A stretch of DNA of 64,000 bases from Lepraria neglecta (Eukaryota; Ascomycota; Lecanoromycetes; Lecanorales; Stereocaulaceae). The stretch spans positions 2,108,001 to 2,172,000 of the forward strand of contig CM065649.1 of assembly GCA_033220425.1 (NCBI GenBank). Reading direction: 5' to 3'. The position numbers were made by a program, and so were the translations under genes. Below are positions 1 through 64,000 of the stretch, piece after piece; the stretch's first letter is position 1; every line of letters begins with the position of its first letter. Below the pieces are notes generated by a model. That model was not told the DNA's origin and made no database searches. It was given only the letters and a program-made list of their open reading frames with translations.

Positions 1-1992
1 ACGTGCAATATCAGCCTTTAGGAGGTGGATGGGCTTCTGGGCCATGAACCCAAGAATTGTGTCTGTTGCATATTGTCGGAGAACTTTGCTTCGATGGTCG
101 ACCGCAATAGATGCTAAACTTGATTTTTCAGCATCGCAATTGACCCTAACCTTAGCACAGAATCGTTAGTCGCTGCCATGCGGCCATGCTCGCAATCGCT
201 GGTGGCGGATCCCGGAGTGCGAATAACGGAAGAGTGAAACACCTCGGCCTCGCCGGACATGTTGCTAATAAATTTTGTGCCTCGAATCCTTTGAACTATC
301 TCCAGAGTCATTACTTACGGGGTACATTACCTTGGCGTTGGTTCCATCAGCCTGCAACGAAGTTGGATTTAAAATTTCCCAGTTGATGATCATCGGACTC
401 GTGGGAGGAGGTCTGCCTTAGATCGAATGATCTAGGCACCAGTCCTCGACATCCGTCTCATTGGGCACGTTCTTTTATGACGGCCAGTGGACAGAGATAC
501 TCGACTGCACCATTCATGATAGTTTGAAAATCGAACACTCAGATACAGATCCAGATTGAAGCCGTAAAAAATCAAGCAGACTTATTCCTCGAGCCCCTGC
601 TGTTCGATACTGACAGCACACGATCGCTAGGGCTAGGCGTTCCGGCTCATGAAACTGATGACCATGCCACTAGATCCTCGGTGCGCTGAGCCTTTTTGGC
701 TTAGCGCCAAGACGCGCTTTTCTTTACTTTCAGACTAGCGTCGACCCGCTCCAGAAGTTTCGAGGTTGTCACAATTGCCTAAAACAAACAACATCCACTA
801 AAATATGGGCAGATAATAAAGTATTATATCGACGTTCTCGAAAGCGACTTTTTCGTCATGTCGAAATATCATCGTAAAATTTCATTTCACCAAAGACTTG
901 CAACCTAAATACGGACAAGCTCATCCCATTGCTGGCAACAGCGATGGCAGGCTCTGCCGTAGCTGATTTAGAGATTTCCATTAACCTGAGAATGTCGCCG
1001 AATGTATTTTCAGGCGTCCAAGGAGCGTGCATCAATTTCGGCTCTAGGCCAGCGCTGGCTGGAGAGAATGAAAAAGGGGGCTGAGGAAGGATTCCCATGG
1101 CGGCGCCAAAACTTGGCGCGTAAAATCCTTCGCGTGTCTATCAACAGCGATGTTTTGACTATGTTTACAGGTAACCACAGCTAATTGATTTTGTGATTCC
1201 ACGGTCGATCATACACGGCTTCGAATATCTGCATGACTATTTTGTGCTCACTATGCTCTTTCTCGCTGTAGACCTTGACTGATCTATCTTGAACTTCTTG
1301 GGCGTATCTGCAAGAAAGACGGCAAAGCTAGGACCAGCAGCCAGCACGGTCAACTCTCTAGTCGCCTGACCTATTCCTCCCTGATCCGTCCCAAAGCCCT
1401 TTCATTTGTCCCTGCCAAGAGCGTCCATTTTGTCAGATTTCACTTTCGATCCGGAAACTGCACCCCTGTTTCTTCAGGGCGATTCTCATGGAGCCTCCAT
1501 CAGGGTCACTAGATGCCTAGACTAGTAACACCCAGCCACGGCCTTGATCTCATCATGCTCGGTTTTATGAGGAAATGTTTGCGCGCCCAAGCCACTGGCC
1601 TTCAGGTTTCATTTATCTGCTACTGGTGGCTTTGTGCTGTACAGTCATATCTTTAATGTCACTGTTGCTTCTAATTCAACACACCTTTGCGCTTGTTAGC
1701 TACTTTCTCGTTATTGGACAGTTCAAAGCTTAGTCTATGGTGAAGACCTCTTGTGAAACATCCACTCTGCTAAAGACGGACTCCAACATTCTGTGATGAA
1801 GCGAGGAGCTGTGCCTTCTCCAATCTCCAATCTGTGAGAACGAGGCACTGCTGTTTAGTTCGTTATGGATAGAGTCACTCTCAGCTATAAAGGCAGAACT
1901 TTCTACGTGCGTTCTCCTTCACTCTCCAAGCAAATAGTCTTTCATTCCAGCATTAACAACAACTCATCTCATACTATATAAATACTATTACT
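1..1992. other. intergenic, no gene recognised
   Basis: No open reading frame here has recognisable motifs or plausible exon structure. The last 110 bases are the promoter of the next gene: a TATA-like tataaagg lies at 1885-1892, about 100 bases before the ATG at 1993. Confidence 0.5.
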
Positions 1993-3119
1993 ATGCGGAT
2001 ATCCACTTATTTGGCCGGTGTAGTGCTAGCCGGCACTTTCGCTCTTCTCGGACCCGCGCTTAAAAACGCAGCAGCCCTTCCAGCAGTTATTGTTGAGCGC
2101 GGGTTTGATGTCATTCTAGCCGTTCTTGAAGGGCAACAATGCCTATGTAAGCCACCAACGGGTTTCTCTCACTCACATCAATGAGACGATTGCTAATGAA
2201 TGTTTATTTCTCTAGGATCCCGTCGTCCCAAACAAATGTGCCATCAGTATGTTCACTACTTCCAGGGCCAACTGTGAAACATATATCCAGTGCGATGAGG
2301 ACGATCACCTTGGAATCAACTTAAGCGCCGATTGGCAGATCTGCTACCTTGGAGGTACGTACTTGACACTCTGCCTCTCGCCTCCACGCACCAGCCTTTT
2401 CCAACCTGCGTTACTGACACACACCTTCAGGCCGCCAATACTTCACCAACCCCCACATCGGCGACCTCTCCATTACCTTCTCCAAAGCCGGCGGCGTAGA
2501 CGGCGACACAGAAGACGGTCTCCACAGCCCCATCCTCCAGCTCGCCAACATCAACAACTTGGATCCCCTCGACGTCGAAGCCAACGCCAACGCCAACACC
2601 GGCAAGAGCGAGGGCAATCTCGCGGCTGGCAAAGCGGAGGAGCGAGCACTCAGCGCCTGGGCTGGATCTGCGGCGTCCCCTGGACGGGCGTCGACAACGG
2701 CTTCGGTCTCGACAGCAACACCATTGTTCATGGCGCCGGCTATACGCCAGGCTGGTGCACTATGCATGTCCAGCAGTACCAGCTCAATGAGAATGGCGTT
2801 GGTGCGGATTATGATTTCGATATCATCATTTATGACGCCAGCAACAAACCCATCGGACAGATTTCGAAGCAGCCTATTGATGCTACGAGTAAGACTTTGG
2901 GTATCGATAGCAATTTGCCTTATGTGCTGGAGGTTACGGCTTCGGGGGGGTGATGATGCTGTTAGCTTTGCGTATGCGGGGGAAACGTGGCTGAGTACTG
3001 ATACTACGCATTGTCAAAGGGGTGGGGGGGCTGATGATGGATATCAATATGGGAGTCGCAGTGGGAATTGCAGATTTACTTGCAATGAAGTGAACGATGA
3101 GGTTGATGGAGGAAGGTAG
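1993..3119 (+). pseudogene. secreted Cys-containing protein gene with broken frame
   Basis: The ATG at 1993 opens a classical signal peptide (hydrophobic stretch from about residue 5 to 20, then an Ala-rich cleavage region). A first intron runs from gtaagc at 2147 to the ctctag before 2216, and a second from gtacgt at 2355 to cttcag before 2431. The downstream protein is rich in Asp/Gly with several Cys (CETYIQCDEDD, GYTPGWCTMHV, NCRFTC), as expected of a small extracellular fungal protein, but I do not recognise the family. The frame breaks three times: intron 1 joins out of phase, the frame moves near 2640-2660, and it moves back at a run of seven G at 2944-2950. Codon sense is good on both sides of each break, so this is either a young pseudogene or a gene with homopolymer errors in the assembly. 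Confidence 0.5.
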
Positions 3120-3666
3120 TCCACTTTTGCGTTGCAGGAGCATAGGCGCATTTATTTGGCGTTAGCTTTGCATTTTCACCGTTTCGTTTCTCTAGGCCAC
3201 CACACTCGTATGCGTACAATCAGAAGACAATCAATACCTTTTTTTCTCTGAAGGAAAGAAACTTCTTCCTTCTAAACCGCCGCGATTCTATGCATAGCAC
3301 TAAAATCACTCACAGCCAAAGGGGTACCTATCAACGGAAGCTCCTGGAACTCTCTCCATTGTTTGAAGCATCATCTTGAATGTATAGCCCCAGGAGAGGC
3401 GGGAGTGAACAACTATCTCTGCGTCTGTTCTCCGGGATGCTGACGCTTGTGTCTCTCCATGATGCTGCCCCGGCAGGCTTCCGGGTTGTTCTATTCACAA
3501 CGCCATACTATGTCATTCTCCCCCACCCACCTCCCAACTTGGCTTCATCAATACCCATCCATGAAGACAGCGACATGACCTTGTGAGCTAATGATCGCTC
3601 TACTGCCCATCACCCCTTCTTTCATCTACTTCCTGAGGCCGATAGCTTGGCTTTGCCTGTCTGGCT
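3120..3666. other. intergenic, nothing seen
   Basis: The spacer between two broken genes has no supported coding frame and no repeat that I could detect. Confidence 0.4.
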
Positions 3667-4796
3667 GTGATGGCTTACCTGAAGATGGATGAGCTTTCAA
3701 GGCTCCTAGGATCTGACAAGGCACTGCCCTTTCCTGGCTACATGCAAATTGACTTCCTTTCACCACTGCACCATGCTATCATAGCTGACACTAAATCTAG
3801 CGGCGTCCCCTTCATGGACTGTCCACTTGCTCGCATCCCACTCGATATCAGACAGATGATCTTTAAACTGCTCTTCGATAATCGTACTATCCACACCTGG
3901 AGCGAAAAGGTTCGTTCCGAGTTAGAGATCACAAACCCTGAGGTTGCTTTAGGGGTTCGAGAGCCTGTCACAGACGAGCGCGGACCGCTCTCCTATGCTG
4001 TGTGCGACACCGACCTTCTATCCCCTGAGTCCTACTGGGTCTACCGCCAGAGGGCCCTCGTCTATTCGAACAGCGATGCCGAACGTACATGCACCGTGCG
4101 CGATGTTGGACGACCTGATCTCATTGACCTCTTTCCAGACCACAATATAGAACCAGCCGCCTAGAATAAGTACACGAGAGCTCGCAAAGGGGAGAGCCTC
4201 CAGCCAGAAGAAATCAAGAACGAAGAAGCAGATGATTCCACCTTTGTCGACCTGGCCTTACTCACTGCTATGAAGGAAGAGACATCTTGTACTCGACCAA
4301 TACATTCGCAAATCAACGATCACATCTCCTTCGCCAACTTCTTCGATATCGAGCTGGGCTATGGGGTGCAGGACAGGCGCGACTTCAGTAAGGATTCCAC
4401 CACTACCGAGAATGAGATGGTATACTTGGACTACGTCCCAAATTCGAAGAGTGGTGTACAATCGGTCACCACGAGGAGAAGCGCCATCAAGAAAATGCAG
4501 CTTTTCGCTATAATCAGTGACAGCTAGTGGAAAAAGTGCAATGGCGTGACCAACAGCACTGGTTTGCCGTACTGAATGCGACAGCCTTCATCATGCCAGG
4601 CTTGGTCAGCCTGGATTTGGCCTTCGGTCTAGACATTACCTTCCCCCATAATCTCTGGGGGAATTCATGGTCGCATGACCCCCATGTACAGGGGTTTTCG
4701 TCGTTCAAGAAAGTCCGTGTTAGTATCATCGCAGAGATGGATATATACCCTAACGTGAAAGGGTTGGGTTTAATAGAACCAGTGTGGGGGAAATAG
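3667..4796 (+). pseudogene. F-box-like/DUF7730-type protein, broken
   Basis: The first frame (3667-4164) contains LARIPLDIRQMIFKLLFDN, the pattern of the N-terminal F-box-like segment (L-P-x-E-I-R-x-M-I-Y-x-L-L) of large lineage-specific ascomycete families. The same frame continues past a TAG at 4162-4164 to about 4527 with no other stop. Coding sense then moves to another frame (4527-4796), where SLDLAFGLDITFPHNLWG resembles the strand-rich body of such proteins. One in-frame stop plus one frameshift mark it as a pseudogene. No intron sites explain either break. The family assignment rests on the short F-box-like stretch and is tentative; intact relatives recruit substrates to SCF ligases or have no known role. 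Confidence 0.5.
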
Positions 4797-5934
4797 AAGA
4801 AGCGCGTTATCCTTGATCTTTATTTGGATATTTTTGCTAAAGTCGAGTACATCAGAGCAGTCGAGGAGGACTCTTGACGAGCTTTGGGATTAGGAGGATA
4901 CACATTTCACCTTCATGTAGTGCTGTACCTGGATACTTTGCCGTTCATAAAGAAAAGGACTGAGGCTAGGGGTTTGATGGAAAGAGACCAATAACAGCCT
5001 TGGGAGATTTGTATTCCATGCAAGAAAATCATTAGTCTTAGCAGTTTGTCCCTCTCTTTCATTAGTCGCTTGGTCTTCGCTTGCTAGACCAATCCGCTCA
5101 AGCGGGCTCTATGAATCTCGCAATGTTCGACATATCTGATCCGTGACATAATAACGTAAAACAGAAACGTCAAATAAAGCATTGGTTCATTTTCAAGCAA
5201 TAATGGAATCTGTATTTTCAGTTTCCTTATCTCAGCTTGTGAGGCGTTCGCTAGAATGCCAAAACGAAGCTTGCTGTGGAAATGATCGGCACTATTTCGG
5301 TGTACCCGGAGATCCGCCGAGGCTAACTACGCTAGATCATGAAAACCGAAGCGCAGTTCTCAGGACTCTTCTTGTTATGTCATACTAGACCTTCTCTTCC
5401 ACCATATGTTGCAGCCATAAGCCACTTCAATCGATTAGCAAGCACAAGTCTCTAATCTCTTGAGCTCTGATAAGAATGAAAGCCTCGGCATCTACCATCA
5501 TACATTCAGTGCCACCACCCTCAGCTTTCACAATACTGCTGTGGCAGGGCTATTCTGGGTCGTTGGGCACCAGGGTCCGTCATGTCTGTCACGAGCGATT
5601 GAAAAATAGGATATGAGTGAGGTGGATTAGTTCGTGAACGCCTTTCAACCCGACTGAAACGAATAAGTGCCGCCAATGCCGCTTTGGGACTTTCAATAAT
5701 GGGAGTGGCGCAATGTCTCTTCATCCTGGTACTACTACTTCCCAAAATCTCAGCTCCTGACGTCCATAACCACCCTTCAATATTGGATCTCCGCTCTCGC
5801 TCTGCTATACTGGCTCCAACAACGATGATATAGAGGAGTCGTTCGAAAAACGAGGCCGGCGTGGGTCTCTTGTTTGGTTTGACCTTGCTAACATGTGGCG
5901 AGAGTATCACGCCAGGGGTTTTCAAGTCGCTGCC
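4797..5934. other. intergenic, nothing seen
   Basis: Short open frames occur on both strands, but none has family motifs or intron signals. Confidence 0.4.
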
Positions 5935-6370
5935 TCAAAGCTTGGGCTTCGCTGCGCAACATCAGTGAAAGAATTAAAAAGTCTAACGGCTCAGGGAAGA
6001 TTCTCACTTGGTGGCTGCTTTTCGCCGCTGATGCTCTCCCACTTCTGCTCCCATTCGCGAAGCCACGCCGAGGTCGTTGTATCCTTTCGAGGATTGTTCC
6101 AAGAGCTATTGCCAAGCATTCGGCGATAGATGTGTCCGCCGTGGAGATATTGTCCCGTTGCGGGTGGCTGCGGATGTGGGCCACCTTTGGAATCACTGCT
6201 TGAAGGAGTCTTGCTGCTTGCATTTGACTTTGAGTTACTGGCTGAAGAATCAGCAAGCCGTACCAGGAAGAAGACTGAGTCGACGAGGGATGTATCGAAG
6301 ACTCATGATTCGTCAGAACACATGATAGACGAGAAACGAGAAGAAAAGGTGGAAAGGTGACGGACGTCAT
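5935..6370 (-). CDS. WREWE-family small protein, copy A
   Basis: This model encodes 83 residues in three exons: ATGAC (6366-6370), 6008-6237 and 5935-5951. Intron 1 (6238-6365) starts GTCCGT and ends GCCAG; intron 2 (5952-6007) starts GTGAGA and ends GCGCAG. The summed length divides by three and the join is open throughout. The N-terminus is Ser/Lys/Pro rich with no signal peptide. The C-terminal half carries the array motif: GQYLHGGHIY, then NNPRKD, then AWLREWEQKWESI. The last exon adds only a few residues. I do not recognise the family; seven relatives lie downstream on the same strand. The protein is probably cytosolic or nuclear, with a disordered head and a helical, Trp-rich tail (inference). 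The splice choices were made by eye, so ends may shift. Confidence 0.6.
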
Positions 6371-8469
6371 GATGTCTATGTGAGAAGGCTGTCCGAAGTC
6401 AACCGTGCCAATGTTTCGCCGTAGGTCTGATGGAATGTGATCTTCGGGACGAGTGAGAAGATATCGCGGCTTGTTCTTACCATCGTGGTAAACGCAGAGG
6501 ATAAGGGAGTCTTCTTAAGATCCAAAACCTTGACAGCGTACGATCAATAGGAATAAAACCACCATCAAATCCGACGGGGTAAAATGATCATCTGAGTCCG
6601 CAACGATTCAGAGCCAAAAATTTTCTTTCTGGCGCAAAGCAACGAGTCCGGACGCGCTGGACACGACAACCCTGTGTCCAGGACTATCCGAGCAAGAGTT
6701 GCAAAACTCCGCTGACTCACGTGCTTCAGCGCGGGCGTGCATAGTCATGCATCCCATCGATTGCTACCCCCGCAAAAACCATGTGCGAGTTTTGACCCAG
6801 ACCCGGATTAGTTGCCTAAACCCTGTATTTGAAGCAATATCGCACGCATCTGCTATCATATAGATCCTGCAGGAAACTCTATGAGATTCTGAAAGTGTGG
6901 TCTAGCCGCAGGAGTATGGACGTTGTCGCATATAATACCCAAAACATGGTTTCGCGCATCACAGTTCTGTCTCGATTGCGGAACCAGGTAATCATTTCAT
7001 CTTCCAACTGAGTCTGAAGATTCGTGATCTTGGTTTCATGTGGCAGGTGATGAGCTGTCTCAGCTCGCAACTGCCGCTGAAACCTCACTCCAATGTTGGA
7101 GTCTTTCCCCATTGGCCCACATTGTCTGTTGAGACGTCCTTGAATACCTAAAGGGGAGCGGAAATGGAACTCAGCGCACAGATCCGAAGTCCTTTGCGAC
7201 GAAGACCCTTCCGAGGGCTGTGAGGGCCTATTTGAGGGTGGCAAACAGCAGCAGCCACCCCACTCCCACCTCACACAAGGTTAGACGTTGCTCGACAAGG
7301 CAGGGTTTCCCCCTCATCGCCTCCGAGGTATATCGCTAGCGCCTCGAGCCCCCTTCTTATGAAATAATCACGACAATGGGCCCAGGGTCAATGCTCCCCC
7401 TGTTGCCTGACCCTTTGCAGGTGGTAGCGCAACGAGAGGCTTAGGTTTCAGCAGTCATCCTATCGATGATACAACTAGCTATTCGAAAATCGCAATGCTC
7501 ACGAAGCTAAAAGCTAGAAAGGATTAGGTCAAAGCACTGTGGATCCTGTCTTGTGTGACAATGAGGTTGGCCGTTTCTCGCCAATTTGGGATGCCGTCAC
7601 CACGCTAAGCGTTGTCAAAGTCTGATCTCTGATGGCATTGCCATGATGCTTCATTGACAAGGATTGCATGAATTTGCGTCAATCATTTCATCGTATCTTT
7701 ATGTTCGTGTGCCTCGCTCCGTTCATTGCGGCGACTGCGGGGCTCTGTGCTAGCTCCCTCGGTTGCCTTCTTTTGCCTGAAGGGCCAAAACGGACGTTCG
7801 CGGCCCTCAGCCCGAACGTCTATGCGCTCATTTCTTTTGCTTTATCTTCAACCCACCTCGGTTTGCTGGCTCTCAGTTCTTAATCAACGCTCCGAGTTTT
7901 CTCTGATGTCAGCCTCTGACTACGCTTCTAAATTAAATTGGTACCATTTTGGGAGCAAAGCGACCAAGCCCATGTCCGGAAGCAATGGAGCAGGAGCGTG
8001 GTGAGCTTGTCTACGAGAGGGCGATCACAGAGTAACAGCACAACTGAAAAAAATAGTAGATTCATAACGACGGCCGTTGGAGTGTCATGCGATCATTAGG
8101 AGATACCGCGAGGATCAGCTTCCATAATTCCGCGAACAGAGCGCCTCTTCCTGGGCTTCCTCAAATCTCCTACGACAAGTCCCTATGATTATCAATCTGG
8201 TGTCTGCCAAGCCCAAATCTACACGAAGCCCTGGGCTCCGTCAAGAAAATAACAGTACAGCATGTCGCCAATTAAGTGCCTAAGTGCGTCAAGCGTGGCA
8301 GACTTCGACCACAAGCTTTGCTGGTGGCGTTACAAGGCAATGTTTCTAGTGTAGGTTTTCACTGCGAGACGTCAGAAAGGACAGCCTTTCTGTCTTGGAA
8401 GGAGGGTTTCTGACCAGTAAGCACGTACTACTACTAGTACATCATTTCAATGGCCATGGCTACACTTCG
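6371..8469. other. spacer between array copies A and B
   Basis: The spacer is about 2.1 kb with no supported gene. It includes the upstream region of copy A. Short frames near 6.9-7.3 kb and 7.7-8.0 kb lack motifs. Confidence 0.4.
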
Positions 8470-8880
8470 CTAATCTGTCGCAACTTGTCAGCAAATGCGT
8501 GACCAAGAATACAACGTAACTCACCAGCGGACCCTCCCTCGCCACCAAGACGCTCCCAATCCTCCTCCCACTCACGCATCCACTCAGAAATTGGCATATG
8601 GCCTCGGGGGTTATGACTGGTGGTGGCTATACCGTTTTGATATGTCTGACCTCTTGGGAGGTACTGCCCAGCATCTGACTTTCGTTGAGACTGTCCCTGG
8701 GTATTTCCAATAGCGAAGGACGTCGGTATGCCATCTCGAGGAATCCTGGAAGCTTTGTGCTCAGGGTCTTGATACGCTTGGCCTCTCGCAGCGGGCTTTT
8801 CAAGGACTGAAGCACCTTGCGAGGACCCTTGGAGTCGTCCAACGTTGGCAGGCTTCTGGCTGTTGTGGGCGTTTAAGGTG
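8470..8880 (-). CDS. WREWE-family small protein, copy B (start not fixed)
   Basis: Exon 2 (8525-8880) follows a GTTCCAG acceptor and ends at GTGAGT (8519-8524). A final five-base exon (8470-8474) gives Asp and a stop. With a five-base first exon the total divides by three, giving about 121 residues. The motif is GQYLPRGQTY, then HNPRGHMP, then SEWMREWEEDWERL. The N-terminal half is Gln/Ser/Lys rich and unlike other copies. No ATGAC lies in the expected place; the best candidate first exon is ATGCC at 9172-9176, followed by GTGTGT, which would imply a 291-bp intron. The long second exon is fully open, so the copy looks functional even though its start is uncertain. Confidence 0.5.
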
Positions 8881-10306
8881 CTGGAACGCAAGCATCAGCG
8901 AGTTGATCGGTCAAAAGGAGCGTGGAAGCGCCTAGATTGGACCGGCAACCAAAATCGAAAGTGACCAAGGCGCACTCGAATCAGACAAGGAAAGGCACAA
9001 ACGTAGCAGGTAAGATGGACCAACAAGACCCCAGTGGCAGGTCACTTGCAACAAACGATGTCAAGTACATGATACATGATGTACAGAAAACGCCATTGTG
9101 TGGATTGTCGGACAGCCTCTCGCAAGAAGAATTGAGACAATTTTGCTGGATATAATAGAAAAGCAACACACGGCATGATTTCGAAGAGAGTGGCGATATG
9201 TTCTTCGTGCTGTAGAGGCAGTGCGTGTAAACCTGAGGGGTTTGAGGATCCTAGGAGCAGTAGCGAGAGGTGGGCCGCATATGTATAAAGGTGTTGATTT
9301 GACGGGGAAGTTGAGGAACAAATTTAGGGTATAGATGAGGGAGCAGATATGAGAGCAGGTATGGGAGAAGATGTGGGAGAAGATGAGGAGATACATGAGG
9401 GGACACCAGGGGCTCCGTTTTTAATGCACCCAGCGTGTAACAAGGCGTCTCACCCGACCTATGCAACTTGGAGGAAGCATTAACATGCGCAGCATAAACA
9501 TGCGCAGCATAATTGCTGTCGACAGCAGTTTAGGCCGCGAAAGATCGATTTGAGATCCCACTAATCACGAATCGCTGAGACTTTGGCTCGTGTGCCAGAC
9601 GCTGCATGGAAAGCCGCTCCTGCAGCGGCAGCCAGTCCAAATCAGGTCGCATCTCCGGACAGTTACGCCAGCCTATACTCGGGAAGGGGGCAACTGCGCG
9701 TGGCATGATCGGTCAAATCCTGCAGATTCCGGACTTGTTGCCCTTTGCGTTCCACTTCAGCGCGTGGAGCACTTCTCCATCAGTGATAGCGCCATTCCAT
9801 GTTCCCCTAGCGTGCCCCTCGCATCCCCTGACAGAGCGCCGTCGAAGCCCGACAAACGTAGATCTGACAGGGCGAGACACTAACGAATGGCGACTAAGCC
9901 ACTGGGAGCCGCCAACGCGCAAGGCCGCTTGGCCAAATGTGACGTTGACGGACTGTGACGTTGGGATCTGAGACTCTAGTTTCCCCACAGTCACTGAAAT
10001 GAAGAAGATAAAAGCCACCCTGTCATGAGGATACATGCAAATACGACAAGGTCTTGTTTCTGTATTGAGGTTGAATCCCCGATGCGCGATAATGAACCTT
10101 GTAATTGCTTCGAAGAAAAGTGGCTCTGATGCCAAGCACAGTTTCTAACGCCAAGCTTTCGCAACATCCTTGCACGCACGTCAGATACACCCTTCATTAA
10201 GCTCAAATTTCCCCGGCTAATCGTTGTTCCTCCGCAGCTCCTAACATGACGGATTCCAGGCTCTACCGCGAGTGACATCTCAATTGCTGCGAGGAGTATC
10301 ACCTGC
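8881..10306. other. spacer between copies B and C, with low-complexity run
   Basis: No gene is recognised. On the plus strand at 9325-9405 there is a degenerate repeat of gagaagatg/gagcagatatga units, which read as Leu/Tyr-Pro repeats on the minus strand. This part would be the 5' intron or promoter of copy B. Confidence 0.4.
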
Positions 10307-10904
10307 TTAGACACAACCTGTCAGCTAAAATCGCCCTAATATAATGGAGTGGACAGTGAGTACTTACCCGGAAGTCCGTCTGACTTGCTGATGTCTTCCC
10401 ATGTTCCCTCCCACTCACGCAGCCACTGCTCCATCGATTTATATCCCCGAGGGTTTTTACTAGCACCAGATAAGGCCTCCTGGTACTCGTGACTACCTGG
10501 AAGGAATCTTCCAGCTCGTGTAGTCCGTCGAGAGTGTTCATGGTAATTATCGACACGACTGGACAGGTCTACGTCGTCTTGATGATCGTCGTGAGCCGTG
10601 GCAGCAAGGTCTTGGTCTAATTGGCCAGATTTTTGAACTTTGGAAGATGCTTGAGAGTCTCCGATGTTCGCAAGTTTCTGGAAGTCTTGAGTGTTTGAGT
10701 GACGAGGCCTGCATCAAAGAGTCAATCACCAAAATCGTAGCGGTGCTTTAGGCTCTTCGAAATGCATGAAAGGGTACACATTGTGAACAGAAGGCCAAGG
10801 ACTACTGCTGTGCAGAACAAGAGATAGGGAAATGAAACTTGTGGCCAAAACAACACGGGGTCACAATTGCAAAAGAGGTAACGGTGGATCGTAACGTACG
10901 TCAT
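10307..10904 (-). CDS. WREWE-family small protein, copy C
   Basis: This copy encodes 118 residues in three exons: ATGAC (10900-10904), 10368-10708 and 10307-10317. Intron 1 (191 bp) has donor GTACGT and acceptor GATGCAG; intron 2 has GTAAGT and CTGACAG. Both junctions keep one open frame. The first 70 residues are polar (Asp, Gln, Ser, His) and look disordered. The tail is GRFLPGSHEY, then KNPRGYKSM, then EQWLREWEGTWEDI, ending Cys-Val. With canonical donors at both introns and exact phase at both ends, this is among the best-supported copies. The function is unknown. Confidence 0.65.
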
Positions 10905-12429
10905 GTTGCCCTCAAAATTTCTGTTTGATTTGGTGTTCGAAGTTGTAGAGCAAGAGTGTGGATAGGACGTGTACCTAGGAAGCGGACGAAAGTCAGACAA
11001 ATTGTTGAGGACGTTGGGCTGACAAAAGATGCGTGGCTGTCGATTATCCTCAAGGGTCTGTGTGGTTTCGTGTATATAGATCCGGGTCGGTGCTAAGACC
11101 TTTATGCGAATAGGATAGTGGGGGTTGGCGGATCAGGAGTGAAAGGAGGAGTGAAACCAGGAAGTCAGGGAACGCCGGATACTGGGACTAAGAAATTGCA
11201 GCCTTGTGCTTGATAATCGAATCGTTCTCACGATTCGTGAGATCATGTTCCAAAGTTGCAGCTGGATGGCAGTTAAGGAATCACAGGTGTCTTAAATGAA
11301 AATGACAGAGGGACTTGGTGTCGCCTTTTGTTATTGGCCAGAACGCTCTCGAATTTAGCCTCACAAGCAATTCTGATGAGGTCTTCCATATTCGGCTCAT
11401 GAGGCAAGCCAATGGCAAGAGCTTGAACCAATCGAGTCCATAGGATGCAAGATCTGATTTAGCATTGGTACAGGTCGTTGAAAAATGGGCTATCTCCATT
11501 CGTATGGATCCAAGGTCATGTGCAGTGTTGCAGAGAGGGTTAGATGATATCTCTGTGTGCGATCAGATGGCTGCACTTAAACGAAGCTAGTGGAGTAAAG
11601 CAAGCAGCCACCATGCTCCACCTTACGCATGGTCAAGATCGTCACGGGAAATAATTCCCCGCTCGCCTGTTTGGTGGCTGCATGCGCCTGTAGTTCTCAA
11701 ACACATTGAGGTAATGCACCAAGTGGCTATAATGGCTAGAAAATAATACGAGTATCCAGAGCTTGGGCCAAAAAGAACAGGGATGAAACGCTCTGCAATG
11801 TAGGGCAGAATGTTGATCTGAGGATCAAGGGACTTGCCGCCGACAGCAGTGGGGAAACTTTATATGGTTGACATTTTGGGAAACTCCATATAATTGGTGG
11901 GTTCATCACCTGAGGCAGCGAATTGCGTCAAGGATTCTAGCTGTCATAAAGGGAAGAAAGTAGCTTTTTTACACGACGAACCATTGATCCGCAATCTAGG
12001 GGCTTATTGATGCCCTTAGTTCGCGTCTATTCAAGCCTTGGTGAGTCTTGTAAAGACTCTAGTTCAGTCAATGTTAAGCTGGCAAAGTATTTTGGCAGGC
12101 TTTGGAGCGCGGTGAGCAGATCATCAACCGAGTATTCAAGGACCTTTGCGATGGTGAAGCAACGTAGATTGATTTAAAATGAGCAGACATACATGGCAAG
12201 TGTCCATCGAATTTTCCACTGGAAGCTGTCATCGGCCCAAAAAAGTGCCTCTCCCGGTCTGCTGCCGGGCAGCACAGGAACACTCCATCAGGATTTAGAA
12301 GGAGTCCGATCCAGGCGTGTTGGGCCGCCATCAGGCTCCAGGCGGTGAACTTAAACTATTGTTAGTATTTAGGCCACGATGGCAGTAGTTTGCTATCAAA
12401 CTTGGCCATTATTTAGAGCTTCTAACTAC
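10905..12429. other. spacer between copy C and a transposon relic
   Basis: No gene is supported. A minus-strand frame at about 11285-11440 reads like protein (LPHEPNMEDLIRIACEAKF) before a stop but has no start, partner exon or family that I recognise. Confidence 0.35.
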
Positions 12430-13690
12430 CGAGCAGCCCTACGAGGCTTTCTGATACGTTGCCCTCTTCGCATTGGCTGATTCTGAAGCTCCCCGGAGCT
12501 CGCCTGCTCTTGGCTATGATACCCTGCCCACCGACCCTGCCGTAGTTCCTGAGTAGACACCCTTACTGGTAACACTACTACCATTCTGCGACGTCGTGGG
12601 GGTAGAGGAATGGGGCGGAGTAGGCTCGGCGGAGGTGGTCGATGGGTAACTGGGGTACGGCGTCTTGATGTAGCAGGTAGTCGCGGCAGTGCAAAGAGCT
12701 CTGGGCCTAGACGTCGTAGTCTTTTTCCCGCCTTAGCTAACTCTCTTAGTGCCTTCTCGGTACTTGCTTTATTGAATTTCTCAGCAGCGTCCTTCTTCTA
12801 TTAGTCGATAACGTGTTGATTTATAACCCTAGCGTTGTCCCAGTTACCTTTATCACGGCTAGCCTTGCGTTCCTTCCTTTTATTAAGCTCTAAAAGCGTA
12901 TTATTAGTAGTAGCGTGTATAGCTCAATCAGCTATTGTAACTATTACAGCTTTGCTTACTTTTTGAAGAGCTTCTTCTAGATTAATACTCTCCTTTACTT
13001 GGCGGAGTAACTGCTGGACCTATACTGTATTCGCTGATGTTATTGCGACTGTTATTTGACCGCTAGGACCTAAATAGTCGAGGGTTCCTTCTGGTAGTAT
13101 AGCAGGGCGAATAGTAACATTGAATTACTCGAATTGTACTGGCTGAGGAAAGTGCTTTAGTACTATCTAAGGATCGAATAGTGAGAGACCTGCTGCTGCC
13201 CAGGCTTTTTGGATATTGGTTGGTGTAATAGCTTCTTGCTTTACTTGGCGATAAAGCTCCAAAAAGTCAACTTTGTTAATCGAATAACTAGCACCAAGGC
13301 GTATAACTCGCTGGACGTGCTTTTTATATACTGACGACAAAGGCGCAAATACGCCAACGTCTAATAGTTATAGAAGGTGAGTGGTATAAGCAGGGAGACA
13401 TAAAACGATGATTTTATGAGCAATGCAGTACTCAATCGCAGCAGTCGAAATATGTGAAGCATGCCCATCAACGCATAGTATGCGGTATTCGCCTTTTTGA
13501 AAAGCAGCCGTCTCTGGATCAAAGCACTGTTCTATCTACTAGAGATAAATCTCGTTCTCAGTCCAGCCATTTTCACTAGTACTGATATAAGCTTCTGGGA
13601 AAGCGTCGAACCAGGCCTTTTGCTGCCGTACTGCTTTAAAGGCTATTGATGTCGATTCAATCGAAAAGGGGTCGAATATACAATAAAATC
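12430..13690 (-). pseudogene. Fot1/pogo-type DDE transposase relic
   Basis: The minus-strand translation shows the C-terminal two thirds of a fungal pogo-class DDE transposase: VDGHASHISTAAIEYC around the second catalytic Asp, then LPAYTTHLL followed by LLDVGVFAPL around the third, then YKKHVQR and a long Lys/Ser-rich tail. Intact proteins of this class have about 500-600 residues; here the N-terminal DNA-binding part is missing. The frame has stops at codons where Gln or Trp is expected (CAA to TAA, TGG to TAG), the pattern left by repeat-induced point mutation. At its upstream end the relic runs into the inverted-repeat block starting at 13742. The element lies in the gap between array copies C and D. 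Confidence 0.75.
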
Positions 13691-13741
13691 GACGACAGCA
13701 ATAAAAAATTTGAAATTCGGCCGGTTGGGGGGTGAATTCTT

Positions 13742-13968
13742 CTACCGTCGATTGCAGAACCATTGGCGCGAGAAAATCAGAATTTTGGGGGGCGCTCCGG
13801 GGGTAGGGAAGGCGGGCGAAATTGGCCAAAATTTTGGAAAACCAGCTATACAGTAACAACCAACGCTGCTCCGGGGGCCTAGTAGACGGGGAATTAACGC
13901 ACCTATCTAGCTCTATAAGGCCATAAGCTTTGTATATATATTACAGCGTTAGGGGGCTATCGCAAAGC
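13742..13968 (+). repeat. left arm of a large inverted repeat
   Basis: About 227 bases match 14239-14463 in inverted orientation, with scattered differences that are mostly transitions and one-base indels. Shared landmarks are ctaccgtc, gcgcgagaaaatcagaat, ggaaggcgggcgaaattgg and aaaaccagctatacagtaa. A third, direct partial copy of its second half lies at about 14025-14150. Confidence 0.8.
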
Positions 13969-14238
13969 AGGGTCATTCCTTGAACTCGCGCTAAAATCCG
14001 AGCAAATTCGCTGAATTATATAAAAACTAGCTGTATAGCGACGACCAACGCTACTCCGGGGCCCTAGTAAACGGGAAATTAACGGGCTCGTCCAGCTCTA
14101 TTAGGCTATAAACTTTGTATATATAGTACAGCGCTGGACAGCCATCGCAAATAGGGTTAAAAATCAGATTTTTTTTGTTTACTTTTCAGCCCTAACTGGC
14201 GCGAATTAACAAAAAAATTCAAAAAATTAAAAAATCAC

Positions 14239-14463
14239 CTTTGCGATGGCTGTCTGACGCTGCGTTAGATATACAAAGCTTATGGCCCAATAAAGCTGGA
14301 TAGGCGCTTTAATTTCCCGTTTATTAGGCCCCCGGAGCAGCGTTTTTTATTACTGTATAGCTGGTTTTCCAAAAATTTTGCCAATTTCGCCCGCCTTCCC
14401 TACCCCCGGAGCGCCCCCCAAATTCTGATTTTCTCGCGCCAATGGTTCTGCAATTGACGGTAG
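14239..14463 (-). repeat. right arm of the inverted repeat
   Basis: This is the inverted partner of 13742-13968. The 270-base interior holds a partial direct copy of the arm and an AT-rich run (14165-14235). The inner edges of the block share ttgcgatggctgtc, so two element ends probably lie head to head. It is likely the terminal region of the neighbouring Fot1/pogo element or a foldback derivative of it. Confidence 0.75.
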
Positions 14464-15334
14464 AGTTGTTCTAAACCAGTCAGCTTTTGAGCTTGGAGCT
14501 CAGTCTGAGAACATAACTTTAGGACTGCGCATTCGTGGAGATTTAACTAATCTAATGTGTTCCGGATCAATGATTGGCAGTTGAACAAGTCGTCTGCGAT
14601 GATGTGACCATGATCTTAGGCCGGGAAGCCGGTACTTTTCGGCAGACCGAGGAATTTCACGACACAGAGGATGATGACAAGGTCTCGAACGGTTGATGAG
14701 GGATGATAAGGGTATGCATTAAGCACGAAAAATGCCAAGACTGGAACTAGTGACCACAAGGCAGTGTTCGCGAGAGCCTGGTCTTGCGCTGACGAGTACT
14801 CTCGTTGCAATCAGACTGTTGGCGCGGCTCCTCGATCCACCACTCATCGCTAGTCGTGATCAATTAGATTCGTCAGGAACAAAGTTCCCCTCGCGCTGTA
14901 CTTGTGGTCGAGTATTTGCATCTGTTTTTCTAACATGTGTTGAGTTGGAACGAAAGTGTCTGCTGCACCATGTAAGCTTGAAGTGGGGAGTCAAGAATCT
15001 TTGGAACGACTGTTGGACTATGAATCGGATGTGGATGGAGCTAGAGGACAGCGAGTGTATGGCAAATGAGGTCTGATTTCATTCCCTGATAAGTCGTGTT
15101 CATCTATGATCCGGGTTCGTTGATCAATAACCATACACATTCGTAGCATCCTGCGCTTTTCCTTCTTCTTCGTTCTTCTTGCTGAAAGCGCCAACCGAGC
15201 CTAACACCACTCTTCACAATAGCAATCGGAGGTATAAGTAGTATTCCTTCGAAGCAGCATCAGACCCGTCCGAGCTGCGGATCTTCGCCCGTCTTCCGTG
15301 GCAACATTCATAGCTTGGGTCTCGCTATGGTGTA
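14464..15334. other. spacer, nothing seen
   Basis: Short frames near 14.6-15.1 kb lack motifs and splice signals. Confidence 0.4.
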
Positions 15335-15570
15335 TTAGCCATGTACATGACTATGGAAGACAAAGTATTGCTTACCTGCAGCCTTCCTCATTGCAGATGT
15401 TTGTCCACACCAGCTCCCATTCACGAAGCCACTGTGGCACGGACATCCTGTTGCGAGGAGAATCGCTGTGGTGGAGCTTATGCAGGACTCCTGGAGGGTC
15501 TTGGCTTCCGAGAAGCTGTTCGCCGAGTTGAAGGGGCTCTGCGTCGACATCTTCGTCATTGATCGAGTTG
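15335..15570 (-). CDS. WREWE-family small protein, copy D (start not found)
   Basis: Exon 2 (15376-15570) follows an acceptor GGATAG and ends at GTAAGC (15370-15375). The last exon (15335-15350) gives a few residues (Ser-His-Val-His-Gly) and a stop. A five-base first exon would make the total divide by three (71 residues). The tail has the late part of the motif well kept (PRNRMSVPQWLREWELVWTNI). The early [YF]LPxG part is poor (LLGSQDPPG), so this is the most divergent copy. No suitable ATGAC lies within 600 bases upstream, so it may have lost its start or use a different one. Confidence 0.45.
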
Positions 15571-18570
15571 CTATCCGGTGTTAGCGGTGCCCCTGGATGA
15601 CGAGGCGTTGAGGCTCAACACGGTCTGAGATACGGCGTCCGAGGTGAAGCCATAGGAACTCGGCGACGGAAGATAACCAAGCAGCGATTTAACTCTGCCA
15701 AACCGCGAAGAGTATCAAGCAGGGAAGATTTGGAACAGAGATAGCGCTTTAAGAAGACCGATATATAATATGTCACAGCAGACCGGGGACCAGTACAACG
15801 CTTGAGTAAAGCTCGTGGATGGAGAATGTATCGATGAGAGGCTTCAAAAACAGAGAAAGCCAACTCTTAATGTCGAAAAGATGTGGAAACAAGAGAGACT
15901 TTCAAGATGTCTCCTATCCTAGAAGGAGAACATGTTTCAATTATCAAAGCACAAAGCACGGACAGTGGTTTTAGAGGCTCCTCCATTGGAGGAGATATAT
16001 GGTGACGTCTTCGGAAACCGGGGGTGTGTGCTGAACAAAGCCACCAGAAGTTAAGACCCCCGCACCACGACTATGCAAAGTATTAGGGATATTGGGTACT
16101 CATCTGGATAGGCGGTCCGGTTTTGGTAATACTCTAACGATGAATTTGTGTGCCATTGGAGGATACCAATAGATCTCCCGCCAGATCTGTTTGCAAGATA
16201 TGTACGGTTCTCGCTCCTATGAATTTGTTGCCCACATTCGGACCTGTCTTATAACACTACCGATCCAATCACTTGCGATCGATGGGGATACTAACGGGGT
16301 TCTGCCTGTGAAAATTGTTTGTAGATCTATGAAACCTCGCATGCTTTCCGCAATGCGGTCCAATCATCTATCCTCTTGCTTTGGGTGTCCTTCTGAAACA
16401 CTGCGTCAACCCAGCTCTACAAAAATCACAAGCTTTAAAGCTCAGCCTTGCTCATAACGATTACAAACCCTCGTTTTAAATCTGCCTCATCTTATCAGTA
16501 TCTAACGTAGACAAGCACGAGCCAAAATAGAATGCCTTGCCGCAAGGCTAACATCGCAAATGGCACACAGGCGCATAAGTCTTACTTGGTCTTTTCCTTA
16601 GCGTGCAGAAAATGTTCCGATGATACAGGGTAATTAATATCGGGTATGCATACTGTTCTTGATATCTAATTCGATGGCAACATTCACGATCAAATTCTTC
16701 TGCCTATTAATAGACTATTTTTGCCAACGTGGTTCCTACACCCCGGATGATAATGCAGTGCGCCACACGGTCTATGAAACACAAATCCCGTGTTACTGGC
16801 TTTTATCTAAGCATTTTCAACGCTCTTTTCCTTGAGAGTTCAAACTGTAAATCACAGGACAATCACTTAAGATCGGGTACAGCCTACATGCCTGCTTAAT
16901 TCCCAGCTAAGCATCAATCATGGCGTCTGAAAGTGACCAAAGCCTCTTTCCCCAAAGAGCTATAGCCGAAGCCGAATGTTGGTCCGGCAGTCTACATCTG
17001 GCCTCTCGCATCCTTGCGCGGATGGTGTTTCTATAACTTCTAGGCGCCGGATGGGAGCATCTCGGACCGGAGTCAGTCAGGCTAGTTGTAAGTTGAGAGC
17101 CAGCCTACCGCTCCAACCTATTCTGCAGCATGGCAAAGGAACGCGAGACCGCTCTGGAAAGAAGTGGTAGCTAAGTAACAGAAGGAGGTCGCGCGATAAT
17201 CATTGCGGAAAGAGAAGTACTATAGCTCAATCAGTCGCCTAGCTGGCATTCGATTATGAGCTCCCAACTTAGGACGATCAAACCACCTTTCCCACAGGGC
17301 TTTCATCAACATCCAATCACAATTATAGTATGTGGCTTCGCTAAGTCGCCTAAGATGAAGGTACCATGCATTGACTTAGATTATCCCTGAACATCAACCG
17401 CTCTCTCAAGCACGGCCCTCATTCGACATGCCTACCGCACCATTGAAACTCCTCCTTGTCTACTGTTGCGATTCCTGGCCTTGCTGGCGTGGCTCCTCAG
17501 TCTGGCTCCAGGAAGAGGAACTCGACATGACGAGACGAAAACAATTCTGACATTGCCAATCTTGAATCAGGCTTCGCAAGCAGTACTCCAGAGCTTGAAC
17601 TATCAGTAACATAACATCAAGGTTATGAACAAGAACCTAGGGCGCCTAGGCTCGGCCGGTTCATCACTATGCATCCACCCCTTCTCAGGGTCGCGCAAAC
17701 CCAAAGGAAGATGGTGATTGCCTACAACGTCTCGAGGGCTCATGAAGATTAGTCTGTGCCACAGATTGATCGAAGAGATGGATAACGCAGGGGATGTTCT
17801 CCAGGGTAGAGAGTTGATGTCTGATACAAACAAAAGGATTGATTGTTGGTGCTCGCCACTGATGGACTCTGACGAGAAAGGAAACGAGCCTCGAGAGCCA
17901 ACATTGCAGATCGCTGCCCACCACCCAAGGGAAAGAGCCGGCGTCGTGTAATTTCAACCTCCCGGTTAGGAATAACCTGCGCCGTCTAGATAGTGGCACT
18001 AAGAAGATTCCAGGCATTTTCATCACTCCAAACCGTCGACTCGCTGAAACACTGGGGACTGCGATGTCAGCCGCACGGGGCTACTTCGTAGGAGTTCGTC
18101 GGAGTGACCAGCACCATTCCAGAAATTTACATCCAGACCCGATGGGGACAGCAAAACGACATCGAGAAAGGTGAAGGCATCCAACTCATGTCATCTCTGC
18201 ACCTCAGCTCACGTGTGCCATCGAAAGTCGACTTCTGCTACCCTCAGCCAATCTTGCGACCCTGGTCCGCTGTCGACCCCGAATACTCGCAGTGTTTCCA
18301 GTCTGTGAAGCAGCATCACGTCAACCTTGCTATCGCTGGGACTCGCGGAAGCAAGCTATACCGGAACCATTGTTGGGCAGCCGTTGGTCTCAGGAGCTGC
18401 TGCAACAGTCAGCAACAAGTGGAAGGCAGCAAGTTGTTGAGAACCGGGTTGTACCAATATATTCTCTCCACGTCATCATTGTAATATCCTTCCTCATCAT
18501 TCTAAGTCGTCAAACGGGCTAATCTTTTGCTGCGAGATGTTAGCTTCTGCAACAAGTCTAGGGCAGGCTC
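15571..18570. other. spacer between copies D and E
   Basis: Three kilobases hold no gene that I can support. Open frames at 17.7-18.0 kb and 18.1-18.5 kb overlap each other on both strands, have no motifs and look like chance frames. Confidence 0.4.
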
Positions 18571-19081
18571 CTAACAGATGTTCTCCCATTCCTTATCCCA
18601 ATCCGACAGCAACTGCGACATCGATAGGCCCTTCCGAGGATTGACACAAGCATTTGCCACGGCTGTCCGATACCACTCGCCTCCGGGAAGATACTGACAC
18701 GCTTCCGAAAGCGACGATGCTTGTTGATGGTTCCCGTCGACGTGCTCCTCAGAATTTTTGGCGGTCGATTCCCTAGCCAAAGGTTAAGCGATGCTTTACC
18801 TAAAGGTTGGACGTACGGACTTGTTGCGTTCTTCGCTCGTTGATGAGGTTGGCCCCGCATTTGAGGAAGACTTTGGTGGAGGACCAGGTGGGTAGTCGAC
18901 AAGGGGAAATTTCTGGTCGTATTTGTTGGATGGAGGACTATGAAAACAGTTAGAGAGACATTAATGTGAAAACAGAAACAATAACTGTGGAAGAGGACGT
19001 GCTGGGACAAAGAGGAGAGAATAAAGCTTTCGATGAGGATGGTGTGGGCCATTGGGAAGGAAGGGAGGGTACGAACGTCAT
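18571..19081 (-). CDS. WREWE-family small protein, copy E
   Basis: Minimal model: ATGAC (19077-19081, donor GTTCGT) joined to 18571-18772 (acceptor TTGGCTAG) gives 68 residues, in frame to a TAG. The tail is CQYLPGGEWY, then VNPRKGLSM, then SQLLSDWDKEWENIC; the usual Trp of the QW pair is Leu here. A longer model is also in phase: a middle exon at about 18817-18945 after TTTCATAG adds roughly 43 Pro/Ser-rich residues and leaves through GTCCGT, with a 48-base intron to the same final exon. Only transcript data can choose between them. It is closest to copy F, since both share the VANA and NPRKGLSMSQ stretches. Confidence 0.62.
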
Positions 19082-21900
19082 ATTGGACTCTTGATAGGAG
19101 ACAAACTTTTTTTGAGGGTCGATTTCTGAATGTAACGAGACCTTTTCTGGTGCTCTCTGCAGGGAAAGAGGTTGCGGAGGCAGACTTGACTCTCGGGATT
19201 GTTAAAGGAAGGGGGTTGAAAACAAGTTTGAAGGTCTCCGAGACCGCCGTCCTCTCCTAGACCATCGCCGATGGCTCCACCAGATCGCTCAGGCCAAGGA
19301 GAAGATAAGCAGAGTCACGAGATGCCATGTTAGCTCTCTCCAACTTGCCTTTCTTGAGAATTTCAGGTGAACCTGGGTGCCGATGCAATCGAGATCTCAA
19401 ACATAGATAGGAGATATCCGACAGCCCTGGATGTCAGTCTGTAAAAAGAAACCAAGTCCATCGCTGCATCGACGCAGGTACGAACATTAGGCTGAATAAG
19501 GAAGTAATGATGTTTCAAGCCGTAGGGCGCGTATGCATGAATTACCCCCACCAACCACGTGAAATCCCCGTCGGGCAAGCCTTGCAAGTCAATCTCGGCG
19601 CTGCCAGCAGGGTCGAATCATTCCCTCGGGTTTTCGTAAGGAACCCAGTCAATCAACCACTGTCATCATCTTGCGTTCGGTGTTCCCGCCGCAGCGGGAG
19701 GAACCAGTGCCGTGATAACCAGGGTAGTTCTAGGTGCTTCCGGCACCACACCAACGTTGACTTAACCAGCCAAGAAGCGCAATTAAAGAGATCTAGGCCT
19801 TTCTGCCAACATTGAGAAAGACAAGAAATTGAAGGAAACAAAGTGGCGCGCAAAAAGGATGTTCATTGGAGGTGGTAGCCTTGGACGTAGGTCGTCTTGT
19901 GCTGACTTTAGCCCAATGGGCCGTGTGTAGGGCTGTGGGGCTTTTGTGGCTTTCCTTAGAAGGCCTCCAGAAGCCTCCGAGTCCACGCTAGAAGGAAATT
20001 AGAAATGTCCCAAATTAGCACCATATTTTCGCGAAGAGACTAAGGGGTTCTCAATGTTGTTTGAAACTTCCAAGGCGCGAGCCTTTTCAGCTATTGCACG
20101 AAAAACGGCGGCAAAGGCTCGTATGGGTCGATTTACGAATTTGGATGGCAATGGAGACTTTTTCATGGTCTTTAGTTATCCTTCCCAGATCCCGGCAGCA
20201 TTTGAGGGGTCGGGGAGATGGAATTGGGGTAAAAGCTGGTCGAGGTTCACTAGAGGACAGGGGCTTACGGGTCATAGGCAAAGCAGGGTGAGGAAGAGAT
20301 CGAGATGGACATTCCCAGCAAGGAAAGACTATTCGTAAGTGCTGATTGAAGTGCTGGCATTTTGACGCCACAGGATCCTACGACAAGGATCGTTAATGCG
20401 ATGGTGGGGGTTTAGCGAAATGGGTGCCATCCTTAGAGAATGGGTGGTCAGCACCTGACTGTCGCCAATGTTGGACTCCTTGCGACGAGATGCCGACTTT
20501 GAAGTAACTTCTGTGCGGAAGCCAGTCCCGTGCGGAAAACCTGCTCGGATGGTACCAAGGCATCAAGAGGGGGGAGAGAGTGTGCAACTATTACCGAGCA
20601 AGCTTGGTAACGCGATGGACCGGACTGGTACGTTCATGGACCCGTGAATCAAGTTATTTTCGGCTTCTTGATGATCTCTCCTCTTCTCTATAAGCGACTA
20701 TCTACCGCTGATGAAGGTAGGGGGTGTGGAGCAATCATAACGCATTGGCAAAATGATATGATTGGGTCAGGTTGAAGGTTACTTCTGATCAGGCACGAAG
20801 CCTGGAAAAGCTTCTTGGAAGCTTCCTGTTAAGGCATTGCTCATAGTTCGGTCATTCTCCGGAAGTTTAAAACTGTTCCCATGTTGCCGCCAAGTAAGTC
20901 GATTATCTCAAGGTTGTTCATCATGTTTCGAGCAATGTGTATGTCTTAGTTGCAGTTCGGCATGACGGAAGAGCCGAAGTCGATAGCGTTTACGGACTTA
21001 GGACATTGGTACTACTGCAGGTACCAGAAACCATATCTTGCCGTTTGATGTGTGAGTGATACTTACGACTGTTCTAGGTAGGTCCGAGTTGCCTTCCTTG
21101 CCTAGGCGAACCATAGTTCGGGCTGGGGGCAATCTTTACAGCCAGGTAGTATCGCAACAAGCAAAGATGAAGTTTCGCTTTGAATTATAAATTTGTAACG
21201 ATAAACAAGACGAACAACTCATACTGCAAAGTCTTGGTATTTAGACCTCTTGTTGTGGAGTTATGGTGCTTGGAAGAATCTCATCTTCCTTGGCGCAGCC
21301 CGAACTATTTTTGCCGACACCGAGCCTGTTGTCGCTGAAGGAGCCAAGTCAACTGGGTTTGATTTTTCTGCTAGTGAACCCCCTGCTCAGAGTAAAAGAA
21401 GAGCTTTTACAAAATAGTGTTATGCTGTGCTATTGCTTTGATGATAATCATGTGTGTCTATGTCGATGCCGAGATTGCAGCAAAAAGCTAAGCGAACGGG
21501 ACAAATACAATTTAGGGCAATTCCTTTGACTAAAGTATACAGAGTCCACTGCGTGAGATGAGACTGAAAGCAAATGAGAGCCGTCAGGACGCGGGTGGCG
21601 GTGAAGGCAATGTATGATCTAAGACTCTGCCTCAGGGCACTCCGTGCCTTGAACTACGCACGCAGCAACATCTATGCTGAAATATACGCACTTGGGCGAC
21701 GCTACAAATCCAGTCATCTTATTGAAAACAACTTAACAGCAGCAAAGTGCCACCTTTTCATCGTTGAGGGTAGGTAAAGCCTAAGCTGATCATCGTAAAG
21801 AGCTTACGATCTAAGAATTTACCGCGAGCGTGTTAACAATGCAGCAATACATGAAGCATAAAATTTATGGCGTTCGGAAGTCTTCAATAGCTAATTCTTA
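19082..21900. other. spacer between copies E and F, first part
   Basis: No supported gene. The E-F distance (about 4 kb) is larger than usual, but I found no decayed motif copy in it. Confidence 0.4.
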
Positions 21901-21944
21901 GAAACTATTGGAGCGGAACACTTTTATGGGACACTATCCATTGA

Positions 21945-22196
21945 ATGGCGCTAGTACACCTGACTGATCTATCCAATAGCTGCAAAGCATGTCTTATTGC
22001 AGGCAGAAAGACTACTAAGACTGTCTCCAAGCGGAAGGCCTTAGGAGAGTTTTCAGTCAATACGGTGAAGAGGGTCAAAATGCCTCCCAAGCGCAAGGAG
22101 AAGACACCAAGGTCCAGATTTGGCTGCGCGCTTTGCAACATTAACTTATGTAATCATAAAAGATGTTGGAATGAGTATATAAGTGCTATTCAGTAG
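21945..22196 (+). pseudogene. possible piggyBac-type transposase C-terminus
   Basis: An 83-residue open frame has the order seen at the end of fungal piggyBac-like (DDE_Tnp_1_7) transposases: LSNSCKACLIAG, a basic linker (KRKALGEFS, KMPPKRKEK), then RFGCALCNINLCNHKRCW, a Cys-rich zinc-binding tail. The paired CxxC and LCxxxxCW are the reason for the call. The catalytic region is not visible upstream, so this would be a relic of a few hundred bases. The call is from memory of the tail pattern and is tentative. Confidence 0.4.
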
Positions 22197-22273
22197 CTTA
22201 TGGGGTGGTGGAGTTGATAATAATGTCGAAACACTACAAGGGCGAGGCTCCGCCATTCATGGGATAGTGTAGG

Positions 22274-22813
22274 CTAGACATTCTTGACGATGTCTTCCGA
22301 ACGCTCACTGACATCCTCGGATTTCTTCTTCAACTCACACATGCACTGCAGCAGCACCAAGTCCCTATGAATCTCATCAGGAATCTTGACTGCTGCTTGA
22401 GCAAAGAATATCAATAAGGATAGCTCGAAAGTCACGCGAAAGGTTTACTAACATGAATGCTCACTCTTTGGAGTGACATTTGCCCATGTCCGCTCCCATT
22501 CAGACATCCATTGCGACATCGATAGACCCTTCCGCGGATTTTCACGAGCATTTGCCACATGTTGTCGATACAACTGGCCTCCAGGAAGATGCCGTCGTAC
22601 ATCTGGAGACTCGGGTGGACTTTCTTGATGGTCTTCGTCTTCGATCTGCTGTACCTTGTGTCCAGTCTTTGTGTCTCTGCTAAAAGCGTTAACGGAGGGA
22701 ATCTTTCATGCCAACTTGCACTGAGAACTGAAAAGGTAGAGTTGGAAGCTGAAAACATAGCCGGAGCAGGCATACGGATAAGTTGCGATATCTAGTGGAA
22801 GAACTCACGTCAT
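22274..22813 (-). CDS. WREWE-family small protein, copy F, longest tail
   Basis: This copy has three exons: ATGAC (22809-22813, donor GTGAGT), 22465-22676 (acceptor TTTTAGCAG, donor GTGAGC) and 22274-22392 (acceptor CAAGCAG). The total is 111 residues and divides by three. The motif is RRHLPGGQLY, then ENPRKGLSM, then SQWMSEWERTWANV. Unlike other copies, the last exon adds about 38 charged residues (IPDEIHRDLVLLQCMCEL, then KKKSEDVSER) that look like an amphipathic helix. If intron 2 were retained the protein would stop after SEHSC at 77 residues. The intron-2 acceptor is a CAGCAG pair, so one residue could vary by splice choice. Confidence 0.65.
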
Positions 22814-24950
22814 AATATTCTCAGACAGGAGGGATATGTTGATCCCCTTCGCGACAATGATAAAATTAAGCTGTTCCTAAGGCTGTTATTCTGAGAATGA
22901 TTGATAGTATGAGGATAATTTCTGAGCAAACTTTCCATGTTTGCATAAAGGACAGAGTTCCGGGTATTTTTGCAGTGGAGAGACTCATACGCTGATTCGG
23001 CGTTTACTAATGTGCCAATAAAGCAACTGGCACTTGCACAAGCAGCCACCCATGATTGGCACATACTAAAAGTACGCCATGGGAGCGACAGCGCATTTCC
23101 AAGGGTTCCAGAGCTGGCACGTCACAGACAACGGTACCGCTGATATCTCTAGCCTAATGGAAGAAACATGGCCTCGAAAGTCAGCGAGTAGATCTGCATG
23201 GCTTCGACACTAATATCTGGACAGCCGGGAGGCCAATAAGGACTAACATAGTATGGCTTCGGGGGTCGGGTGAAGTGGTGGGGCCCGCTAATAAGTTTGG
23301 CTTTCTGTGTCTTTGCTTTGGGCATAAAGGTTGTCTTTGAAGCAATCCTTCTGGGACTGACATACCATGACTTTTGTGGCAGGATTTCATTTCTGACAAC
23401 AGCCTAGATCAAAGCTATCATGCGAGGCCTGGACGTTGAAACCCCTATGAGGGGTCCTCGCACGGCCAAAAAGTCATCTATTCATGAAACACTAATTCTA
23501 TGAGGCCTGCACAGCGACGAAAGTCAGCTCGTCGATGACTGATGCTTTGAATGAGGGGGCTCTACGCCTGTGTCCGCTAAGGCAAGGCTCGATATCCAGC
23601 TTTTGAATTGACTAAACCGGCTAAAGGTGATGCTCGCGAGCGGCACAAGCGTCTCGGTCATGATTTCTTGGTCTGAAATTTGAACTCGTATTGACTAAGA
23701 GATGATCTTAGGGCGAAAAGCAAGATCATGGTGGCTGATGCCAGTACAGCAGCCTGCAGAAGACCCGAATATCGCTCACCAAAAGTGCGGAGGATGATAA
23801 TGACGGTGATGATGGAGATAGTGACGATAGTGATGTGACGAGAAGTGAGGCTTTTCTTCTTGCGGTGGCCGGCAGTAATCTAGTGCATCGATTTGCGGGG
23901 CCGATATATCCCTCAGCGAAAGATCGGTCGATGATCACGCTCACCTCGTTCGCAAGATAGCTTGATTGTAGCCGTGTCAAGCCCCAGGTACATGATCCAA
24001 AGTGTGATAGGTCAAGGCATTTCCGGAGCCTCGACTAGGGCCCTAGCTGACGCTATAAACAATCCGTGGAGAGCTCGGCGGAACGTGCTAGCCTTAAATC
24101 TCAGCTACAAAACACATGCACGAGGCCATCACCCACCAATGAGGAGTAGGGTAGGTGAAAGCTGCCGCTTTGTGCGCTATTCCACATTCGTTAAACCAGT
24201 GGTTTTACGAATGCGGGATAGCGCACACGGGGAAGCTAAACGAAGCCAGGATCGCCCCGATTGCTGCCGGGCCAGTCTAAAAACTCGCCGATAAGGAGAC
24301 GGGAAATTCCTGCTTGCAAGATGCATTCCAACTCTCAGCGACAGCGTATCAGCATTGAGCATTTCCGTGGTCGATTGGTGCAATATGCAGCACACTATCA
24401 ATCCACAAAGTCTCTTGGCAAAAGACAGCAGGCACCCAATGAAGTGATGAGAGACATCTAAGGATGACAACGTCTCACTAGCATCTCGTTTCCGATTCTC
24501 CAATGCGAGAAAAATGAATATCGAGGGGATTCTAAAGAGCTTGGTAGCGCCCTGACGCAGTATTCATTAGCCACATAGTTACATGTATCACCTACTGTGA
24601 GGATCCTAGATCACTCTACGCCTACACTTTTAGCCCAATGGCTCACATCTCTTCAAGCCCGATTTTCATGCAACGTCAGTCACTCCAGAACAATGTCGAT
24701 CGATAATCCAAACTAGAGAAAATAGGGCTATTATGAGATGAGGACAGCATGTCAGTATTGAAGGTCAATGGTCTGAACCCTGCCTCAGGGATGTTAGCAT
24801 TTCAACACTAAAGCCTTGGACCTGGCCGACTGACCAGGCATCAATCACTTCCGCTCCTAACAATACATATTAAATCATTCGTTGAGTGTTCCTTTGGGTC
24901 TGGCTACAGCCTGTCAGCAATGGCGAACCGGAATATCGGGATACAGATGA
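22814..24950. other. spacer between copies F and G
   Basis: No gene is supported. Frames at 23.7-24.5 kb overlap on both strands and lack motifs. Confidence 0.4.
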
Positions 24951-25560
24951 CTACCAAGTATCATGCCCGCTTTTGTCACTAGCTTTATTCCAATTCTTCT
25001 CCCATTCACGTAGCCACTGCGAACCAGGTGTGGAACCCCGAGGGTTCTTGCTAGCATCGACTAGACCCTCTTGATATTTCTGACCTCGGGGAAGAAAAGA
25101 TCTGGCGCCCGAAAACTGTTGGGAAGTCTCTTGTTGATTGTCGATACTGACAGGCGTGACTGTATCCTCTTTGGTGTCATCAGAAGTCCGGTTTGCTGGG
25201 TCTTGATGCGTCTAGCCATCAGAATGGCAACGCCGCTGCGTACCTAAAGGGTCTTCGGAGCATAATGGGATTATCCCTCCATCCTTAGCCTTGAGGGTGT
25301 CTTTTGGAACACTGGGAGATGAGTAAGTGAGTGGGCTACCGGGTGACTCTTGTCGATTTTGAGACAATTCAATCGACAGACGACCAACAAATTGCAGACA
25401 TTTGTTTTAAAAACAAAGTACTGTTATATGGGTGGGTGGGTTGAAGGATTATCACAAGAATTCAAGTAAGGTATTAGTGGACATGACAAAGACAGTAGGA
25501 GATAGGATTTTCAGCATGAAGCAAGTGTTATGGTGGTATTGGAGAGAAGACTAACGTCAT
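24951..25560 (-). CDS. WREWE-family small protein, copy G
   Basis: ATGAC (25556-25560, donor GTTAGT) joined to exon 2 (24951-25146, acceptor CCTGTCAG) gives 66 residues ending HDTW. The phase is exact, but the implied intron is long (409 bases), and upstream sequence stays open in the same frame for part of that length, so an extra exon may exist. The motif is ARSFLPRGQKY, then SKNPRGSTPG, then SQWLREWEKNWNKA. There is no separate last exon. The role is unknown. Confidence 0.52.
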
Positions 25561-27055
25561 GTAAGGTGAGAGACCTATGATACGGTCTGTGACTCGAGAT
25601 ATATGTTATTTTTTATGGGCTCTGTACAACGATTCGAGGGCACTTTGACTATCGGTTGCAGACAGTCGTTGAACGGACAAGCGTTGAGGACGGTAAACCC
25701 TTCTTATCATATCTATGAGCATTGCCGGACCCCTCCAAATGAACCGTCAGCAAGCGAAGGTGATCTCACGAAAAGGAAGGACGCAAGGGGATGTATGGAC
25801 TAAACTTGAAGCCTGCAGTGACAGCAGATATGAGCAGGTATGCGCCAATGCAAGACACGTATCGCAATGGTCAATCGGTGAGCATAGTAAGTGTGGCACG
25901 ATAGCCAAACCCCCCGGTCCTACATGGCTTCACTGTATGCCGACCCATCAAGCAACTCAATTGGCTCCGTGCGAAGAGGACTATTATAAACATGGCGTTA
26001 CAGCTTCCTGCATGGCTTGGCAGCTGCATATGTTGGGATCGATCTTCTCCAACTTCCCGATCCTTCATATCAATACGGACTAGTGGCCGGTCATAGAGAA
26101 ATGAGCATAATGTTGAAGGAATTTTACCCTTGTGATGCATACGAATCCATTGCTTACTGAAACGGATGTATTTGCAGCAGGAAGGTCTAGTGCTTTCCCG
26201 CCCACTTTAGAGGAACGGGCCAGTAGCTGGAAGAATGTAGCAGCAAATAGAATTGGAGCCAGGATTAAAATTCTCGTATGGTTTTATGGTTAGCGAACTT
26301 CGAGGCGTTTACGCTGACACAATGTCACCGCTCACCACTGCAGTTCTCCGAGCTAAAGCCTCAAGGGGTTAACGACACTGGTGATCGCTTATTCTAGAAC
26401 GTCTTCGAACTAAGAGCAGATTGGGCACACAGACCCAGGTTCAGCGGTCACCAACACTAATACTTCAAAAGGCATGGTGCTTGCAGGGGCATGGCGTTGC
26501 GTCATGGACGCCTTCTTTTGCCTAGACGGAACATGCCAGCCCGCGCCACTATGAAATTGCCTCAGTCCATGTTCTTCTTTCCACTGCTCGTCTACATCAC
26601 TGGTGCCGTTTCATAGAGTCTTATCTTTATCGAGGAATCTGATGACAGCCTGCTGCAGCCTTCGAGGCTTATTCTACGCTTCTAAAGCTGAAAAGGCCCT
26701 GATCGTAGTCAACATGCTAAGTGAACTGGCTAGATTATTATATTTTACGCTATCTGGACTTACGAAGACATCCCCAATCTCACAACATGATTTCCGCCGC
26801 CATGATGGACGATTTGAATGATAGGCTGCGCCTTGTAAGATGCTACCTTACAGCTTGATCCTTCACACTAAGTCAATGAGCTCAATGTTCTTGGGCAAAG
26901 CAGTCGGTAGCACTGACCTTACAGATTTCATATAACTTCTTTCCTAAGCCCCCAGCCTCACTTTAATGCCATTAACTCCTTTTGAAGGCTGTCTAGAGCC
27001 TCTGCTGCCGTTTCCGCGTAATTCAGCAAGGCCAGCTTCAAGTTCAGACAGATTG
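25561..27055. other. spacer between copies G and H
   Basis: No supported gene. Frames around 25.6-26.1 kb and 26.6-26.8 kb have no motifs. Confidence 0.4.
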
Positions 27056-27338
27056 TTACTGACTCGAGACTTGGGTTGTTGGACCATCGTCATCCCAAGT
27101 TGCCTCCCATTCAGATATCCACTGCGACATAGGTTTACCGTTTCGAGGATTATTACGAGCATTGGCTACGGACTCCCAATATTTCAAGCCTCCGGGAATG
27201 TACTGGGCTGCTTTTAAATCCGGCTGAGAGTGTCCATAAGGCTCGGTGGCTTCGGTGTTCTTTTCGCGATGATTGGCTCGTTTGCCACTAGCGAAGATAT
27301 TAGTGAAGGACCTCCCCAAGGCCAATGTCTTCAAGCGA
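27056..27338 (-). CDS. WREWE-family small protein, copy H (start not fixed)
   Basis: The exon opens after the acceptor AGCTCTAG in the phase needed for a five-base first exon, which would give 95 residues; a second acceptor in the same phase (CTTCGCTAG) lies 40 bases further in. The motif is AQYIPGGLKY, then NNPRNGKPM, then SQWISEWEATWDDD, with a TAA at 27056-27058. No ATGAC is found upstream. An ATG at about 27640 followed by a GTAGTT is possible but in a different phase. A degenerate minisatellite (27360-27530) sits in the would-be intron and may have disturbed the start. Confidence 0.45.
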
Positions 27339-27359
27339 CTAGAGCTATAAGGCCTTGAT

Positions 27360-27530
27360 GGGAAATTTTGCAAGGCTACGAAGTGGACAATCTCAAGTCA
27401 TGGAGATCAACTCAAGGCTGTGGAGGGAACAGCCTCAAGGCTATCAAATGACTTATCTTGAGACTGCGGAGAAAGACTTGAAACCTCAAGGCTGTAAACG
27501 GGAAGATCTCAAAGCCGTGAAGGAAAGAGT
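27360..27530 (+). repeat. degenerate minisatellite
   Basis: About five imperfect units of roughly 30-36 bases are built around ctcaaggctgtggaggga and its variants (caaggctac, tcaaggctg, tcaaggcta, tcaaggctg, tcaaagccg). Unit spacing is irregular, so it is an old or partly coding-like repeat. Confidence 0.55.
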
Positions 27531-28694
27531 CACAGTGGATACTGGTTAGAAAAATGAGAAATGCAAATACAGAGAGCGCAGGTATGAAAAACGGAAGACA
27601 ATTTTCAAAGAAACTACTGACATTGTTGTGTCCTTAGATGAGCGAGACATCGCAACGTCCCCTTTGATTCAACCAACGAGGAATTTTTATTCTTTCAACC
27701 TATAAGGCCGTAGCGTGGAGCAAGCAGAGGCTACACAACGTTTACAAACCAGAGAAGAGGACCGGGCGCCTAAAGCCCTTTTTCAAGTCAAGGAGTGTGA
27801 GACCCACATCCATCCTTTCAACGTCGGTCCGCGCCAGGGACCGATAGCGACTTTTCAAAGCAGCCACTTGGAGTGCTCCATGTGGAGAGCAGACCTGCGA
27901 TTCGAGGACTAGAAATAGTCGATGCTAGCGTCGCACGTCGCACGCAAGGATAAGCCCGCCATCGTACCTAGCCTACATTACTGGAAAAGCCGGGCTATGA
28001 CGCTGCTGAACAAGTCTTTTAAAATGGCTCTTTACGGTAAAGAATGTATTAAGATGTAAGCGTTTCGATACCGCCACCGAAATCGAGACCAAACCGGCAA
28101 GATATTGTGTAGGTCTCAGACAAGCGAGTGATCTTTCAGCACTCGTAATAATGAGTTCCACTGGGAAAGTAATGATGGATCTTGGAATTTGTCTAGACCC
28201 ACGCACGCCTTTCAAAGGAAAGGTGCTGTAGGAAGGGCACGATCGATGCCACTTGCTACACAGGGATTGAGCAAGTCAAACCTACTCATTTAAACGACGT
28301 TCAATACCTGTAAAGAAAATTTTCTGGGCTAAAATACGTATGCCGAGTGCAATAGTGTCCAATTGCGGTTGTTCCCACTTGCTAAGAATGTTCCCCGAAG
28401 CCGACCGAATGTGGGCAATTTTGAGGCACCAGTGCGTGCCACGAAGACCGTTGAAACTCATTAGCGTAACGGCGATGCTCGGCCACAGGGAGTTCGTGCT
28501 TCCGCAGACAATGTGCCCCTTCTTCCCAAAGCGGCTAGGCAGCATTGGTGGCTTGCGCTACTTATGAGCTGGTTCAACGGTTTCCTGCTCGAACAGCCCC
28601 AAGGTAAGAGCTCCGTCACATATCTGCGGTACTAGCACTTGGGCTAAACGAGCTCACCAATCATACTCCAATATTTTGCTTTACATGTACTATA
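27531..28694. other. intergenic, nothing seen
   Basis: No coding frame is supported. A minus-strand frame at 28282-28545 is open for 87 residues but has no motif. Confidence 0.4.
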
Positions 28695-28843
28695 CAGGAT
28701 CAGGACAACCCGGGCGGCTACCCTACTAGGCTCATGGCAGCTTAGAGCCAATGATGCTATTCAAAATCTCGCTTGGATGCCTTAAAACTGTTTAAAAGCT
28801 CGAGGAAACTAGCAGGGTATCCGCCCGGGGTGTCCTGACCCTG
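28695..28843. mobile_element. 149-bp TA-flanked MITE
   Basis: The 35-base termini are inverted repeats with four mismatches. They begin CAGG at 28695 and end CCTG at 28843, and both ends are flanked by TA, the target of Tc1/mariner/pogo elements. The interior has no coding capacity. The different bases between arms show that the element is not recent. Confidence 0.8.
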
Positions 28844-29857
28844 TATCTTTCCAATATGCACTAAGCATTCTGGGTGGGCCGCTGTTCATGCATGACATGT
28901 CTCAACTTCGGGGACATTCGTTGAAATTCGTTCTCAAAAATGCCCGGATGCGACAGACATGATCTCGATCTGACAGGAAACGGGTGGGTCAGCTGCAGAC
29001 TAATTTGGCCCCCTTCGGCCGGAGTATTGCCTCGCTTCATAAGGATCTTTCGCCACTAAATAGATGAACCAATGCGTTAGCTGACCGTTGAGTGTGCACA
29101 AGGCCAGCGCAGCCTCACCGCATCCTAGTGTACATCATTATACTCGTTTCGCTTACCAAGAACAAAGATATGCCTCAAAAGGATGAAGGGTCCATGTGGC
29201 ACGCGGGCACACTTCTTGTTGTTTTTGTATTGGTCGATTGTTGTAACATACATCCCCTACCTTAGTATTGGAGATTCCGAGCAACTGTTAGGCCCTTTGG
29301 CTCTTCATCTGGAGGCTGAAAGGTGGCAGAACCAGCAAATACTAGCAGAGAGTGAGCTTCAAGATGCATAGGAATAGTGAAGGCAAAACGGAATTCAAAA
29401 CGAGGGAAGTGAGGGGATAAGTCGACGAAGAAATAAGACATGGAACAACACCAGTTTTGTAAGAGTTAAGATAGTACCGAGCGGTTATGTATAGTACAGC
29501 GTGAAGCTATGTACACCTTGCTCAATCGATGTTCGCACCTGAAGTTCTCGTTGCCCATCACCCAGCGCCGGAAGGCTGATGCCAAAATGCATCATAAGCT
29601 AGAAGTGAGCCACCGTATCGTACTCCTACAGACACCTCATTACTTGGAGGAAACAAGAACGCCTCCCCCTTTTTTCACCTCATAGCCCGTGGACGCCTGT
29701 GCCATGTAAAAGTCGTAAACACCAGTCTAACCGTGTCTGGAACAAAGAAAAGACGCGACAGCTCCGCCATGCATTCTGCATTCATGTTCAAACGCAAAGA
29801 AAGAAGCGTATTTTGATAAGACATGATCTTGAGAATTGAATTCGCAATAGGATCATC
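28844..29857. other. intergenic, 3' flank of the Ca2+-ATPase
   Basis: No gene is recognised. The last few hundred bases are presumably the 3' untranslated region and terminator of the ATPase. Confidence 0.4.
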
Positions 29858-32800
29858 TCAATAAGCCGGCTGTGGTGGAGCGAGTGATGATGAACCAGCC
29901 GTAGGGGCACGCGTGATCTCCGGAACCTGGCTCGGGGGCACGTGACTTGCTCCAGGATGCTCAGTAGGATCATTGACGTTCGCACCAGCATGGGTCTCTG
30001 TCCCGTCGTCACATTCGAGTTGAGAGCGGCCGTCGTGCGAGAACCTGCTCGGACCTTCCTCGCTGCGCCTACCGATCGGCGACCATCCAGCTACACTGCC
30101 AGCAACTAGACCTGTGGCCGCTAGAGCAGCTGCTGGGCCGTAAGCCGAATTCGACCGCGACCGTGGTGATCTCCGAGTGGTAGGCCTTCGGGAATCTGGA
30201 GTACGAGATGCATGGCGAAGAGTAATATCGGGACCCACTTGCTCTCCTGTTGGCGTTTGGGGTTGGGAGTCGGTATGTGGTTTCGATCGGAATGAGCCAC
30301 TCCTTGACCTGGGTAGTAATGTCTGTGCTTGGTGTTGAAGCTTGTACCTGAGCGCAGTAAGGCGCCCACCGCGAAGCATCTTCATGAAAGTGAGGTCGGC
30401 TCTAATCCCCTCCATATCTGATGGATCCCATTCGTATTGGTATTGTCGCTCCTCGTCCGATATTTTGATTTTCGGTTTTGCTTTCCGCTTCAAAAGGGAC
30501 GGAATCAATTTTCGTATGAGATCATCTGGAATGAGCCGTATCATGATTCCCACGGGTATGGAGAGGAACCCAAGCACCACTGAGTAGCCCCATTGAGCAC
30601 CATTTAGTCGATGTGTGGAAAATGCAGCGCCACCGACAAACACAATCATGATCTGGCCTGCAATGATGATGCATTGTATGATAATGAAAAAGTAGTTCCG
30701 ATGCAGACCCTCGAAGATGTTCAACTTGTTGTCGAGCCGCCTGTTGTTGTACTGGTTGAATATCTGCATCCAAACAAAGGTATTGAAGACCAAAGTCTGT
30801 AGTTGTTCTTGCTCGCGCTGTGATTGATAGGAGAGCATACTCGGCCCAGCGAAGTACAGAATTAGTGTGACGGCGAGCTGAAATATCGATTGGCCAACTA
30901 TCATCTTCCACATCGTCAACGTTATCAAGGGTGCGAACTTGGGATCTGGTTTGCGATCCAAGATGCTTAGTGATGGTGGATCTGTAGCTAAAGCAAGAGC
31001 GGCGAAGGTGTCCATGATGAGATTGACCCAGAGAAGTTGAACAGCAGTCAACACAGAGGTTTCGGTATCGCTAGCGACGGCAGAGATGAACGTCAGGACC
31101 ACTGCAGTAATATTGACGGTGACTTGGAACTACTTCAAGTTAGATGAGGTATTTGAAAAGTAGATTGGTTGACAAACCTGGAGGAACTTCTTGACAGCGT
31201 CGTTGACAGTTCTACCCCACATGATTGCTTTCACTATTGAGGCAAAATTGTCGTCCATCAAGATGATCGCTGAAGCCTCCTTTGCTACTTCAGTTCCTGC
31301 GATTCCCATAGAAAAGCCCACGTCGGCAGTGCTGAGCGCGGGTGCATCGTTCGTTCCATCACCAGTCACGGCAACAATGCCCCCTAGCTCTTGCAAAAGT
31401 ACCACCAGGATTCGTTTGTCGTCAGGGCTGGACCTGGCCAGCACCTGAAGATTTGGAACAATCGCTTTCTTCTCATGATCCGCTAATCTCCTAAAAGCGG
31501 GACCTTCCATGACCTCACCTCCAGGCGTGTAGATGCCGCATTCTACTGCAATGGCTTTGGCGGTTAAGAGGTTATCTCCCGTCACCATGCGCACGTACAC
31601 ACCGGCATTCTGGCATGCACGCACCGCGGCTGGAACACCATCTCGTAGAGGATCTTGGATGCCAACGACCCCCAGGAAGACCATGTTTTTGAAGACACGG
31701 TCGAATACAGCAAGCTTAGGATCATCCTCTTGAGTCGGAACACCTTTTGGAGGCCATTGCTCGAAATCCTTGAACAGCAAGCCGATCGTACGTAGAGACC
31801 TTGAAGCATAAGTGTTGATGACCTGCTCGAGAGTCTCGAGATCTCCGCTTGTGATGTTAGTCTCTGCAACTCCGCTTGTCGGATCCTTTATGATTCTCGA
31901 ACACCTTCCAAGCAGAATCTCCGAGGCACCTTTAACATACATCCGATATCGCTTGTCACTCATCCGGACAACGGCAGCCATGCATTTCGCGTCCGAATCA
32001 AAAGGGACGAATTGGACGACGTCGGCATTCGACCTGACTTCATTTACAGATCCCATTTCAAGATGATCTCGAGCGAAGCTGAGCAGCGCTGTCTCGGTTT
32101 TGGACCCTATGAATGTAGCTTGACCTCCGTCGTCTTCGCCCTCAAAGGCCGTCGAGTTGACCGCGATTGATTGCTTCAGGAGTTCCTTTACATCCGTAGC
32201 AACCGAGGAAACAAAATCAGCGACTGGGCCATCCTCGACGTCTTCATCAGGTGCAATGCCTTTGCCTTTACTGGTGGGAGACTCCGGCGAAGTCGATGCC
32301 GAGGTGTCAGGGCTGCTTTTGTGTCTAAACCGTGCAGTGGTGCCTAGCACGCCGGCAACAGTCGACATCTTGTTCTGTGTGAGAGTGCCCGTTTTGTCGG
32401 AGCAGATAGTCGTGGCATTTCCCATTGTCTCGCATGCGCGCAAGAGCCGAACTAAGTTGTTGTCTTTGAGCATTCGGGTGGTTGCAAATGCCAACGCCAA
32501 TGTGACAGCAAGAGGCAACCCTTCCGGGACTGCGACAACCACAATGGTAACTGCGACAATGAAGACTTGGAGGAAACGTTGTCCTTTCTGGCTGGCTCCT
32601 CCTTCGATTGTGCTTAGCTGAGCTAGGAATTTAATGAACGTGGCCACGAAGAGGAGGAGACCAGCGCCAAGGCCCAATTTGGCAATCCATTCTGCAAGAA
32701 GGTTGAGCTTTATCTGTAAGGGGGTTGTCTGAGTCCGACCGCGAAGCGACATAAGAATCTTGCCATAGCTGGAGTGAACTCCCACGGCAGTGACGAGGAA

Positions 32801-34213
32801 CGTGCCAATTCCTTCGGAGACTTTCCCACCAGATACTATGAATGGATCCATCTTGGAAAAACTGCGATGTGAATCGATAGCAGTGTAGACCTCGTCGCCC
32901 GAGTGCTTTTTGAGTAGATCGGACTCGCCTGTGGCTGAAGATTCGTCGCATTTGAGATTATGCCCGGATATGAAGATGCCGTCCACTGGGATCATATCTC
33001 CTGGTTCCAGATGCATGACATCCCCAGCGAGAATATCGTGCACTGAGATCTCTCGGGACTTGCCTGATCGAATGACTTTGACAGCCCGATCCTCTTTTTT
33101 CTTGTTCAGCTTTATAAACTGTCGCTCTTTTTGCCAATCATTCGCAGCTCCCACCGTAACGACAATAAAGATAGCCACCATGATAGCAACACCTTCTACC
33201 CATTCCACGGGCGCCTGGCCTTGTGGCTGAGGTTGGGTCGACTGATATATGCCCAGAGCTAGGGAGACAACAGCAGCAACAGACAAAAGAATCAACACTT
33301 TGTCTTTGAGAGCCATCCAAGCAAGCTGGAATATGCTCTTGGTTCTTTCCTCTTCAAGCCGATTATCTTTGAAGATGCGCTTGCGGTCAATGAAGGAATC
33401 ATCTGAGAGCTTTCTTGTTCCTATAGTGGTAGATCTTCTCAAGAGGCGGCGTTCAAAATCCTTGGGGTCCTCGGCTTGTGAGCCAGCGGCAACGGCTTGG
33501 TCGAAGTCGATCGTCCCATCAAGCTTCGTTTCATCGAGAGATAGGCCCAACACGCAATCGGTACGTAGCCCTTTTTCAAGACCTTTTAGGCCTCCTAAAG
33601 CGTAAAATGCTGCAAAGCTCTTGGGGTTGTACATTTTCGCCAATTGGCCCGGTGAGAAAGCGAATTTGTTGTCCTCGACTTCAAAATTCACGTTGTCGTT
33701 GTCAGAATCTGGCTTTAGCGCGTCTTCATCGTTGATTATATTATCATTACTAGCCGCAGTGCTAGCTCGGTCCTCTGCCGTTGAGGCTAAGGAAGAGACC
33801 GAAGTCTCACCACTATACGTCGTGGGGGACTGACCTGGGTCGTCCGAATCAACAGAATTCCCCCTTGAGCGGGTGTTTGGTACAGCCAGGAAGTCATGAG
33901 GCCGAAGCTCAGTGAACTTGGATGCAGGGGATGAAACATTGTGAGGAGAGGTAGGTCGGTTGCTCTCGAAGGAATGTGCAGCTCGAAGGTCTGTGCGTGG
34001 AGACTCGCTCAACAGCGGGCCAGGCTCTCTATCGCTTTCGTCGTTTTGCTCACCCTATAATCGATAGACTCGGTCAGTAAAGCGGCTAGCAGTGATGGTA
34101 ATCATAAAAGGAAGCCAGGGTAGACTGACAGGAGATGTATTGATCGTTATTGTAGGCGCTCGCCGGCGAGTGGTGTACGACGATGCTGGGCCATCGTCCT
34201 CAGCGTCCGGCAT
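29858..34213 (-). CDS. PMC1-like P-type Ca2+-ATPase
   Basis: This P2B-type calcium pump of about 1,410 residues probably moves cytosolic Ca2+ into the vacuole, like yeast Pmc1. Exons are 34130-34213, 31178-34054 and 29858-31129. The first is short (28 residues) and begins at ATGCCGGACG; the introns have GTCAGT/TATAG and GTTTGT/AGTAG borders and both are phase 0. Visible motifs are the M4 segment VVVAVPEGLPLAVTLALAF, the phosphorylation site SDKTGTLTQNKM, the hinge TGDGTNDAPALSTADVGFSMG and the early TGES actuator loop (SATGESDLLKKHSGD). The C-terminal quarter has the remaining membrane segments and a long basic, Ser/Arg-rich tail. The N-terminal 130 residues are Ser/Asp-rich and probably regulatory. 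Length and domains are complete. Calmodulin binding by either end cannot be judged from sequence alone. Confidence 0.93.
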
Positions 34214-35382
34214 GGTACACTTGATCTCTTGACCTTCAAGGTGTGTATTCCAGTACGCTCTCTTCTATTCATATGTATGCAGCCAAAGTAGGGTGTGACG
34301 CTGCGCGGGTATAAATGCTGAGGGTTGGCGATTGTGCCAAGTGTAGAGCTCCGAGCTAGGAGGCTAGTATATCAAAGGAGGAAGGAGCGAAGTTGAGAGT
34401 GCTCAATGAGTCTATCCGGGTCTTCCTGAGGCAGGTACAGTCAATATCGACAGTGTTTCATCCAGAGCAATGCAGAATACTGAGATCATTGGCAAGCCAA
34501 GCCTATCATACCTTTGGCTTTCTTCAATACTCGCGGCTCTTTGGGCGTCTCAGATGACTTGCCACTACTCCTGTCGATGAGGCCCCTTCCCAATCTCCTT
34601 CAATGCGGTGGACGCTTCTAGTCCTAGCAATCTTCCGTAGACGATCCTTCCACGCCTACGGGATGCCATTAGGTACGAAAGTTGTCAATAGGTTGCTATT
34701 GTGGGTAGCAAAGGGAGGCTGGTAGTACGAACAGAACAGCGCAGTAGATCCGGAAACATTCTCGGCGAATGGTGCACAGTGGTCGCCCCAAAGTCCCTTG
34801 TTGATATGTGGTCGCGCTAGAGGAGGCTGTGCACGAGCTAAACTGCAAACGCAAGGCCCAATGGCGCCAAAGTGCATTGCCATTGCCGCACAAAGGGTTC
34901 CATCGATGGGGTATCCATTAATCATGATTGTAGATGCTGGACATGTCGTGGTCATCAAAATATGATCTCATTAATGATCTCTGGAGGGCGTAGCCTGAGG
35001 ACTTAGTACATGGAGGGTTACATTTCTAAGGTGTGGTGCTATTGGCGGGCCGACTCGGCAATCTTCAGCTCAATCCTGCGGCCACATACCAGGCCTAGGT
35101 ATGAGCTCCGAGCTAAACTCAGGAGCGCATACGACTCTTAGCTTACTCGTGCATAAACGACAGTAACGGATATGCACAAGCATTCAGAGCTGATTATTGA
35201 TTGGCGCCCTCATCAGATACCTTTTCTAGTGGCGATTTCCAACCACACGAAACATAATATGCACATGAAGTATGTCTTAATGAGAGAGCTGTGTTTTGAA
35301 CAAGCAGAAACTAGCCAATGTCCTGCAAGCGCCGACCTCTTGGTCCTCTGACCTTCTCACATGATGAAAAGTTCATCGAGCT
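34214..35382. other. promoter of the Ca2+-ATPase and 3' flank of Nup84
   Basis: A 100-residue minus-strand frame (34656-34958) with several Cys and an Ala/Gly-rich stretch is open. It has no signal peptide or family that I recognise, and I do not count it as a gene. Confidence 0.4.
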
Positions 35383-38300
35383 CTAAGCCTGAGAAGACGG
35401 CGCTCTCACCGTCCACAGGTCCAGCGTCTCTCCATTTCTTTTCTTCTTGGATTTTCCGCCCTTCGCTCCTCGATCCTCAGCCTGAATAATAGACTTGCTC
35501 AAGTAGGCAAACGAGTCAACAAGCTCAGGCATCCTATCAGCTGCTACGAAGCATGCAGCGAGCTCTGAATTTTCGGCGGCAATGAGTGATGCTATGTCCA
35601 TGCTTTTGAGCAGTAGGTCCCGGCTAAGGTAGCGCGAGCTGAAGTCCAAGACAGTATTGTAAGCGAGAACCACTTCAGGCAGACCAGCCACGCGTATCTC
35701 CTTAAATTCTTCTGCATCCGCATCTAGATCCAACATTAGTCAGACACATGGAGGGCGATGCAAATACGCGTGCTTACCAGTCTCAGGTTTCTGCAGCCAA
35801 TCATGGAGCAGTGGCTCCATGGTCGCGTCAACCTTGTCGTACGCGTTTTGAAGAGCATCCTTCCAAGGCCTAATATCTTGGCGCTTCTCCAAATATCTAT
35901 CGGAGAGGGAAAGGTCAGCATGAAGATGACCACGCTTGGAAATACTTAGACTTACTTTTGGCCTTCATCAGCTACGCCTTTCCATTCTTCCAATGCGCTA
36001 AGTGCAGCGAAGAGATTTTCGAAAGCCCTAAAAGTGTCTCCGTCATCCAGCAGGAGCTCACGTTCGCTGCGGACACGTCTTGCGGATGAGCTACGTCGAC
36101 GCCGCTGACTGCTTGAAAGATGGGACCTTGTATTCCTGGTCGTCCTGCCGCTTTCTGCCTCGTCATCGCCAGCATCCTTGCTCTTGCTGAGGTCTAAAGA
36201 TCGTCCCAAGATGGAATTCGTTTTGGCAAGTGATATATCGGAAAATGTGACGGTCTGAGACAGCATTCGCGCTGCAGCCAAACCATGGGAGCCTGTAACG
36301 GTGTCAACGTTAGTCATGGTTATTAAAGAGCGTGAAACATAATGACTTACGGACGAGGAACTTGTATACCGCTACTCCAGCTGTCATAGTCTCTTCCCAA
36401 TGGCCATCAAGTAGCAAGTACCACTCGAACCCATGAACAAGATCTTGTTGATCGTCCGCCATCAATTTGCCAATGAAATCAGCCTTGATGGGACGAAGCC
36501 CCATTGCGTCCAATCGGTTGTCTTCGAGTATTCTTAGTTTTGTATATCTTATGGAGGCGTCCTTTTTCGGTACCGCATCACGGATGATCATTTGCATTTG
36601 GGTGCTCAGAACCCCATAAACATTGATGTCGTATTGTTTCATCAACTGCGTCAATGTTTCGCGCTCTCTATGCTCTTGTATAAATGGTAGCTGGCGACCT
36701 AGGCAGGACCACGATCTCGCTCTGGAAAGTCTAGAGGCGTAAAGCGGTAGCAATTGCTGTTTGCCGGCCTTGCTCAGATAATCCACATAAGCAACAATGA
36801 TGTTCTCCATTGCTTGAATGCGAGGCTCCTTCCCAAAATCAAAACCGAGATCCTGGAAGATAAAGATGATGTGGGTGATTATGCGGAGAAAATCGTGGTC
36901 ATCCATGGAAATCGGCGCAGTGACATACCCCTCAGAGATATTGACACTCATGAGTGGTATAATCTTAGATTTACCCTTGGCATTGGCAGTCTGAGCAAGT
37001 CGAACTCCGTGTGTGAAAAGGAAGTCGGCAAAAGATTTGCCAATGAGGCTACCTTGCAACATTTTGAAAGGATCTCTTGCTTCTTCCTTCGTTGCTTTGA
37101 AATGCTTCATCTTCTCCACGATATCTTTTCCTGACTGTATGTTCTGGCCTCCGAATGCAGAAAAGTTGAAGGAGCCCTGCTTGTTCATCAAGGCGGTTGG
37201 TACTCGATCTGCAAAATTGGACTTTACGTAGCTATCGAACGAGTGCAGTAAGTCCGAGTTGTATTGCGCAAATAGGTAGTCGTCCCAACAGCGGCTGACC
37301 TTTAAAACACTGGGTAGATAGCCGCTTAGTACTCCATAGACAGCATTCTCGTATTCATCGATACCGCCTTCTTTGGCTGCAAGGGCGCATGTCTGCCGCC
37401 ATAAGACCCGTGACTGCCAAGATGTAGCCGAAGAAGTGTTATATAGGATGGTTCGAGGATCACCACGCATTGCCGTGGCCCTCCAGCCTTCGACTCTCTC
37501 TTGACACCATTCACGAACGTAGTCCCAGTCCTTCCCTCGTCTGACCATCTCCCAGCAAGCCAGCCACATAGCTCGCTCAAAGTAGTGGTCTTGCTTTTCC
37601 AGGACTCGTTTTTGACGTGTAATAGCATCAGGATCCAGTTGAGTGACTAATGCTTTGGTCTTTTCCGAATTTAGCAATGAAGCATCGAGACCCGGGTCAT
37701 TTGGCTCAAGTGCTTTAGGCCATGATCGCAGACGCTTTTGGCCTTTGATGGCTTCTTTCGTGAACAACCAGCTGTGCGCCCAGAGCCCAGAGCCTCTATC
37801 AGCACCTGACTCCAACTCTTCCACCACTTGCTCGATATCTTGCCCGGATCTATCAGCACAGCTTTGCAGCCATTGGACCACGGTATTTCTTTCCCAGGCT
37901 TCATCGTCCGAAGCTAGAAAACTGTCCCATACATCCTTTTCCGACGAGTAACGGTGTACCTCGCTGGTTTTGCTGGGCCGCACAATATCTGCACCAGCCT
38001 TTGATCTCTCAGACTGTGGTACGGGAAAGTGCACCTGGAGTATCAGACTCAACAAATCCCATGTCTGTTCCTCCTCCTCCCATCGTTTCAGATCCTCAAC
38101 CGTAGTCATGACATCCTGGTCTCTACTATCTTCTCCATGAGCAGGCCTGGTGGTCGACCTCCCACTCGAGCTTCGTAGTCTTCGCCTTGTTGTCTTGGAC
38201 AGCTCTTTTCGTCTTTCGGGCGCATGCATTGTTTCCAGGTGCCTTACGGTGTCACTGGCTATCTTTTTGTAGGCGTTGATCAGCGGAAGCACATGTAGAC

Positions 38301-38592
38301 AGCCTTTTTGAGCTTTTCGCTGATTCTTAATGCTCAGACGGTCCAGGTTCTCAGCGAATCTCTCGACTTGTTTTCCCACTCGGTCTGCAGTAGCTTGTAA
38401 AGGATGAAGTGCTCGGTGGGCGTCGCTGATGGTGGGGAAAGTCGGCGATACTGTAGCTGAGCGCTCGTTACCATGGTCGGATTCGTCTTGGTCCTCCATA
38501 CTGACGTCTGAGTATCCATCGTCGGCATTGTCACCAGATGCTTCTGAATGATGGAGGCTATTCCAGCTTTCCTCCCGCGACATTTGAGGCAT
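35383..38592 (-). CDS. nucleoporin Nup84/Nup107
   Basis: This is the scaffold subunit of the Y-shaped Nup84 (Nup107-160) complex of the nuclear pore. Four exons (36351-38592, 35956-36292, 35778-35896, 35383-35723) are joined by 45-60 bp introns with GTAAGT/GTAAGC donors and encode about 1,012 residues. The first 150 residues are acidic and Ser-rich. The body is all-helical with the conserved stretch GLRPIKADFIGKLMADDQQD followed by HGFEWYLLLDGHW, which I recognise from fungal Nup84/Nup107. A Ser/Arg-rich insertion (SSQRRRRSSSARR) sits in the second exon. The C-terminus is basic (GGKSKKKRNGE). The upstream ATG at 38592 is chosen over one three codons downstream. All junctions keep frame. Confidence 0.88.
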
Positions 38593-39086
38593 TTTGGCGG
38601 CGTTTTGAGGTGTCGGGATACACTGACTACTCGCAGTGTTTAGAGTGTTGCGATCACAGCTCCTCCATGCATGTGTATCGCATTGAGGGCGAGATATTCA
38701 AGAGTAGTGTTGATATCGCGTGTTACTAGAAATCAGGCGCGCGGCGGCTACGCGCTTAAAATCCCACAAAGCTGAAGTGGAGTTTGCAGAACAGAAATTT
38801 TCTCTTTAAACAATGTCTATACAGGCAATCATTAGAGTCTCGGAACAGACCTCCAAACAGGAGTAACCATCAGTGTTTGTTCAGATCCCTTGAGGGTCTC
38901 CTTGCGTGCTCACGATCGCCTAAGATCAATTTTGACTCTCTCTATATACCAGGCCAGATTCATTCGTGGAAGTGAAGGTCTTGACAGAAAAGCGAGCTGT
39001 TACACTCCCCCCACTCCACTGACTGCCTTATGTACACTTCGCAGATACCATGTCCACCAGTAACCCGCATATGTCGCTGAGGCCGG
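38593..39086. other. intergenic between Nup84 and Cmc4
   Basis: This is the promoter side of Nup84 and the 3' side of Cmc4. No other gene is seen. Confidence 0.4.
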
Positions 39087-39432
39087 TCATGTGCCTTGGC
39101 TACGCTGCCTCATTTTGAGTCTCAAAAGATTGGCCTTCGGACAGGAGACTGTGTGGGCATCATCGCCTTGGCGCTGGTAAAAGAGATTGCAGCATTTGTA
39201 CAGCTCGTCGATCTGGCTCTGGCATTTCTCCTCCTTGTAGGAGTTCTTTTGGATGCAGTCTACGCCAGTCTAAGCACCCGGAATGGTGATTTTCAGCCTC
39301 CTCAATCGGTTCAACTCACCTTGGATTGCACACTGGCTTCTATTTAACACAAAAAATGTAGAACAAGGCTTTCGGGGACTCACTTACAGCGAGAGGGTGG
39401 CAAGGCGGATCTGTCTTCAATGCTTCCTCCAT
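39087..39432 (-). CDS. CMC4: Cmc4-like Cx9C mitochondrial protein, with microexon
   Basis: This is a 76-residue member of the Cmc4 (MTCP1/C8) family of twin-cysteine proteins of the mitochondrial intermembrane space, imported by the Mia40 relay. Exon 1 (39388-39432) ends PPCHPLA. Exon 2 is a 13-base microexon (39320-39332) giving CAIQ and one base. Exon 3 (39087-39259) carries DCIQKNSYKEEKC, then ELYKCCNLFY, then SCPKANLLRLKMRQR. The order PC-AIQ-C...C...CC...C followed by LLxLKMxQR matches yeast Cmc4 as I recall it. Introns are 55 and 60 bases with GTAAGT/GCCAG and GTGAGT/GCGTAG borders; exon lengths sum to 231. Because no exon is long, simple open-frame scans miss the gene. Confidence 0.88.
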
Positions 39433-39993
39433 ACCCTATTGATATCAGCAGATGTACACAATAGACACAGTCAATCTAGTTACCATTTTGCCTTAACAAT
39501 AAATGATTAGTGGGGGAAGTAAATGATCATGTGCCTATGTGCTGCATCAATTTACAGTAGGACAAGCACAACAGTGTAGAGAAATATTTGGACCACGACG
39601 CTCCCCGGCCCTAAATTCTAGAAGCCTCTTTTTGATTGGTGGGGCATTGCTCACCCACCTTCACACCTTTCCACCACCTCAGCTTCTCATAAACAACAAA
39701 ACTCCCCAACCCCCGCGTCTTCTTGGAGGCTTATGTGAACAATCTTCTCACTGCCCAACACGAGCTGAATCCAAAATCCTCTTCTCCCAGGTAAATACCC
39801 CTACTTACTCCCGCAGCCACCTTCCCACTGGGGGTAACTCTTCGTATTGAACAAGGTAACGCTCACATTTACCAGCTTCTCACCAACGCCGAAACTTCCC
39901 GATTGCGTGCTTTAAAAGCCATTCCACCTCACAAACCTTTCTCACCAACCTTAACATCACCGGATCCAAAACAATCAACCACAACTCACCAAA
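39433..39993. other. divergent promoter of Cmc4 and SUMO
   Basis: About 560 bases separate two genes transcribed apart. A cttctcccag/gtaaata boundary near 39781-39796 could be a 5'-UTR intron donor of SUMO. The last 100 bases before the ATG are pyrimidine- and CA-rich, typical of fungal 5' leaders. Confidence 0.45.
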
Positions 39994-40358
39994 ATGTCTG
40001 ACCGCGATCAATCCCCCGGCGCTGGAGGCAACGCAGATGGCCAGCCCAAATCTGAACACTTGAACATCAAGGTCACCGATAACAACAACGAGGTCTTTTT
40101 CAAGATCAAGCGTACTACCGCGCTTTCCAAACTCATGAATGCCTTCTGCGAGCGTCAGGGCAAGTCGATGCAATCTGTCCGCTTCCTCTTCGACGGTGCG
40201 AGAGTCAACCCTACGGATAGCCCAGATTCAGTGAGTCTCTCATCTCTCAAATGCACCTCAACATAGACTTGAGTGCTAACGCGTGTTCTCAATAGCTCGA
40301 GATGGCCGACGGCGATACCTTAGAGGTTCACCAGGAGCAGATTGGCGGGTCGGCTTGA
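39994..40358 (+). CDS. SMT3: SUMO (Smt3)
   Basis: This is the small ubiquitin-like modifier, conjugated to lysines by the Aos1-Uba2/Ubc9 system. Two exons (39994-40230 and 40296-40358) are joined through GTGAGT and CAATAG, giving 99 residues. The N-terminal 20 residues are a flexible Ser/Gly/Asp-rich tail. The beta-grasp body reads LNIKVTDNNNEVFFKIK, then LMNAFCERQGK, then FLFDGARVNPTDSPDS. The end is EQIGG followed by Ser-Ala, so the precursor must be cut by a Ulp protease to expose Gly-Gly. Length and fold are complete. The gene is divergent from Cmc4. Confidence 0.96.
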
Positions 40359-40942
40359 GGTCACTTCTTCTCATTACGACCGCATGGCACTACATGGACG
40401 GGCACTTTCTGGAAGACAGTCGTGCTATGGCAGTGTGATCTTCAGAGCATTACGCGTCTATTGCATGATACGAGGGGGATAGTCACATACTTCGCATTGG
40501 GCGCTCAAGGCGCAGATCATGTCTTTACGGAGGGAACCTGATGGACGGAAATCGGTTCATAGATGAGAGCAGTCTCTTTTCAATCAATCATGCACTCTAC
40601 TAGCTTACTGTGTCTATGCTTGTGATATAAGACTACTCTTGACATTGGCTGCCTCTCTGTGGCTACAGCGTCTACTACCTCACTGTGTCTGCGCTTGTAA
40701 CACCAGACTGTTCTCGACATTGGTTGCCTCATTATGACTATACGTGCACAGACAAGGCAGCTCTCAACGATTGCAGGCTTGAAACAAAAGTACTACATGC
40801 ATGCTAGACCAATGCGATGCTATCTGTACAACAACAAAGACACAATGCTCAACGCTCGAACAACCATCCATATGTCCAACCCAACAACCCTTCTCTATCC
40901 AAGGCATAGCCTCCCACTTCCTATTTAGACAGTGCCGCCCAC
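40359..40942. other. 3' flank of SUMO with an imperfect duplication
   Basis: Two copies of about 65-75 bases (near 40605-40670 and 40681-40740) share actgtgtct, gcttgt, agac, ctcgacattgg and tgcctc with substitutions. Otherwise nothing is seen. Confidence 0.5.
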
Positions 40943-41530
40943 TCACTCATCCCAGACCGCCCTCCTCGTCTCCTCCCTCTCCTTCTCCTCCCTCTCCGCC
41001 TCCTCCTTAGCCTTCTCTCTCCTCTTCCTCTCATTATCCCTAACAGCCTTCTCATACGCCTTCCCCTCCTCAGTCTTCTTCGGCGCCCTAACTCCCAACG
41101 CCCCAGCAATCATTCTCTCCGCCACGGCCCTAGACTTCTCTGGTCGCTTGTCTGAGCTTGGAGGGGATCGCGGCGTGTTGCTGGGGCCGGAAGAATATGA
41201 TGGGGGGAGGGGAGTATTGAAGGTTGTCCAGTCTGTGCTGCTTTTGTTGCGGGTGTGGCGGGATGTGGGGGAGATGGGTGTGGGTGGTGGTGGGCCTGGG
41301 GTTTCTTGGACAGTGGGTGTTGAGGGTTGGGAAGGTGCGTCATCCTCGTCGTCGGAGGCAACTTCTTCCCATGAATCGGCGACCGGGGCTTTCGTGGCTT
41401 TAGATTTGCTGGAAGGGGATATGGAGAGCTTCTTCAGAGAGCTGTCCAGGCCTGAGATATTGTAAGAATGATTTCCAGTATAGGACACGAGGCTGGGATT
41501 ACCTTTGGCCTTACTGGAAGCGGTAGTCAT
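40943..41530 (-). CDS. charged, Ser/Pro-rich protein of unknown function
   Basis: An uninterrupted 195-residue frame starts at ATGACTACCGCTTCC. Residues 1-60 are Ser/Lys rich with the patch YTGNHSYNISGLDSSLKKLS. The middle is acidic (SWEEVASDDEDDAP), then Pro/Thr-rich. From about residue 135 it is strongly charged (KRREKAKEEAEREEKEREE) and should form a long single helix or coiled coil. No signal peptide, membrane segment or catalytic motif is visible. It resembles conserved hypothetical ascomycete proteins, but I cannot name it. Strong Pro/Ser codon structure on one strand argues that the minus frame, not the overlapping plus frame, is real. Confidence 0.72.
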   Translation of the reverse strand: MTTASSKAKGNPSLVSYTGNHSYNISGLDSSLKKLSISPSSKSKATKAPVADSWEEVASDDEDDAPSQPSTPTVQETPGPPPPTPISPTSRHTRNKSSTDWTTFNTPLPPSYSSGPSNTPRSPPSSDKRPEKSRAVAERMIAGALGVRAPKKTEEGKAYEKAVRDNERKRREKAKEEAEREEKEREETRRAVWDE

Positions 41531-42676
41531 TGCTACTTGGACAGGCGGTATAATAGTCTCGGGGAAAATGTCAAGACCTTGTATATACAGCAGCGACTGT
41601 AGGTACAGCCCAATCTATAAGAACAGAAAGCGCTGGTGGGGAAATAACGGTGTCAAAGCTTCTACAATTGCAAGTGCAATTGGTAAGTTGGCATTCTATG
41701 TGAAAGCAACAGCAACGAATGTTAAAGAACGTCAAATGTAGCGCAAAAGAAGCAGCAAACTATGGAACAAGCTCTAAGAGCCATTAGTCGATCACGTTGT
41801 GGACCATGTGATGTGTAGAGAGGTAGGATTTCCCCACGTTTTTGTGACGCATTTTTAGGGCTGCAGGGCGAAAAGAAGGTCTAGGCCGAGAGGCTCCGTC
41901 CTGTCTCTACAGGAAGTAACATTGGAGCAGCTCTTTTTGATTTATGTATTGGAAGAGTATGTAGATGATGTGTAAGAAGACATACAAGATGTGTGGGTTT
42001 GGGCGCTAGTGAATGATTCTACATCTTCTCCAAGAATATGCATCATGTCCGGCCAAAACCTGATTTACTGCTACGGCTACAGCTGAATCGAAACCAAGTC
42101 GTGTGTGCTCTCCGGAAAACGCTGCTCTAATGACCAAAATCGCCGCTTGGAGATACCGGTAGAAATCCAGTCGAGAAGCACTCGCACGTTAGAATCAGCT
42201 GGAGTTGGCCAGGTCCCAATGGAACCGCAGCATTCATACATGCTATAATCTCATGTATTACAATAAGCAGCCACTCGGCAAGACGACGGGGCTCCTTATG
42301 CTGAGCACCCCTGGCGCAGACATTGGAAATGTGGAATCGAGCGTTTCTGAAAGATTTCTTTCTGATCCATGGAGACTGTCCAGCACAAAATATCCGTTGC
42401 AAGAATGGGTGACAAAACAAACAAGCAGGGAAACGCAGCAATGTCAGCGACGTAGTCTAGAGTCCGAGTGGCCAACGGTTCGGGTCAAGATGCCTGTTTG
42501 GGAGCTTTTCCGCCGATCAAAACTTGCTTGGCACCAGTCGAGGACTACCTTGAAGTGAAAGTCTGAGGCGTGAGTCATTAACACTATTGTATAAAAAGGA
42601 TATAGACGAATGGTCGTGTTTAAGGATTCTTTTTCTAAAGCAAAATCTAAGCAATCGTTCATAGTCCACCACCACA
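41531..42676. other. divergent intergenic region
   Basis: About 1.1 kb lies between two divergent genes. Overlapping short frames at 42.1-42.6 kb lack motifs. Nothing further is seen. Confidence 0.4.
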
Positions 42677-43572
42677 ATGGGTAGAACGTTAGTCTACCCC
42701 AAAGTTGAGAAGAACACAGTCCACCGCAAAAGTGATCGTGGTGAGTGCCTTCCATTGGTGATTTAGGCTCGCGGTAGCTGTTCAACTTCCTGCTTTGGAC
42801 ACGTTCAATGATGAGTTTTTTTTGTTATCTAGCTAGCTATGACCTTCACACCATCCATTCCATCATCAATACCACACCAGTCCTTCATGTCTCCTTCAAC
42901 TCCTCGGATCCGGCAGACCCTTTTCCAACAATCCTTCCGATGATTGGCACCATGGGCTCGTACGAGCACCCCAGCGCTGATCTGAACGATCCAATGGACT
43001 GCTATCTCCACGGCTACGTAAGCTCGGGAATCATGAAGCAAGCTCGTTCAAACCCCGAAAAGGGCCTTCCAATAACGGTCGCCGCAACCAAGGTCGACGG
43101 TATTGTCCTCAGTTTGACGCCCAACTCGCACAGCTACAATTATCGATCTGCTGTGCTGTTTGGGTACGGAAGCCTGGTCGAAGATATTGAAGAGAAGATT
43201 TGGGCTATGAAGCTCGTCACTAACTCTGTCGTGCCTGGTCGTTGGGAAAATTCAAGGAGTCCCCCAGATGGTGCTGAGATGGCATCGACGACGATCTTGA
43301 AGGTGAAGATTGTCAATGGCAGTGGCAAGATTAGGATCGGTGGCCCAGGGGACGAGAAGAAGGATACTGAAAGGGAAGACGTGGTTGAGAGTGTTTGGAC
43401 TGGTGTGGTGCCGATTTACGAGACCGTTGGCGAGCCGGTGCGTGGTGGAGCAGGCCGTGTCGAGAAGGTGCCTGAGCATATAACGAGTTTTCGGGGCGAG
43501 GTAAATGAGACGAACGAGGAATATGCGAGGACGGCTGCTGCGGCGATAAACCCCGCAGGGAAAGGTTATTGA
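42677..43572 (+). CDS. FMN-binding split-barrel (PNP-oxidase-like) protein
   Basis: This is a 267-residue protein of the pyridoxamine-phosphate-oxidase-like flavin-binding split-barrel group. Exon 1 (42677-42740) encodes MGRTLVYPKVEKNTVHRKSDR and leaves through GTGAGT. Exon 2 (42833-43572) starts after TTATCTAG with ASYDLHTIHSIINTTPVLHVSF, the family's opening strand. DCYLHGYVSSG, VDGIVLSLTPNSHSYNYRSAV and VVPGRWENSRSP follow the order seen in fungal members. The upstream exon was chosen because the YPK...NTVHR segment is conserved at the N-terminus, whereas the longer unspliced start gives an unrelated leader. Enzymatic role is unknown; it is probably a cytosolic flavoprotein. Confidence 0.85.
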
Positions 43573-43901
43573 GTAGATATGTGCCAGAAATACAGGCGCG
43601 CAAGCTCGAGGTTTTTGTCACAATCGGCATTAAGCCAAAGCTTTGGCATTGCTCCTCTGAGCTAGATAAACGCAATTTCCGCTTGCATGAGAGCTGCACA
43701 ATGTAAGACTGTACTCTTTCGAAGAGCAGTAGTGCCCCTTATCGACTTCGCCTAATGACGGCCACTACAACTTCTTCGGAAGGGAACCCTCCCGGAATGT
43801 CTCATTCATATGTATTCTTGGAGGAAATGCGTGTTAAATGAGGTATCTGGGTGTCACAGAACCCGTAGCCGTGCTCATGAGAGCATAGCACATCGGGCAT
43901 C
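43573..43901. other. convergent 3' flanks
   Basis: Short gap between convergent genes; no further feature is seen. Confidence 0.4.
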
Positions 43902-44492
43902 TCAACCTCCAGCCAATGCCTTTCCGACCAAGCTTTTACACCTCTCGCTCATTGGTATCTCGAGTGCAAGTTCATGTCCCCTCCCACTCATCTTCCCCCA
44001 CGTCTTCTGCAGGATCTTCACAATCTTATCTTCATCGTGCTGCTGCTCGAACTCCTCAAATTGATCATCCAGGAAGACCAGACACGCAACGTCCTCCAAG
44101 GTCTGTGTATCCTCATCTTTCTTCAGGTCCTCTTTCCTGATAAGATGGGCCACTCTCTTGGCATCATCTTCAGAGTAACCACAGTCTAAACAGATATGCG
44201 ACGCCATATCTGCCTGCCTCTTCTTGAGATAGGTGCGCCATGCGTGGTAACCGATCTTGGTCATTGGATATGAATCTCGTGGTATCTCCCACCGCCTGAA
44301 GTGCTGAGCACGAATGGCCAATCGTAGCGTATCCGGCGCATTAGGGCTACGCTTCTCGAGGTAGCTGCTCATCTTTTGGCTGTAGTGCAGTTCATATGGT
44401 TGCTCTTTGCCATTGACCTCGATCTTCTTGGGGTCCTGGGCGTGAGCTTCGTCGATGAGCTTAAGCGCAGCAGAGTATTTATCGTCAGGCAT
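43902..44492 (-). CDS. DUF4202 family protein
   Basis: A single-exon gene of 196 residues. KYSAALKLIDEAHAQDP at the start, ELHYSQKMSSYLEK, RLAIRAQHFRRWEIPRDSYP and GYHAWRTYLKKRQAD are the successive blocks of the DUF4202 family; the His residues and AQHFRRW suggest a metal-dependent HD-like helical fold. ALEDVACLVFLDDQFEEF-type sequence (here TLEDVACLVFLDDQFEEF) is also conserved. Members are found in bacteria and fungi and their activity is not established. The gene is complete and starts 470 bases from the divergent E2 gene. Confidence 0.88.
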   Translation of the reverse strand: MPDDKYSAALKLIDEAHAQDPKKIEVNGKEQPYELHYSQKMSSYLEKRSPNAPDTLRLAIRAQHFRRWEIPRDSYPMTKIGYHAWRTYLKKRQADMASHICLDCGYSEDDAKRVAHLIRKEDLKKDEDTQTLEDVACLVFLDDQFEEFEQQHDEDKIVKILQKTWGKMSGRGHELALEIPMSERCKSLVGKALAGG

Positions 44493-44962
44493 GGCGAAGT
44501 GTCGTGTTATACGTAGGTTTACTTTGAGGAGTGGATGTCATGCTCAATAATATTCGCACAATTCAAATATAAATTTATGAAAATTATGCAATTTGCCATA
44601 CATTTGCAAAATTGCGGGGACTGCACAGTTGGGACCGGGAAAGAGCATTGTCCAGCAGATGTGGAAGCATTTGTTGTTACGGTCTCAAGAACGTACTATA
44701 TACATTAGTAGTGATCATTGAAGCGTCTTAGCCAATTGATTGAAAAATAAACAATGCGGTTGAGGATCTAACGCGAAGAACAGAGAACAAAACAAACAGA
44801 ACTAGCGCGTCAATGGGTGGACCATCCGCATAAAGTTTTGGTGATAACCCACTGCTTTACGGCTTCGTTCTTCACTCCTCCACATCATCCTAAGCAACAG
44901 TACATGATAGAGGAGATCCTTTCGCTGCACATATTGCCGTCCATTCAAAGCTCCTAATCATT
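44493..44962. other. divergent promoter region
   Basis: Lies between the DUF4202 and E2 genes. AT-rich at 44560-44610; no other feature is seen. Confidence 0.4.
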
Positions 44963-46315
44963 ATGGTGCGTAAAGGCCACCGAGCTTTGGTATCAAACCC
45001 TAACGTTATCTCCAGAACTCCTCTACACTTCGCAGGCTCGCAGCCGACCACGCATCGCTACACAACTCCGAGCTCCCACCTCACTATCTGTTCCCATCCT
45101 CCAGCTTAGACTCGTCCGTGCCCGACGATCTCACACAACTCACCATTCTCCTCACTGGCCCACAGGGTACACCCTACTCTCAAGGGCTATGGAAACTCTT
45201 CTTCAAGATCCCAGAGGACTATCCTAAAAGCCCCCCGAAAGCCTCATTCCGAACCCGGATATGGCATCCAAATGTTGAAGAGAATACCGGCAGCGTCTGC
45301 GTCGACACTTTGAAGAAGGACTGGCAATCAAGCTTGACATTACGAGACGTCCTCATTGTGAGCGCATTGCATGAATAATTCACTGTCGCAATGCTGACTG
45401 GAACCCTGCTCTCAGACGATCTCATGTCTTCTCATTCAACCTAATCCCGATTCAGCTCTCAATGCCACGGCTGGTCACCTGCTACAAGACGACTATGAAT
45501 CTTTTGCGCGCCAAGCAATATTGATGACATCGATCCATGCTGGCATACCTGCTGAACTGCGAGAGGCCGCATCGGCAGCTAAGAGGCGAGGAGAAGATCC
45601 AGGGACAAACATCTCCGAAGACACAGAACGACGGCCAACAATGAAGGGCAAATCTGCAAGTTCATCGAGTGTGGTCATGAAAAAGCTGCCCCAGCGTATC
45701 ACAAGTATTCAATCCGCGCCTCTGCCGCGGCAAATAACCCAAGAAGAGGATTCAGCCGGTGAAGAAGACGAGAAGTCGGAATCCAAAGAGAATGATCCAA
45801 TGCTCTCACCCTCTCCAGTACCCCCGCAAGTTCCACGAAGACCAACATTAGCCAAGCGGCCTCTTTCTGATCTACCTACTCCCGTCGAACCGGACGAAGA
45901 CTCTGTTGATGCACCTTTGCTGAGTCCCTCAGAGCAAAACATTGCCAATAACGCATCTCCAACCTCTAGCGGAGAAAGCTCGCGGAAAGGATCGCAATTA
46001 GCTGAACGAAGTACGAGCGTGAACTTCACTGGCCGCGGTCTACAGGATGTAGAGGCAAACGGTCTTGCTGCTATACCCTTCGAAGCATCGTCTACCGACG
46101 ATAGTGTGCGACCCGCCAAGCGAGTTTGCTCTGAAGAGGGTAAGGAAAATGTCTCCGAAGATCATAAATTCATGAGCCTTCCCGAGAGGTCTTTGCCTGT
46201 GGCTGGTGATACGATCAAAGCGAGCTTGTCGGCTCCAAGGAAAGCATCAGCTCCAGGCTCGTTGGGTGTAGGGGTGGTGAAAGGGAAATCAAGAGTTGGA
46301 TTGAGACGGCTATAG
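44963..46315 (+). CDS. UBE2S-like ubiquitin-conjugating enzyme E2
   Basis: This is a 414-residue E2. The first coding exon is only the ATG (44963-44965), followed by GTGCGT and a 50-base intron with a CCCTAAC branch site; exons 2 (45016-45357) and 3 (45416-46315) follow. The UBC fold reads [19 protein letters not shown], then FPKSPP-like [19 protein letters not shown], then the active site [12 protein letters not shown] with the catalytic Cys, and [17 protein letters not shown]. These features, including PNPxSALN, match animal UBE2S, which extends K11-linked ubiquitin chains for the APC/C. The C-terminal 230 residues are Ser/Pro/Glu-rich, probably disordered, and end in a basic stretch with Leu-Arg-Arg-Leu, resembling the Leu/Arg tail by which UBE2S binds the APC/C. 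Confidence 0.86.
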
Positions 46316-47186
46316 TGCTTTCGCCATTCAGTGTATCCCACCGTATATGCAGCATGACTCCAGCGGGCATAGATCGCATAGCGTGACTTGGTAACAAATC
46401 AGATGTGGCGCTTCCATTCTCCATGCGTGCATCGCTTGGGAAGTCTTGGATCGCGATTGGTGACCTATAATGATAAAGCTAGTATATAGCTCAATGTATT
46501 GCTCGCAAGGCAGATCACGAGAATGTGTCTAATCCACTCCCTTGTACCTTATATGACCATGAGCTCGCTGAAAAGCTCCAGCAAGAAGTTTATCTTCCTG
46601 ATTGCATGGCTGATGGCCTGAAGCACGCTGAAGCCTCTCGTAGGTAGCAAAAAGATCTGGACGAGAGTTCCATAAGGTTGCCTCTGGCAAATCTAGCTAC
46701 AGCGGTTGACTGCATAAAGAATGGACTGTTAATGTCCAAATTGGACGGATTACACTCCCTCGAAGATCAACCATTCGGCGCTTCTTGCCAGATGTTTGGG
46801 CTTCAAAACAGGGAGACGTCCGAATTGTTTTTACACCCGCGAGAGCCTTTGAAGCCACTTTCCCGTATTCTGCTCGGCTTGAAGATGACATACGTTCATG
46901 CAGTGCTTGAGATGTAGAGTCAATAACGAGTAGTTTTATGAATTTCTTTAATTGGCTTCTGTCCGAGAGGCGCGCTACTGCAGGTACACGTCTCAACAAG
47001 GTTTAGCGGTAAATGCGCCTTTATTGTTTTGACTTCGACCCCTTTCCGTTTCGCATCTTGCAACCACCAGACTTCTTACGTTCTTTCATTTGCATCACCA
47101 CTCTCATTTTCTTCCTTCCAGAGTAACCGCTCTTCGCTCTTCGTCGGTCATTACTACCTATTACAACCTCGTCACAGCTTTTCAGT
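46316..47186. other. intergenic plus GH17 promoter
   Basis: Frames at 46.68-47.0 kb overlap on both strands and lack motifs. The final 150 bases are the pyrimidine-rich leader of the next gene. Confidence 0.4.
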
Positions 47187-48380
47187 ATGCATTTCTCGTC
47201 GCTTGTTGCCGTCGCCGCTGCGACCACACCTCTTGCAGTCTATGCAAAGGGCCAGTTAGGATATGCCCTGGGCTCTAGATTGTCCGGTAAGCTCTACTGT
47301 GAATTGACTCGAAAGCTATCCTCTAAATTTGGGGACAAGATGGATCGTGCAAAACCCAATCGGACTACGAAGCCGATTTGGGAGTCCTCAAGGAAACTGC
47401 GACGATTGTCCGAACATACGCAAATGTTGACGGTGGTGATTCATCGGGACCTATCTGCTATGTACCTGGTGCTCTCCTTCCTGCCGCCGAAGCTGCTGGC
47501 ATGAAAGTCATCCTCGGCATCTGGTACGGAAGTCTACTACTTCCTGTGGTGATACAACAATGCTGACATCCAGAGCCAGGGCCGACACCGACACCGCATT
47601 CGATGCCGACGTGGCCGAGTTCTTCAAATATGCCAAAGATTACACGTCAACGATCTATGCTGTCACTGTCGGGTCGGAGGCTTTGTACCGAAACCAACAA
47701 GACTCGTCAACTGGTCTTACTGGCGATGGTCTTTTGAACCAAATTTCAAAGTTCTACAGCCAAACCAAATCCAGTGGCCTACTCGGCAAATACAAGATTG
47801 GAACCGCCGACAGCTGGAACAAGTACCAAGATGGAACCGCTAGTCCAGTCGTCTCATCTGGCAAGGTGGATATCCTGTAAGACAATAGTCTGTTTGTCAA
47901 TATTGGTTTCATTCTGACATGTCCAAAGGCTCGTAAACGCGTTCGGTTACTGGCAGCAACAGTTGATTAGCAACGCTACTGCTACCTATCTCGACGATCT
48001 ACAACAGGCTTTTGGAAAAATTCAATCTGAAGCTGGTTCAACCACAAGTATCGAATTGTGGAACGGAGAGACCGGATGGCCCACAGATGGTATGGAAACG
48101 CTGCTCAAAATGTGGAACTTTGCTGACTTAGGTAATAGGTGGAACCAACTACGGAGCTGCGATTGCAGGCACAGACAATGCTTTCACATTCTTCAAGGAC
48201 GGCGTGTGTGCTGCTCTCGACTGGAACATCAACGTCTTCTACTTCGAGGCTTTCGATGAGCCATGGAAGCCAGCAAGCACTGGTGCCGATGGCCAACCTG
48301 GAAATGAGAACCACTGGGGTGCATACAACGTTGACCGATCACCCAAGTTCAAGGACTACTCGTGCTCATATTCCTCCTAA
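47187..48380 (+). CDS. secreted GH17 beta-1,3-glucanase
   Basis: A 327-residue glycoside hydrolase family 17 enzyme acting on cell-wall beta-1,3-glucan. Five exons: 47187-47286, 47340-47523, 47580-47876, 47929-48089, 48139-48380; all joins keep frame. A signal peptide (MHFSSLVAVAAATTPLAVYA) precedes KGQLGYALG. The acid/base Glu is in YAVTVGSEALYRN and the nucleophile Glu in IELWNGETGWPTDG. VILGIW spans the second junction and LDWNINVFYFEAFDEPWKP is the conserved C-terminal block. There is no GPI signal or Ser/Thr-rich tail, so it is a short soluble form like yeast Bgl2. Intron 1 uses an AAG acceptor, which is unusual; it is chosen because it restores DGSCKTQSDYEAD. Confidence 0.92.
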
Positions 48381-48929
48381 AAAGCTACAAAATGATCTGG
48401 TCCGAAACGGCTACGATGGATTGGGGCTAGATGCATTGGGTCCGGTTTCTTATGTTTTGTCATCCTTCGATTCTCTCGACCTTGGGCGTCTTGCAGCGAA
48501 CCTTGTCCAATACAAGGGCGAGGCTTGTATTCAAAAGAATACCTTGTATTTATCTAGACAAGGGGATGCCTGAGCAGTGACTGTAATAGAGCTTTCCTAA
48601 TCACCATTGTGCATCTCGGGTGTCATCAGATTGACGTTGCCAAATAGACGTATAGAAACAATAAAGTAAACGTTCAGCACAACCTTGTGACAGGAGAATT
48701 ACGTAGGATCGCTAATGCAGCGAATTATTCCTTGCGGAAAAACACGTTTTTGGCTGTGAAGCTGGCGGTCTTGGCAATAGAAGGCGACAAAAATCTGCCC
48801 CCAGCTTCAGCTAACACCACTTTGATTTCAAGCAACCAAGGCTATGTACATGCCTCGATATCTGCTATAATGTTGTACACAGTATAAGGCACCATAACAG
48901 ATTCCAGCGCGGAATCCTGGTACAGTGGC
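48381..48929. other. 3' flank, nothing seen
   Basis: Between the GH17 stop and the first Copia-like sequence; no gene is supported. Confidence 0.4.
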
Positions 48930-51290
48930 TAATTTAGCTTGGAAAAAGTGTGCCCAAATTGGTCTTCGGCTTGGTGTTACAGTCACCAGCCACATTTGCT
49001 TAGCGAGATGCATGGCATTGCTGCTCAGAACTGGCATCACCCCGTTCGAAGCTCTATACGCTTTAGCATATTGAAGACGACCTTATTGATTCTCTATGGG
49101 AGATGCTGGCTATTTATGCGCACCAGGCAGTAGGGCTGAGTAGGGCTGAGAGGTGATTTATGCTAACGATACGGCATCAAACCAACACTCGCTCACATGC
49201 ATATCTATGGCTGTCGAGCCTACCCACTCAAACATAACATTCCAAAGCTTCAAAAGTTGGAGCCGCGCGCCCACATTGGATATTTGGTGGGATATGACTC
49301 TAGGAACATCTATCGCATATGGGTCCCTAGTAAAAACCAAGTGATCAGAACTCGCGATGTTTCCTTCGATGAAAACACCTTCTACAAGCTAGATGACGTC
49401 GACGGCGCTCTACTAGTACAAGAACAGGAACTCCATGATACCATCCAGATTCTGCAGGAAATCCCTGAAGACATACTAGCGCATAATCAGGATCTAGAAG
49501 AACTCGAAATCCCTGCGATGACTCATACCAATCCCACTCCACCAACCACCACTAAGCAATCAGACAAGGCTGTAACGACTGAGCGCCAGCCATACCCAAC
49601 ACCGGCGTTCTCAGACGTCGGCAACACGCAATCCTCAACATCAGCGCCGCCATCAGTGGGAGCACCTGCGGTAAACAACAGAGAACATGTCGGAGAAAGA
49701 ATCGGAGATAGGCCCTGGGAATATCGTCCAGTAGGAACTCAGTGCCGCGATCCATCGAAATTTCCGCAGATGTTGATGAAAATCTCATTCTCCCAAACAG
49801 GACTAGGAACCGTCGACAAGCCCATGCTGCAATCGTCAACCATCTCGACCAACATACCGGTTACCATGCCACCTTTGCAACAAATATCGTACCAAAAAAT
49901 CACCTCCACCGCGATCGTCTCCCTGAGGAGCCGAAGAACTGGAAACAAATGTTGAAACACCCGCATATGACTCAGTTTACTCAGGCAGCTTGTCGAGAGT
50001 TCGAACATCTACAGTCCAGGGGCACCTTCAAGCTGGCAAGCAGAACCGACGCGAACAGCGAGATCCTGCCTCTTGTATGGGTGTTCAAGTATAAATTTGA
50101 TAATAATGGATATCTTCTTAAACATAAAGCCCGACTATGCGTCCGAGGAGATCTACAGAAGACTGAGCAGGATACTGCGGCAGCTACACTAGCTATTCGA
50201 GTATTCCGAGCTCTCATGGCTATCACCGCAAGCTTCAAACTCACTGCGAAACAGTATGATGCGGTGAACGCCTTCATCAACAGTACTATGAATGAGGAGA
50301 TCTATGTTGACTACCCCGAAGGTATGAAACGGCCGACTAATGTCGAATACCCATGTCTCCTCCTTCTCCGAGCTCTCTATGGCCTCAAACAGTCTCCACT
50401 ACTATGGCTTCAAGAAGTCACATCAACATTACTACATTGAAAAGCTCGCAGAAAGATACAACACCGCCGCCACTAGTCTATATCCAAAGACGCCGCTATC
50501 AACAGATCCATTGGTCGACTATGATGGTGTTGCGACCGCAGGACAAATCCATGCCTACCAACAGCGCATAGGATCACTGACATTCGCCGCAACCACCACC
50601 CGACCAGATATCGCCTTTGCCACTGCAAAACTTGCGCAATCTCTTACTAATCCATCACCCTTACATCAGGCTGCAGCCAATAAGCTTCTTTCATATCTAT
50701 ACCATTCAAGACACCTCGCCATTGAGTATGCCGAGTCAAGCAACAATCCAATATTTCTTTCAAGTTCTGGTGCCGCTTTCGCCGACGATCAGAAAAGCCG
50801 CAAAAGCTCATTTGGATATCTCTTCCAACTCTATGGAGGACCCATCGATTGGAAAGCTTCAAAACAACCCACTGTGACTACATCGAGTACTGAGGCGGAG
50901 CTCCTGGCACTATCAGAAACGGCCAGGCAGACGTTTTGGTGGAAACGATTTTTCGACAGCATTCAGTTTGATACAAAACAACAAACGGTCATACACTGCG
51001 ACAATAAGCAAACGCTCAGCCTCGTGGAAGCAGAAACACCAAGGCTTATGACGCGTCTGAAGCACATAGATATCCATAGCTGTTGGCTCAGGCAGGAGGT
51101 TCAGCGAAAAAGGATTACCACTGGATGGATTCCCACTGCCAACATGCCGGCCGATGGCCTCACCAAACCACTACCAAATCAGAAACACCAAAACTTCGTC
51201 AAACTCATCAACATGGTCGATATCAAACACCTCATTATCTCGTCTACAGCCTGATCGGATCGCCGCTCAAGCTGGGGGGGGGGGTGTGTT
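48930..51290 (+). mobile_element. degenerate Copia-type LTR retrotransposon
   Basis: Pol fragments in order: integrase C-terminal region (HIGYLVGYDSRNIYRIW, VIRTRDVSFDE; 49197 onward), reverse transcriptase (VWVFKYKFDNNGYLLKHKAR, YDAVNAFINSTMNEEIY, ALYGLKQSPLLW; to 50440), then RNase H (TTSSTEAELLALSE, IHCDNKQTLSLV, MPADGLTKPLP; to 51254). The segment that should hold the YxDD catalytic box is absent: the frame jumps from the GLKQSP block to a region well downstream of it, so roughly 130 residues were deleted. There is also a frame change near 49.75-49.95 kb. Gag, protease and most of integrase are missing. An 11-G run at 51274-51284 followed by TGTGTTGC is probably the polypurine tract and the start of a 3' LTR. 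No 5' LTR was found. Confidence 0.88.
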
Positions 51291-51758
51291 GCAATATTAG
51301 GATTCCATATCGGGTTGCCAAGACAGCCATCAGTTCTCATTTCCACATTTACATACTGTTCTAGCGCTTTCCACCCCTATTTCTGCTCCATCCTGTCTTG
51401 GAGCTGCATGTTATAATAGAGGCCTCATTCCATAGATTCTAGATCCTTAGGCAATACAGTTTCCATCATCATATCGCTTTTCTGCAGTATTGTAACACCA
51501 GCAGTCTTAGATAATTTGGGTAATTTAATATGATCGAACTATGTTATCCATCCTACTAATTGGAATATACTTGCTACCTTATCCTTGCTGCTCTCTGTGA
51601 ATTGATCTCTCTTCAGAAGCCACCTAGGAACTCTTGCTCAGGCAGTAGGACCTTAACAGGGATGTGGCTTTGAACCTAGCGACTCATTCCAAAACGCCTC
51701 AACTCGACATGCTATTTGCTAGGACGATGTTTCTGGCAACTAACTAAACGCTTTCCGA
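51291..51758. other. possible 3' LTR and cluster edge
   Basis: The first part may be the remnant 3' LTR of the Copia element, but I could not fix its end because no second LTR is available. No gene is seen. Confidence 0.4.
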
Positions 51759-52630
51759 TTATTTGGTGTACTCGGGGTAACACCTCTCGTACCTGAGATA
51801 GACGGAGGGCTAGCTAATTCCAGCATAGACATGAGGAAGCAGATGTTAGTTGACCGTAGGAACCGCATGCTTACCCCAACATAGTCTCTGCGATCCAGGC
51901 GCCTGCGATGTGTATCCAAATGAGTAGCCAGATCGGCATCCAATCACAAATCTCCGGGGACAGAAGGGAGGAGGCGTTGTGAAAGAATAGAGTGAGCTGG
52001 AAAAGCGATGGCTGCAGGCCGTTCTCCTCACAATCGGCGAGGTAGCCCACAGCGTTGCGCAGGAAGTTCACGTCAATGATGTGATCCCTGTCCTTGCAGG
52101 GATCTGCCCAGGCGGAGAAGACGAGATTCTCGGAAGCTGATTTATGGCTCCAGAATCGATGGCTGCAAGTCCGAGGCGGCTTTCGGTCAGTCACAGTGGC
52201 TCTCTAAGTAGATATATGGGACATCCTTGTCAGGGGCAAACTTACCGCGTGCCAGCAGGTATGAACAGGACTGTATGATCGTTGGTGAGTACGTGTTCCA
52301 CCCCGTCCGTGATTATACCCAATGTACCCTGCTCGACCTTGAAGTATTCGTCTTGTCGAAGATGTATATGTCTACCATATCAGCCAATCAGATATCGTTT
52401 CTTGACTATTTTGATATGATCCTTCTCACTTACAATGGAGGTCCAGATAGTCCGGCTTTAACAACAGGGTTTTCTATATAATGCGTCTCTTTGATGGTCC
52501 AAAGACCTCCAGGCTTTGAGACTGTCTCATATAGTGCTGCATTACCAGAGGTAACAAAGGACTCCTGGGAGGTATTCGCGGTGCGGCGCCGCGGTCGAGG
52601 CGACAGCCAGAGTTGCCACGCCCACACCAT
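51759..52630 (-). CDS. cupin-fold protein with C-terminal membrane helix
   Basis: A 214-residue protein in four exons (52434-52630, 52246-52371, 51875-52162, 51759-51792), every junction in phase with GTAAGT/GTAAGC donors. The cupin core has metal motif 1 as HIHLRQDEYFKVEQG and motif 2 as PAGTRHRFW. Residues about 175-205 are very hydrophobic (ICDWMPIWLLIWIHIAGAWI) and form one membrane helix or hairpin, so the domain is tethered. The last exon adds YERCYPEYTK. Such membrane-tethered cupins occur in fungal natural-product clusters, where the exact reaction is usually unknown (isomerase or cyclisation helper are possibilities, inference). It is the first gene on the cluster side of the Copia relic and is divergent from the UbiA gene. 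Confidence 0.78.
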
Positions 52631-53313
52631 TTTAAAAACGATTGACAATGAAGAGGTGGCAACGGAACAGACGTCAAGGCTCCAAGCTATATAGCGGGGA
52701 TCTTCTTGAAATTTATGTGTATTCGTGCTTATAATTACTTCGCCGATTATAATTGGTGTGTCACAGCAGCATTGTATCGATTAGGCTTACATCGTCAGCT
52801 CGGAGCTCCCCAGTGGTGATGGAACGCACATCCTTCTAGCGTAGCATCAAGCACAGATTTCTTCAAGCCGGTGTACACAGGCGGTGGATGTCGGATCCCT
52901 ATCATACCCTCCGACGATCCCGAGAACCATTTCCGTTCCCAGCGGGTAAATCTACTGATAAGACACGCTAGAACTACGGCTTCGTTTTCATGCAGGTGAG
53001 ATCAAAAAGGTACCGAGAGGCAACTCACCATCCCACTTCTGCGCAGCCTTCATGGGGGGGGAATGGTTTTCGCGGCAAGCCATGTAATCCTATCGCCTGC
53101 TGTTCTCGGAGAGAGAGGATATCACCATGAGAAATAAAGGTTATGACAGTCCAGCTTCTAAAATTCAATACTGCAACGAGCCCCCCATCCCATCCCGATC
53201 CCCAGGTCTTTATAAATCGCACACATTACCCATTTCCATACCATTTCTCTTGAATCGCGATCTCCGGCAGTCGCACGCCATCATAGCCCGGACAGAACCA
53301 CTCCCGCTACGCC
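52631..53313. other. divergent promoter of cupin and UbiA genes
   Basis: A 680-base region between divergent cluster genes; a run of eight G lies near 53054. No gene is seen. Confidence 0.4.
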
Positions 53314-54339
53314 ATGGACGCCGTTAAAGGCTACCGCAAGCCAAATCATGGCCTCTTTCACTTCATACCAGATGCTTGGGTTCCATATGCCGAGCTCATG
53401 CGTCTCGACCGCCTGTCGGGGTTCTGGGCCTTCTACTGGCACTATTTGATAGGACTTGGATTTGCCATCAATCTTCGCCCATTCTCCAACGATATCGATC
53501 TAAAATCTCTTGTCGTCCTCGCAGCGTATCTGGGTCTATGGGCCACCGTCTTCCGCGGTATTACCTGTACGTGGAATGACAACCTGGATCAGGACTTTGA
53601 CCGCCAGGTCGCTCGCTGCCGAGTGAGACCCATTCCGCGCGGTGCCGTCACAACATCGCAGGCGCATTTCTTCACAGCCGCACTGATTGCTACCGGAGCC
53701 TGCATCCTATACCCTTACGGCCATTCGATATTGTTTCACGCCGCCATAGATAGCGTGTTCTTGTTCATCTATCCCTTGCTGAAGCGCTTTACAGACTTCC
53801 CTCAAGTCGAGCTGGGATTTGGGCTATCTTATGCCATCTTTCTAGTGACTGGGATGCTCGCCAAGGATCCGTTAGCCCCTCTACTGGACTCGTCGTTGGA
53901 TCTCTCAGGGCGCGTGTCCAAGATCGTTCAGTCACCCGAGGCCCAGGCAGCTGCATTTCTATACACCGCTGGGATTCTCTGGTCTGTCATTTTTGACACT
54001 CTTTACGCTCATCAGGACTACCTCGACGACCTGAAAGCTGGCGTCAAAGGACTCGCCGTGCGACTCGGAAGGAAGGGAACAAAACCAGCCCTCTACGTAG
54101 CAACTCTGGCGCAAGTATACTGTTTAGCATTGGCAGGCCGTTTAGCAGGGTTTGGTGGACCATACTATGCTATAACATGTGGCGGCGATGCTTTGCTGTT
54201 GCCGTGGATGATTTGGGCTACCGACCTGGAAGATGGCGCTAGTTGCGCTTGGGCATTTGGTCGTGGAAGTGCTTATGTCGGCGCCTCGATCTCAGCTGGG
54301 CTCTTTGCTGAGTTCTGGTCCAAGAAGTATGGATTCTGA
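53314..54339 (+). CDS. UbiA-family aromatic prenyltransferase
   Basis: A single-exon, 341-residue integral membrane prenyltransferase of the UbiA/4-hydroxybenzoate type. The first Asp-rich motif is NDNLDQDFD (about residues 88-96), followed by RCRVRPIPRG; the second is YAHQDYLDDLKAGVKG (about 230-245). Both bind prenyl diphosphate through Mg2+. Seven to nine hydrophobic segments fill the remainder. In fungal clusters such enzymes attach farnesyl or a related chain to a phenolic acid to start meroterpenoid biosynthesis; some relatives act as terpene cyclases. The start ATGGACGCC is the first in frame and the N-terminal 20 residues resemble those of fungal Coq2-like proteins. A housekeeping Coq2 role is less likely because the neighbours are cluster enzymes and no mitochondrial presequence is obvious. 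Confidence 0.9.
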   Translation: MDAVKGYRKPNHGLFHFIPDAWVPYAELMRLDRLSGFWAFYWHYLIGLGFAINLRPFSNDIDLKSLVVLAAYLGLWATVFRGITCTWNDNLDQDFDRQVARCRVRPIPRGAVTTSQAHFFTAALIATGACILYPYGHSILFHAAIDSVFLFIYPLLKRFTDFPQVELGFGLSYAIFLVTGMLAKDPLAPLLDSSLDLSGRVSKIVQSPEAQAAAFLYTAGILWSVIFDTLYAHQDYLDDLKAGVKGLAVRLGRKGTKPALYVATLAQVYCLALAGRLAGFGGPYYAITCGGDALLLPWMIWATDLEDGASCAWAFGRGSAYVGASISAGLFAEFWSKKYGF

Positions 54340-54864
54340 CTGACTAGCTCAGGCACCTAGTCGCATGTGGATCTAAAATGAGAACCAGAGCGGACAGATA
54401 AAACATCTCAATATCTGCTTCCACAGCTTGACCGGGGGGGAAGGGTGGGGGGGTTTGATAGATTTAAAATGAGCATCAATTGATTTTAGATGGGAGCAAA
54501 TACGTTCATCAAGATGTTTCTTTAGCTGTTTAGGATGTGGGCGAGGCCTGCTTTGTCTAGCAGAATAAAATTGTTCCCACTGCAAGACTCTAATTTCATG
54601 AATAGATGAAACATATGCATGCTATGGCTCACTCGGTGACGTCTCATGATTGAATTTTACACAGTCAGAGGTGTGTTTCTCCAAAACTAGACTAAATACA
54701 TTTGTGGGGCGTCCAGGCAGCCCCGCACCGAGGTGCAATTTCCAACCCCGACAACACCTTCTAGTAATGAACCACCATCGCGAGTCATACTATGCACGCG
54801 TGCAAGCATGCATGATCAGTGAGCAGTGGCAATTACGATCCGAGTCGTTACACCCGGCAGCTAC
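54340..54864. other. convergent 3' flanks
   Basis: Between the UbiA and DMATS stops; contains G-rich runs near 54434-54454. No gene is seen. Confidence 0.4.
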
Positions 54865-56269
54865 TCAGTAGTAGACTTCGGGGAGTTTCGGGCTGAGATA
54901 CATAGTCATGTAAAGGCCCGTCTTCGGCGTGTGGGTGATGGACATCCAAGTATGAGTTCCTACACCCATATTTTCTGTAATTCCGTGCTTGGGACTTTGA
55001 AACGACATGTTAGCTTTTGGGCCAACTTGATGAAAACACAATAAGGTGGGGAAAGGAAGAAAAGGGTGAGACGTACAATGCTTTGTTCAAGTCGGATTTA
55101 TACCTGGCGGCGAGATCAGGATGACCATGGCTCTCGAACCAAGAAGCCATCACCTCGCTGAGCTGCCCATCCGACTTACCGAGCTGCCACATTGGAATGT
55201 GGAGCTTGACATCGAGGTCGGGCTCCGAGCCGTGCGTGGAGCGCATCTCATAGACGAAAACGCACTTCATCTTGTCGACGCAGACCTTGTCGTTGGCGGT
55301 TAGGTCCGAGCCGCTGAGGCCGAACAGGTGGTACCATAACTCGCGGATGCCCTCGAAACTGGCGGCGATGTGGGCGCCCTTCAGGCGGCCGCCCAGGTTG
55401 TACATTTCGTTGAGCTTGGTGAGCGAGTCAGCCTCGGAGAGGATGTAGACCTTGAGGCGCATCCCGGGCGTGTCGGCCACGCAGTCGTTGGAGAGAAGCC
55501 AGGCCAGCGGCGCGTCCTCCTGCCCTTCGAACGTCGACAGGTACGACATGATGGCATCCAGCGATCCATCGTACGACAACCCGTCTGGCCCGTTGCATGC
55601 CCGGACCGCGTCGGAGATGATGGTCTTGGCCGGGATCCCGCTCTGAAGCGCGCGCCAGTGCGGCAGGAAGTATGATTTGACCATGAGGTCGCCGGAGTGC
55701 TCCAGGTCGAAGGCGACGACGGCGCGGCACCGTGGGAAGTTCGGTGGGTGCTTTGCTATGGCATTGTCCACGCCATCGCTGGGTACGTTGGTTGCCTCGA
55801 GGAACTGATTGAATCGTGTTAGATCCAGACCCGGCACGTCTTTCGAGATTGTGTTCATAAACTCTTTTGTCCCCAGCTGGTTGATGGGATCGGTGGCTGT
55901 CCCTGCCTGCTTCGTAGTTGGTTCAAAGGTAAAGCGGATGATTTGTTTGCGACTCTTCTCTTTCCAGTTGATACTAAACTCGAAGGGCGACAGATCATGA
56001 GTAAGCCATGAACCGTAATAGGGTTTGCCGTTGATAGGACGTGGCCCCAGAGCCGGGGGAACCCATTTATAAAACCAACGGAGATAGTGGCGTTGCGCTT
56101 CATCGCTGTATTGATTTGCCTGGAGGAGCGTGGCCAGAGTTCCGGACATGGCTTCCCACCAGAAGGCTCGGTCCTCACTATCAGAACGGATCTCTTGATT
56201 GACCTCATCCAGGATAGGCAGAGCCTCAGCCACGTGGCCCACACCGTTCGAAGTGATTGAAGAAGCCAT
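54865..56269 (-). CDS. DMATS-type aromatic prenyltransferase
   Basis: A soluble ABBA-fold prenyltransferase of 440 residues in two exons (55077-56269 and 54865-54994). Recognisable blocks are FWWEAMSGTLATLLQANQY near the start, LGPRPINGKPYYGSWLTHDLSPFE, IRFTFEPTTKQAGTATDPIN, CRAVVAFDLEHSGDLMVKSY (the Lys/Tyr diphosphate-binding strand), RLKVYILSE and WYHLFGL. The second exon gives FPKHGITENMGVGTHTWMS, then TGLYMTMYLSPK, the normal end of the family, so the unspliced reading would truncate it. The full length equals that of indole or phenol prenyltransferases such as those of ergot, indole-diterpene and tryptophan-derived pathways. The acceptor cannot be predicted. A second, unrelated prenyltransferase lies next to it. 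Confidence 0.92.
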
Positions 56270-57061
56270 AGTGAAAGCTCTATCACATCAGCATCTAACA
56301 ATATTTATAGTATGAGCCCTTGAAAAAAAGAACAGATGAGTTCCGGAAAGGACAACAAAGAGTAATTGATTATGTTTAACGTCTTCGGGGATCGTCCCTT
56401 GATAAGGCAAATGGCGCCTGGTCTGCATCGCAGGGATGTATAGATCTCCATATAATTTACATTAAATCCGGCTAACGATTTATAAGGTAGGGGGGCTGTT
56501 ATTCAGCCACTTTAGTAGTATATCGGTTGCTTGTATTTCACATACAAAAGAAATGCTAACTAAGTAAATGCACAAAGCTTGGCAGCTTAGTAACTATGGG
56601 ATATCACAGGGCCTAACAGCAACGATCACCAAGCCTCCTTTGAATAACGTTTTGAAGGAATATGCAAGTGAGAGACGGATAGGAGTTTTGGGAAACAATT
56701 GTTGATACTCGGTGTGCTTGCATTATTAAGCTAGTAGCATCAACCAAGTTACAATGCATTAGCTATGACATGGTTTTTCCGAGCTCAAGATAACGGTCAG
56801 AGGCGAGCTGGGCGGACACCTCAGCCCGGGGAGGTCCAAGCCTCAGTCCAATTTAGGGTCTTGTAAGATTCTTCGGGATACATGTTGGGGCCTACTATAC
56901 CCCGATTATATTTGCCAGAGCTACTTATCTACCAACATGGAACGCTGTTGTCGATATTAATATTAACGAGCAGCTCTAGTCATTAATACCGGAGTTCAAT
57001 CCTCTACGCGGCCTCTGGAACACAGAAATCAGCGCCGACCCTGCTCAGCATCCCAGAAGTT
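56270..57061. other. divergent promoter of DMATS and cupin genes
   Basis: About 790 AT-rich bases without a coding frame; shared control region of two cluster genes. Confidence 0.4.
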
Positions 57062-57798
57062 ATGACAGCCCTTGACATACATAGTCTGGGCGGGGGCGAC
57101 ATCCGGACTCCTCATACAGTGGAAGTTCTTCCCCGTGTCGTCCGTCATGCTACTGGACGCAACGCAGAAGGGAAATCGGTATTCCTGTCCACAGACGATG
57201 ATGATCACCACCACCGCGAGCTGGTCAACAAATCAGCCATCGCCACTATTAACTACTCGACATATCAGCATCCTGTTGAGCTCAATGGCGACGTGGACAT
57301 CGAATATGCTCACGAGAACGAGGTCAGGACATCTCAACTCCTGATGCACAGCACAGACAATAGAACTAAAGCAAAGCACAGCCCGACATCTCCGTGGAGA
57401 ACGGATCCGCTTGCCGCATGGTTGATTTCGCTCCAGGTGGCGCATCACCAATGCAGCGCGTCAACAGTCTTGACTGCACCGTCGTGATCGAGGGCGTTTT
57501 CAGAATGATTCTCGACTCTGGCGGGGAGCGTACCATGCAGCGCGGCGACATTGCCGTCCAGCAGTCGACCGCTCACAGATGGGTCAACGTGACCGGAAAC
57601 GGGCTCCTGCCTGCTCGCATTTTGGTCGTCCCGCTCAACATCAACGATCCGCACGCAGGTGGCGAGAAGGTGCAGAGAAAGCTAGGTCTACCCAGAAGGG
57701 ATTCTGTATGGTTGCCCAGCCATAAAACCGAGGACGGACCAGATCGTGGTAGATTTGCTAAGTTTCATGAAAATGATTACTGGGAAAGTGAGTTTTAG
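57062..57798 (+). CDS. small cupin protein with altered metal motif
   Basis: A 225-residue single-cupin protein in two exons (57062-57322 and 57382-57798; donor GTCAGG, acceptor GCACAG, phase 0). The N-terminal half holds HTVEVLPRVVRHATGRNAEG and a His/Asp-rich loop. The core reads MVDFAPGGASPMQRVNSLD, then VVIEGVFRMILDSGGE, then IAVQQSTAHRWVN. In related proteins the first motif is usually PMHR; here it is PMQR, so one expected metal ligand is Gln. The later His in AHRW is kept. It belongs to a cupin type frequent in fungal aromatic polyketide and meroterpenoid clusters, often of unclear function. The substitution may mean altered metal use or a non-catalytic role (inference). Confidence 0.85.
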
Positions 57799-58413
57799 TG
57801 GACCGGCATTTTCAAGATTTTTCACTTCAAGGGAATCTTCACCATCTCAAGACAGGTCTTTAGAATGTGCATTCGGTATATATAAATAAATTTGATAGTG
57901 AATCAGATGTATTATCTGTTGAATAATCCCAATCTGCCACCTTGAAATTGTCTGAGTCGGCTTCTATGACACCACCCGCTGAGACGGACAAGCGCCAGCT
58001 CCAGGATGTGTACGCAGGCATCTCGACCGATGGGAGCCCTAGAGCTATAACAGGGGCCATGGAGACGCGGCATATTTGTTCAGGCCTTGATCAGACTAGG
58101 GGGGCAGAATCTCGGTGGCACAGACGACCGTGATTGACCTCTTGTACGATTATGTATAGGTGCTAATCATCCGGATAGAGCGAAGATCAGGTGCCGGCAT
58201 TCTTCAATGTAGCCCCTATCACTCCATGACCACCCCGTTGACAGCTCTATACAACTTCGGTTTGGAACGACTTCTGTCTTGATTGAATTGGGCAGTCGGA
58301 TGTCCATGGCTAACTTTTCGTTCTAGAAGTCCTCTCAGGTTTGATCTGGCCGTGACGCTTATACTATATCATGCTCTACCACGTTGTGCATTGCTGAACA
58401 TGCTAAATCAGGC
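57799..58413. other. convergent 3' flanks
   Basis: Lies between the cupin and P450 stops; no gene is seen. Confidence 0.4.
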
Positions 58414-59743
58414 TCACTTGGCCGTCGACCCGAATTTAGAGAATGAAGCTTCGTACTTGGGTGCTTCCTCCTCGATGAGCAATGCGTGTTCGGCGCTGCG
58501 AACGGTGGCCTTGACAGGGAATGGCTCGTTGACAGTTTGGTGATTGAGTCTCTCGTTGTCGATAGGCCCGCGCTAGACATCTCATGCGTTAGTGATCCGT
58601 CGTTCAGAACCAAGGTGATGGACCAGAGGCAAAGGTGAACGAACCGGACTCAATTCGAAACAGTAAAGCAAACGAGCAAATGCAATGAATAAAGCTTGCT
58701 CCGCAACCTTCCAGCCGACGCAGATCCGACGGCCGCCCCCGAACCCCCAGAAGTTATTTGTCGTTCTGGCTTCCGAGCCATCAATCCATCTCTCCGGCTG
58801 GAACTCATGGGCATTGTCAAACTCGCTCGACAGCGCTATCGAATTGATCAGGAAGACTGTGCCGGCAGGGATGAAGTGCCCATCAAACTCAAGGTTCTCG
58901 GTGACTTGGTGGGGTGGAACGATGGGGACGGTCGGTCGCCAACGTAAGGTCTCTTTGATCATAGCGGCTACGTAAGGCATTTCCAACAGATCGGACATTC
59001 GGGGAAGCCTGAGCGAGCGACCGCTCGTGCACACTCGATCGATCTCTTCGCGTGCCCGTACCTGGGCTTCGGGGTGCGTGATCATGGCCATAATGAACGT
59101 GTTGATCGTCATGCGTGTGTTGTCACCACCAGCTGCCATGACAGACGTAGCCAGATACATGGCCTCTTCATCATCGCCAGAGTACCTCGTATCCGGATGA
59201 AGAAGAACGTCGCGGACAAACGAGGGCGGCGCCGAGCCCTTACTCACGGCCGCTCTGATGGGGTCCCACCATTGCTGAAAGACACGGCGATGGAACGAGC
59301 CCATCTGAGCCCAGTAATGCCGCCAAGGTTGTAGGAGATGGGGGAGCTTGCTAAGCGAAGGGAAGAAATCCACGTAACTACGGTTGATGGTCGTGACAAA
59401 CTCGATTGTCACCCTCTGATAGTCATCCAGCGCCGCTCTGGTCTTGTTCAATGGGTAGCCCATGACGATTCTATAAAGAACGGACGTGGCATATCGAAAG
59501 TTGTGAGAAAACCACAGGTCGGGCTCCCGAACATATCGGCGCAGCATGTCTACGCTCTCGAGCTCCTGCATGCCAGCGTAGACCTTGAGATTCGAGCCGC
59601 TGAGCAGCTGATGCATCACACGGCGTCCCTCTTGCCATTCTTCTTCTTGCCTTATGACTGTGCGCTTTCCATTGCTCACAAGATCACTCGCGATGGGCAT
59701 CTGGGTCTCTCGTTGGTAATCTTCCCTCGCTTGGCTATGATCC
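58414..59743 (-). pseudogene. cytochrome P450 lacking its N-terminal region
   Basis: Two exons are clear: 58645-59743 and 58414-58572 (intron 72 bases, donor GTTCGT, branch CTAAC, acceptor TGTCTAG). The I-helix is MAAGGDNTRMT, the K-helix MIKETLRWRP, and the haem loop FWGFGGGRRICVGW with the Cys ligand. The last exon supplies the normal tail (NHQTVNEPFPVKATV). The first exon opens after a good acceptor (AAAACAG) with HSQAREDYQRETQMPIASD, a region that usually follows about 90-130 residues containing the membrane anchor and the Pro-rich hinge. I could find no such sequence in the 570 bases up to the SDR start, where a 121-base foldback element lies instead. The gene is probably 5'-truncated and inactive, unless its first exon is very unusual. 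Confidence 0.8.
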
Positions 59744-59795
59744 CTGTTTTAGAATTTTAGCACTGAGGCAGAAATTTCGAGTGAGCACTGAAAAA

Positions 59796-59916
59796 GGTTT
59801 AGTTTCCGACGTCGGATAATGCACCTTTCGGTGTACGATATTTTATTTCTTAATAAGAAATAAAATTTCTTAGGAATCCCGTTCCTATTCTGTCGGAACC
59901 CCGCGGAAACTAAACC
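59796..59916. mobile_element. 121-bp foldback element (MITE-like)
   Basis: Perfect 13-base inverted termini GGTTTAGTTTCCG...CGGAAACTAAACC flank an interior with a 12-base-arm palindrome (59841-59865, ttttatttctta/taagaaataaaa) and a small caccttt...ggtg hairpin. No clear target duplication is visible. It lies 50 bases upstream of the first recognisable P450 exon. Confidence 0.65.
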
Positions 59917-60313
59917 ACTTTTGGAACTTTCCCCCCTAAGATTACGCTGCACAAAAATCCCCCCAAACTCAGAGAAACCACCACAGCAGAGCAGGGTTCT
60001 CATTGTATGGCCATTGCATGGCGTGCGACGGGATGCGACCGAGAAGGAGCTCAAGATTCTGTGAGGTAGCTACCACTGTCGATGACCCATGCACAATGAA
60101 GATGCAGGTGTCATGCGAAGTGAGACTCAAGGCAACTATCCGAAGCACCCCGTGCATGCTTTGTGCCATTTCATTATTAAGCACACCGTGCGTGCTTTGT
60201 GCCATATATTAGGAGCTAGTTGAACTTGGTAATCTGGAATTGCTCAACACATCGCATTCCACACCATCTTACTTGCACCAACTCGCACCCATTTCAAGTT
60301 CGAATCACTCAAC
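59917..60313. promoter_or_regulatory. upstream region of the SDR gene with tandem repeat
   Basis: The sequence serves as SDR promoter. At 60138-60205 two near-identical units (gcaccccgtgcatgctttgtgccat and gcacaccgtgcgtgctttgtgccat) are spaced about 35 bases apart. Confidence 0.45.
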
Positions 60314-61295
60314 ATGTCTGTGTATGTAATTACCGGGGTGTCCAGCGGAATCGGCGTGAGTCTGCCTGCCTTGTCGCGCATGGCCTCTGTCTAATCTGGC
60401 CTAGTTTGGGTTCCTCAAGAGCATCTCCGAAGACCCGCAGAACCTGGTCGTCGGTCTGGTCCGCAACAAGGCTGCCACTGAACAGAAGGTGGCAACAGAG
60501 CTGGGCAAGCGTTCCAACGTCCACATCGTCCATGGAGACCTCACCAACTATGCCAGCCTGAAGCAAGCCGCTGCCGACACTGCCAAGATTGTTGGCGAGC
60601 GTGGCATTGACTACCTTGTCGGCAACGCAGGTTTCCCCGCCCAGTTCGACGCTTATTCACCTATTAGTGAATTGTAGGTCTACTTCCCTCTGGTTACTAT
60701 TTGAGGTTAACGATGTTTGTTCCACAGAGGCGAAGAGCCTGAGGAGCTTGACGACGTTGCAGACAAACTATTCAAGACCAATGTCACCGGTAACATCCAC
60801 TTCTTCAACCTTTTCATGCCTCTTGTATTGAAGGGCAAGACCAAGAAGGTCATCGCCATCACCAGTGGTCATGCCGACCTTGACTTGATCAACAATTTCG
60901 ACGTTGAGAATTCTGCCTTATACTCTGCCTCCAAGGCGGCCTTGAACATCATTGTGGCCAAGTTCAGCGCACAATACAAGAAAGACGGTGTGCTCGTCTT
61001 CAGCGTGAGCCCGGGAGTGGTGGAAGTGGGCCACTTTGGCGACCGTATATACCTCCGTCCTCGAGATTGAAATATCTGGACATTTTACTAATGTGTATCC
61101 ACAGTGACTCCAAAACAGACCGAGGGGTTGATGAAATTCGTGGGCAAGGCTCAAGCCTATGCGCCTCACTTCAAGGGTCCAGTCCCCGTAGAAGGAGCCG
61201 TCCAGACTATCAGGTCGCTCTGGGAGAGGGCCAGCATCGAGACTGGGTATGCCGGTGCATTCGTCTCGCATTTTGGAAATAGGCAGTGGGTGTAA
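60314..61295 (+). CDS. short-chain dehydrogenase/reductase
   Basis: An NAD(P)-dependent SDR of 272 residues in four exons (60314-60355, 60405-60673, 60728-61044, 61105-61295), all junctions in phase. The cofactor-binding loop is TGVSSGIG, split by intron 1 immediately after its last Gly. VGNAG is the structural motif after strand 4, the catalytic Ser is in VIAITSGHAD, and YSASKAAL gives Tyr and Lys. SPGVVEVG follows. Members of this group reduce ketones or dehydrogenate alcohols in polyketide and meroterpenoid pathways. Intron 3 has the weaker donor GTATAT, chosen because it restores the frame to TPKQTEGLMKFVG. Confidence 0.9.
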
Positions 61296-61891
61296 ATTCA
61301 GGGGTCCCGATCAGTTGAATTAGATACACTTATCGACATAGGTGTACGCTGTACTTCCATCCACATAGACTCCGCGAGACCGAATTATATCTCAAGTATC
61401 TCAATTCCAGATATCCATTGACGTAACTGGGTATACCAGAGTTTGATAATCCTGGTATACATTCACCCTTTGTGCCTCTCCACTCCCTCGCCATTGCCCT
61501 TCACATTGACAGTCCGATGGATCCATGATAGGAAAAGGCCCGGCACTGAATGGACATTCTATTGTCCTCGATTGGTGCTGGGTGGACAAGGTTGCATTGT
61601 CATCTCAGGGCTCAGATCTGAATCTCGGCAATCGATAACACTTGTAGTGGCGTACACAGACCTGATAAGAGAATACCATACTTGACTCGGTGTCTCATAC
61701 CGGTCAATGGCCAGGCCAATCAATCGACCGAATAAGAAAACATAAATGTGATTGTGAGTACTAAAATATCCCTTTAAAAATGTCTATAACTGTCAAAAAA
61801 AAAGGAAAGTTCTATAATACAAAACTATGAGATGATCGCCTCCATTAAATACCATGCTTCAAAGAAATGAGCAGTCCGCCGCGGTTTGAAT
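61296..61891. other. convergent 3' flanks
   Basis: About 600 bases between the SDR and FAD-oxidase stops; no gene is supported. Confidence 0.4.
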
Positions 61892-64000
61892 CTATGCCGA
61901 ACCAGATACAATAGGCTCAAAATAGCGGAAACGGTTCTGTGGATCGTATTTCGCCTTGAGCGAGCGCAGTTTGTCCAAGCGCCATGGTTCATAACCATAG
62001 ATGGATTGAAGCGTCTCGTAGTCTTTACCCTGGGCGTAATTTACATACGTCTGTGGCTGACGATGGGGCTGGCCGGCGTTCCAAAGTCTCCGGTTCTCCT
62101 CGGCCCACGCCTCTGCCGTACCTGATCGCATATACAATAGAAGGGTTCACCCCCCAATGAGGCAAACCCCTCAATGAGGCATTTGCTTAGTAAGCAGCAT
62201 TTTTTATCGAACAGTACGCATACCCGAGTCAATATCCTCCCTGTTCACCTACATATCAATACCCAAAAGCCTATATAGCTATCAATTATGCCTCCCACTA
62301 TTAATACCACGTCTCAGGACCCTGTTCCACCTTATATAGCGCCTCAAGACCCTCTGGATTTGCTAAAGGAGGTCCGTTTAGAACTCGCTTATAATAACTG
62401 GAATACCTCTGAAGGAACCCTCTCGATACGTAAGGCTATACGTCAGTATAGCTTAGTAAAGGGCGCGTTAGATCGTTGTATCCATAGGCAAGCTACGAAG
62501 AAGCAGGATGGCGAGAAACGACAACGATTGACGCCTGAAGAAGAACAAGCAATTGCTATATAGATCCTCCGTCTCCAAGTATGGGGTTGGCCGCCTCAGG
62601 TTAAACAAATACAGTCTATAGAGCTTAATCGACGACGGAAGGAGAAGGTAAATAGGTCAGCAGCTTATTACGGTAATGCTCGGATTATAAACCTAGATAT
62701 AGTCAAAGAACGTGAGCAGAAGGCCGCGACTAAGGTTTAAGAGAAGGAGACTCGGGAGTATAATAAGTATAAGAAGGAAAAGGAGAGGATATATAATAAG
62801 GAGGTCAATTGCCTTATACGGATAGGCCCTGAGCTTTTCGCACCTCCGAAGCCTCTAACACTAAGGAAACGAGTCAGAAGGCCGCAATTGATAGTTTTAT
62901 TACGGGTTGGCAAGCGTGGTCTGCATTACATGGAGCAAGTGGAGTATATAGAGCACGTAGGATATGATATAGAGTAAATGGAGTATATAGAGTATGCTGA
63001 GTATATGAAGCAAGCGGAGTATGCGGAGCAATATACTAGTAGGCATGGGAGGCAGATAAAGAAGACCTATAAAGCGACAACATGAATATCATGATTCTAC
63101 AGTAGTAGCGATAACATAATTACCTAAATAGGCGATATCTCCATACAAAAATCGAGTATGAACATTATTAGCGTATTTAGCGTGCCTCATTGAGGGGTTT
63201 GCCTCATTGAGGGGTGAACCCTTCTAAGACGTGCCCATCACACAGGCCGGGGACGACTTACATCAAATGGTTTTCTTCGCGGTGAGGGTAGGCGGTGGAG
63301 TCGGAAGGTATGGCCTGCATGCCGGCAGTCGCGTAGCCTTCGTGCCAGAGATAGGCGGAGGGAGCGAGTTCGGGGTACTCGGCTATCTTCTTGTTGAAAA
63401 GATTATAGAGCGTGCGTTCTGTTGTGACGTTATACTCCAGTGTCATGACACTGGAGATGGCTCGCTTGGCGCCAGGACATTCGGTATCGTCAGCTCCAGA
63501 TACAATGGGTTATGAGGCTTCACTCGAGCCCACTTGGATAGCCTTGATGGCATTGAATGGTCCCAGGAGCTTTTCCGCGTCAGCAGCAGGGCCGGCGTAG
63601 TCAAAGCCCCACTCTAGCACTGCCTGGTCATAATCAGCAATAATCTTGAAGTGGAGGTAAAAGACTACTCACTTCAGTTGTGCTAATGGACGTATTCATA
63701 ATGATGGACCCGTAGCTGACACCCATCCTGGCAGGTGTGGTGCCATTGGCACTTTTGTGGAACGTGTTTAGCGCTTCAAATACAGTCTCCAGCTTATCCT
63801 GCGTCCAAGTGTAGGTCTTCTGGTACCAATTTTCCCTAGGATAAATCTTCTCCACAACACTGGTGACGATGGCAAAGTTGTGACCAGCCCCTTTCAGGGC
63901 ATAGAGAAGATCCGGGTGGCTTGTCTCATTTACACCGATCTCTGTGCCATTTGCCAAGACAGCATTGTAATGCACAATGTTATCCTGGACCAAGCCGTAG
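61892..64000 (-). pseudogene. berberine-bridge-type FAD oxidase, split by a transposon
   Basis: The 5' part runs off the window at 64000. Visible pieces are the FAD-binding (PCMH) region LLYALKGAGHNFAIVTSVV (exon ending 63673), an intron 63624-63672 (GTGAGT/GACCAG), then 63258-63623 with EWGFDYAGP and HEGYATAGMQAIP, and the BBE C-terminal box QTYVNYAQG, YGYEPWRLDKL, YDPQNRFRYFEP at 61892-62137. Between the last two lies the element 62140-63224. Removing it and one TA restores a continuous frame, except for a TAA at 63258-63260 that lies before the insertion point in transcription order. Members oxidise alcohols or form C-C or C-O rings with bicovalent FAD. As it stands the reading would end at the TAA, before the C-terminal substrate-domain box. 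Confidence 0.85.
62140..63224 (+). mobile_element. Fot1/pogo-like element, internally deleted
   Basis: An element of 1,085 bases has 42-base inverted termini (62140-62181 and 63183-63224; one mismatch) that each contain the palindrome CCTCAATGAGG or a variant, and TA on both sides. An N-terminal frame (62288-62563) shows the pogo-class helix-turn-helix region (LSIRKAIRQYSLVKGALDR, then QRLTPEEEQAI) and stops at a TAG where a Trp or Gln codon is usual. Further stretches (AAYYGNARIIN; KKEKERIYNKE) resemble the C-terminus, but the catalytic DDE core is missing. It is therefore non-autonomous and partly decayed, although its near-identical termini suggest a fairly recent insertion. Confidence 0.88.

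Follow-up and report, generated by a model that had tools for sequence, protein, structure and literature searches.

Among filamentous ascomycetes, small orphan or effector genes arranged in tandem as lineage-specific clusters are a general class, and effector genes are usually small, tandem and variable and lie in stretches without long open frames. In schistosomes, the micro-exon genes (MEGs) form a multi-copy family whose members contain numerous internal micro-exons and encode signal peptides. Here, we describe an array of small genes that bears a likeness to both, lying in a stretch of DNA of 64,000 nucleotides that was analysed as a whole and is called the window below. Beyond the eight segments that had been noticed in a sequence-only reading, we found a start exon of five bases, two further copies, a second family with the same start exon in at least two copies and signs of decay in some copies.

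The eight segments of that reading were all found on the minus strand as described, with their stop codons ending at window positions 5991 (copy c1, 6.0 kb), 8460 (c2, 8.5 kb), 10336 (c3, 10.4 kb), 15372 (c4, 15.4 kb), 18571 (c5, 18.6 kb), 22448 (c6, 22.5 kb), 24951 (c7, 25.0 kb) and 27056 (c8, 27.1 kb). When five copies of this family (family 1) were used as protein queries against the 42.0-Mb genome in direct searches at E<=10, each led to the identical places, at least ten in number since the counts are lower bounds, eight of them within 21 kb of the window and two about 110 kb off on the plus strand. All ten places lie in a single chromosomal region. The array does have eight minus-strand members in the window, but ten members of the family were found (c1 to c10), the two outside being on the other strand. 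The siblings were recovered genome-wide at E values of 6e-4 or better, down to 4e-17, with the exception of the degenerate c4 (0.0011 to 0.32 across the five queries); the sibling matches are not due to chance. Inspection of the three strongest profile matches past the ten, at 2071.5, 2131.1 and 2179.1 kb (E 0.011, 0.13 and 0.81), led to their dismissal by eye. The tree of the ten motifs has no supported branch.

The consensus of the C-terminal motif of family 1 is (Q)YLPGGxxYxxxxANAxxNPRxxxSxxQWLREWExxWExI. The motif as first written is recognisable in the array but does not occur in every copy: c4 has lost the LPxG..Y half and retains the C-terminal half, and variants are present at 6.0 kb (LHGG and AWLREWE), 8.5 kb (EWMREWE), 18.6 kb (QLLSDWD) and 27.1 kb (IPGG and QWISEWE), with only P, R, W and W invariant across the eight window copies. 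The N-termini, which had been called unrelated, are not so in all copies, because upstream of the motif the copy at 8.5 kb aligns with those at 10.4 kb and 25.0 kb and with the outside copy C4:2003983-2004195 at 35-51% identity, the alignment of 8.5 with 25.0 kb running through one TAG. The DNA similarity between copies, described before as low, has to be corrected, with the identity in the motif being 64-85% over 28 pairs and greatest between 18.6 and 22.5 kb.

Eight of the ten family-1 copies have upstream of them a putative first exon of only five bases, made up of ATG and two more bases and followed by a GTNNGT donor, which joins the second exon in phase 2, and six of the eight products begin with Met-Thr. 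In c1, the start micro-exon ATGAC (6366..6370, minus strand, as for all features in this paragraph; donor GTCCGT) is joined to an exon 2 with stop at 5991..6237, giving an 83-aa model that starts MTNSKS and has the motif QYLHGGHIY...NPRK...AWLREWEQKWESI; its acceptor is one of two adjacent AGs, the other of which is out of frame and scores slightly higher. In c2, ATGCC (9172..9176, donor GTGTGT) and an exon 2 with stop (8460..8880) give a 141-aa model, and in c3, ATGAC (10900..10904, donor GTACGT) and an exon 2 with stop (10336..10708) give one of 125 aa. For c5, ATGAC (19077..19081, donor GTTCGT) and the last exon with stop (18571..18772) give a 68-aa product in a two-exon model, an additional middle exon, partly read by eye, being possible. 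For c6, ATGAC (22809..22813, donor GTGAGT) and an exon 2 with stop (22448..22679) give 78 aa, and an acceptor three bases further on scores 0.05 higher with the phase unchanged. For c7, ATGAC (25556..25560, donor GTTAGT) and an exon 2 with stop (24951..25146) give 66 aa if an intron of 409 bases is spliced, and an in-frame TAG lies in the upstream sequence homologous to c2. In c8, exon 2 with stop (27056..27287) has a phase-2 acceptor, and no intact start exon with donor was found; no start exon was found upstream of the exon-2-like segment of c4 (15372..15570) either, and c4 is probably a degenerate copy. The start exon of c9 is ATGAA, and this copy failed the acceptor score and, by taking the wrong frame, the gene-plan scan. 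With no recognisable start exon in c4 and c8, the stop of c7 and the failures of c9, perhaps four copies out of ten are either broken or have a wrong model.

The placing of the start exon supports the gene plan. All five occurrences of the string ATGACGTNNGT in the window are on the minus strand and upstream of copies, with none on the plus strand. In seven of ten family-1 copies, ATGNCGTNNGT is present no more than 600 bases upstream of the motif, as compared with 2.0% of random places; nine of the 17 ATGNCGTNNGT sites in 264 kb precede members of families 1 and 2. In a scan blind to the motif (ATGNN|GTNNGT, a branch site, YAG and a phase-2 ORF of at least 55 aa, the longest being kept), which rests on a gene plan first noticed in the same copies, 12 of the 42 start-exon sites in 264 kb pass, and seven of these are family members in the correct frame; c7 and c10 were missed. 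When the rule was relaxed by dropping the branch site and keeping the longest frame, c2, c3, c7, c10, d1 and d3 give the family frame, while c1, c5 and c6 give a longer frame other than that of the motif. The best-scoring acceptor in the open frame is in phase 2 in 8/10 copies by weights that were our own and chosen after the sequences had been viewed, with 29 of 113 AGs being in phase 2. No upstream word of 6-8 bases was common to the copies above control.

The second family, AIERYLSExDPWKxFLVIGK, has five clear copies and one weak one in the same region as family 1. ATGTC|GTNNGT and a phase-2 exon are present in d1 and d3 of its six copies; as read by eye, d4 has a longer variant of the start exon and d5 and d2 lack its ATG, and d0 lacks the W/FLVIG block. 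In the core of the five copies, pN/pS is 0.37, with pN<pS in 10/10 pairs, and the five proteins gave no Pfam family at E<=1. Around family 2 there are tandem segmental duplications, with spacers of 71-75% identity. Homology of the two families was considered and dropped, as hhalign gave no significant similarity (E 0.6 with probability 0.1%, and E 0.25 in another run) and the registers differ between the two runs. A candidate third family in cluster A, from repeats at 1997.7 and 2001.9 kb, was also rejected: by eye, these are drifting, gap-rich spacer that keeps no open frame.

In the family-1 motif, pN/pS is 0.57, with pN<pS in 36/36 pairs of nine copies (c4 left out), as compared with 0.94 (24/36) and 1.35 (5/36) in the shifted frames, and the closest pair, c5/c6, has dN 0.28 and dS 0.49. 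The selection on the protein that had been suspected is indicated by the comparison with the wrong frames, and purifying selection on the motif is supported. In agreement with the sequence-only reading, no known family is recognised: searches of Pfam, PHROGs, PDB and IMG/VR gave nothing significant for the motif. The eight exon-2 proteins gave no Pfam family at E<=1; the best match of the eight cores was DUF6866_N (E 0.14, 12.3 bits with a cut-off of 27), from one member only; and of the 53 stretches in IMG/VR that fit a pattern none was confirmed. In the literature searched, no title concerned the motif, and a word search gave nothing starting WREWE and none of six family peptide strings. As to the species, no 5.8S rRNA was recognised among the 39 candidates scored out of 1298, and comparisons of two window proteins with PDB were uninformative. 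That the copies would be small protein-coding genes, rather than pieces of a transposon or of a single gene, is well supported.

We consider, with a probability of about one half, that the locus is a birth-and-death array of small intracellular proteins, each having a disordered tail and a tryptophan-striped helix that docks on a partner. In most copies, a first coding exon of five bases (ATG plus AC, once CC and once AA) with a GTNNGT donor would be followed by an intron of about 130-410 bases and then by a phase-2 second exon encoding a polar N-terminal tail, presumably disordered, and the conserved C-terminal motif. The products would stay intracellular, hydropathy showing neither a signal peptide nor a membrane segment: in the eight proteins modelled, of which six belong to family 1 and two to family 2, GRAVY is -0.79 to -1.47, there are 0-3 cysteines, no hydrophobic N-terminus is seen in any by hydropathy, and the highest mean of a 12-mer in the first 40 residues is 0.46. 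As its composition suggests, the C-terminal end may form a helix with tryptophans at i, i+4 and i+8 along one face, which would bind one partner protein. In 8/10 tails, cut by hand, the helical moment exceeds that of shuffles (fraction <0.05), so that the tryptophan-bearing tail, proposed before as helical, would be amphipathic if helical. The copies would turn over by tandem duplication and decay, which would fit genes with a role in conflict, recognition or dosage, though conflict does not follow from birth and death alone. A bolder and rather doubtful extension is that of a cassette system, in which the fixed start exon serves second exons that are unrelated to one another. Two families, and perhaps more, would thereby produce docking peptides, which would diversify in genetic conflict or recognition. 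With a split codon that is in most cases ACN, TCN or CCN, residue 2 is Thr, Ser or Pro irrespective of the base contributed by the second exon, and therefore second exons could be swapped without losing the start.

The decay seen here allows another reading, that of relics, where a once-useful tandem family is now mostly decaying, the constraint being historical and most copies inert. The lost half motif of c4, the missing intact start exon of c8, the TAG upstream of c7 and the lesions of d5, d2 and d0 are as expected from it, but the models of c1, c2, c3, c5, c6 and c10 retain start exon, donor, phase and open frame, and pN<pS holds in every pair of the nine copies, c5/c6 included; we therefore take it as unlikely, though worth keeping in mind. 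That the tandem-expanded cluster encodes secreted effectors, in a fungus associated with plants or animals, is improbable: small products, clustering in tandem, variation between copies and the lack of long open frames in the stretch would suit effectors, but all eight modelled proteins are without a hydrophobic N-terminus and have few cysteines, and the start exon leads to Met-Thr, Met-Ser or Met-Pro and then to polar sequence. The constant string ATGACGTNNGT might also be taken for a promoter element of the bZIP/CRE type instead of a start exon, since TGACGT is a known bZIP core. This is very improbable, because the constant bases continue as GT..GT, ATG and GTNNGT are retained in variants that differ in the base following ATG (ATGCC in c2, ATGTC in d1 and d3), the phase of the best acceptor matches in most cases, and no upstream word is shared above control.

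The end of the motif invites a further reading, in which the proteins would be small autophagy adaptors or decoys with an AIM/LIR-like, Atg8-interacting motif. Such motifs are defined as W-x-x-[ILV] and bind as strands. W-x-x-[ILVM] closes the motif in 8/10 copies (WESI, WERL, WEDI, WTNI, WENI, WANV, WERM and WQRI, the exceptions being WNKA and WDDD), or 7/10 if M is excluded, with an acidic residue three before the closing W. Four residues are weak evidence, though, the family-1 tail has a helical moment where a strand is needed, and family 2 has WKQF or similar in place of W-x-x-[ILV], so we hold this prediction to be quite improbable. Least credible is that the motif is a transposon piece derived from Ty1/copia Gag, as a likeness of WLxEWE to Gag segments and a copia-like element at 49.2-51.3 kb of the window, read by eye, might suggest. 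This origin was rejected after two Gag regions of the genome, from 22 PF14223 places, were compared with the motif profile and scored <=2.4 bits; moreover, the five direct searches gave only the ten family places in their one region. A known transposon or domain, which would have spoken against the sequence-only reading, was looked for with no significant Pfam match and no Gag profile match.

Gene finders easily overlook genes that are very small and begin with a tiny exon. Provided that the models hold, two well-defined orphan families are present here, which annotation could miss because the start exon is five bases, and the conserved motif is a concrete handle for a search for the partner. 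Tandem expansion would also have taken place here in a genome that shows RIP-like mutation, the exons perhaps being short and diverged enough to evade it.

The arrays resemble the clusters of filamentous ascomycetes in their small products, tandem arrangement, few long open frames and copies at differing stages of decay. They are unlike them in being without a signal peptide (by hydropathy), in having few cysteines and a tryptophan-rich C-terminal motif, and in the five-base start exon common to two families. Retrotran_gag_2 (PF14223) has a loose W..EWE likeness and differs in that the two Gags of the genome show no profile match and Pfam no significant one. With the schistosome MEGs, which belong to a different kingdom and are likened by gene plan and not by sequence, the arrays share very short coding exons and multi-copy, variable small proteins; only the start exon is tiny here, whereas in the MEGs internal micro-exons are numerous and signal peptides are present.

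All eight minus-strand segments with a common C-terminal motif that the sequence-only reading had described are located in the window, where these small genes of family 1 (c1 to c8, in coordinate order) have their stop ends at 5991, 8460, 10336, 15372, 18571, 22448, 24951 and 27056. The core of that observation is confirmed, with corrections: several copies deviate from the motif pattern as it was written, with c4 being without its first half, and two further copies are present. In an alignment of the eight cores, P, R, W and W are the sole invariant residues, and the motif DNA identity between the window copies is 0.64-0.85 (28 pairs). In the genome of 42.0 Mb in 11 contigs (with the window at C4:2108001-2172000), protein searches with c3, c6, c10, c1 and c2 as queries each gave the identical places, at least 10 in number as a lower bound, which are the eight window copies together with c9 (C4:2004055) and c10 (C4:2005921), both outside the window on the plus strand. 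A family profile, scanned against the 6742 open frames of the surrounding 264 kb, put the same ten copies on top, followed by weak matches (best E 0.011), the three strongest of which were discarded by eye.

The proposal that selection acts on the protein is borne out. With nine copies, c4 being left out, dN is smaller than dS in all 26 pairs with usable dS, with dS being saturated in 10 further pairs. In raw proportions, pN is smaller than pS in 36/36 pairs in the motif frame, giving pN/pS of 0.57, versus 0.94 (24/36) and 1.35 (5/36) in the wrong frames, where the pairwise comparisons are not independent but the contrast between frames is nevertheless clear.

It is noted that ATGACGTNNGT recurs upstream of the copies, occurring in the window five times on the minus strand, before c1, c3, c5, c6 and c7, and never on the plus strand; it is also present upstream of c10, with the variants ATGAAGTTAGT upstream of c9 and ATGCCGTGTGT upstream of c2, while c4 and c8 have no such sequence upstream. 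In the 600 bases that precede the motif, ATGNCGTNNGT occurs in 7 of the 10 copies versus 2.0% of 20,000 random places, and 9 of its 17 sites in the 264 kb lie ahead of members of this family and of a second one (family 2, d0 to d5, see below). Above control, the upstream regions share no other word. We read the element, from its sequence, as a putative coding exon of 5 bases with a splice donor behind it, and if so, the second exon should start in phase 2. Among the acceptors of the open frame, the one that scores highest is indeed of phase 2 in 8 of the 10 copies, with phase-2 AGs making up 29/113 overall and with the exceptions being c1, where the phase-2 site is second by 0.15, and c9; this result is taken as supporting only, because the weights were set after the sequences had been seen. 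A motif-blind scan of the 264 kb, using a gene plan itself derived from these copies, retained 12 of the 42 ATGNN/GTNNGT sites, of which seven are c1, c2, c3, c5, c6, d1 and d3 in the correct frame, one is c9 in a wrong frame and four are unrelated, with c7 and c10 not being recovered. Under a looser rule, with the branch site dropped, introns of up to 450 bases and the longest frame retained, the family frame was obtained for c2, c3, c7, c10, d1 and d3, but, against the models, a non-family frame was longer for c1, c5 and c6. The two-exon models give proteins of 83 aa (c1), 141 (c2), 125 (c3), 68 (c5), 78 (c6) and 116 (c10), and one of 66 aa for c7 that requires a 409-base intron. At least six copies are very likely real genes, and we are fairly confident that this is a gene family under selection with a start exon.

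Family 2, of small proteins with the motif AIERYLSExDPWKxFLVIGK, was found by comparing the open frames of two islands against those of the region. Its copies are d1 (C4:1995417-1995680), d2 (C4:1996747-1996992), d3 (C4:1998712-1998969) and d4 (C4:2000655-2000954) on the minus strand, d5 (C4:2105565-2105882) on the plus strand 2.1 kb left of the window, and a weak sixth, d0 (C4:1991725-1992021; over the full frame E is 0.0005, and over its best stretch 0.009), which as a query matches itself alone. In the genome, d4 and d1 each gave the identical five places, confined to this region, and the core pN/pS of the five copies is 0.37 (10/10 pairs). No sequence likeness was found between the two families; the putative 5-base start exon of most family-1 copies also stands in at least two family-2 copies, being ATGTC/GTACGT in d1, with two acceptors of equal phase possible, and ATGTC/GTGAGT in d3, both with the second exon in phase 2. 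By eye, d4 has a longer variant, and d2 and d5 have no ATG at this position.

Spacer pieces of family 2 repeat at 71-75% identity about 2.4-4.3 kb apart, and pieces at C4 2104.3-2105.9 kb match cluster A, the island far left of the window, in inverted orientation; the arrangement thus likely arose by tandem segmental duplication with inversion. Around family 1, at the sensitivity used, only exons still match between copies. The AT-rich block between the clusters (C4:2014000-2030000, GC 0.365) shows a RIP-like dinucleotide composition (TA/AT index 1.50, substrate index 0.45) that is absent from the arrays, and from what is known of RIP, short diverged exons might escape it. Between c3 and c4 lies a 724-base MITE-like element (13741-14464) with long terminal inverted repeats (96% over 51 bases, 88% over 184) and no second copy in the 264 kb. 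Short repeats lie beside c2 (9333-9385, 12-base period) and c8 (27369-27538, 31-base units). Elsewhere in the window, overlapping plus-strand frames at 49167-51254 were labelled by eye as copia-like retrotransposon remains, of which a 308-aa piece gave nothing in Pfam at E<=0.001, and at 53290-59748 a UbiA prenyltransferase, a tryptophan dimethylallyltransferase, a cupin whose score falls short of its cut-off, and a cytochrome P450 are neighbours, which looks like a secondary-metabolite cluster.

Eight proteins were modelled (c1, c2, c3, c5, c6, c10, d1 and d3); all are highly polar, with GRAVY values of -0.79 to -1.47, and none has a hydrophobic N-terminal start. In 8 of the 10 family-1 copies, the helical moment of the last 14 motif residues exceeds that of shuffles (fraction below 0.05), with the exceptions being c1 (0.051) and c8 (0.177). 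Because of this polarity and helical moment, we infer that the protein may consist of a tail lacking order and a helix with a Trp stripe that would dock on one partner, a mechanism that we put forward tentatively. The interpretation offered earlier is supported in part: selection on the protein stands, and the Trp-bearing tail, if helical, would be amphipathic. Alternatively, the final W-x-x-I/L/V/M could be an Atg8-binding motif, which is possible but weak as a reading of the residues. A Gag origin of the motif, tested on two of this genome's Gag regions, failed. The turnover of copies would fit a role in conflict or recognition. For the whole reading, a selected small-gene family with start exon and docking helix, we give a probability of about 0.5.

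Compared with known families, family 1 has no significant match in Pfam (best E 0.14), PHROGs (best E 0.056) or PDB (best E 0.3) and no match in IMG/VR, and family 2 has no match in Pfam and PDB. Both families are new relative to the libraries searched, among which fungal proteins were covered by Pfam and PDB, and other databases could well contain them, even under a name.
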